Below are positions 1 through 36,944 of a DNA stretch of 36,944 bases, in pieces (within the stretch, counting starts at the first letter, position 1; the number at the start of each line of letters is the position of its first letter). The notes below the pieces were generated by a model. It did not search any database. It was not told the DNA's origin and saw only the letters and a list, made by a program, of their open reading frames with translations. The position numbers and the translations under genes were made by a program. The stretch lies in NCBI GenBank assembly GCA_030680855.1, contig JAUXUN010000023.1:1-36944 (forward strand), written 5' to 3'. Source of the stretch: Aestuariivirga sp. (lineage in GTDB: Bacteria; Pseudomonadota; Alphaproteobacteria; Rhizobiales; Aestuariivirgaceae).

Positions 1-44
1 GCTTTGAATACAACGGAGTTGGCTCAGACAATATTCAATGCCGA

Positions 45-58
45 TTGATGCATATCAA
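45..58. promoter_or_regulatory. FNR/Anr/FixK-type box (perfect)
   Basis: Perfect palindrome TTGAT-GCAT-ATCAA, matching the consensus bound by FNR/Anr/FixK-type regulators. Its centre lies about 76 bases before the ATG of the nitroreductase gene. An in-frame upstream ATG at 38 would put the box inside the coding region, which argues for the start at 128. Binding is inferred, not shown. Confidence 0.8.
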
Positions 59-127
59 TGCAGACCGAATCCTCTGTTGGGCAGATGGCAGCTGGCTGAT
101 CGACTTCGGCGAAAGGAGACTACTGCG

Positions 128-772
128 ATGAGTACCCTTACGAAGCTAGCCCTCGGCATGATGGGGCAGCTGCGCCCCAAGCCTGCGCAAGGCGATACGC
201 TGCCAAAGATGGCCCTGCCTGCGCCTCAGAAGGATGGCGGCATGGCATTGATGGAAGCCCTGTCCAAGCGGCACTCGGCACGCGACTTTGCACCCAAGGA
301 GCTAGCACTGTCTCTGTTGTCCAACCTGCTTTGGGCCGCCTACGGAGTGAATCGCCCAGACAAGGGACGCACTGCGCCCTCGGCGCTCAATTCGCAGGAA
401 ATCGATATTTATGTGGCGCTGCCCTCGGGCGCCTACCTGTATGACGCGACAGAGAACGTTCTGCAATTGGTGGCGGCCAGTGATGTCCGGCACGTGACCG
501 GGTATCAGGACTTCGTTTCGGACGCTGCCTTGGACCTGGTGTTTGTTGCCGACCACAGCCGCATGAAGCTGGTGCCAGTCGCAAAACGCGAGAGCTATGC
601 ATCCGTTACAACCGGCGCCATCTCGCAGAACGTGTACCTGTTCGCAGCCAGCAATGGCTTAGCCACGGTAATCCGGGCCTGGATCGACCGCGATGCAGTC
701 GCCGATGCGCTGTGGCTAAACCACGACCAGCAGGTGTTGCTGTCGCAGACTGTGGGTTATCCGAAAGGCTGA
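128..772 (+). CDS. Nitroreductase-family (SagB/ThcOx-like) protein
   Basis: A 214-residue protein of the FMN-dependent nitroreductase fold. The region around residues 40-55 (EALSKRHSARDF) is the typical N-terminal arginine/serine FMN-binding stretch, and SALNSQEIDIYV corresponds to the segment that places the family's second conserved motif. The C-terminal part (TTGAISQNVYLFAASNGLATVIRAWID) matches the helix that packs on the flavin. These enzymes reduce nitro, quinone or enone compounds with NAD(P)H; the substrate here is unknown. The start at 128 was chosen because AAAGGAG lies about 10 bases upstream and an FNR-type box precedes it; an upstream ATG at 38 would overlap that box. There is no signal peptide, so it is probably cytoplasmic. 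The cytochrome c gene follows after about 60 bases and is probably cotranscribed. Confidence 0.8.
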   Translation: MSTLTKLALGMMGQLRPKPAQGDTLPKMALPAPQKDGGMALMEALSKRHSARDFAPKELALSLLSNLLWAAYGVNRPDKGRTAPSALNSQEIDIYVALPSGAYLYDATENVLQLVAASDVRHVTGYQDFVSDAALDLVFVADHSRMKLVPVAKRESYASVTTGAISQNVYLFAASNGLATVIRAWIDRDAVADALWLNHDQQVLLSQTVGYPKG

Positions 773-831
773 TCCCAGAGGGACGATTGTGCTCGTTTGT
801 TGAATTCCAAGTTAGGCGAATGAGGAAGGAT

Positions 832-1167
832 ATGCCAATGCTTAGGAAGATGCTTCTACCACTTTTGTTCCCAGTCCCAGTCCTTGTGCTTGCCATGCCT
901 CAATCAGTTTGCGCTGCGGATGCTGCTGCTGGCCGCAAACTTGCTGAGCAATGGTGCGCGAAGTGCCACGACATCAACAAGGGTGCCCCATTCAAACTCA
1001 ACCCACCAAGCTTTGCGTCGATTGCCGTTTACCGTCCCCCCGATATCATTCTTGGCAAGGTCATAACGCCTGCGATGCACAGTGGCATGCCGGAAACGCT
1101 ATGGACGCTGCAGCGGGAGGACTTCGAAAACCTCGTGGCCTACATCACTTCGCTTGCGGAGAATTAG
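832..1167 (+). CDS. Small periplasmic c-type cytochrome
   Basis: A 111-residue precursor with an N-terminal hydrophobic signal segment (residues 4-22) and likely cleavage near SVCA-A (residues 28-29). One haem-binding motif, CAKCH, lies at residues 42-46. Met86 in HSGMP is the likely distal axial ligand, so this resembles a class I, single-haem cytochrome of about 9 kDa when mature. It probably carries electrons in the periplasm, perhaps to a high-affinity oxidase or an anaerobic reductase; the partner is not visible here. The ATG at 832 follows GAGGAAGG at a short distance; ATG 838 is an alternative. It sits downstream of the nitroreductase and probably shares the FNR-type box at 45-58. Cys27 lies close to the cleavage site but is not in a convincing lipobox. 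Confidence 0.85.
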   Translation: MPMLRKMLLPLLFPVPVLVLAMPQSVCAADAAAGRKLAEQWCAKCHDINKGAPFKLNPPSFASIAVYRPPDIILGKVITPAMHSGMPETLWTLQREDFENLVAYITSLAEN

Positions 1168-1579
1168 ACGTTCAAAGCCGACTCTGCGGTCCCGTGCTGT
1201 CTCTCAACATCAGACCCGGAAAGCGTGAGGTACGGGCCATGACTTGGGTTATCGCTGAATAGTCTTATTGGTCGCCCGGACGGTAGGTCTCGAGAAGCTG
1301 GTTGAGTTCGCCCACCCTGTCCGTCATGGCCCCGACTGCCCGGAGGCCGAGTTATATCCCAAAGTTGGTAAAGGCAAATTTGGTTTCGGAAGATCGTAGT
1401 GCATGGCAGAAATGGCATTCAGGCCACCACATGCAATCAAGGACAAGCATCCATCGTGGTCACAGTGTCATCAATGGCCCAAGGCCTGCCGGCTATGTCG
1501 GCGGGGAATTATTGGGCGAATACGATAAACAGCCAAAGATGTGAGATTTTAAACTGAAGAACTACCCCCCCAACGCCCG
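1168..1579. other. Intergenic stretch with no supported gene
   Basis: About 410 bases between the cytochrome c gene and the 3' end of the minus-strand COG2187 gene. Short open frames exist on both strands, for example 1302-1544 (+), but none has a good ribosome binding site together with a recognisable protein pattern. No FNR-type palindrome and no strong hairpin were seen. It may be decayed coding sequence; nothing can be assigned. Confidence 0.5.
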
Positions 1580-2623
1580 TCACCGACTCACTGCAGCCTC
1601 AAATTGCAAGAGTCCGGCATGGGCAATTTTGACATAGGCTCGCGCCCTCGGCTCCCATTTTGCAGGCATACGGGGGTTAGATTCAATTAGATGGGCCAGC
1701 GCAAGGCGCGCCCGCAGCAGTGCGCGCGTGCTGCGATAGAAGGCAAATAGCCCATCGGGAAGCGGGGAAGACAGTTCCCTCCGGCAGATGTCGAAGACTT
1801 TTTGGCCGACCCAGGGAGCGCCCAATCTCTCACACTCAAGATCGAGAAATGCAATATCATCGAATGGATCAACTAGCCGCATATCGCGGTTGAATTCGAG
1901 ACAATCAATGACGACGGGCGGCGCGATGAGGCAAACATGCTCAGGCCGCAGGTCGCCGTGACCCTCCAGAAAAGCATCCGCTTCAACCCGTGTGTTGAGC
2001 AGAGGCCGCGCAGTTGACAGGGCTTTCGTCATGCCCGCCAACACTGTTCCTGTCATGACATGATCCAGTTCGAACCGACCGTCGGAAAGGAGAGCCACGT
2101 TTCGCTCATGCTCAGCGGAAAATCGCCGACAGACCTGTTCAAGAGACTGCACCACCGGTGGCGCTGCGCGGTAGAATGCGGACAATTTTTCCGCAAACGC
2201 CACAACGTCCGACTTCCTTGCGGTTCCATGTTCAATTGCATAGTCCAGCATTCGATCCGCCGGCAGTCTTTTCATCTTGACCAGCCACTCAACAACGGGG
2301 CCTTCCCCGGCAAAGGTCAGAACCCCTACACGATCCAGTTTAAGCGGCACAACATCAAGATATATGTCTGGCGCCAGTCTGCGGTTCAGCCGCAGTTCCT
2401 CCCGGCAGGTGAATTCGCGCGCGGAAAGCGTTGTAAAATCGAGGAATTCATAGTGCACCGGTTTCTTCATCTTAAAGACCAATTCACCGGCAAGAAAAAC
2501 CCATGCCATATGTGTTTCGATAACGTCTACGTGAGGACAATGGGAATAGATTGCACAATCACTCAGTGCAGCAACCTTCTGGGCAATATTGACTGCATTT
2601 CCGTTTATGATGGCGGTGGGCAA
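1580..2623 (-). CDS. COG2187-type phosphotransferase-like protein
   Basis: A 347-residue protein resembling the N-terminal half of the COG2187 proteins annotated as bifunctional aminoglycoside phosphotransferase/ATP-binding protein. Visible marks are the early ETHMAWVFLAGELVFKMKKP segment with a lysine pair in the nucleotide-binding position, REELRLNRRLAPDIYL, and the catalytic HGD at residues 222-224 followed by the metal-binding LEFNRDMR and DPFDDIAFL segments. The usual C-terminal P-loop kinase domain of the two-domain members is absent. The substrate is not known; resistance to aminoglycosides should not be assumed. The frame has a stop directly before a TTG codon at 2623, so the start is probably TTG; the first ATG (residue 39) would remove conserved sequence. 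It is divergent from the PRPP-synthetase-like gene. Confidence 0.75.
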   Translation of the reverse strand: MPTAIINGNAVNIAQKVAALSDCAIYSHCPHVDVIETHMAWVFLAGELVFKMKKPVHYEFLDFTTLSAREFTCREELRLNRRLAPDIYLDVVPLKLDRVGVLTFAGEGPVVEWLVKMKRLPADRMLDYAIEHGTARKSDVVAFAEKLSAFYRAAPPVVQSLEQVCRRFSAEHERNVALLSDGRFELDHVMTGTVLAGMTKALSTARPLLNTRVEADAFLEGHGDLRPEHVCLIAPPVVIDCLEFNRDMRLVDPFDDIAFLDLECERLGAPWVGQKVFDICRRELSSPLPDGLFAFYRSTRALLRARLALAHLIESNPRMPAKWEPRARAYVKIAHAGLLQFEAAVSR

Positions 2624-2758
2624 TTAGGTGGCTCTATCGGTCGATTGTTCGCACATATCAATAGCGCTTTTTGACGGCTTTTCAAATAACTCACGGGGAG
2701 AACCCTCTGTCCTTGATCTTGGCTAATTGACGAGAAAGTTGTTCAGGCGGGGAATTTC

Positions 2759-2772
2759 TTGACCTATGTCAA
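2759..2772. promoter_or_regulatory. Variant FNR/FixK-type palindrome
   Basis: Perfectly symmetric TTGAC-CTAT-GTCAA, which keeps the TTG-N8-CAA core of FixK/NnrR/FNR sites but has C/G at the inner position. It ends only 34 bases before the ATG at 2807 of the PRPP-synthetase-like gene. At the usual -41.5 position the transcript would begin almost at the start codon, so it either gives a nearly leaderless mRNA, acts as a repressor site, or serves the divergent gene. Confidence 0.55.
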
Positions 2773-2806
2773 TGCCGTTCTCAAAGTTCGGATACAAGGT
2801 GTTTTT

Positions 2807-3784
2807 ATGTTGTTTTTTGCCATTCATGAATCACGCCCATTTGGCGAGCAGGTGGCCCGGCACCTTGGTGTGGATCTGAGTCTGCATGAGGAGCGCAACT
2901 TCGAGGACGGCGAGCATAAGATGAGGCCACTTGTCAGCGTTCGAGGCAAGGATGTTTATGTTCTGCAGAGCCTCCATGGCGGGCCAGTTGAGAGCGTAAA
3001 CGACAAGCTTTGCAAGTTGTTGTTCTTTCTTAGCGCCCTGCGTGACAATGGCGCAGCGCGCATTACCGCGCTGGTGCCCTATCTCGCCTACTCCAGGAAG
3101 GATCGCCAGACCAAGACCCGCGATCCCGTAACGACCCAATATGTCGCTCGTCACTTTGAGGCAGCCGGCGCCGATTGTGTCGCCACCCTCGATGTTCACA
3201 ACATTGTCGCTTTCCAGAACGCCTTCCGCTGCCGGACCGTCCACCTCGATACCCGTGGCCTGTTTGCCAACGCACTTCGAGATTTGCTGGCAGATGCGCA
3301 AGTTACCGTGATCTCGCCCGACCCAGGCGGCGTAAAGCGGGCGCAACTCTTTCGTGAAATGTTGCAAAAGACGCTGCTCCGGCCTGTGGGTCAGGCTTTT
3401 GTGGATAAGCGCCGCAGCGGAGATATCGTAAGCGGTGATATGATCGTCGGCGATGTTGAGAATACAACCGTGGTTGTGATAGACGATCTGATAGCCTCGG
3501 GGGGGACGATGGATCGCGCGGCACGCGCGGCAATGGAACATGGGGCGAAGGAAGTAATTGCCTGTGCCGCACATGGGCTCTTTACCGGCAACGCCAAATC
3601 GATCCTGGCAGCCGCGCCGCTCAAACACATTATCGTCACCGATACAGTCCCTCCGTTCAGGCTGGACGCAACGTTTGTCACAACTCACATTGAGAACGTG
3701 AGCGCCGTACCGCTCTTTGCAGATTGCATCAAGTGCCTTCATGGGGGTTCTTCAATATCTCAGTTGCTGGGCGACGAGGACTAG
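2807..3784 (+). CDS. Ribose-phosphate pyrophosphokinase-like protein
   Basis: A 325-residue member of the PRPP synthetase family, which makes 5-phosphoribosyl diphosphate from ribose 5-phosphate and ATP. Visible are the phosphate/ATP region ALVPYLAYSRKDRQTK, followed by ARHFEAAGADCVATLDVHN (the family's metal and flexible-loop region), and the PRPP-binding loop VVVIDDLIASGGTMD with Asp226-Asp227. The sequence is divergent from housekeeping Prs (for example FFAIHESRPFGEQVARHLG at the N terminus), so it is probably a second, accessory copy. The ATG at 2807 follows AAGGTG; an in-frame TTG at 2759 would begin inside the palindromic box and is rejected. The hibernation factor gene follows 26 bases later, suggesting an operon linking nucleotide supply with ribosome storage. 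A phosphoribosyltransferase gene lies nearby at 4646-5314. Confidence 0.85.
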   Translation: MLFFAIHESRPFGEQVARHLGVDLSLHEERNFEDGEHKMRPLVSVRGKDVYVLQSLHGGPVESVNDKLCKLLFFLSALRDNGAARITALVPYLAYSRKDRQTKTRDPVTTQYVARHFEAAGADCVATLDVHNIVAFQNAFRCRTVHLDTRGLFANALRDLLADAQVTVISPDPGGVKRAQLFREMLQKTLLRPVGQAFVDKRRSGDIVSGDMIVGDVENTTVVVIDDLIASGGTMDRAARAAMEHGAKEVIACAAHGLFTGNAKSILAAAPLKHIIVTDTVPPFRLDATFVTTHIENVSAVPLFADCIKCLHGGSSISQLLGDED

Positions 3785-3810
3785 GCGGATTCCAGTTTGA
3801 GGAGGAGATT

Positions 3811-4350
3811 GTGCAGACACCAATAGAAATTGACTTCCAGGGCTTTACACCAACTGATCGCCAGAAGGCTTCGGTCCAGGAGCATATCAGACTCTTCGAA
3901 AAAAGATTTGGACGTATCAGCTCCGGCCGCCTCGTCGCTATCGGGCCCGGCGGCCACCATCAGACGGGAGGCCTCTACGAGGTCAACATCCGACTAAGAC
4001 TGCCGACGGGAAAGGAAGTCGATGCGTCCCGTACCCCTCACGCCGATGAGCGTCACTCCGACTTCTATTTCGCATTGAATGACGCCTTCAAGCGGGCCCG
4101 CCGCCAGCTTCAGGACAAAGTGGGGCGTCTCAGGGGTGAGGTCAAATCCCATGAGCCCCCGACTGCCGGAACTGTGACCAAGTTGTTCGAAGATCACGGA
4201 TTCCTTGAGACTCCGGCCGGCCTGGAAATCTACTTCCACCGAAACAGCGTCCTGAACGGCGGTTTCGCCAAGTTGAAGCCGGGAATGCGCGTCACCTATG
4301 TTGAGGAGGAGGGTGAAAGCGGCCCGCAGGCGAGCACCGTCAAAATCTAG
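3811..4350 (+). CDS. HPF/RaiA-like ribosome hibernation factor with cold-shock-like domain
   Basis: A 179-residue protein with two parts. Residues 1-100 follow the HPF/RaiA (sigma-54 modulation protein) pattern: an opening beta strand IEIDFQGF, the helix ASVQEHIRLFEKRFGRI, and the strand/helix stretch YEVNIRLRLPTGKEVDASR...DFYFALNDAFKRARRQLQDK. Residues about 118-179 (GTVTKLFEDHGFLETPAGLEIYFHRNSVL...MRVTYVEEEGESGPQASTVKI) look like a cold-shock/OB fold with the RNP-like GFLET and IYFHR segments. HPF proteins bind the 30S decoding centre and inactivate ribosomes under stress; the added RNA-binding domain could aid docking or dimer formation (inference). The GTG start at 3811 follows GGAGGAG at 3801-3807 with good spacing. 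It is probably cotranscribed with the upstream PRPP-synthetase-like gene. Confidence 0.82.
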   Translation: MQTPIEIDFQGFTPTDRQKASVQEHIRLFEKRFGRISSGRLVAIGPGGHHQTGGLYEVNIRLRLPTGKEVDASRTPHADERHSDFYFALNDAFKRARRQLQDKVGRLRGEVKSHEPPTAGTVTKLFEDHGFLETPAGLEIYFHRNSVLNGGFAKLKPGMRVTYVEEEGESGPQASTVKI

Positions 4351-4420
4351 GAAAGCATTGGTCTGGTTTGCCGAAGCAACGATGGCCAGGAGCGAAGGAC
4401 TGGAGAAAAGCCAGGAGCAA

Positions 4421-4642
4421 CTAGCCCTCCATCCCGTCCCGCCGCACCCAGGCATTGCCAATCTTTTCGTACTGCCGCTTCACCGCCGCCCAGGCGATGC
4501 GGTGCGCGATTTCCTCCAGCCGTGGATCGCCACGATGACTCTCAAAAGCATGGTTGAAGGCCGCCCGGAAAATGTCCTGGGCATGTTCGGGCAGGTGGGA
4601 CTTCACGGAGGCGGGCAAATCGGTATTCGATGCATAGGGCAT
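4421..4642 (-). CDS. chaB: ChaB-family protein
   Basis: A 73-residue protein with a clear ChaB pattern: it opens MPYASNTDLPASVKSHLPEH, continues AQDIFRAAFNHAF, and ends EEIAHRIAWAAVKRQYEK with a final W-x-R. ChaB was named as a regulator of the ChaA cation antiporter in E. coli, though its molecular role is not settled. It is the last gene of the minus-strand operon, starting 3 bases after the phosphoribosyltransferase stop. No chaA-like gene is in the window. It is close to full length for the family. Confidence 0.85.
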   Translation of the reverse strand: MPYASNTDLPASVKSHLPEHAQDIFRAAFNHAFESHRGDPRLEEIAHRIAWAAVKRQYEKIGNAWVRRDGMEG

Positions 4643-4645
4643 GGC

Positions 4646-5314
4646 TTAAGAATCCTTCAAATTCGAAGGGTCCGCAGCGGCCAGCATTTCGATCACTTCT
4701 TCATCGGCGACCTGATGAAAGTCGCGATAGAAATCACCGATGGCCATGAATGGATAGGGTTGGTGAAGGCAGATGATGTCATCGACATAGGTACTCAGTT
4801 CATTGATCCTGTCGCCCGGGGCAACCGGAACTGCCAGCACAAGCCTCTTAGGGCTTCTCTTCTTCAGCGCCTGTAATGCAGCCTTGACGGTGGTGCCCGT
4901 GGCAATGCCATCATCGACGACAATGGCGGTGCGGCCCATAACGGAGACGGGCTCACGCCCCTTGAGATAAAGTTTACGACGCCGGTCGATCTCGGCAATT
5001 TCCTTTGCTGCCGCCTTTTCAATTTCATGCCGCTCAAGACCCAGCGTCGACATCACTTCATCATTGAAGACGAGATCGCGGCGTTCTCCATCGACAATAG
5101 CAGCGGCGGCGAGCTCCGGCTGCCAGGGGACTCCGATCTTCCGCACTAAAAGCAATTCCAGTGGGGCCTTCAAAAGGCGCGCTACTTCGAGAGCCACGGG
5201 AACACCACCACGCGGCAAGGCAAGCACCACCGGCTGCTCAAACCGGAATTTTGCAACCTCCTCCGCCAGAAGTTGTCCGGCCTGCGTCCGCGACGTGAAC
5301 GCCGTGAAGGTCAT
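4646..5314 (-). CDS. Phosphoribosyltransferase (COG1926-like)
   Basis: A 222-residue type I PRTase-fold protein. The PRPP-binding loop IVVDDGIATGTTVKAAL lies at residues 131-147, and LALPRGGVPVALEVARLL (31-48) is the conserved N-terminal loop. This family (COG1926, predicted phosphoribosyltransferase) is often next to or fused with an alpha/beta hydrolase, as here, where it overlaps the upstream hydrolase gene by 4 bases (ATGA). The substrate is unknown; salvage of a base is possible but not shown. The middle part (residues 85-120) is rich in charged helix-forming residues. ChaB follows after 3 bases. Confidence 0.85.
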   Translation of the reverse strand: MTFTAFTSRTQAGQLLAEEVAKFRFEQPVVLALPRGGVPVALEVARLLKAPLELLLVRKIGVPWQPELAAAAIVDGERRDLVFNDEVMSTLGLERHEIEKAAAKEIAEIDRRRKLYLKGREPVSVMGRTAIVVDDGIATGTTVKAALQALKKRSPKRLVLAVPVAPGDRINELSTYVDDIICLHQPYPFMAIGDFYRDFHQVADEEVIEMLAAADPSNLKDS

Positions 5315-5937
5315 TGCTGTTGTCCCGCGCCAAGATGACGGCTGAACCAGTCCATCGTGAGTTCGACTACGCGATCAAGCGTCCCCGACTCCTCGAAGAG
5401 ATGGGTCGCACCTGGAATGATTTCCAGGCGTTTCTCGCAGGATAGCGCCGCAAGAGCAGTTCGATTCATTTCGATAACCTCCTCGTCATAACCACCAACG
5501 ATGAGCAGTGTTGGAGTCGTAACCTGATGCAAAACTGGCAGAGCCAGATCGGGTCGTCCACCGCGGGAAACGACGGCGCCAATATGTTTCCCGTGTTTGG
5601 CGGCGGCCATTAGCGCGGCAGCCGCACCTGTGCTTGCACCGAACAATCCAATAGGCAGGCGTGACAGGCCGTTCTGGCCTCGCGAAAAGCTAACTGCCTC
5701 CGACATGCGGCTTGCCAGCAGCGGAATATCGAACACATTGTTGCGATCTTCGGCCTCCGCCTCGGTCAGCAGATCGAAAAGAATTGTGGCAAGCCCCGCA
5801 CTATTCAACTGCTTTGCCACTAGCCGGTTGCGGGGACTGAACCGGCCTGACCCGCTTCCATGCGCAAAGATGATGGCACCGCTTGCCCGCTCAGGAACGG
5901 AAATGTCAGCCGGCAAACCCGCCGCGCCAATTTTCAC
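5311..5937 (-). CDS. Alpha/beta hydrolase (dienelactone-hydrolase-like)
   Basis: A 208-residue hydrolase with a visible catalytic triad: nucleophile Ser102 in GLFGASTG, Asp151 in GGYDEEVIEMN and His179 in PGATHLFEE. The oxyanion region is FAHGSGSGR (residues 25-32), typical of the small cytoplasmic hydrolases that accompany COG1926 phosphoribosyltransferases. No signal peptide is present. The start is GTG at 5937 in a 4-base GTGA overlap with the stop of the upstream gene, which indicates translational coupling. The substrate cannot be read from sequence; ester or lactone hydrolysis is the family norm. Confidence 0.82.
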   Translation of the reverse strand: MKIGAAGLPADISVPERASGAIIFAHGSGSGRFSPRNRLVAKQLNSAGLATILFDLLTEAEAEDRNNVFDIPLLASRMSEAVSFSRGQNGLSRLPIGLFGASTGAAAALMAAAKHGKHIGAVVSRGGRPDLALPVLHQVTTPTLLIVGGYDEEVIEMNRTALAALSCEKRLEIIPGATHLFEESGTLDRVVELTMDWFSRHLGAGQQQ

Positions 5938-6431
5938 TGCCTCGCCTCGATCCGGCTGTTGACCGCGGCGAAGATCATGTGAATGCCTTTCTCACTGTTG
6001 CCCAGGGGTGCAGCAAAAACTTCGATGAGTTGACGCGGCCCGGTTTGCCCATCAGTCTCGAACATTGCGGAATATGGCTCGACTTTTTCGGCGACAATGT
6101 CGAATAGGCGACGCAACCGTACGGCGATCTTCTTGTCGGCAACCTCGGGGGCCTGGCCGCCAGTGAGCTGGAGCGTAGCCGCCGCCGCATGGCCCGCAGT
6201 AGAAACGGTCCAATGCCTCGTTCCGTTGGTCGTCAAACGGGCAAGAAAGGCAAAAGGTGAAATGTCGGGGGGAGTGCCCGACATATCGGCTACGCTCGGC
6301 GTGATCTTGCCACCCCGTTTCAACACCCAGAAATCAGATAGAGCGCGGAGTGCCGGATCAGTCGGGCTTGCCGCGTCAATGCGCAGAAACAGGCGGACGA
6401 GCGGCTCAGTCAGGGAATCAAGGGTGGACAT
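5934..6431 (-). CDS. PAS_5-like alphaproteobacterial protein
   Basis: A 165-residue protein whose segment ALRALSDFWVLKRGGKITPSVADM followed by a PPDISPF-FLARL stretch resembles the opening of the PAS_5 (DUF1457-like) family common in alphaproteobacteria, where a D-Y-W-x-S-K-R-G-x-x-x-P-S pattern is typical. Residues 70-160 would make up the PAS-like core (RHWTVSTAGHA, RLRRLFDIVAEKVEPYSAMFE, LIEVFAAPLGNSEKGIHMIFAAV), and the closing PLG-E..I..I pattern is also characteristic. It is the first gene of the operon 6431-4421. It could sense a small ligand or membrane state, but no output domain is attached. The family assignment is moderate. Confidence 0.6.
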   Translation of the reverse strand: MSTLDSLTEPLVRLFLRIDAASPTDPALRALSDFWVLKRGGKITPSVADMSGTPPDISPFAFLARLTTNGTRHWTVSTAGHAAAATLQLTGGQAPEVADKKIAVRLRRLFDIVAEKVEPYSAMFETDGQTGPRQLIEVFAAPLGNSEKGIHMIFAAVNSRIEARQ

Positions 6432-6623
6432 GGGGTTTATCTCGCTTCATTGCAAACTACAGACATAGATTACAGTGCGAACCTGCCTTTGGCATTCGCC
6501 AGCTTTGATAGGGAACTGCACGCAGCGGACCCGCAGGGCGCAGCGTGTCCCGGTCACGATTAATTAGCCTACCCAACGTTGCCTAAGCGAAAGCCACAAG
6601 GCAATTTTTCTACCCTGCGGAGT

Positions 6624-6645
6624 AGCACTCCCTGACGGGAGTGCT
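6624..6645. terminator. Perfect 9-bp hairpin, possible terminator or CIRCE-like element
   Basis: AGCACTCCC-TGAC-GGGAGTGCT is a perfect 9-bp inverted repeat with a 4-base loop. It lies just past the 3' end of the BON gene (minus strand) and 193 bases before the start of the PAS_5 operon. It lacks a T-tract in the minus direction. The arms AGCACTC/GAGTGCT are those of the HrcA-bound CIRCE element, but the spacer is 8 rather than 9 bases and the outer TT/AA are not kept. Confidence 0.5.
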
Positions 6646-6678
6646 GCCGTTGCAGCAGCCAATCCATAGGCAAACAGC

Positions 6679-7326
6679 CTAGACAATGCTGATATGGTCC
6701 ACGACCGAAATAACACCGGGCGCCGACCACGCAGTGCGTTCTGCGAGGTCACGCTCGTACCAGGCCTTCACCTTGCCATCCAGCGTGACATGTCCATTCA
6801 AGACCGACACCTTTATAGCGCCAGACTCTAGTTCGGCGTTTCTTTTCAAGGCATTCTCAATACGGTGCTTGACATCCAGGGCCTGGACTCTCGGCTTGAT
6901 CATGATCTCATTGGCGAGACCCTTGATGCCCGCCAACTTGCGGACGGCACATTCCGCGTCGGTGCGTTGATAGTGCCAGTCAACTTCGCCCGAGAGTGTC
7001 ACAAATCCACCCTGGATCTTAACCTGCACCTTGTCCTTGGGTATGGTCGAATCCCAGGCGATTATATCCAAGGCACGTTTGGCGATCTGATCGTCTGACG
7101 TTTTTTTGTCATTGGGAAAGCGGATTTCAATTTCCTGGGCGATTGCCCGGACACCTTTCACCCGCCTGACGGCCTTCTCGGCAGTGAACTTCTCAGAGTA
7201 GCTACCAACATGGCCAGTGAGCGTCACAACGCCATCTTCGGCTGTTACACCGATATGCTCGGCGTCAATGCTTGGTTCCCATTCCAGTTCATCTTCAACG
7301 GCTTGCTTCAGGGTTTTGTCACTCAT
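6679..7326 (-). CDS. Triple BON-domain protein
   Basis: A 215-residue protein built of three BON domains, at about residues 5-70, 80-145 and 150-214. Each shows the pattern of a short helix, then V-x-V/I-x-G-x-V-T-L-x-G-x-V (GVVTLTGHV, GFVTLSGEV, GHVTLDGKV), then a helix and a closing V-N/D-x-I. BON domains bind phospholipid or osmotic-stress targets. There is no signal peptide, so it is probably cytoplasmic or membrane-associated. The start at 7326 was chosen because GGAGA lies 6 bases upstream; the ATG at 7332 is too close to that site. A perfect FNR-type box lies 82 bases upstream, and GACAAT is placed where a class II -10 element would be. Confidence 0.88.
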   Translation of the reverse strand: MSDKTLKQAVEDELEWEPSIDAEHIGVTAEDGVVTLTGHVGSYSEKFTAEKAVRRVKGVRAIAQEIEIRFPNDKKTSDDQIAKRALDIIAWDSTIPKDKVQVKIQGGFVTLSGEVDWHYQRTDAECAVRKLAGIKGLANEIMIKPRVQALDVKHRIENALKRNAELESGAIKVSVLNGHVTLDGKVKAWYERDLAERTAWSAPGVISVVDHISIV

Positions 7327-7407
7327 TGTCATTCTCCATTCTAGCATAGGAAATTGTAGCAAAATGCCTGCCGCCGGACATTGTCGCACCAAAAACCGCC
7401 GCCTGCA

Positions 7408-7421
7408 TTGATATTGATCAA
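7408..7421. promoter_or_regulatory. FNR/Anr/FixK-type box (perfect)
   Basis: Perfect TTGAT-ATTG-ATCAA, centred 88 bases before the ATG of the BON gene. On the minus strand GACAAT at 7384-7379 lies about 32 bases downstream of the box centre, the usual -10 position for a promoter activated from -41.5. Confidence 0.82.
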
Positions 7422-7465
7422 AGGAACCGGTCGCTTCCGGCAGCCGAATGCCTCATGGCACACAC

Positions 7466-8446
7466 CTAAGCGCGGGCTTCCACCTCATATGCTATTGATA
7501 AAAAGGCGGCGGCCCCTCTTAGACCCGCTTCATCTGTGACTATTACGTAAATAGGGATGGACTTCATATACTCCGTCATGCGCCCCTTGGAATCGAACCC
7601 CTTGCGGAAGTCTCCGACCGTCAGAACATCTAGTATGCGGGGCGCGATCCCGCCACCGATATACATGCCCCCGCGAGCTCCATAGAACAGCGCTGCATCG
7701 CCGGCAAATCGGCCGAGCCAGCTGGCGAAAAGCTCCACCACCTTCACCGCGACTGGATCATTGCGGCTAAGTGCCCTCTCCACGATTTCGGGAGTTGTAC
7801 ACTTCACGGCCTGCTTGCCCTGCAACTCTGTCAGAATTTGGTAAGCACTCGCGAGACCCGGCCCTGAAATCAGCATCTCGGCTGATATGTGGCCGAATTC
7901 CGTGTGCATTCGTTGCAGAATCATGAATTCTTCGTCATCCGCTACGGCGAAAGACGAATGTCCCCCCTCCCCTGGAATCGCGCACCATCCGGCCCGGGAC
8001 CAGGTCAGCCCTGCCACACCGAGCCCGGTCCCCGGCCCCACAACCGCCTTTGTCGCCTGTCCTGCGGACAAGTCTCCTCCCACCCTCTGGTAGTCGTTCT
8101 CCGAAAGTCTCGGCAGCGCATAGGCCAATGCCTCATAATCGTTGACGAATGCGATATAATCGGTGGCGGTTACAGCACGCATCGCCTCGCGAGTAAAAGA
8201 CCAAGAGGAATTGGTGAGACTTATCCGTTCCCCGCCAACCGGTCCAGCTACTGCAAAACCGGCGACTAGAGGCCGAAACGAAAGTGTTGCAAGATAGCTC
8301 TCGGTCGCCGCTTCAAGTGAACTATAGTCTGATACCTTTAACTTCTTGAAGTTTTGAATTTCAAGAGTTTTCAGGTTGGCCAATGCAAAACGCGCATGGG
8401 TTCCACCGATGTCCGCGACCAGAGCGATGGGACGTGGATTGATCAT
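7466..8446 (-). CDS. glk: Glucokinase
   Basis: A 326-residue proteobacterial-type glucokinase that phosphorylates glucose with ATP. Diagnostic segments are the phosphate-1 loop VADIGGTHARFALAN (residues 10-24), the sugar-binding FVNDYEALAYALPRL with catalytic Asp103, GPGTGLGVAG, and the adenosine segment GGMYIGGGIAPRIL. Its length matches E. coli Glk. The start is ATG at 8446 (MINPRPIALV); the ribosome binding site is weak. It lies 57 bases after the ATPase gene on the same strand, so it is probably the last gene of the glucose-transport operon, coupling uptake with phosphorylation. Confidence 0.93.
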   Translation of the reverse strand: MINPRPIALVADIGGTHARFALANLKTLEIQNFKKLKVSDYSSLEAATESYLATLSFRPLVAGFAVAGPVGGERISLTNSSWSFTREAMRAVTATDYIAFVNDYEALAYALPRLSENDYQRVGGDLSAGQATKAVVGPGTGLGVAGLTWSRAGWCAIPGEGGHSSFAVADDEEFMILQRMHTEFGHISAEMLISGPGLASAYQILTELQGKQAVKCTTPEIVERALSRNDPVAVKVVELFASWLGRFAGDAALFYGARGGMYIGGGIAPRILDVLTVGDFRKGFDSKGRMTEYMKSIPIYVIVTDEAGLRGAAAFLSIAYEVEARA

Positions 8447-8503
8447 TAATGAACACTCAAACAGTGAGGCACAACGCAAATATCCTTCCAATACTCATAT
8501 CTT

Positions 8504-9610
8504 TCACAACCGCTTCCCGGTCTTGACATCGAACAGTTTTGCCTTGCCCATATCGACTTCAAACGCGTACTTTGCACCCGCCTGTTCTCGGTCTTCCGGA
8601 TGGACCCGGGCAATGGCCTCGATGTTGCCGAGCGTGAAAACGAGCATTGTATCCGGCCCGGTCGGCTCCACGACATCAATGGCTCTTTGAAACGAGAACA
8701 TGTTCACTGACGGCCGCTGGGCGCCCTTGCGGGTGATCGTTTCCGGACGCATTCCCAGAAAAACCTCCTGATCTTCACGGGCTGCCGCTGGCTTAAGCAG
8801 CCGATCAGGCAAAGGGAACAGGATCGAACCCTCCTCATCAATAACCTCAACGACGTATTGGCCTTTCTTTCTGATGCGGCCGCGCACAATGTTCATTGAA
8901 GGAGCACCGATGAACTCCGCAACGAAGAGATCTTCCGGTTCCTCATAGATGGTTTCCGGCGAAGCAAACTGGCGGATATGGCCATTGTCCATAACCGCAA
9001 TTCGTGAAGCGAGCGTCATCGCTTCAATTTGATCGTGCGTGACATAAATAATGGTCTTGCCAAGCTGCTGATGAAGTTTTTTGATTTCAGTGCGCATTTC
9101 AATGCGAAGTTTCGCGTCGAGATTGGATAGCGGTTCGTCAAACAGGAACACATCGGGATGACGCACAAGGGCCCGCCCCATCGCCACCCGCTGCCGCTGG
9201 CCGCCCGAAAGTTGGCCGGGCTTGCGCTCAAGGAAGGAATCGATATGCAAAAGTTCGGTCACCTGCTTGAGGGCGCGCTCCTGTTCCGCAACCGGAACCC
9301 TTCGGGTTTCCATGCCGAAAGTGATGTTTTTGTGCACGGTTTTTGTTGGATAGAGCGCATAGGACTGAAAAACCATTGCAATGTTTCGGTCTTTCGGCGG
9401 AATATCATTCACCAGCCTGTCCCCGATGAAGATATTGCCGCTCGATAGCGTCTCAAGTCCCGCGACGAGATTGAGCAAGGTCGACTTTCCGCAGCCGGAG
9501 GGTCCCACCAGAACTACGAATTCACCCTCATTAAATTCGATGTCCACGCCCTTGATGACTTCGGTTGCTCCGAACCTCTTCCACACTTTCTCAAGACGGA
9601 CATTGCTCAT
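8504..9610 (-). CDS. Sugar ABC transporter ATPase (MalK/UgpC/MsmK family)
   Basis: A 368-residue ATPase that powers a sugar importer from the cytoplasmic side. Seen are Walker [10 protein letters not shown] (residues 37-45), Q-loop [10 protein letters not shown], signature [15 protein letters not shown], Walker [17 protein letters not shown], and the switch His in [11 protein letters not shown]. Residues 240-368 form the MalK-type C-terminal regulatory OB domain ([21 protein letters not shown]). The gene follows the MalG-like permease by 4 bases. Proteins of this group often serve more than one transporter. Confidence 0.93.
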
Positions 9611-9614
9611 CGCG

Positions 9615-10508
9615 TTAACCTTTCAGAGCACCGGCGGCGAGACCCCGGACGAAATATTTTCCAGCGATGATGTAAACCAATAGGGTGGGCAACGCGGCCA
9701 GGATCGCCGCCGCCATATCGACGTTGTATTCTTTCACCCCTGTCGAGGTGTTGACAATATTGTTGAGGGCAACGGTTACCGGATTGCTGTCGCCCACAGT
9801 GAAGGCAATGCCAAACAGAAAGTCGTTCCAGATCTGGGTGAACTGCCAGATCACGGTTACCACAATCGCTGGCGGCGCCATGGGCAGCATAACGTGGAAG
9901 AAGATGCGAAAGAAGCCCGCACCGTCAATCTTGGCCGCCTGGACGATTCCATCTGAAACTCCGATGAAGAAATTGCGGAAATACAGTGTTGTGAATGCCA
10001 GGCCATAAACCGTGTGGACAAAGATCAGCCCAGTGACAGATCCCGCGAGACCCATAAGTCCAAGCGTGCGAGCCATGGGCAGCAGAACAACCTGAAATGG
10101 GATGAATGCCCCGAACAGCATCAGCGCGAATATGGTATCTGCGCCGCGGAACCGCCACTTGGTCAGCGCGTAGCCATTGAGCGCGCCGAGCGTTGTTGAG
10201 ATCAGCACCGCCGGCACGACCATGGCTACTGAATTCCACATGTAGGGCCGCAAGCCATTGCAGCGGACACCGACGCAGGCCGATTGCCAAGCCTTACCCC
10301 AAGCATCGAAATTCGGGTTCCGGGGCAGACTGAGCAGCGATCCGCCACGAATCTCATCAAGGGACTTCAGCGAGGTCGAGACCATTACGAAAAGGGGCAG
10401 AAGGTAATAGAGGACAAAGAGTCCGAGTATGAAAAACAGTAGAACGCGCAGCACCTTGTTGCGTGCGCCCTTTGGCCTGACGATGCCATCGATTGCAGCT
10501 CTGCTCAT
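9615..10508 (-). CDS. Carbohydrate ABC permease (MalG-like)
   Basis: A 297-residue inner-membrane protein of the binding-protein-dependent permease family. It has a first membrane segment at about residues 20-45 and five more in the core. The EAA loop that docks on the ATPase is [24 protein letters not shown]. The closing [14 protein letters not shown] is typical of the MalG half. The gene overlaps the preceding permease by 4 bases (ATGA). It forms the channel with the MalF-like partner. Confidence 0.92.
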
Positions 10509-11395
10509 CTTCCGGTTCTCCGCAATTCGGAATATAGATACGGCACGATAATCGCGATGACTGTTACCAGCATCATGACGGCGCTCGCGGCGGCTTCACC
10601 CAGTTCGCTGCGCTGGAAGGCAAAGGAATACATGAAGGTGGCAGGCATGTCGGTGGCGTAGCCAGGGCCGCCGCCAGTCAGCGCCATGACAAGATCGAAG
10701 CTCTTGATTGCGAGATGTGCAAGTATGATGAACGCCGAGAGGAAGACTGGCCGGACCATTGGCAGTATGATGCTGTAATAGGTCCGGATCGGCCCTGCTC
10801 CGTCGATCGCCGCTGCCTTGAGAATCTCATCGTCAACGGATCGCAATCCGGCCAGGAACAAAGCCATCACATAGCCCGACGATTGCCATACTCCGGCGAT
10901 GACCACTGTGTAGATGGCCATATCCGGATTGACCAGCCAGTCGAAGCGGAAATTCTCAAAACCCCATCCCCGAATGACATGCTCAAGTCCGAGGCCTGGA
11001 TTCAGTATCCATTTCCATGCCGTCCCGGTCACAATGAAGGAAAGCGCCATAGGGTAGAGATAGATCGCCCGAATTGTGCCTTCGATCCTTATCCGTTGAT
11101 CAAGCAGGATAGCCAGCAGAATTCCAATCACCGTGCACCCAGCCATAAACAGGCTGCTGAAAATGAAGAGATTTGCAATTGCAACGTACCAACGCGGGGT
11201 ATCCCACAGCCGCTCGTACTGGATTAACCCGGCGAACTCATAGCTGGGAAGGACGGCTGATCTGGTGAAGGAAATGTAGAGGGTCCATGCAATGAACCCG
11301 TAGACAAAAAACAGGCTTGCTGCGAACAGTGGCGACACGACCAGCTTTGGGAGGTGAGGCTCAATCCATTGCGCAGGTCTTCGTCTGGTTGGCAT
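10505..11395 (-). CDS. Carbohydrate ABC permease (MalF-like)
   Basis: A 296-residue permease subunit with about six membrane segments, the first at residues 20-42. The EAA loop reads DEILKAAAIDGAGPIRTYYSIILP. The segment MALTGGGPGYATDMPATFMYSFAF is typical of the MalF half of glucose, mannose and glycerol-phosphate-type importers. It overlaps the MalG-like gene by 4 bases. The 78 bases between it and the binding-protein gene may allow different expression of the binding protein, as is usual for such operons. Confidence 0.92.
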   Translation of the reverse strand: MPTRRRPAQWIEPHLPKLVVSPLFAASLFFVYGFIAWTLYISFTRSAVLPSYEFAGLIQYERLWDTPRWYVAIANLFIFSSLFMAGCTVIGILLAILLDQRIRIEGTIRAIYLYPMALSFIVTGTAWKWILNPGLGLEHVIRGWGFENFRFDWLVNPDMAIYTVVIAGVWQSSGYVMALFLAGLRSVDDEILKAAAIDGAGPIRTYYSIILPMVRPVFLSAFIILAHLAIKSFDLVMALTGGGPGYATDMPATFMYSFAFQRSELGEAAASAVMMLVTVIAIIVPYLYSELRRTGR

Positions 11396-11473
11396 TGGGG
11401 CACTCGGTCAGTTAAGTGAAATGACCGGGACCCTCATGCGGACCCCGATCGTTCGCGTGTTCTGAACAGATGT

Positions 11474-12730
11474 TTAACGTTGGGCGCGCTTGACGCCTTC
11501 CACTAAGGCCTTCACCGCGTCAGCAGAGCTCATGTCGCTATTGAAGAAATTGGTAACAGCATCAAGGAATTCGCCACGGATTGTGCGGGGAATAGCCATC
11601 TCATGCGCCATGCTCGGAACAAGGGAATTGGCCGCGATGGCCGCCGCCAGATCATCATGCGATTTCACCGCACAGGAATCGAACTTGTCCATGGGAACAT
11701 CGATCCGCGCCGGGATCGATCCTTTGGCAAGATTGAAGGTCTCCTGGAATGCAGGTGACATGATTTCGCTGGCAAGGACTTTCTGGCCTTCCAACCGGTC
11801 AGCACCTGAGACTTTGAAGAAGGTGAAGCTGTCCGAGTTCAGGATGTAGCCATTGCCCGGCGCCGGCGCACAAAGGAAGTCCGTCCCGGGCCTCTTTCCG
11901 GCCGCAAGGAATTCACCTTTGGCCCAATCGCCCATAATCTGGAACCCGGCTTCGCCATTCATGACCATTGCAGTGGCCAGGTTCCAGTCCCGTCCCGAGA
12001 ACGATGGATCTACGTAGCCGCGCAGCTTGCGGAGCTGGTCAAACGACTTGACCATGGTATCGCTTGTCAAGGCTTTTTCGTCGAGTTCCACCAAGGCTTT
12101 CTGAAAGAAATCCGGGCCGCCGACACCGAGAACGACCACTTCAAAAACTGTGGCATCCTGCCAAGGTTGCCCGCCATGGGCCAACGGAGTAATGCCCGCC
12201 GCCTTGAGTTTGTCGGCCGTAGCGTTGAACTCTTCCCAAGTTGTCGGCATTGATGCACCCACTTTGGCGAGAACCTGAGGATTGGCCCAGAACCAGTCGA
12301 CGCGGTGAATATTGACAGGTGCTGCGACGTACTTTCCGTCATACTTCATGATGCCAGCGAGTGCCGGGGGCAATACCGCGTCCCAGTTCTCCTTCTTTGC
12401 AACATCATCGACGTCGTTCAGCGCGCCCTCTTTGGCCCACTCCTGAATGCCTGGCCCCTTCAGCTGCACTGCGGTTGGCGGGTCACCAGCCATGACGCGG
12501 GCGCGCAACGCTGTCATCGCTGCATCACCGCCACCACCGGCAATTGGAGAATCAATCCATTTGCCACCTTGGGCCTCAAACGTCTTTTTCAACTCACCGA
12601 CAGCCTTTGCTTCGCCTCCTGATGTCCACCAGTGAAGCACCTCGACGGTTCCGCCAGCTTGCGCTGCCGCAGACCCTAAAAACAGACTTGCTCCAAAAAC
12701 GAATGCTGCACTGCGATTGAACATATTCAT
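11474..12730 (-). CDS. Sugar-binding protein, glucose/mannose type
   Basis: A 418-residue family 1 extracellular solute-binding protein. A signal peptide is visible (hydrophobic residues 8-22, cleavage after AAAQA, residue 25). The mature start GGTVEVLHWWTSGGEAKAV and the features MAGDPPTAVQLKGPGIQEWA, VNIHRVDWFWAN, AHGGQPWQDATVFE and IMGDWAKGEF match the glucose/mannose-binding group (as in GtsA of Pseudomonas), so glucose is the best guess; the glucokinase in the same operon supports it. The ribosome binding site is GGGAGGA. Two perfect FNR-type boxes lie upstream, one at a distance that fits a class II activated promoter. Confidence 0.9.
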   Translation of the reverse strand: MNMFNRSAAFVFGASLFLGSAAAQAGGTVEVLHWWTSGGEAKAVGELKKTFEAQGGKWIDSPIAGGGGDAAMTALRARVMAGDPPTAVQLKGPGIQEWAKEGALNDVDDVAKKENWDAVLPPALAGIMKYDGKYVAAPVNIHRVDWFWANPQVLAKVGASMPTTWEEFNATADKLKAAGITPLAHGGQPWQDATVFEVVVLGVGGPDFFQKALVELDEKALTSDTMVKSFDQLRKLRGYVDPSFSGRDWNLATAMVMNGEAGFQIMGDWAKGEFLAAGKRPGTDFLCAPAPGNGYILNSDSFTFFKVSGADRLEGQKVLASEIMSPAFQETFNLAKGSIPARIDVPMDKFDSCAVKSHDDLAAAIAANSLVPSMAHEMAIPRTIRGEFLDAVTNFFNSDMSSADAVKALVEGVKRAQR

Positions 12731-12776
12731 GGAATCCTCCCATCACGCGCATTGGCCACTCTGCCAACATTTTACA

Positions 12777-12782
12777 ATGCTA
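12777..12782 (-). promoter_or_regulatory. Possible -10 element of the glucose-transport operon
   Basis: TAGCAT, read on the minus strand, is centred about 33 bases from the centre of the FNR-type box at 12806-12819. This is the spacing expected for a class II promoter activated from -41.5. Four of six bases agree with TATAAT. The position is inferred from spacing alone. Confidence 0.4.
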
Positions 12783-12805
12783 GCATCGGAATTGACCCCT
12801 TGAGT

Positions 12806-12819
12806 TTGATGCTGATCAA
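12806..12819. promoter_or_regulatory. FNR/Anr/FixK-type box (perfect), transporter side
   Basis: Perfect TTGAT-GCTG-ATCAA in the divergent region between the sugar-binding protein and PEP synthase. It is centred 82 bases before the ATG of the binding protein, with a TAGCAT -10 candidate at the right distance. Confidence 0.82.
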
Positions 12820-12852
12820 TAATGGAAGATCTTTTATCAACTTCGCATTGGG

Positions 12853-12866
12853 TTGATGAGGATCAA
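12853..12866. promoter_or_regulatory. FNR/Anr/FixK-type box (perfect), ppsA side
   Basis: Perfect TTGAT-GAGG-ATCAA, 47 bases (centre to centre) from the box at 12806. It lies 126 bases before the ppsA start and overlaps an in-frame ATG at 12866, which argues against that codon as the start. Confidence 0.82.
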
Positions 12867-12991
12867 TGACGCGAGCCGTCTTCTGCGTGAAAAGGGATGC
12901 AATCGGCAAGAAATTCATCTCGGATCGCAGCAAGTTGCCCCGTGTGGGTGTTGTATTGCCGGTCAATTGGTTGGCAGCGAGGAGTGATTTA

Positions 12992-15376
12992 ATGGCAGTT
13001 GCGCATTCCCATGTGGTGTGGTTCGAAGATGTTGGGCGGGCCGATGTGGCGCTGGTGGGCGGCAAAAGCGCCTCGCTTGGCGAAATGATTCGCGCCCTCG
13101 AGCCTAAAGGCATCCGTGTTCCTCCCGGCTTTGCAACCACGTCGGATGCCTACTGGCGTTTTCTGGACGAAAACAAGCTCCGCCCTAGGATGGAAGCGCT
13201 TCTGGCTGACCTCGCAGCTGGAAGGCTCAAGCTGCCCGAGGCCGGCAAGGCAATCCGGACCGCAATTCTGCAAGGTGCATGGCCAAAGGCAATTGCAGAA
13301 GCCATCATCACCGCCTATGGCGAGCTCTGCCGCAGAACTGGCCTGGCCGACATCAGTGTCGCAGTTCGTTCAAGCGCTACAGCAGAGGACTTGCCGCAGG
13401 CAAGTTTTGCCGGCCAGCAGGAATCATATCTCAACATCCGGGGCACACAGTCCCTGCTCGATGCGTGCCGCAATTGTATGGCTTCGCTTTTTACGGATCG
13501 GGCGATTGCCTACCGCCAGGCGCAGGGTTTCGATCACATGCGTGTGGCGCTAACGGTCGGAGTGCAGCGCATGGTGCGGTCTGACCTAGGCGGAGCTGGT
13601 GTGATGTTCTCGATCGATACCGAGACCGGATTTGACAAGGTCATTCTTATCAATGCCGCCTGGGGTCTCGGCGAAAATGTTGTGAAGGGTACAATCGATC
13701 CCGATGAATACCATGTCTTCAAGCCCGGTCTCGCTGATCCAACCCTCATCCCAATCATCGAGAAGCGGCTTGGCACCAAAACCCAAAAGATGACCTATGC
13801 GACCGGTGCTTCGCCCACAGAAAACGTCCCGACCTCAAAAGCCGAGCGGACAGCATTTGTGCTCGACAACCAGGACATTCTCCTGCTCGCCCGCTGGGCT
13901 ACTACAATAGAGGTGCATTACGGTATCCCGATGGATATGGAATGGGCCAAGGACGGCGAGACTGGCGAACTCTTCATGCTTCAGGCGCGGCCCGAAACCG
14001 TCCAGTCGCAGAGCAAAGCTGGCCAGTTCAATACCTACAGAATCAAGAGCAAGGGCAAATTACTGCTGTCGGGCCTCGGGATCGGCGGCGCCGTCGTGGC
14101 TGGCAAGGTTTGCCTCATAGAGAACCCCCGTGACATCGACCGCTTCGCCGATGGCGCTATCCTTGTGGCGAGCACGACCGACCCGGACTGGGTGCCGATC
14201 ATGAAACGCGCCTCGGCAATTATAACCGATTATGGTGGCCGCACCTCGCACGCTGCGATCGTCAGCCGTGAACTCGGGCTGCCGGCAATAGTCGGTGCCG
14301 GAAAAGCCACGGAACTCCTGCACAATCTCCAGGAAATCACGGTTTCCTGCGCCGAAGGTGACCAGGGCTTTGTCTACCAGGGTGCTGCCGAGTTCGAGGT
14401 TCAAAGCATCGACGTGTCAAACCTGCCGAAAACGTCAACTGAGGTCATGCTCAATATGGCAAATCCGGCAGCAGCATACAAATGGTGGAGAGTTCCGGCC
14501 GATGGCATAGGCCTTGTTCGTATGGAATTCGTCGTCGGCAATCACATACGCGTTCATCCCATGGCTCTTGTGCACTTCGAACACTTGAAGGATGACACCG
14601 CAAAACAGCAGATCTCAGAAATGACCAGGACCTACAGTGACAAGACCGAATATTTCGTGGACCGGCTGGCGCTCGGGTTGTCGAGGATTGCGGCCGTCAT
14701 GCACCCCAAGCCGGTCATCGTTCGGATGAGTGACTTCAAAACGAATGAATACGCAAACCTGATCGGTGGCGCCGCGTTTGAGCCGCACGAGGAGAACCCG
14801 ATGATCGGGTTTCGCGGGGCGTCACGTTACTATTCGCCACGTTACAAGGAAGGGTTCGCACTTGAGTGCCGCGCCATTAAACACCTGCGAGAGGAGATGG
14901 GTTTCAGGAATGTCGTCGTCATGATCCCCTTCTGCCGATCCACGGTTGAAGCTGATCGCGTCTTGAGCGTAATGGCGGAAAATGGCTTGGAGCGCGGCGT
15001 TAATGGCCTGGAGGTCTATGTGATGTGCGAGATTCCTTCAAACATCATCCGCGCAAGCGAATTCGCCAAGAGGTTCGACGGCTTTTCCATCGGATCGAAT
15101 GACCTAACCCAACTCACGCTTGGTGTTGACCGCGATTCCGCGGAACTTGCCGAGCTATTCGATGAGCAGGATCCGGCGGTCAAATGGATGATCGAAAGTG
15201 TCATCACCGCCGCGCACAAGGCCGGAGCAAAGGTCGGCCTTTGCGGCCAGGCGCCGAGTGATCACCCAGAGTTTGCGGAATTTCTCGTCAGATGCGGAAT
15301 TGATTCTATCTCGGTGAGCCCGGACAGTTTTGTGGCGGTGAAGCAGAAGGTTGCTCAGGCAGAAGCCGCTTTGTAA
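12992..15376 (+). CDS. ppsA: Phosphoenolpyruvate synthase
   Basis: A 794-residue PEP synthase (pyruvate, water dikinase), interconverting pyruvate + ATP and PEP + AMP + phosphate. It has the N-terminal ATP-grasp domain (SASLGEMIRAL, VRSSATAEDLPQASFAGQQESYL), the mobile phospho-His domain with GGRTSHAAIVSRELGLPAIVG and catalytic His420, and the C-terminal TIM barrel with IPSNIIRASEFAKRFDGFSIGSNDLTQL and Cys751 in GLCGQAPSDHPEF. Length and residue numbers are close to E. coli PpsA. The ATG at 12992 was chosen for GAGGAG 7 bases upstream and because an upstream ATG at 12866 overlaps an FNR-type box. It is gluconeogenic in most bacteria but might run backwards under energy stress (inference). Confidence 0.95.
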   Translation: MAVAHSHVVWFEDVGRADVALVGGKSASLGEMIRALEPKGIRVPPGFATTSDAYWRFLDENKLRPRMEALLADLAAGRLKLPEAGKAIRTAILQGAWPKAIAEAIITAYGELCRRTGLADISVAVRSSATAEDLPQASFAGQQESYLNIRGTQSLLDACRNCMASLFTDRAIAYRQAQGFDHMRVALTVGVQRMVRSDLGGAGVMFSIDTETGFDKVILINAAWGLGENVVKGTIDPDEYHVFKPGLADPTLIPIIEKRLGTKTQKMTYATGASPTENVPTSKAERTAFVLDNQDILLLARWATTIEVHYGIPMDMEWAKDGETGELFMLQARPETVQSQSKAGQFNTYRIKSKGKLLLSGLGIGGAVVAGKVCLIENPRDIDRFADGAILVASTTDPDWVPIMKRASAIITDYGGRTSHAAIVSRELGLPAIVGAGKATELLHNLQEITVSCAEGDQGFVYQGAAEFEVQSIDVSNLPKTSTEVMLNMANPAAAYKWWRVPADGIGLVRMEFVVGNHIRVHPMALVHFEHLKDDTAKQQISEMTRTYSDKTEYFVDRLALGLSRIAAVMHPKPVIVRMSDFKTNEYANLIGGAAFEPHEENPMIGFRGASRYYSPRYKEGFALECRAIKHLREEMGFRNVVVMIPFCRSTVEADRVLSVMAENGLERGVNGLEVYVMCEIPSNIIRASEFAKRFDGFSIGSNDLTQLTLGVDRDSAELAELFDEQDPAVKWMIESVITAAHKAGAKVGLCGQAPSDHPEFAEFLVRCGIDSISVSPDSFVAVKQKVAQAEAAL

Positions 15377-15384
15377 CGGAGTTA

Positions 15385-15402
15385 ATGCCGGTCAACCGGC
15401 AT
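15385..15402. terminator. Hairpin between convergent ppsA and pfkB
   Basis: ATGCCGG-TCAA-CCGGCAT is a perfect 7-bp stem with a 4-base loop in the short gap between the two convergent genes; it overlaps the pfkB stop codon. It has no clear T-tract, so a bidirectional terminator or RNA-stabilising stem is possible. Confidence 0.55.
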
Positions 15403-16318
15403 AGCCCTTGGAAAGGAGATCGAACACATCACTGCGCTTGCAAAGCTTGGTTCCCGGGGTCATGACTTTTGCCGCGCCAGCGGCGACCCCAAGCCGAAAG
15501 GCTTCCTCGGGCGACTTGCCTTGGGATAGTGACCAAGTCATCGCGCCAAGAAAGCTGTCCCCCGCGCCAACGGCTGAGCGCACTCTCACAGGTGTGGCCG
15601 GCACGCGCAGAATGCCGCTGGACGTGGCCATTAGCGCTCCATCGGCACCCATGGTGACAGCAACAATTTCAGCCGCACCACGCGCCACAATATCCGCAGC
15701 GGCCCGACGAACGCCATCTTCATTCAGTTTTTGTCCCACGAGTTTTTCCAACTCGCCCAGGCTGGGCTTGACCAGGAAAACCCGGGACTTCTCCAAAGTT
15801 GTTTGCAGGCCCATCCCGGAACTATCGAGGACAAACCTGGCTCCCCTGGAAGCAGCCGCGTCAGCTATCCGGGCATAAGTATCACCCGGCACACCGGCGG
15901 GGAGACTCCCACTGGCGATAACATAGCTCCCACCATGCGATATTGCGGCCTCCAGGCACGGCTGCAACTCGTCGGGTCGCACGGCCGGACCCTCGGCAAC
16001 AAAACGGTATTCGAGCCCAGTCGTCTGTTCTTGAACCACGACGCCGATTCTGGTCTGGCCGGTTATGGGGAAGAGACGTCGGCGGATACCTTCCTCTCCC
16101 AACAGACGGTCAAGGAGCATGCCTATCTCGCCACCCGCGACGAAGATCGCTTCCGCATCTCCCCCCAGCGTCGCAATGACCCGGGCGACGTTAATTCCAC
16201 CTCCCCCCGGATCATATCTCGTGTTCAACGTTCTTGTCTTGCGGGTTGGGCGCACGACGTCCGCCTGGCTCGAGATATCAACCGTGGGATTTAGTGTAAT
16301 GGTAAGGATTTGGGTCAT
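15392..16318 (-). CDS. pfkB: 6-phosphofructokinase II (PfkB family)
   Basis: A 308-residue PfkB-family kinase very like E. coli Pfk-2. The shared pattern runs from the opening ILTITLNPTVDISSQ, through DPGGGGINVARVIATLGG (residues 36-53) and ASGSLPAGVPGD, to the catalytic VGAGDSFLGAMT with Asp254 and the ending MTPGTKLCKRSDV. It phosphorylates fructose 6-phosphate (possibly also related hexose phosphates). Many alphaproteobacteria lack phosphofructokinase and use the Entner-Doudoroff route, so this copy is notable. It starts 22 bases after the CBS-BON gene and probably shares the box at 17089-17102. No strong ribosome binding site was seen. Confidence 0.9.
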   Translation of the reverse strand: MTQILTITLNPTVDISSQADVVRPTRKTRTLNTRYDPGGGGINVARVIATLGGDAEAIFVAGGEIGMLLDRLLGEEGIRRRLFPITGQTRIGVVVQEQTTGLEYRFVAEGPAVRPDELQPCLEAAISHGGSYVIASGSLPAGVPGDTYARIADAAASRGARFVLDSSGMGLQTTLEKSRVFLVKPSLGELEKLVGQKLNEDGVRRAAADIVARGAAEIVAVTMGADGALMATSSGILRVPATPVRVRSAVGAGDSFLGAMTWSLSQGKSPEEAFRLGVAAGAAKVMTPGTKLCKRSDVFDLLSKGYAG

Positions 16319-16340
16319 GGATCGGAAGGCACGGCCTGCA

Positions 16341-17027
16341 TCATTGATCTGACAGCTTGCTGGTGGATGAGCGCCTGGCGCTATCCAAGATTTGCATGTG
16401 GTCGCAGACGCCTTCGACGCCTCGTACGCTTTCTGCCGTCACGCGCGCCGCCTTACGTTCGGCATCGGAGCAAACCGTGCCACCTAGATGAACGACTCCA
16501 CCTGAGACCGTAACGGTTAGGTGGGCACCCTGCAAGTCAGTGTTTTCAGCAAGCCGCGCCAGGATGGCGCGCCGCATCGCGTCGTTTCCCGGGGGAATTG
16601 TTTCGCGCCTTGCGGCCGCAATGACACGCAGAAGGTCCTTACGGCTAATGATGCCCACAAGCTTTCCGTCGCGGACTACCGGCATTCGCCTGATGCGATG
16701 TCGATCCATTAACGTGGCCACAGCGTGGATTGGCGTGTCCTCCTTAGCCGAGATAACCGCGGCTGTCATGACATCGCCGACATTCCAGCTATGGGCCTTC
16801 ACGTATGCACCCAGCCGCTGTTCCGGTGCCGCAGGTGCCGTCTCGGTTCCCAATTCAATCCTGTGCAACAGGTCTCCTTGGGTGAGCATTCCCGCCAGAC
16901 GGCCGCTGTCATCAACAACCGGCAATCCGCTCACATCGTGATCAAGCATTTTTTGGGCGGCGTGCCATATGCTATTTCCAGGGCCGACCGTTACCACCTT
17001 GCTGGTCATCAAGTCTTTGGTTAGCAT
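16341..17027 (-). CDS. CBS-pair and BON-domain protein A
   Basis: A 228-residue protein with two CBS motifs (about residues 5-60: DLMTSKVVTVGPGNSI, VSGLPVVDDSGRLAGMLTQGDLL; and 85-140: DVMTAAVISAKEDTPI, IRRMPVVRDGKLVGIISRKDLL) and a BON domain at about 150-215 (LTVTVSGGVVHLGGTV). CBS pairs bind adenine nucleotides and can report energy charge; BON suggests membrane or phospholipid contact. Such proteins are often stress-linked and lack a catalytic part. It is upstream of pfkB on the same strand and divergent from a paralogue at 17162. Confidence 0.9.
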   Translation of the reverse strand: MLTKDLMTSKVVTVGPGNSIWHAAQKMLDHDVSGLPVVDDSGRLAGMLTQGDLLHRIELGTETAPAAPEQRLGAYVKAHSWNVGDVMTAAVISAKEDTPIHAVATLMDRHRIRRMPVVRDGKLVGIISRKDLLRVIAAARRETIPPGNDAMRRAILARLAENTDLQGAHLTVTVSGGVVHLGGTVCSDAERKAARVTAESVRGVEGVCDHMQILDSARRSSTSKLSDQ

Positions 17028-17088
17028 CGGTCACTCCAGGTCATGGAAAGGAAGAACGACAATTTGACGCCAAAAGCCTCGGATTGCC

Positions 17089-17102
17089 TTGATCTTGATC
17101 AA
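17089..17102. promoter_or_regulatory. FNR/Anr/FixK-type box (perfect), shared by CBS-BON pair
   Basis: Perfect TTGAT-CTTG-ATCAA between the divergent CBS-BON genes, at 62-67 bases from each start codon (centre to A of ATG about 69 and 66). On the plus strand TAGTAT at 17125-17130 is centred 32 bases from the box centre, as a class II -10 element should be. Confidence 0.83.
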
Positions 17103-17161
17103 CATGTTGGAGCCTCTGGCAATCTAGTATCCTTCTTCGCGGATCATTTGGGAGTATGACC

Positions 17162-17854
17162 ATGAGAGCAAGAGATATCATGACGACAAGCGTGGTGACC
17201 GTATCCCCCGAGACGGATATCACGGAGGCAGTTAAGCTCATGCTGGAGCGGCAAATTAGCGGTGTCCCCGTAATCGACGATTCCGGCCGGCTCATTGGAA
17301 TTCTCACCGAGGGTGATCTGATGCGCCGGGCGGAACTCGTCACCGGGCGGCAGTCGTGGTGGATCAATCCGATATCGTCTCCAGAGCAGGAGGCGAAAGC
17401 CTACGTGAAGGCACACGGCTTGAAGGTGAAGGATGTAATGACAAAAGAAGTGGTAACGATCACCGAGCAGGAGCCTATTGACCGGATTGCCATGGTGTTC
17501 GAGGAACGGGGAATCAAGCGGACACCAGTTATGCGTAGCGGAAAGGTCGTTGGGATAGTGAGCCGGGCAAACTTGCTTCGAAGTCTGGCGGTCCAGAAGA
17601 TCAACGACTTCCCTCCGAGCGATAGCAAAATCAGGTCCGCAATCCTGGCAACTGCAGCCGAAGACGCGGCTATACGGGTGGTGCTGGTGGATGTCACAGT
17701 CGATGATGGAGTCGTGCACCTTTGGGGCAATACGGCGTCCGAGGCCGAACGCGACGCTTTTCGCGTGGTCGCGGAAAACACCATGGGGGTCAAAGAGGTT
17801 CAAAATCACATCAGGGTGCTTCCACGGTCGAATGTCGACTATTTGCCCGAATGA
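17162..17854 (+). CDS. CBS-pair and BON-domain protein B
   Basis: A 230-residue protein with the same architecture as its divergent neighbour: CBS1 (RDIMTTSVVTVSPETDI, ISGVPVIDDSGRLIGILTEGDLM), CBS2 (DVMTKEVVTITEQEPI, IKRTPVMRSGKVVGIVSRANLL), then a BON domain (VDVTVDDGVVHLWGNT) to about residue 222. It is a full-length paralogue, not a fragment. The ATG at 17162 is preferred over 17156 because GGAG lies 7 bases before it. It probably responds to adenine nucleotides and is under the shared FNR-type box. No partner enzyme is fused to it. Confidence 0.9.
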   Translation: MRARDIMTTSVVTVSPETDITEAVKLMLERQISGVPVIDDSGRLIGILTEGDLMRRAELVTGRQSWWINPISSPEQEAKAYVKAHGLKVKDVMTKEVVTITEQEPIDRIAMVFEERGIKRTPVMRSGKVVGIVSRANLLRSLAVQKINDFPPSDSKIRSAILATAAEDAAIRVVLVDVTVDDGVVHLWGNTASEAERDAFRVVAENTMGVKEVQNHIRVLPRSNVDYLPE

Positions 17855-17998
17855 CTGCTGCACCCATAGCCCCCACGGTTGAGAATGTTCTTCCAATGAT
17901 CTTGCTATTCCGGAGGAAGTCATTTCACGAAAACGACTCATTGGAGCGTCCTGATCGGACCCAACCTTAGGCTTGCCATTGGAGGAACAGAGGCAGGA

Positions 17999-18012
17999 TT
18001 GAGATAGATCAA
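17999..18012. promoter_or_regulatory. FNR/FixK-type box (one mismatch), acs-pdh operon
   Basis: TTGAG-ATAG-ATCAA matches the palindrome in 9 of 10 defined bases. It lies 84 bases before the acs-like start and 61 before the mini-ORF. Its place upstream of a long operon supports function despite the mismatch. Confidence 0.6.
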
Positions 18013-18073
18013 AGCGGCATGGCTGGAAATGGCAGATGCTGCAAAGCATATAGCTTCTTGTTTGGAGGATGGC

Positions 18074-18100
18074 ATGATGTTCATCTCTTGGTCAGTATGA
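18074..18100 (+). CDS. Possible 8-codon leader peptide
   Basis: A tiny frame, MMFISWSV, starts 5 bases after a strong GGAGG at 18064-18068 and stops in TGA at 18098-18100, overlapping the ATG at 18097 of the acs-like gene (ATGA). The acs-like start itself has no Shine-Dalgarno sequence. This looks like translational coupling by a leader cistron; an alternative is a one-base shift in the real start region. Confidence 0.4.
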
Positions 18101-19773
18101 GTGAGGCGTCACAGTTCTGGGATGGCGCCAGACGTGAACTGGCGGAGCTGCCGGGCGGGCACGGCCTCAATATCGCCCATGTGGCGGTGGATCAGCACGT
18201 CCTGCAAGGCAATGGCCAACGGATCGCCATCCGCTGGATCGGCAGTGGCGGCAGCCGCAGTGATATCAGTTATCAGGACCTGAGTTGGTCGGCATCACGT
18301 TTCGCCAATGCACTCAAGGCTTTGGGTATCGGCGCCGGAGATCGTGTCTTCAGTTTGCTAGGCCGGGTGCCGGAGCTGCATATTGCAGCCCTTGGGACTT
18401 GGAAACTCCGCGCCGTGTTCTGCCCGCTATTCTCGGCCTTCGGGCCGGAGCCCGTCAAGGCGCGGATGTCGATTGCAAAGCCCGTGGTGATCGTGACAAC
18501 ATCAAGGCTTTTCGTGCGGAAGATCCAGCCCATACTGGCCGACCTGCCCTTCCTCAAGCATGTGATCCTTACCGATGGAGGTGCCGGCGGTCTTGATTTC
18601 AACGCGCTGCTCGCTGCGGCATCTCCGTCGTTCGAGATTGAGCCTACCAGCCCGGAAGAACTTGCCATTCTCCATTTCACCAGCGGCACGACCGGGCGGC
18701 CGAAGGGAGCCATGCATGTTCATGCCGCCGCTATTGCCCACAGAGCAACTGCCATCCATGCGCTTGATCTGAAGCCTGAAGACATCTACTGGTGCACGGC
18801 CGATCCGGGCTGGGTCACCGGCACCTCATACGGTATTATCGCGCCTCTGGCAGTCGGTTGCACACTCATTCTCGACGAGGAGGAGTTCGATGCGGAGCGT
18901 TGGTATTCCACCCTTGAGAAGCACCGCGTCAATGTCTGGTACACGGCGCCGACGGCGATCCGTATGCTTATCCGGGCGGGTGACGAGCTGCCGAAACGGT
19001 TTAACCTCTCGGCGCTGCGTTTCATCGCCAGTGTCGGTGAGCCGTTGCATCCCGAGGCCGTGGTTTGGGGGCAGCAGGTATTGGGCCGGCCCATTCACGA
19101 CAACTGGTGGCAGACCGAAACGGGCGGCATCATGATTGCCAATACCGCTGACATGAAAATCAAACCCGGCTCCATGGGGCTCGCACTCCCCGGCATTGAG
19201 GCGGCTATCGTACGCCGCAAAGATGACGCGGTGGAGGTGATTGCGGAGAATGATGCCGAGGGCGAACTGGCGCTCAGGCCCGGCTGGCCCTCCATGTTCC
19301 GCGGCTATCTCAACGAAGACGAGAGATACAAAAAGTGCTTCGCTGGAGGCTGGTACCTCACCGGAGATATGGCCACGAAGGATACTGACGGTTATTTCTG
19401 GTTCGTTGGCCGCGCCGATGATGTCATCAAGTCTGCCGGTCATCTGATCGGACCGTTCGAGGTGGAAAGCGCCCTTCTCGCCCACCCCGCCGTGGCCGAG
19501 GCCGCCGCCATCGGCGTTCCCGATCCGGTTGCGGGCGAAGTGGTCAAAGCCTATGTCAGCCTGCGCCCGGGTCACGCAGCTGACGAGGCCCTGATGAAGG
19601 AGCTCATGGCACACGCGCGGAAGAAACTCGGGCCTGCCGTGGCGCCGCGCCAAATTGCTATCAGTGAAGACCTGCCGCGAACCCGGTCTGGCAAAATCAT
19701 GCGGCGGCTGCTCAAGGCGCGAGAACTTGGACTACCGGAAGGTGATACCTCGACGCTAGAGGGTGCGACATGA
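18097..19773 (+). CDS. Acetyl-CoA synthetase-like acyl-CoA ligase (AMP-forming)
   Basis: A 558-residue ANL-superfamily enzyme close to short AcsA-type acetyl-CoA synthetases: acetate (or another short acid) + ATP + CoA to acyl-CoA. Core motifs are [18 protein letters not shown] (P-loop-like), [13 protein letters not shown] with the Trp of the acetate pocket, [38 protein letters not shown], and the C-terminal [14 protein letters not shown] with the lysine that is usually acetylated for control. The likely start, ATG 18097, lacks a ribosome binding site but overlaps a leader frame with GGAGG. It overlaps the E1 alpha gene by 4 bases, so it is first in a five-gene unit. Whether it makes acetyl-CoA or feeds the adjacent acyl carrier protein is open. 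Confidence 0.88.
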
Positions 19774-20777
19774 ACCCATCCATTTCCGAAAAGATTCACC
19801 TCACAAAAGAGCATTGCACCGAACTCCTCCGCATGATGATGCTGATCCGGCGCTTCGAAGAGCGTTGCGCCGAGCTTTATGGCGAACAGAAGATCCGCGG
19901 TTTTCTTCATCTTTACATCGGTGAGGAAGCAAATGCCGTTGGCGTCATGCAAGCGCTCACGCCCGAAGATGCTGTCGTAGCGACCTATCGCGAACATGGT
20001 CACGCCCTGGCACGTGGCTTGCCTTTGCCCGAAGTCATGGCGGAAATGTATGGCAAGGCCACCGGCTCCAGTCGCGGTCGTGGCGGGTCGATGCATATCT
20101 TCAATGCGGAGCGGAGATTCTATGGTGGCAATGCCATTGTCGGCGGTGGCCTGCCGCTGGCGGTGGGTCTTGCCCTGGCAGACAAGATGAATGGGCGGCC
20201 GAGAATAACCTGTTGCTTCTTCGGCGAAGGGGCCGCTGCCGAAGGCGAATTTCACGAAAGCATGAACCTTGCTGCCTTGTGGAAACTGCCTGTGCTTTTC
20301 GTTTGTGAGAACAACCTCTACGCCATGGGCACATCCCTCGAACGATCCGAGTCTGAAACTGACATATGTCAACACGCCAAGAGCTATCGCATCGCCGCCG
20401 GGAGCGTCGATGGGATGGATGTGGTGGCCGTAGAGGTTGCTGCGCGGCGCGCGGTGCAGGCAGTACGCGACGGAAATGGTCCCCAATTCCTGGAGACCCA
20501 AACCTATCGTTTCCGGGCTCATTCCATGTTCGATCCCGAGCTCTACCGCGACAAGGCCGAGGTGGAGAAATGGAAGGAGCGTTGCCCAATCAAACGTTTT
20601 CGCGAGTGGATTCTGGCTACCGGCACTCTCCACGAATCCGAGATTGCCGCAATCGAGATTGCCATAGCTGATGAGGTGGAGAACGCAGTGAAATTTGCCG
20701 AGTCCTCGCCATGGGAGCCAGAAGCAGACCTCACGCGTGACGTGCTCACACCAATCAAACGGAGCGCACTGACATGA
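19770..20777 (+). CDS. pdhA: Pyruvate dehydrogenase E1 component, alpha subunit
   Basis: A 335-residue thiamine-diphosphate subunit of a 2-oxoacid dehydrogenase. Seen are [51 protein letters not shown], and the ThDP/Mg motif from [31 protein letters not shown] (GDG read as GEG, also known in branched-chain E1). The regulatory loop has [15 protein letters not shown]. The best fit is the pyruvate/acetoin E1 alpha group. It decarboxylates pyruvate and passes the acetyl group to the E2 lipoyl arm. The start overlaps the acs-like stop (ATGA). Confidence 0.9.
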
Positions 20778-21763
20778 GCGTACTGCGCAAGGTCACCTAT
20801 CGCGATGCCGTGCGGGAAGCAATCCAGGACGCGATGCATCGGGACGCCAGCGTTTTTCTCATGGGCGAGGATGTCGGTCGCTACGGCGGTGCTTATGGCT
20901 GTTCCAAGGGCTTGCTGGCCGAATTCGGCGAAGATCGGATCAGAGATACACCCTTGGCCGAGGCCGGTTTCACCGGCGCCGGAATTGGCGCTGCGCTTGG
21001 CGGCATGCGGCCCATCGTCGAAATCATGACGGTTAACTTCAGTCTTCTGGCCCTCGACCAGATCGTCAACACTGCCGCCGCCATACGACACATGTCAGGT
21101 GGGCAATTTTCGGTGCCGCTGGTGATCAGGATGGCAACCGGCGCCGGGCGGCAACTGGCGGCCCAGCATTCGCACAGTTTGGAAAACTGGTACGCGCATG
21201 TGCCGGGAATCAAAGTGGTGGCCCCCGCGACTTTGGCGGACGCGCGCGGCATGCTGTGGACCGCACTGCAGGACCCTGACCCCGTTGTCATGTTCGAGCA
21301 TGCAATGCTCTATAACGACGAGGGCGAAATCGCGGCCGAAGGCGATCTATCCATGCCAATCGAAGGCGCCGCCATCCGCCGTCCTGGCACCGATTGCAGC
21401 ATTATTACCTATGGCGGCAGCCTGAAGAAGGCGCTGGCGGCAGCGGCAGAACTTGCAGGCGAGAACTTCAATTGTGAAGTGATCGATTTGCGCGCGCTTC
21501 GTCCCCTTGACGGCAAGACCATATTGGCATCGGTGGAGAAAACCCACCGGGCCGTAATCGTGGATGAGGGCTGGCGGACGGGAAGTCTCGCAGCGGAGAT
21601 CAGCGCATTGATTATGGAAGGCGCTTTCTTCGCGCTTGACGCGCCGGTGGCGCGCGTGTGCAGCGCCGAAGTCCCCATTCCCTATGCACGTCATCTGGAA
21701 ATTTCTGCCACGCCGCAAGTGGCAGGCATCATCACGGCGGTGCGCGGAGTTCTGCGGCGATGA
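20774..21763 (+). CDS. pdhB: Pyruvate dehydrogenase E1 component, beta subunit
   Basis: A 329-residue E1 beta subunit. Characteristic parts are [105 protein letters not shown], and the closing [13 protein letters not shown]. It forms a heterotetramer with E1 alpha and helps bind ThDP. The 4-base overlaps on both sides suggest fixed stoichiometry by coupled translation. Confidence 0.92.
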
Positions 21764-22905
21764 CCGCCTTCCGCATGCCTTCGCTTGGGGCCGACATGGA
21801 CGAGGGAACCCTCGTTGAGTGGATTAAGAAGCCTGGCGATCAGCTGAAACGCGGCGATATAATAGCAGTGGTCGAGACCCAAAAAGGGGCCATCGAGATT
21901 GAAGTCTTTCATGACGGTGTGCTGGAGGCCATCCATGTGAAGACCGGCTCACGCGTCCCGGTCGGAGAGGTACTTGCGACCATCCGAACGGCGGAAGAGC
22001 CGGAATCGGCCCAGCCTGTTCCACCCGAAGTGGTTACACAGAAGCCAGTCTACGCGCCTCCAGCCCAAGTTGCAGCCCCGTTTACACCCGGACTGAAGAT
22101 TACGCCCGCCGCCAGCTCCCGCGCCAAGGAACTCGGCATTGATGTTCAGTCGGTATTTCCGGGGCAGGATGGCATCATTGGACTCAAGGAAATTGAAGTG
22201 CCCTCGGTACCCGCCAAACCCAAGGCCAGCCGTGGCATCAATCTCGACGAAATGCGCAACGCCATCGCGGCGGCCATGGCGCGCAGCAAGCGCGAAATTC
22301 CTCACTACTATGTGAGCTCAATCATCGACATGACGGCAATGATGGAATGGCTTGCCACGGAGAATGCACGCCGCACCGTTTCTGATCGTCTCCTTGCCGC
22401 CGTTCCCATCATCAAAGCCTGCGCCCTTGGTTTGCAGCAGGTCCCCGAACTCAATGGTCACTTTCTTGATGATCGTCCGCTGCGGATCGCCGAGGTGAAA
22501 ATGGGGATTGGCATCGCTTTGCGCGGCGGTGGGCTTATAGCCCCTGCCCTTGCCTTGCCCGACAGGCTATCGCTGACCGAAATCATGCAGCGGCTGAGCG
22601 ACCTGGTCGCGCGCGTCCGTGGTGGCCGGCTGCGAAGTTCGGAACTGACGGAAGCTACCGTGACGCTTTCCAATCTTGGGGATAATTCGGCCGATATGGT
22701 ATTACCTGTGATCTATCCACCGCAGGTGGCAATCATCGGCGTCGGCCAAATCGATGCTCGGCCATGGGTGGTGGACGGCACCCTCGCATCTCGCAAGATT
22801 GCAACTTTCGCGGTCGCCGGAGATCATCGCGCCAACGATGGTCGTTCGGCAGCTCGTTTTCTCAGGCTCCTTGGCGAAATTCTTCAGAAACCGGAGATGC
22901 TATGA
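21760..22905 (+). CDS. pdhC: Dihydrolipoamide acetyltransferase (E2)
   Basis: A 381-residue E2 with one lipoyl domain (residues 1-77; lipoyl Lys42 in [13 protein letters not shown]), a proline/alanine-rich linker (about 78-110), a peripheral-subunit-binding domain (about 111-146, [28 protein letters not shown]) and a catalytic domain (about 165-381). The catalytic motif is HRANDG (H-x3-D-G), usually HRVVDG. ATG 21760 overlaps the E1 beta stop; earlier in-frame starts lie inside pdhB. The usual ETDKA around the lipoyl lysine is ETQKG here. No E3 gene is near, so the dehydrogenase must come from elsewhere. Confidence 0.88.
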
Positions 22906-23150
22906 CTCAGGATCAACTTGTCGAACTGGTCAAGCGGTCACTCTACGAGGTAGCCCCCGATCTCGAGGCTGAACCACTCGATCCGAAACGCAGCTTCAAC
23001 GAGCAGTTCGAATTCGACTCCATGGATTTCCTTAAGTTCATCACCGGCCTGCATCAGGCTACGGGACTCGCTCTCCCCGAGAAGGACTACCCACACCTGG
23101 TGAGCCTGGAACTTGCGGTCGCGTATCTGTCCGAGAAACTTCCGTCATGA
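22902..23150 (+). CDS. Acyl carrier protein-like protein
   Basis: An 82-residue ACP-type protein. The phosphopantetheine site is Ser40 in FEFDSMDF (consensus D-S-L/M), followed by the helix III pattern TGLALPEKDYPHLVSLELAVAYLSEKL. It is acidic and small as expected. ATG 22902 overlaps the E2 stop by 4 bases, so it is the last gene of the acs-pdhABC unit. It is unlike the FabF-linked housekeeping ACP in that the Ser is in DSMD rather than DSLD. No phosphopantetheinyl transferase or ketosynthase is nearby. It may take an acyl group from the ligase or E2 (inference). Confidence 0.85.
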   Translation: MTQDQLVELVKRSLYEVAPDLEAEPLDPKRSFNEQFEFDSMDFLKFITGLHQATGLALPEKDYPHLVSLELAVAYLSEKLPS

Positions 23151-23297
23151 TATGAGAACAGGTATTTTTGTCATCACAACGCGAGTCTGGCGATTGCAAA
23201 ATCCAATGAATGGAACTTGATTGCCACAAGAACAACCGTCAGTGCGGTGTTACAACCCCTACTCAGGAGGAATTCGTTAGAACTCGCGCTGGCGAAC

Positions 23298-24920
23298 TTA
23301 TATTCCCGTATCCATCTGAGGCATGCGGCTCTTCTCTGGTTCTTCAATTTCGGTCATGGTTGCCTCGGTAAGCAGCAAAACGCTTGCAACCGATACCGCG
23401 TTCTCAAGCGCGATTCGCACCACCTTGGTTGGATCAATGATCCCGGCCTCAATCAGATCGGTGTATTCATTGCGCGCCGCATCAAACCCGAAATTGCCCT
23501 TGCCTTCAAGCATCTTGGCGATGACCACTCCACTATCAACGGCAGAATTTTCGGCTATCTGGCGGGCCGGGGCGGCAAGCGCCCGCTTCAAGACCTGAAT
23601 CCCGGTGCGTTCGTCACCTTCGGTAATTTTCTCAAGGGCGCTTAGGGCATCGACACATCGCAAGAGTGCCAGTCCACCACCGGGAACCACCCCTTCACTC
23701 ACCGCCGCCTTGGTGGCGCTGATAGCATCGTCGAGGGCGTCTTTTCTGGTCTTCATCTCGGATTCAACCGGAGCGCCGGCGCGAATTACTGCGACGCCGC
23801 CTGACAACTTCGCCAGACGCTCCTGCAACTTCTCCTTGTCGTAATCGCTGGTAGTCTTGGCGATTTCAGCCTTGATCTGGCCAATCCGATCGTCAATGGC
23901 GGTTCGCTGGCCGCCACCGCCGACAATGGTCGTAGTATCCTTGTCGCAGACCACGCGCTTGGCCTTGCCAAGCTGGTCAAGTGTGGCGGTTTCGAGTTTC
24001 AACCCGAGCTCCTCGGCAATGACTTGCGCGCCCGTAAGGATAGCGATGTCATGCAGCATGGCTTTTCGCCGGTCGCCGAAGCCCGGCGATTTCACGGCGC
24101 AGCTTTTCAGATTACCGCGCAATTGATTGACGATAAGGGTGGCGAGCGCCTCGCCTTCCACATCCTCGGCGATCACCAGCATAGGCTTGGCCGACTTGGC
24201 GACCTGTTCAAGAAGCGGAATGAGATCGTTCAACGCGGCGATCTTCCGGTCGCAGACCAGAATGAGGACATCTTCGAGGACAGCTTCCATTTTCTCGCCG
24301 TTGGTGATGAAATAAGGCGAGATGAAACCCCGGTCGAATTGCATGCCCTCCACCACCTCCAGAACAGTCTCGGTGGTCTTCGACTCCTCGACGGTGATAA
24401 CGCCCTCATTGCCCACCCGTTCCATGGCATCTGCCACAAGATCTCCGATCAGTTGGTCATTATGGGCTGAGATCGCCGCCACCTGGGCTTTCTCTTTCCG
24501 TGTTGTGACCGGGCGTGACAGGGCTTTGAGGGCTGCAACTGCAGCCTGGGCGGCGCGCTCAAGTCCGCGCTTCACATCAATGGCACTGGCGCCGGCAACG
24601 ACATTACGCAAGCCATCGGCATACATGGCATGGGCCAGAACAGCTGAAGTACTGGTGCCGTCGCCAACGAGTTCGCCCGTTTTTTCAGCGGCTTGCCGTA
24701 GCATCTGGGCACCCAAGTTTTCTTCCGGGTCTTTCAGGTTGAATTCCTTGGCGATAGTGACGCCATCATTGCACACGAGCGGGGCCCCCCATTTCCTTTC
24801 AATCAGAACCGATTTCGATTTGGGTCCCAGCGTCACGCGGATTGCGTCTGCCATCTGGGTGGCCCCACGCAAGATCTTCTCGCGTGCCTCGGACCGAAAC
24901 ATCACTTGCTTGTGTGCCAT
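23298..24920 (-). CDS. groEL: Chaperonin GroEL (60 kDa), orphan copy
   Basis: A 540-residue Hsp60 chaperonin. Typical segments are [31 protein letters not shown], the [17 protein letters not shown]-binding region, VEEVL-like [17 protein letters not shown]-type apical-domain entry (here [20 protein letters not shown]), and [11 protein letters not shown] in the equatorial domain. The C terminus ends [12 protein letters not shown] without the GGM-repeat tail of E. coli GroEL. There is no groES next to it. The ATG at 24920 has AGGAG 7 bases upstream. An FNR-type box (9/10) lies about 66 bases upstream, so this copy may be specialised for low oxygen; no standard CIRCE element is seen. Confidence 0.93.
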
Positions 24921-24979
24921 AGAGCGACTCCTTGATATTCTGATTGCTTTATTTGTTAGCAAGTTGCCCGTTCCGCGCG

Positions 24980-24993
24980 ATGATTCAGATCAA
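24980..24993. promoter_or_regulatory. FNR/FixK-type box (one mismatch), groEL side
   Basis: ATGAT-TCAG-ATCAA, 9 of 10 bases of the palindrome. It is centred about 66 bases before the groEL start and 280 before the Crp/Fnr start. Confidence 0.6.
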
Positions 24994-25230
24994 GATGGCG
25001 CAACGAGCGATACTTTCCTCGAGACCAGGAAACTCTGCAGGCAGGTGCCGAGCCAGTCAAAGCTCTGTCGCCACTTTTGGGCCTTTACCGCAAGTGGCGC
25101 TACGCTGTCCGCATGTTTTGAAATTGTAGCAATAATGGCAGTTCTGAATTGAGTAATAATACCTAGGTACAATTCCCATCTATATTCCGGACGTGAACTC
25201 TCGTTTCATCCTCCCAACGGTCCATACCTT

Positions 25231-25245
25231 CCGACTTTCAGTCGG
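25231..25245 (+). promoter_or_regulatory. Small hairpin in the Crp/Fnr gene leader
   Basis: CCGAC-TTTCA-GTCGG, a 5-bp perfect stem ending 21 bases before the start of the regulator gene and just ahead of AGGGAGA. It could affect translation; the short stem makes this tentative. Confidence 0.3.
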
Positions 25246-25266
25246 GCCTCTATAGGGAGATAGACG

Positions 25267-26052
25267 ATGACCCAGTTCACAAATTGCAATACAAAAGCTC
25301 CTGATCACAACAAGGCAGATTCGCTGGTGTTTAGGCATCTCATGGATGACCAGACTCTTCTCCCACTGGATAGCGGCGAAAGACAACGGCTTGATAGTGT
25401 CCGTTGGCTAGTGAAAACCATCGACAGAAACTGCCCGGTGATTGGCCAAGGCGAGGATCGCGAGGTGGTGGCCGTGCTCTTGTCCGGCTGGGCCTTCTGC
25501 TATCAAACCCTTCCCGATGGCAAACGGCAGATTCTTGACTTTATCTTTGCCGGCGCGCTTGTCGGATTTGGCACCGGGCTCACCAATTCCTATGGAGTGG
25601 AAACCGTGACAGCTTGCAACGTCGCCACCCTGCCCCATGGACAATTCCGCCGCCTGTTGGCGACCTGCCCCGCCTTGGCCATGCAGGTTGTCGAGCGCGT
25701 ATCCGACAGCGAGATGCGGGCCCATGAACACATGACCAGCCTTGGCCGGCGCAGCGCCCGCGAACGCGTTGCCGCACTGATTGTGGAGCTTACGTGCCGG
25801 GCCCAGTGCACGGACCTCGGCAGGCGCGAATACAGCATTGACCTGCCCGTCACCCAAATGATGATTGGCGATGCGCTTGGACTGTCCAATGAACATGTCT
25901 GCCGCATATTGGGCAAACTGGCGAATGACAAGGTGATTGAAATCAACAACCATACCTTGAAAGTGCTCGACCAGCCGGCACTTTCCCGGGAAGCCGGAGC
26001 CGATCCGAAAGACTTCATTGGCCGTGAAAGCCAGTTACCAGCGGCCGCGTAA
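25267..26052 (+). CDS. Crp/Fnr-family transcription regulator
   Basis: A 261-residue regulator with an N-terminal cyclic-nucleotide-binding-like beta-roll (about 45-140; LLSGWAFCYQTLPDGKRQILDFIFAGALVGFG), a dimer helix (CPALAMQVVERVSDSEMRAHEHM) and a C-terminal winged HTH (about 190-245; TQMMIGDALGLSNEHVCRILGKLANDKVIE). The recognition helix keeps E-x-x-C-R in the place of FNR's E-x-x-S-R, consistent with a TTGAT half site. It has scattered cysteines (for example Cys7) but no FNR-type CxxC...C cluster, so it resembles FixK or a non-iron-sulphur FNR relative. Ribosome binding site AGGGAGA. It is the natural candidate to bind the boxes in this window. Confidence 0.88.
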   Translation: MTQFTNCNTKAPDHNKADSLVFRHLMDDQTLLPLDSGERQRLDSVRWLVKTIDRNCPVIGQGEDREVVAVLLSGWAFCYQTLPDGKRQILDFIFAGALVGFGTGLTNSYGVETVTACNVATLPHGQFRRLLATCPALAMQVVERVSDSEMRAHEHMTSLGRRSARERVAALIVELTCRAQCTDLGRREYSIDLPVTQMMIGDALGLSNEHVCRILGKLANDKVIEINNHTLKVLDQPALSREAGADPKDFIGRESQLPAAA

Positions 26053-26081
26053 GCTTTCCGGCGCAGTCCGCGCTTGAAAGC
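26053..26081 (+). terminator. Weak inverted repeat after the regulator gene
   Basis: GCTTTC and GAAAGC arms enclose a GC-rich interior with partial pairing (GGCGC/GCGC), directly after the Crp/Fnr stop codon. There is no T-run. A terminator is possible only. Confidence 0.25.
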
Positions 26082-26232
26082 ATTAATTTCCAATGTGCTT
26101 GGCCTTGGAGCACCGGCACGTCGAACTATCGCAATTTTGAGTAGAAAGTTGACGTGGCGCAAAGCAGCAGGGCCGCGAGTGGTCCAGACCTTCCATTAAA
26201 GGCAATGCCTTGAAGGATGGGGAGGACCGCAA

Positions 26233-27117
26233 ATGAAAGCGAACAACAGAGTCGTCGCCGAAGCCTTGCGTGACGCGGCGGCACTTTTTGCCCACCAGGA
26301 TGCGGGCCAATTCCGGGTCTCGGCCTATCGCAATGCCGCAAAGACCATCGAAGAATTGCCGGATGACGTGGCTGATGTCGCCGCGCGGGGTGCCGACGCA
26401 CTCGATGCCCTGCCCCACATCGGAAAATCCATTGCCAGTGCCATCGTGCAGCTTACGACAACCGGCAGATGGCCGCAGCTCGAGCGGATGCGTGGAAGGC
26501 TCGATCCTGAAGTTTCCTTTCAGAACATCCCCGGAATTGGGCCGATCTTTGCCCGCCTCATTCACGAACACTTGCACGTTGACACGCTGGAGGCCCTCGA
26601 GGCCGCAGCGCATGATGGGAGGCTGGACACGGTCCCGGGGATCGGCGAACGCCGGGGCAAGGTCATCCGCCAGTCGTTGGCCAGCATTCTGGCGCGCAAG
26701 GGCCCCCTTGTATCAGGCGCGCAAAAGATTCCGCCACCGCCAATCGAGATGATCCTGGACGTTGACAGGGAATACCGGGAAAGGGCGAAAGCCGGAGACC
26801 TTAAACTCATCGCGCCAAAACGTTTCAACCCAAAAGGCGAGGCGTGGCTGCCGATCCTGCATACGGAGCGCGGCCCATGGCATTTCACTGTGCTGTTTTC
26901 AAACACCGCAAGGGCCCACGAACTGGGAAAGACAGCCGACTGGGTCATTGTCTTCTACTCGTCAAACCATCAGATTGAAGACCAAAACACAGTTGTCAGC
27001 GAGACAAAGGGCCCGCTCAAAGGCCAGCGGGTCGTACGAGGACGCGAACCGGAATGCCTGGTACGGCTGCATCAAAACAAGACCGACACTGGGAATTCAC
27101 GGCGGCTCATTTTATAG
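26233..27117 (+). CDS. PolX-N-terminus-like helix-hairpin-helix protein
   Basis: A 294-residue protein whose first 160 residues match the DNA polymerase beta/PolX 8-kDa and fingers region: NNRVVAEALRDAAALFAHQDAGQFRVSAYRNAAKTIEELPDDV, then two helix-hairpin-helix motifs, LDALPHIGKSIASAIVQL and FQNIPGIGPIFARLIHE, and a third, LDTVPGIGERRGKVIR. The polymerase palm and PHP exonuclease domains of PolX are missing. The C-terminal 110 residues (AWLPILHTERGPWHFTVLFSNTARAHEL, TVVSETKGPLKGQRVVRGREPEC) form a separate unrecognised domain. It probably binds gapped or damaged DNA. Start ATG 26233 has GGGGAGG upstream. It is not an obvious member of the FNR-type set; only a loose TTG-N8-CAA precedes it. 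Confidence 0.75.
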   Translation: MKANNRVVAEALRDAAALFAHQDAGQFRVSAYRNAAKTIEELPDDVADVAARGADALDALPHIGKSIASAIVQLTTTGRWPQLERMRGRLDPEVSFQNIPGIGPIFARLIHEHLHVDTLEALEAAAHDGRLDTVPGIGERRGKVIRQSLASILARKGPLVSGAQKIPPPPIEMILDVDREYRERAKAGDLKLIAPKRFNPKGEAWLPILHTERGPWHFTVLFSNTARAHELGKTADWVIVFYSSNHQIEDQNTVVSETKGPLKGQRVVRGREPECLVRLHQNKTDTGNSRRLIL

Positions 27118-27125
27118 CAGCGAAG

Positions 27126-28034
27126 TTATGCCTCAATAACGGTGCCGGCACGCCGCTTTAAAATTTCCAATGCGTCTTCGAGCCTGCCGATGCCGGCCAT
27201 CCTTCGCCCGCCCGACACGAAGTCAATGGCAGCCTTCACCTTTGGAGCCATGCTTCCGGCCGCGAAGGAATAGGAATTCAGCTCATCCGGTTTTACGGAA
27301 TCCAATCGGCGTTGCTGCGCTGTTCCCCAGCCAAGATAGACGCCATCGACATCGGTGAGCATCAACAGCGCATCGGCATTAATTTCACGCGCCAACAGGC
27401 CGCTTGCGTGGTCCTTGTCGATCACCGCTTCGACGCCAGCGTAGCTGCCGTCCTTTCGCCTCACTACCGGTATGCCGCCGCCACCCGTGCAAATGACCGT
27501 CACATCGTGCTCGATCAGCAGCTTGATAACTCCAATCTCCAGAATGCGCTTGGGTTGCGGCGAAGGCACGGCCCGCCTGAAATGAGATCCATCGGGCACC
27601 ATGACCCAGCCATGCTTGTCGGCCAACGCGGCTGCCTCCTTGCTGCTATATATGGGGCCGATCGGCTTAGTCGGCTTTTGAAAGGCAGGGTCGGAGGCAT
27701 CAACTTCGACCTGCGTCAGAAGCGTGGCAATTTCATTCTGGGTCGATATGACGTTTCCCAGTTCCTGTTCGATCAGGTAGCCAATCATGCCTTCCGTTTC
27801 AGCACCCAGGAGATCGACAGGACTGGCGAGAGCCTGGTCATAAGCCATATCCCGGAGCGCCATCAGCCCGACTTGCGGGCCATTGCCATGCGTCACGATA
27901 ACCTGATGCCCGGCCGCAATCACCTCGCCAATGGCCAGGGCCGCACGCCTGACATTCTGCCGCTGGTTTTCCGCCGACATGACCTCGTCGCGTTTGAGAA
28001 TTGCATTCCCGCCGAGTGCGATGACCACGCGCAC
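27126..28034 (-). CDS. arcC: Carbamate kinase
   Basis: A 302-residue carbamate kinase: carbamoyl phosphate + ADP to ATP + ammonia + CO2, the ATP-making step of the arginine deiminase pathway. The family pattern is clear: VRVVIALGGNAILKRD, VTHGNGPQVGLMALRD, DLLGAETEGMIGYLIEQEL, PSPQPKRILE, VICTGGGGIPVV, and DADALLMLTDVDGVYLGWG-like NADALLMLTDVDGVYLGWG, then GSMAPKVKAAIDFV. The GTG start at 28034 lies 4 bases after the arcB stop; longer in-frame starts lie within arcB. It ends 8 bases from the convergent helix-hairpin-helix gene. Last gene of arcDABC. Confidence 0.93.
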   Translation of the reverse strand: MRVVIALGGNAILKRDEVMSAENQRQNVRRAALAIGEVIAAGHQVIVTHGNGPQVGLMALRDMAYDQALASPVDLLGAETEGMIGYLIEQELGNVISTQNEIATLLTQVEVDASDPAFQKPTKPIGPIYSSKEAAALADKHGWVMVPDGSHFRRAVPSPQPKRILEIGVIKLLIEHDVTVICTGGGGIPVVRRKDGSYAGVEAVIDKDHASGLLAREINADALLMLTDVDGVYLGWGTAQQRRLDSVKPDELNSYSFAAGSMAPKVKAAIDFVSGGRRMAGIGRLEDALEILKRRAGTVIEA

Positions 28035-28038
28035 GCCT

Positions 28039-29040
28039 TTAGTTCCCAATCGTCGCGACGAGGACGGCCTTGATCGTATGCATCCGGTTTTCAGCCTGGT
28101 CGAAGACGATTGAGGCTGGCGATTCAAATACTTCTTCGGTGACCTCCATGGCCTTCAGCCCGAATTTCTTCTCAATGTCCTTGCCAACCTCGGTTTCCGT
28201 GTTGTGGAAGGCCGGCAAACAATGCATGAACTTGGTGCTGGGTTTCCCCGTCAACTTCATGACTTGCGCGTTCACCTGATAAGACTTCAGCAGGTTGATA
28301 CGTTCCGCCCATTTCGCATCCGGCTCGCCCATGGACAGCCAGACATCGGTGTAGAGGAAGTCGCAGTCCTTCACCGCCTGTTCAATATTGTCAGTGACCG
28401 TCACATGCGCCCCGGTTTCCATCGCGGTCTTTTCGGCATAGGCGATAATTTCCGTGTCTGGCCAACAGGCCTTCGGCGCGCACAGCCGCACATCCATTCC
28501 CAACTTCGCCCCGCCGATCAGAAGCGAATCGCCCATGTTGTTGCCGGCATCGCCAAGAAAACAGAAACTCACCTGGCTTAACGGCTTTTCGCAATGTTCC
28601 TGCATGGTGAGGAGGTCGGCAAGCACCTGGGTCGGATGATATTCGTCCGTAAGACCATTGTAGACGGGTACGCCGGAGAATTTCGCCAGTTCCTTCACAG
28701 TCGCCTGGCTGAACCCCCGATACTCGATTGCATCGTAGATGCGGCCGAGTACCCGAGCCGTATCCTTCATTGTTTCCTTGTGGCCGATCTGCGTGCCGCT
28801 TGGACCGAGGTAGGTCACATGGGCGCCCTGGTCGTAGGCGGCGACCTCGAAGCCGACGCGCGTCCGTGTGGAGGCTTTCTCGAAGATCAGTGCAATGCTT
28901 TTTCCCTTGAGCCGCTGCTGTTCGGTTCCGGTGTTTTTGGCCGTCTTGAGGTCGGCCGAAAGCTTGAGGAGGAATCCGATTTCCGCCGGAGCGAAATCGC
29001 GAAGCGTCAGAAAGCTCCGGTCTTGAAGGTTGAAGGGCAT
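28039..29040 (-). CDS. arcB: Ornithine carbamoyltransferase, catabolic type
   Basis: A 333-residue ornithine transcarbamylase. In the arginine deiminase pathway it works backwards: citrulline + phosphate to ornithine + carbamoyl phosphate. Motifs seen: carbamoyl-phosphate site [12 protein letters not shown] (near residue 55), [48 protein letters not shown], and the ornithine/citrulline site HCLPAF. Length and the extended [11 protein letters not shown] loop suit the catabolic ArcB group. ATG 29040 has AGGAG 7 bases upstream. It lies 11 bases after the arcA stop. Confidence 0.94.
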
Positions 29041-29051
29041 TGTTATCTCTC

Positions 29052-30290
29052 CTAGTAGTCCACGGCATCGCGGGAGACCGGACAGGTCATGCAATGTCCG
29101 CCGCCGCGGCCGCGGCCCAGTTCGGCGCCGCGGATGGTTATGACTTCGACGCCGGCCTTGCGCAGCAATGTGTTGGTGTGGACATTGCGATCATAACCAA
29201 TGACGACGCCGGGCTCCAGGGCAACGACGTTGTTGCCATCGTCCCATTGCTCGCGTTCCTGTTCAAAGGAATCTCCGCCAGTGCCAATCACATGCAATTT
29301 CCTGATGGCAAGGCATTCCTCAATGAGATTGAAAACCGACTTGGTTTCGGCACGGAAATCGATCCTCCCGGGCGTGTCACCCGGACGTAGGCTGAAGCAG
29401 CGCAGTTGCTCAGCCACTTCCACGAAGCTGGTGGCGACCGCGCGGTCGCACAGCGTAAATACCGTGTCAAGATGCATGGCGGCGCGCGATTGTGGCATCT
29501 GGCAAGCGACGACGCGGCTCGCAACTTCATTTTTGAAAAGCGCCCGGGCCAGTTGGCCGACAGCCTGCGGGCTCGACCGTTCACCCATGCCGACAAAGAC
29601 AATGCCGTTGCCGAGCGGCAGGATATCGCCCCCCTCCAATGTTGCCAGACCGAAATCGCGCTCGGGATCGCCCCACCAGACCTCGAACTTCTCATCCTTG
29701 AATCGGGGATGAAACTTGTAAACGGCGGCGGTAAGAAGGGTCTCCTGGCGGCGGGCCGGCCAATGCATCGGATTGAGCGTGACACCACCATAAATCCAGG
29801 CGCTAGTATCGCGTGTGAACATCAGGTTAGGCAGAGGCGGCGCCACAAACCCGTGAGGGCCGAGATACTGGCCGAACATGCCACTGGGCTTGAAGGGCAG
29901 ATCGCAGACGGCTATTCCACCTGTCAGGACCTCGGCAACTTCCTGCGCCGGAAGATGGCAGAGCCAGTCCTTAATTTCGTCCAGCATGCCGACGCCAATA
30001 TGGTTCTCGGTGTACTTCCGATCGAGTACCCACGCCAATGCCGTGGCGTCGGTGGCGATGTCCGCCAGAAGATCATGCATGTCCAGAACCTCAACGCCGC
30101 GCTCCTGCATCTTCGTCGTGAAGTCGTGATGATCGTTCCGCGCTTCGTGCACCCAGAAGACATCGTCAAAGAGAAGGTCCTCGCAGTTCGACGGGGTCAG
30201 CCGTTCGTGGGCCCGGCCCGGGCGGCAGGTAAGCACGGTTCGCAGCTTTCCGATTTCGGAATAGGTGCCGATCGATTGGGATACGGTCAT
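29052..30290 (-). CDS. arcA: Arginine deiminase
   Basis: A 412-residue arginine deiminase, which hydrolyses arginine to citrulline and ammonia. Seen: [31 protein letters not shown] at the N terminus, [48 protein letters not shown] with the catalytic His, and the C-terminal [13 protein letters not shown] with catalytic Cys400, equivalent to Cys406 of the Pseudomonas enzyme. Length is normal. It follows arcD by 11 bases with AGGGAAA before the ATG. Under low oxygen it feeds carbamoyl phosphate to ArcC for ATP. Confidence 0.95.
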
Positions 30291-30301
30291 TTATTTCCCT
30301 A

Positions 30302-31768
30302 TTAAGCGCTGATGGCGCCGGTCCACATCCAATAGCCCGCGATCCCGGCAGCAATCACGATGCCGGCAGCAATTGCCACCTCCATTACATTGAAGGCTTT
30401 CTCGCCGCGAACACTGCGCGCCCACCAGTAGACGAGAATGCCAGGTGCATAGAGCAGCGCGCACATCAGCAGATAGTTGGGACCTGCCGCATAGACAAGC
30501 CAGGCACCGTAGACCGTGGCTATGGCTCCTACAAACATATCCCGACTACGTCCATCGCCAACGCCGTAACTTTCCCCGGTCATGGCAAGCTTGAGCGCAT
30601 AGGCTCCCGAGAAAACATAGGGCACCAGAATGGCCGTGGAGGCAATGTAGAACAATGCGAGATAGGTCGAGTTCGAATAGAGGGTAATGATCAGGAATGC
30701 CTGCACCAGGATATTGGTTATCCAAAGGGAACCGATGGGTGAGCCTCTCTCGTTTTCAGTTGCAAAGACGTCCGGCATCATGCCTTCGCGCGCTGCGCGA
30801 TAGGGAATTTCGGCGGCAAAAAGCGTCCAGCTCAGAAAAGCGCCTGCGACCGAGACCACGAGGCCGATGCGGACAAGCACAGAACCCCACGGGCCAACCG
30901 CTTTCTCAAGCACATTGGCCATTGAGGCCGAGCTTGGCAGTGCCGCAAGTTCGGGCTGGGTCATGACGCCGAAGGAGAGGAGCGAGATAAGAAGATACAC
31001 CGAGAGCGCAGTTGCAAATCCGAGTATGGTAGCCCTGCCAATATCAGCTCGACGTTCGGCGCGTGCGGAAACGACGCTTGCGCCTTCGATGCCGATGAAA
31101 ACCCACAGGGTCACAAGCATAGTGCTCTTGACTTGTGTCATCACATCGCCAAGGGCCGGAACACCTGCACCCCAAATGTCAAAATTGAATGTGGGAAGGT
31201 TGAAAGCAATCAACGCCATCACGATGAATATGAAGATCGGCGCCAGCTTTGCGATCGTCGTGACCACATTGACGAGTGCGGCTTGACGGATGCCCATGAG
31301 AATAAGGGCATGGACAAGCCAAAGGCAAATGGAAGCGCCTACAATGGCCTGCCAGGTGTTTCCCTCTGAGCCGAATACAGGAACAAAATAGCTGAGGGCA
31401 CCGAAGATCAAAACCGCATAGGAAACATTGCCAATCCAGGCGCTGAGCCAATATCCCCATGCGCTATTAAAGCCAATAAAATCTCCGAACCCGGCCCGGG
31501 CATAGGAATAGGGGCCGGCGTCAAGCTTCGGCTTTCGCGTTGAAAGACCCTGATAGACGAAAGCCAGCGCCAGCATTCCGACACCGGCGATGAGCCAGCC
31601 AATGATGACAGCACCTGGGGAAGCCGCTTTGGCCATATTCTGCGGCAGGCTGAAAACACCGCCGCCAATCATCGAGCCCACAACAAGGGCAACAAGCGGC
31701 ACCAAGCCAAGCCCGACAGATGATTTTTTTTGCACCGCGTTAACCGGGATGGTGATCGCTTTAGCCAT
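30302..31768 (-). CDS. arcD: Arginine/ornithine antiporter, APC family
   Basis: A 488-residue membrane protein of the amino acid-polyamine-organocation superfamily with about 12-13 hydrophobic segments. The first, [26 protein letters not shown], holds the family's glycine-rich substrate loop; [22 protein letters not shown] is the segment 6 region. With arcABC directly downstream the substrate is most likely arginine in exchange for ornithine. The ATG at 31768 was chosen for GGAGGAG 6 bases upstream; a TTG at 31783 begins within that ribosome binding site. The order arcD-arcA-arcB-arcC is that of Pseudomonas, and the FNR-type box at 31820 matches ANR control there. Confidence 0.92.
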
Positions 31769-31819
31769 GGTTGTCTCCTCCAATTTTGCTCAATTTGGGC
31801 CGCAAATTACCCAACAGCA

Positions 31820-31833
31820 TTGATCGGGATCAA
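31820..31833. promoter_or_regulatory. FNR/Anr/FixK-type box (perfect), arc operon
   Basis: Perfect TTGAT-CGGG-ATCAA between arcD and the divergent ABC ATPase, centred 59 bases from the arcD start and 62 from the ATPase start. It probably controls arcDABC, by analogy with ANR in Pseudomonas, and may control both sides. Confidence 0.83.
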
Positions 31834-31888
31834 GGAAAGGGCGGGTTCGCGCGCCCATTCTCGCCTCGAAACCTTGCCGGGACTGATA

Positions 31889-32596
31889 ATGACAGAAGCA
31901 GTATTTTCAGGTCGCGGCCTGACGAAAACCTATCGCAGTGGCGAAGTAGAGGTGCATGCCTTGCGTGGCGCCGACATTGATCTTTTTGAAGGAGAAATCG
32001 CCGTTCTGCTTGGGCCGTCCGGCTCAGGCAAGTCGACGCTGCTGAATATTCTTGGCGGATTGGACCGGGCAACCTCGGGAACGGTCAGGTTTCGCGATCA
32101 CGACTTGATGAATGCCAGCGAACGGGAACTTACGCAGTACCGGCGTGAACATGTGGGCTTTGTGTTCCAATTCTACAATTTGATACCCAGCCTCACGGCA
32201 CGCGAGAATGTGGCCCTGGTTACCGAGATTTCGTCCAATCCAATGGACCCCGAGAAAGCGCTGGCTCTGGTTGGCCTTGGGCACCGGCTTGACCACTTTC
32301 CGTCCCAGCTTTCAGGCGGCGAACAGCAACGCGTGGCGATTGCCCGCGCAATTGCAAAACGCCCAGATGTGCTGCTCTGCGATGAGCCAACGGGCGCGTT
32401 GGACAGCAAGATTGGCGTTCTTGTGCTCGAAGCACTCGACCACGTGAACCAGACGCTGGGAACAACAACCGCGATCATTACGCATAATGCGGCGATCCAG
32501 TCGATGGCGCACCGGGTGTTCAACTTCGGTGATGGCCGCATCATCTCCACCCACGTAAATGCCAAACGGCAAAATCCATCGGAGATCAGTTGGTAA
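31889..32596 (+). CDS. ABC transporter ATPase (LolD/MacB-type)
   Basis: A 235-residue ATPase of the class that serves FtsX-like permeases. Walker A is GPSGSGKST, the Q-loop [17 protein letters not shown], signature [19 protein letters not shown], Walker [12 protein letters not shown] and switch His in IITHNAAI. It drives a periplasm-facing export machine or mechanotransmission rather than sugar uptake. The start ATG 31889 has a weak ribosome binding site. The permease gene overlaps its end. The genes for ATPase, permease and fusion protein run in one direction from the shared FNR-type box. Confidence 0.9.
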
Positions 32597-34965
32597 CCGC
32601 CATGCGTGTGCTCGACCGAAAGCTCTTTCGTGACATGAAGCGTCTTTGGGCGCAGTCCCTGGCTGTTGCACTTGTGATGGCAGCTGGCGTCGCGACGATG
32701 CTGATCGGACTGGGTGCCTATAATTCCCTTTCGGAAACCCGGTCGGTCTACTACGACCGGGCCCAGTTTGCCGACGTTTTTGCTTTTGCGGTGCGAGCAC
32801 CCAAATCCGTTTCCGCAGAAATACGCCAGCTCAATGGGGTGGCGCAGGTCGAGACGCGGATCGTGAAGGCAGCGTTGCTTGACATCAAGGGCTTTGAGCT
32901 GCCCGCCACCGGATATTTCATTTCCTTGCCTGCCAGCGGCGAAAACACGCTGAACAAGCTCCATTTGCGCTCAGGCAGGCTCCCAAGTCCCGGCAGCCTT
33001 CAGGAAGTGGCGATCAGCGAGAGTTTTGCACAAGCCCATGGGTTTCAAATCGGTTCCAAGATTTATGCGGTTCTGAACGGGGCCAAACGCCGTCTCACCG
33101 TAGCGGCTATCGTCCTTTCACCGGAGTTCATCTATGCGCTGGGTCCTGGCGACATGATGCCTGATGACCGCCGCTTCGGCATTATGTGGATGCGGGAACC
33201 GGCACTTGCCGGCGCTTTTGACCTGGAAGGTGCCTTCAACAGTGTCGCGCTCCGCCTGCTCAAGAACGCCATCGTCGAAGATGTCGTGCAATCGCTTGAT
33301 GACATCCTTGAACGCTACGGCGGCGAGGGCGCATATGGCCGTGAAGACCAATTGTCCCACGCTTTTCTTGATGCCGAACTCCAGCAGCTCAACGCCATGA
33401 GCCGCATTCTGCCGCCGGTCTTTCTGGTGGTTACCGCGTTCCTGATCAACATGGTGCTCGCACGCCTGATCTCATTGGAGCGCGAACAAGTGGGGCTTCT
33501 CAAGGCAATCGGCTACCTGCCGACCGAAATAGCGGTTCATTATGCAAAGCTGGTGCTTCTCATCTCTTGCATGGGGGTTGGCATAGGCTTTGCGGCGGGC
33601 ACCTGGCTCAGCCATGGGCTCACCGTACTCTACACAAAATTCTTCCATTTTCCCTATCAGATATTCATTGCTTCACCCAGACTTTATGTGGTGGCGGCAC
33701 TTGTGTCCCTTGCGGCCGCATTTGTTGGATCCATGCGGGCCGTGGCCGGGGCTGCAGCGCTGTCGCCAGCGATAGCCATGCAACCGCCTGCCCCGCCCAC
33801 CTACAAGCGGTTTTGGTCCGGTCGCATGCAACCGTTGAAGTACCTGTCGCAGCTCACCATCATGGTCCTACGCCATATTGTTCGCTGGCCGCTCCGTTCG
33901 CTGCTTACGACATTTGGCATTTCCCTGGCGATTGCATTGCTTGTCAGTTCCTTGTTCTCGGTGGGCGCAATCAACTACATGATCGATGTCACATTCGACC
34001 GGACCGACCGCCAGGACGCCACATTTGCGTTTGGCGAGGCACGGCCGGCACAGGCCCTGCAGGAGGTTGCGCGGCTGCCGGGCGTGCTTACGGCGGAGCC
34101 CTATTACGCCGTAGTGGCCAAGCTCTCCCATGGTCACCACGCCAAACGTGTCGCGATCATGGGAAAACCCCAAGCCGTGGATCTAAGCCGCGTACTCGAT
34201 TTGGAGTTGAAACCTGTGGAGCTTCCCAAATCGGGCTTGGTCCTGAGCGAAGCGCTGGCCAGCAAGCTCCAAGTTGGGCGCGGGGACACCATTCATGCTG
34301 AATTTCTGGGCAGAAACCGTGTTGAGACCGATATCCCGGTTGTTGGTATCATCCAGAGCTATGTGGGTTTGATGGCATTCATGGATATCAATGCGTTGAG
34401 CCGGCTTCTCGGCGAGAGCCCGAAGGTCAGTGGCGTTCACATGCTTCTCGATCCTGCCCAAAGCACTGCTTTCTTTGCAGAGGTGAGAGTGCAGCCTGCC
34501 CTCTCCGCGTTGTCGCTGCAGCGCGTCTCCCTTGCCAAGTTCCAGGAAACTATTGCCGAAAATATCAATATTCAAATCTTGGTTTACTGCGGCCTTGCAA
34601 CAATCATCGCCTTTGGCGTCGTTTACAACAGCGCCCGCATTCAGTTCGCCGAACGGGCAAGGGAACTCGCCAGCTTGCGCGTGCTTGGCTTTACCGAATA
34701 CGAGGTCTCGCGCCTGCTGCTTCTGGAGTTCGCGCTACTTACGCTCGCCGCCGTTCCAATTGGTTGGATGGCGGGATATGGTCTTGCCTTTGCACTTGTC
34801 CAAGGGTTCCAAAGCGACCTCTACCGGTTGCCCTTCATTATGCTGCGCTCGACCTATGCCTACAGCGCCTTGATCGTCATGGTCGCCGTGGCACTTTCTG
34901 CGCTCGTTGTACGGCGCCGGGTCAGCAATCTCGATCTGGTTAGCGTACTCAAAACGAGGGATTAG
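32590..34965 (+). CDS. FtsX-like ABC permease (COG0577 type)
   Basis: A 791-residue permease (787 if the ATG at 32602 is used). It has an N-terminal membrane segment ([19 protein letters not shown], about residues 23-42), a large periplasmic part, three segments near 280-400 ([52 protein letters not shown]), a second FtsX unit starting at about 430 ([19 protein letters not shown]) and a final trio at about 660-780. A duplicated FtsX arrangement is usual for 750-850-residue exporters. TTG 32590 has GGAG 5 bases upstream and overlaps the ATPase stop; ATG 32602 is the alternative. Substrate unknown. Confidence 0.85.
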
Positions 34966-34969
34966 AGTC

Positions 34970-36193
34970 ATGGCCGCCAAGTGGATTAAACGAATACTCA
35001 TGATGGCCGCTCTCGCGGGGATAGTAGGCGCCTTCATATGGCTCATGTGGCCACAACCGATCCAGGTCGATGCGGCGAAGGCGGTTTTGGGCCGCATGCA
35101 ATTGACTGTGGATGAAGAAGGAATCAGTCGAATTAGAGAAGTCTATACCGTCTCTGCGCCAGTTGCGGGCAAAGTTGCGCGTTCGCCCCGGGAAGTCGGC
35201 GACCACGTTGTTGCGGGTGTAACCACGGTGGCCGCCATCCGTTCGGCTGATCCCACAATGCTTGATGCAAGAACGCGGGTTGAACTTGCCGCCGCCGTCG
35301 AAGCTGCCAAGGCCGAGAGGGACTTCGCCAGCACCGCAGTATTACAGGCCGAAAAGGAGTTTCGTTTTGCAGAAGCCGAGCTCGAGCGGACAAGTTATCT
35401 CGTTGGCAAGAAGGTCATGGCCCTGAATGCCTTGGAAAAGCGCCAACTTGACGCCGATAGCGCCCAGCAGCAGCTTAAATCCGCCAGGGCTCAGCTCGAC
35501 GTCAGGCTTCACAATCTTGAAATAGCGGAAGCAAGATTGCTTGAACCCGCATCACGCAGCAAAGCCGAGCCGTCGGACGATTGCTGCATAAGCCTGACAT
35601 CACCTGTGAATGGCATAATTCTCCGGATTCCCGTTAAGAACGAACAAGTCATTCAGGCCGGCACGCCGCTCGTCGAGATCGGCAATCCCTTCGACACTGA
35701 AATCTCCGTGGACCTGCTGTCCACGGATGCAATTCAGGTGAAACCAGGGGCACCGGCCGTGGTCAGCGGATGGGGCGGCCCGGACGAACTGAAGGCCCGC
35801 GTCAAACGCGTCGATCCTGCGGCTTTCACGAAGATTTCCGCGCTGGGCATTGAAGAACAGCGCGTCAAGGCCATTCTGGAACTCACCGATCCGCCGGCGA
35901 AGTGGACGGGCCTCGGCCATGAGTACCGGGTGTTCGTGCATATTACCATCTGGCAATCGGAGAACGCGCTTAAAGTCCCCTTAAGCGCACTGTTCAGATG
36001 GGAAGGGAACTGGGCCGTCTTCAAAGTTGAGGGCGGACTGGCGAAGCTGACAAAGATCACCACCGGTCAAATCAATTCCAGCGACGTGCAGGTCCTCAGC
36101 GGGCTCAGCGCAGGTGAAGCCGTCGTCGTTCATCCCAGTGATCTTGTCGCAGATGGGGTACAGATTGAAATGCGGGCCGCGAACAAAGGGTGA
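34970..36193 (+). CDS. HlyD-type membrane-fusion protein
   Basis: A 407-residue periplasmic adaptor. It has an uncleaved N-terminal membrane anchor (residues 8-26, LMMAALAGIVGAFIWLMW), the lipoyl/barrel-sandwich halves (VSAPVAGKVARSPREVGDHV and CCISLTSPVNGIILRIPVKNEQVIQAGTPLVEIG) and between them a coiled coil (about 100-180, rich in AEAELERTSY, LKSARAQLDVRLHNLEIAEARL). It links the permease to the outer envelope in type I-like or MacA-like export. It begins 4 bases after the permease stop. No outer-membrane channel gene is near. Confidence 0.9.
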   Translation: MAAKWIKRILMMAALAGIVGAFIWLMWPQPIQVDAAKAVLGRMQLTVDEEGISRIREVYTVSAPVAGKVARSPREVGDHVVAGVTTVAAIRSADPTMLDARTRVELAAAVEAAKAERDFASTAVLQAEKEFRFAEAELERTSYLVGKKVMALNALEKRQLDADSAQQQLKSARAQLDVRLHNLEIAEARLLEPASRSKAEPSDDCCISLTSPVNGIILRIPVKNEQVIQAGTPLVEIGNPFDTEISVDLLSTDAIQVKPGAPAVVSGWGGPDELKARVKRVDPAAFTKISALGIEEQRVKAILELTDPPAKWTGLGHEYRVFVHITIWQSENALKVPLSALFRWEGNWAVFKVEGGLAKLTKITTGQINSSDVQVLSGLSAGEAVVVHPSDLVADGVQIEMRAANKG

Positions 36194-36244
36194 TAGAATG
36201 CACGAGGTAATTCAGCAACTCTTCAAACGAGTGGGAGACCCGCA

Positions 36245-36694
36245 ATGCACATTGAAGAACTGACGAGGAAGGCGAGTTTGGACTTCCTGGCTGGAAGCCG
36301 ATTGGGTCATCTTGCCTGTGCGAACAACGGCCACCCCTATATTACACCCTGTTATTTTGCTTATCATGATCAATATATCTATAGCTTTTCCACAGCCGGT
36401 AAGAAAATCGAATGGCTGCGTACGAACCCTCTCGCTTGCCTTCAAGTGGACGAAATCGCAAGTTTTCAGGAATGGACAAGCGTTATCGTTTTTGGTCGAT
36501 ATGAAGAGCTGATCAAGACCGACAAGAGCCAGGAGGCTCGTGAACTGGCCTTCAAGCTGCTTCAACAACATGAATTTTGGTGGGAACCAGGTTACACTAG
36601 AACAGTTCTTCATGGTGCAGCACGGCCGTTGGACCCGGTTTACTATCGTTTGTCCATCGACGAAATAAGCGGTCACAGGGCTACACCAAATTAG
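36245..36694 (+). CDS. PNPOx-like flavin-binding protein
   Basis: A 149-residue protein with the split-barrel flavin-binding fold of the pyridoxamine 5'-phosphate oxidase-like family. Marks are LAGSRLGHLACANNGHPYITPCYFAYHDQYIYSFSTAGKKIEWLRTNPLACLQVDEI, and the closing FGRYEEL and WWEPGYTR segment. These proteins bind FMN or F420-like cofactors; some reduce nitro compounds, but that activity cannot be assigned. The GGGAG upstream of ATG 36245 supports the start. It may be a separate transcript or follow the exporter after 51 bases. Confidence 0.82.
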   Translation: MHIEELTRKASLDFLAGSRLGHLACANNGHPYITPCYFAYHDQYIYSFSTAGKKIEWLRTNPLACLQVDEIASFQEWTSVIVFGRYEELIKTDKSQEARELAFKLLQQHEFWWEPGYTRTVLHGAARPLDPVYYRLSIDEISGHRATPN

Positions 36695-36708
36695 CTTTGG
36701 GCAAAGCT
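36693..36708 (+). terminator. Weak hairpin after the flavoprotein gene
   Basis: AGCTTT-GGGC-AAAGCT, a 6-bp stem overlapping the stop codon and followed by TGTTT. It may be a weak intrinsic terminator. Confidence 0.35.
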
Positions 36709-36804
36709 TGTTTGAATCACCGCACTGGGGGAACACCAACGTTTCGCTCGGACGGCAATTTTCCAGCATATGGCAATATGTGTTGGGTGGTGGCATTTCA
36801 GCAC

Positions 36805-36944
36805 TAGAGCGTCGCGCTGTCAGGTTGAATCGAAATGGGGTTTGCAAATCAGTTGAGATGTGATTCAAGATTTGCGGAGGTGATTTGCCATGCCGCACCC
36901 ATTGTCGAACGATCTGCGTGAGCGTGTTGTTGCGTTTGTCGAGG
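36805..36944 (+). mobile_element. IS630-like element, left end, cut by the window edge
   Basis: The segment after a TA dinucleotide at 36805-36806 leads to a transposase start at 36890 that reads like the N terminus of IS630-family proteins. The left terminal repeat cannot be confirmed without the other end. The exact left boundary is a guess based on the TA target used by this family. Confidence 0.45.
36890..36944 (+). CDS. IS630-family transposase, N-terminal fragment (runs off the window)
   Basis: The ATG at 36890 follows CGGAGG at 36875-36880 with 9 bases between. The 18 visible residues, MPHPLSNDLRERVVAFVE, are typical of the IS630 transposase opening (P-L-S-x-D-L-R-E-R-V-V), which starts the helix-turn-helix DNA-binding part. 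The DDE catalytic region is beyond the edge, so completeness is unknown. Confidence 0.75.
   Translation, partial: MPHPLSNDLRERVVAFVE

Follow-up and report, generated by a model that had tools for sequence, protein, structure and literature searches.

The window, by which we mean the whole 36,944-nt stretch that was analysed, is contig C11 of the 3.73 Mb genome of an Aestuariivirga sp. (G000). Its features are listed below, with the strand given for genes and operons.

45..58: perfect box TTGATGCATATCAA, its centre preceding the nitroreductase start (128) by 76.5 nt; the same site as C24:84
128..772, +: nitroreductase-family protein (PF00881)
2759..2772: variant box TTGACCTATGTCAA, ahead of ribose-phosphate pyrophosphokinase (ATG 2807)
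2807..3784, +: ribose-phosphate pyrophosphokinase (PF13793, PF14572)
3724..4350, +: ribosome-hibernation-like protein with a cold-shock domain (S30AE + CSD; PF02482, PF00313)
4646..5314, -: phosphoribosyltransferase (PF00156)
6679..7326, -: triple BON-domain protein (PF04972, three stretches)
7408..7421: perfect box TTGATATTGATCAA, before the BON gene; -10-like GACAAT 22 nt beyond
7466..12730, -: sugar ABC operon of binding protein, two permeases, ATPase and glucokinase (PF01547, PF00005, PF02685; permeases from sequence reading)
12806..12819: perfect box TTGATGCTGATCAA, before the ABC operon (minus direction); -10-like TAGCAT at 23 nt
12853..12866: perfect box TTGATGAGGATCAA, in the divergent gap between ABC operon and PEP synthase
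12992..15376, +: phosphoenolpyruvate (PEP) synthase (TIGR01418, NF005057)
15392..16318, -: PfkB-family sugar kinase (PF00294)
16341..17027, -: CBS-CBS-BON protein (PF00571, PF04972)
17089..17102: perfect box TTGATCTTGATCAA, in the gap of the divergent CBS-BON pair; a -10-like hexamer follows at 22 nt on either side
17156..17854, +: second CBS-CBS-BON protein (PF00571, PF04972)
17999..18012: tentative near-box TTGAGATAGATCAA, one mismatch, before the acs-pdh-ACP operon
18097..23150, +: operon of AMP-forming acyl-CoA synthetase, E1 alpha, E1 beta, E2-like and ACP-like proteins
23298..24920, -: GroEL (TIGR02348)
24980..24993: near-box ATGATTCAGATCAA, one mismatch, before groEL
25267..26052, +: Crp/Fnr regulator with helix LGLSNEHVCRIL and without CX2CX7C (PF13545, PF00027; matches FNR and FixK2 chains)
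27126..31768, -: arginine deiminase operon (TIGR03810, NF002381, NF003286, TIGR00746, over cut-off)
31820..31833: perfect box TTGATCGGGATCAA, in the divergent gap between arc and the ABC exporter
31889..36193, +: MacB/LolD-like ABC ATPase, permease and membrane-fusion-like genes, divergent from arc

Genes and boxes of the window

The nitroreductase has matches of 51% and 52% identity in box clusters of Paraburkholderia sacchari and Cupriavidus KK10, and the PEP synthase is, among the matches listed, 74% identical to a Bradyrhizobium copy. The ABC binding protein and permeases are collinear in the congener G002 at 79-84% identity. In the acs-pdh-ACP operon the E2-like matches lie below the NCBIfam cut-offs and the ACP-like protein gave no match at the 1e-20 limit; a related operon with boxes nearby is found in Celeribacter and Cupriavidus. 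The arginine deiminase operon contains an antiporter, arginine deiminase, ornithine carbamoyltransferase and carbamate kinase. Across the divergent gap, the MacB/LolD-like ATPase matches are below cut-offs, and the permease and membrane-fusion-like gene were read from ORFs. No GroES was found among the called genes neighbouring groEL.

All six perfect TTGAT-N4-ATCAA sites reported in an earlier note on this DNA (45, 7408, 12806, 12853, 17089 and 31820) are exact on a pattern scan, and the symmetric variant that it placed at 2759 is present and matches TTGAY-N4-RTCAA. The two sites that it called near-perfect, 17999 and 24980, each have a single mismatch, but this class is weak on its own; of seven one-mismatch sites in the window, five (16999, 25933, 31200, 32875 and 34378) lie inside called genes, and only the two in gaps had been named. 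Near-box 24980 has support from a relative: it lies 73 nt upstream of groEL, and a near-box in G002 lies 74 nt upstream of the groEL there. In a check of -10-like hexamers over 62 offsets, 24980 ranked 3rd and 17999 ranked 5th. In a Celeribacter stretch, TTGATCGCCGTCAA precedes by about 100 nt the match to the acs-pdh-ACP operon, the operon behind 17999. Individual near-boxes such as 17999 are tentative as regulator sites. The further claim that no box lies inside a gene needs qualification: the longest PEP-synthase ORF shares its first base with box 12853, and boxes 2759 and 45 fall in N-terminally extended ORFs, but the likely starts (ATG 12992, ATG 2807 and ATG 128) are downstream of these boxes.

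Density, extent and promoter position of the boxes

The earlier expectation that such a motif should occur by chance well under once in this length agrees with the calculation. Markov models of order 1, 3 and 5 predict 0.06, 0.07 and 0.11 perfect sites per window, and the rest-of-genome rate predicts 0.16, against six observed (Poisson P 2e-8). Random placement of 22 sites produced a 37 kb stretch with at least 6 in 1 of 20000 trials. A similar box density across the genome, which had been named as the outcome that would speak against a clustered regulon, is not borne out, because 6 of the 22 distinct perfect sites lie in the window, 1% of the 3.73 Mb.

The window extends into contig C24 through an identical 141-nt end (the join is based on this overlap, with no reads), and box 45, lying in the overlap, appears twice in the assembly, as C11:45 and C24:84. 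Boxes span about 86 kb of the joined stretch, from about 54.5 kb in C24 to its start and then through the window to about 32 kb. The single low-oxygen island of about 32 kb that had been proposed stands as a cluster of boxes but not in its size, being larger, about 86 kb, and including respiratory nitrate reduction. C24 carries narK-narGHJI and nnrS; quinone synthesis genes of the ubiUVT kind and FtsH would be further cargo of the regulon. The joined stretch makes up 2.8% of the genome and holds 10 of the 22 distinct perfect sites and 16 of the 45 distinct TTGAY-N4-RTCAA sites, an enrichment over the rest of the genome of 29-fold and 19-fold, respectively. The control congeners G003 and G012 have 25 and 23 perfect sites with a maximum of 2 per 37 kb per contig, as counted by eye, and contig breaks could conceal some clusters; site listings were full for G002, G003, G004, G012 and G017 and partial for G020. 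Foreign composition was considered as a sign of recent transfer and rejected, with G+C of 0.55-0.59 inside versus 0.54-0.60 in the other stretches fetched.

With the reversed pattern, this genome gave 1 versus 23 perfect and 4 versus 46 degenerate sites (duplicate included). This control is only a rough guide because five congeners without a recognised regulator have 4-25 perfect sites versus 0, and therefore local Markov models, the genome rate and clustering were relied on. Perfect sites number 4-25 in the five congeners with neither regulator type (see below) and 3-24 in the 17 with an Fe-S FNR; box number does not follow the presence of a regulator and was rejected as a sign of regulon size.

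The joined stretch is 86% coding, and of its 16 degenerate boxes 14 are clear of called genes, one touches one base and one is in an ORF extension. Outside C24, C11 and C6, 6 of 15 boxes examined are inside genes (the 15 leave out 11, on C18, C27, C41, C43, C49, C51, C67, C75 and at C80:24040). The mean score of a -10-like hexamer, with weights of our own choice, peaks 22 nt past the box at 21 promoters (17 in the joined stretch and 4 on C6), which none of 2000 shuffles equalled; box 45 has the lowest score of the 21. The spacing of about 22 nt fits that expected for an FNR-class activator, and it places the boxes near -41.5 at predicted promoters, the transcription starts being predicted too. 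Outside the island, 3 of 18 box directions also rank first for this spacing, one of them inside a gene, and the -10 spacing is therefore not exclusive to island boxes.

Conservation in relatives and candidate regulators

The arc box at 31820 is an identical 14-mer in G009 and G016, with many flanking columns differing, and the boxes in the narK gap are kept in G009. The ABC and CBS-BON boxes have counterparts in G002, which has a box in its syntenic CBS-BON gap. Gene content is divided among these congeners. G002 has collinear ABC, GroEL, PEP synthase, PfkB and CBS-BON genes without the window-type regulator, and G009 and G016 have the arc genes and the regulator with no close PEP synthase. 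G009 also has narK, narG, narH and narJ at 94-97% identity, on a contig other than that of arc. In G284, the regulator and one box lie on a 13.6 kb contig on which no other specific island gene was found. Several G009 boxes (C114, C227, C82) have no island cargo adjoining, and a 7.1 kb stretch of G010 with PEP synthase has no box.

Beyond the genus, Cupriavidus, Paraburkholderia and Celeribacter also have the kit together with boxes. Among 80 of 571 confirmed PEP-synthase loci that were examined, at least 35 have one or more degenerate boxes, with 78 boxes in 1.45 Mb and none for the reversed control. A gene-by-gene comparison covered 11 of the 80, and since 8 of these were picked for most boxes, the shared cargo is a selected view. 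Two plasmids were set aside as parallels: the PEP-synthase stretch of the Methylocystis plasmid has no box, and the Phenylobacterium stretch, which carries 2 boxes as well as FixJ and a Crp/Fnr-type gene, has little cargo in common.

The mosaic of the kit within the genus (G002 versus G009 and G016), the separation of nar from arc in G009 and the G284 regulator without island cargo on its contig all favour an origin by accretion, in which low-oxygen modules were acquired separately under one global regulator and their proximity is functionless, reflecting repeated insertion at one site. We hold the chances of such an accretion to be about even; it concerns origin and is compatible with a clustered regulon.

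Three Crp/Fnr proteins are encoded in the joined stretch, the window protein at 25267-26052 and two FtrB-like proteins on C24. All have recognition helices of the E...R type (EHVCR in the window protein, EVLSR and ESLSR in the C24 proteins). The window protein is the best single candidate for the regulator, possibly together with the two C24 proteins. The latter would come to the fore if the boxes were read mainly by NO- or nitrite-responsive proteins of the DNR/NnrR type, as a nitrogen-oxide regulon rather than an oxygen regulon. Both have an ExxSR helix, one adjoins narK with two boxes in the common gap that are kept in G009, and nnrS, hemerythrins and nar genes are present. Against this, the genes of the window half (PEP synthase, CBS, nitroreductase, GroEL, BON and PfkB) are of the kind described as induced by low oxygen in the Bradyrhizobium and Burkholderia excerpts discussed below. 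DNR and FNR boxes are, to our knowledge, indistinguishable by sequence. We regard the nitrogen-oxide reading as unlikely.

Among the congeners searched, close matches to the window regulator (57-76%) were found only in G009, G016 and G284. The FNR cysteine motif is missing from the window protein, and no protein combining it with an FNR-type (ExxSR) helix was found in G000; a protein on C78 has CX2CX7C with the helix GIHVNR. Of 25 other congeners tested, 20 have an Fe-S FNR and 5 have neither type, and all four genomes with the window-type regulator (G000, G009, G016 and G284) have no detectable Fe-S FNR. This pattern gives a Fisher P of 0.005 with kinship ignored, and one of the five "neither" genomes is only 66% complete. 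In the helix (SNEHVCR in G000) a cysteine replaces the serine, and all four window-type regulators have this cysteine. It is conceivable, though we doubt it, that within the genus the Fe-S FNR was replaced as master of the TTGAT-N4-ATCAA boxes by this cysteine-motif-free protein, that low oxygen is sensed by the thiol of the DNA-reading helix or by an upstream system, and that the replacement moved with the gene island; the G284 regulator contig, on which no other specific island gene was seen, speaks against this. The best FixJ match in the genome is 35% identical and lies next to a histidine kinase that was not recognised as FixL. An equation of the helix cysteine with FixK2 C183 was dropped, since C183 precedes L195 of the helix-turn-helix according to the FixK2 paper and is a different position. 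The literature searches turned up no description of this island or regulator type, which does not prove its absence.

Proposed regulon and comparison with known systems

The idea that AT-rich palindromes simply accumulate in intergenic DNA without being regulator sites is scarcely credible, and a chance origin of the cluster as a whole is unlikely: six congeners do carry 15-25 perfect sites, two of them, with full listings, showing no clusters, but the Markov, genome-rate and random-placement expectations, the fixed -10 spacing and the retention of a box between diverged flanks all stand against it.

The earlier proposal of a shared, physically clustered regulon is supported by the computed density, gap position and promoter spacing of the boxes and their partial conservation in relatives, and we consider it very probable that the regulon belongs to an FNR/FixK-class activator, inferring from these its binding, activation and low-oxygen signal. 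Speaking against it are a genome-wide box number that does not follow the regulator, the FNR cysteine motif and FNR-type helix not being found together in one protein, the low FixJ identity, a composition that does not set the stretch apart, a contig join based on an end overlap, the -10-like spacing at some boxes elsewhere and the patchy gene content of relatives. A Crp/Fnr dimer would bind boxes of the TTGAT-N4-ATCAA type centred near -41 and recruit RNA polymerase to some 17 promoters across about 86 kb. As oxygen falls, nitrate respiration by narK-narGHJI, accessory genes and quinone synthesis of the ubiUVT kind would be switched on, and the same switch would bring on arginine fermentation, sugar-to-PEP metabolism and a substitute route from pyruvate to acetyl-CoA, together with protective proteins (GroEL, FtsH, CBS/BON and ribosome hibernation). 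Most likely, then, one box type brings nitrate respiration, arginine fermentation and protective proteins on together at low oxygen. Such a block of about 86 kb, uniting respiratory, fermentative and survival genes whose pieces are patchy in the genus, raises the questions of whether islands of this kind are put together step by step around a single box type and whether the boxes of a regulon can persist while its master regulator is swapped.

The island is less surprising than the earlier note held, because such clustering is documented in relatives, and it resembles a known kind, that of the FixK2-type and lxa-type clusters. The less expected part is that no Fe-S FNR was found here, with a Crp/Fnr protein without the cysteine motif in the window instead. 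FixK2 has a recognition helix of the ETVSR type, unlike the SNEHVCR of the window regulator. FixLJ drives FixK2, according to the FixK2 excerpts. According to the cited portion of one study, the Bradyrhizobium diazoefficiens nitroreductase gene blr4652 (TTGATCGACATCAA), ppsA, groEL5 and a universal stress gene depend on FixK2 and have neighbouring locus numbers (PMC9104804). An excerpt of another lists genes of that stretch, glucokinase and a PfkB-type kinase among them, with positive changes in a microoxia comparison (PMC6515984). In this cluster (about bll4634 to blr4659), nitroreductase, ppsA, GroEL, glucokinase, PfkB-type kinase and CBS genes are likewise close together, and FixK2 boxes are given in these excerpts for several of the genes, which are FixK2-activated and listed in microoxia; narGHJI and the arginine deiminase operon, present in the island here, are not in the Bradyrhizobium cluster as described there (PMC9104804, PMC6515984).

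The second parallel is lxa, described in the cited excerpts as the low-oxygen-activated 50-gene locus of Burkholderia cenocepacia (PMC6127331, PMC9104464, PMC3759415). Like lxa, the island here is large and has BON and phosphofructokinase genes alongside genes for stress, metabolism and electron transfer; our island is contiguous, and its BON and PfkB genes are profile matches. The lxa locus is reported in those excerpts to be raised in low oxygen (PMC6127331, PMC9104464, PMC3759415), a response that is predicted for the island here. Six universal stress proteins are ascribed to lxa there; the C24 and window proteins scanned with Pfam or NCBIfam, a subset of the called genes, gave no Usp match, and one Usp protein is on C6, a contig without a link to the joined stretch. 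The likeness to lxa is one of gene content, the stretches compared being those of Burkholderia sp. Bp9143 and P. sacchari and not BCAM0275-BCAM0323; Cupriavidus and Paraburkholderia stretches related to the window carry boxes.

Two other systems share parts of this arrangement. The passage cited states that ANR controls arginine fermentation and denitrification in Pseudomonas aeruginosa (PMC3759415). The box kind and the two pathway kinds are like those of the island here. ANR is an Fe-S FNR, and its targets are scattered in P. aeruginosa. The DosR dormancy regulon of Mycobacterium tuberculosis has been likened to lxa in the excerpt cited (PMC6127331). As described there, it includes stress proteins and a phosphofructokinase induced by hypoxia, a cargo similar to that of the island here. 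CBS/BON and nitroreductase members also belong to it, and the DosR regulator and box are unrelated to the FNR/FixK type. The likeness to the FixK2 and lxa clusters allows functions tested there to be proposed for the island here.

Box clustering and the extent of the island

A pattern scan of the window recovered all six perfect TTGAT-N4-ATCAA palindromes (predicted FNR/FixK-type sites) that an earlier note had placed at 45, 7408, 12806, 12853, 17089 and 31820, and its observation of the boxes is confirmed. The box at 2759 is a variant, TTGACCTATGTCAA, and those at 17999 and 24980 carry one mismatch apiece. Since 5 of the 7 one-mismatch sites in the window lie inside called genes, the latter two require outside support. 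For 24980 this comes from the congener G002, in which a near-box lies 74 nt upstream of groEL versus 73 nt here; the near-box at 17999 is weakly supported from outside.

Markov models of the window predict 0.06-0.11 perfect sites within it. Across the genome (G000; 3,730,072 bases in 85 contigs), perfect sites occur at 23 places, or 22 once a doubly listed one is dropped, and the degenerate TTGAY-N4-RTCAA at 46 places, 45 of them distinct. The genome-wide scan, which had been set beforehand as the test of clustering, bore the claim out: 6 of the 22 perfect sites fall in this 36,944-base window, against the 0.16 that their density in the rest of the genome predicts (P 2e-8). When 22 sites were placed at random, a cluster as dense as that of the window arose in 1 of 20,000 trials, and 10 sites within 103 kb in none of 20,000. 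Perfect sites are as numerous in the congeners G003 and G012 (25 and 23), yet a count of clusters by eye gives no more than 2 per 37 kb on any one contig there. What is informative is thus how the boxes cluster and not how many there are.

Over its first 141 bases, the window is the reverse complement of the start of another contig, C24. The joined stretch of 103,115 bases contains 16 degenerate boxes, 10 of these perfect, spanning about 86 kb from ~54.5 kb in C24 to 31.8 kb in the window. The clustered regulon proposed earlier stands as a cluster but not at its proposed size of about 32 kb, as the boxes extend into C24. Past ~54.5 kb, C24 carries genes that read as housekeeping from their sequence-based names. 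Three further perfect boxes occur on contig C6, 2 of them between amino-acid permease and universal stress protein genes; the ends of C6 were found to overlap neither end of the window, nor the first end of C24. At its right end (36880-36944) the window holds an ORF start that we take to resemble an IS630-type transposase, so the contig break may lie inside an insertion sequence. Two pyridoxamine-phosphate-oxidase-family look-alikes are present, one near this right end (36245-36694) and one on C24 (L016:14564-15073). Elsewhere in the genome, the box at C47:6751 precedes a 45-aa ORF (L031:6556-6693) that resembles the start of the C6 universal stress protein and looks like a remnant.

Cargo and promoter geometry

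Genes of the island, as named for contig C24 and for the window
C24: narK, narG, narH, narJ and narI; the NarK-like protein (918 aa) is at L018:8771-11527
C24: PpiC-type isomerase
C24: oxidase-like subunits I and II, with UbiA-type and SCO proteins
C24: cytochrome b/ferredoxin protein
C24: hemerythrins
C24: two U32 proteins and an SCP2 protein
C24: nnrS
C24, L017:2517-6144, within the island: trimethylamine-methyltransferase-like protein, adjoining NADH:flavin oxidoreductase
C24: FtsH; sigma-70-family factor
C24: nicotinate phosphoribosyltransferase; M50-CBS protease
C24: P-type ATPase; formate/nitrite transporter
Window: nitroreductase; BON protein
Window: PRPP synthetase with S30AE-CSD protein
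Window: sugar ABC transporter with glucokinase
Window: PEP synthase; PfkB; two CBS-BON proteins
Window: acyl-CoA synthetase with E1/E2-like and ACP-like proteins
Window: GroEL; Crp/Fnr regulator (25267-26052); arginine deiminase (arc) operon

The second half of the 918-aa protein matches NarK-type nitrate/nitrite transporters, and the first half matches other MFS transporters. The U32 pair and SCP2 protein are ubiUVT-like. At 3724-4350 in the window, one protein combines a ribosome-hibernation-type domain with a cold-shock domain, and its coding region overlaps the PRPP synthetase ORF at the latter's end. A perfect box on contig C78 (C78:45259) precedes a 156-aa ORF (L025:5025-5495), apparently a second copy, cut short, of the N-terminal part of the arginine-ornithine antiporter.

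Called genes leave 14 of the 16 joined-stretch boxes untouched; one box has a one-base contact and one lies inside an N-terminal ORF extension. For the 21 promoters with a box no more than 110 nt from a start (17 from the joined stretch and 4 from C6), the mean of a -10-like score of our own design was highest 22 nt past the box end, at 1.39, compared to a mean of maxima of 0.52 and a largest value of 1.29 in 2,000 shuffles. This peak predicts a box centre near -41, which is the class II position of FNR-type activators. The 22-nt spacing is not exclusive to these promoters, as it ranks first in 3 of 18 box directions checked elsewhere in the genome, one of the 3 inside a gene.

Candidate regulators and conservation in relatives

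The Crp/Fnr protein of the window matches FNR and FixK2 chains. In alignment its recognition helix reads SNEHVCR versus TVETISR in FNR, with the E and R retained and the S replaced by C (residue 212), and the CX2CX7C motif is absent from this protein. A Crp/Fnr protein on C78 (L027:3392-4288) has an FNR-like N-terminal CX2CX7C with a helix of another type, GIHVNR, making it a candidate Fe-S-type sensor with a different DNA specificity. C24 encodes two more Crp/Fnr proteins, which have ExxSR helices. A canonical FnrN-like protein containing both the motif and the helix was found in 17 congeners out of the 24 in the relatives set and in all 3 that were added to it, but not in the four genomes with the window-type regulator (G000, G009, G284 and G016, the last with a copy cut at a contig end). 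Five further congeners, one only 66% complete, have neither type. All these counts ignore shared ancestry.

In the gap between arc and the divergent ABC-exporter genes, G000, G009 and G016 share the same 14-mer base for base, although the alignment varies at many positions on either side of it. G009 also retains the two boxes of the narK gap, with one spacer base changed in each. In G002 the ABC, GroEL, PEP synthase, PfkB and CBS-BON genes are collinear; one box lies upstream of the ABC operon there and another separates the CBS-BON genes. Other observations speak against uniform conservation: several G009 boxes, on contigs C114, C227 and C82, are without adjacent island cargo, and the PEP-synthase stretch of G010 has no box in its 7.1 kb. 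The regulator's contig in G284 has one box, and no other specific island gene was found on it. Shared cargo with 4-10 boxes was found in stretches, chosen for having boxes, from Cupriavidus KK10, Paraburkholderia sacchari, Celeribacter baekdonensis, Pseudaminobacter, Bradyrhizobium, and Yoonia, Mesorhizobium and Nevskia MAGs. Among the matches listed in a PEP-synthase scan (80 of 571 confirmed), 45 of the 80 loci are without a box.

One 14-mer, found as TTGATCTGGATCAA or as the complement of this, was counted in 10 of the 12 congeners with at least some of their sites listed and is possibly a single old conserved site. One G000 copy (L023:4935, C33:62434) lies before a short Cys-rich ORF and genes reading as formate dehydrogenase subunits.

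Comparison with FixK2 and lxa clusters

Nitroreductase blr4652, ppsA, groEL5, an Hsp20 and stress genes, which share one numbered stretch of Bradyrhizobium diazoefficiens, are listed with FixK2 boxes and as strongly dependent on FixK2 (PMC9104804). Members of that stretch, glucokinase and a PfkB-type kinase among them, are included in a microoxia comparison (PMC6515984), and the lxa locus is described in three other articles (PMC6127331, PMC9104464, PMC3759415). These descriptions indicate that the clustering of such a regulon is already known. The earlier interpretation of a low-oxygen FNR/FixK regulon is supported in outline, with the regulator's identity and its sensing of oxygen being what we infer. 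Compared to the FixK2 and lxa clusters, the G000 island differs in joining nar and arc genes and in having a different regulator.
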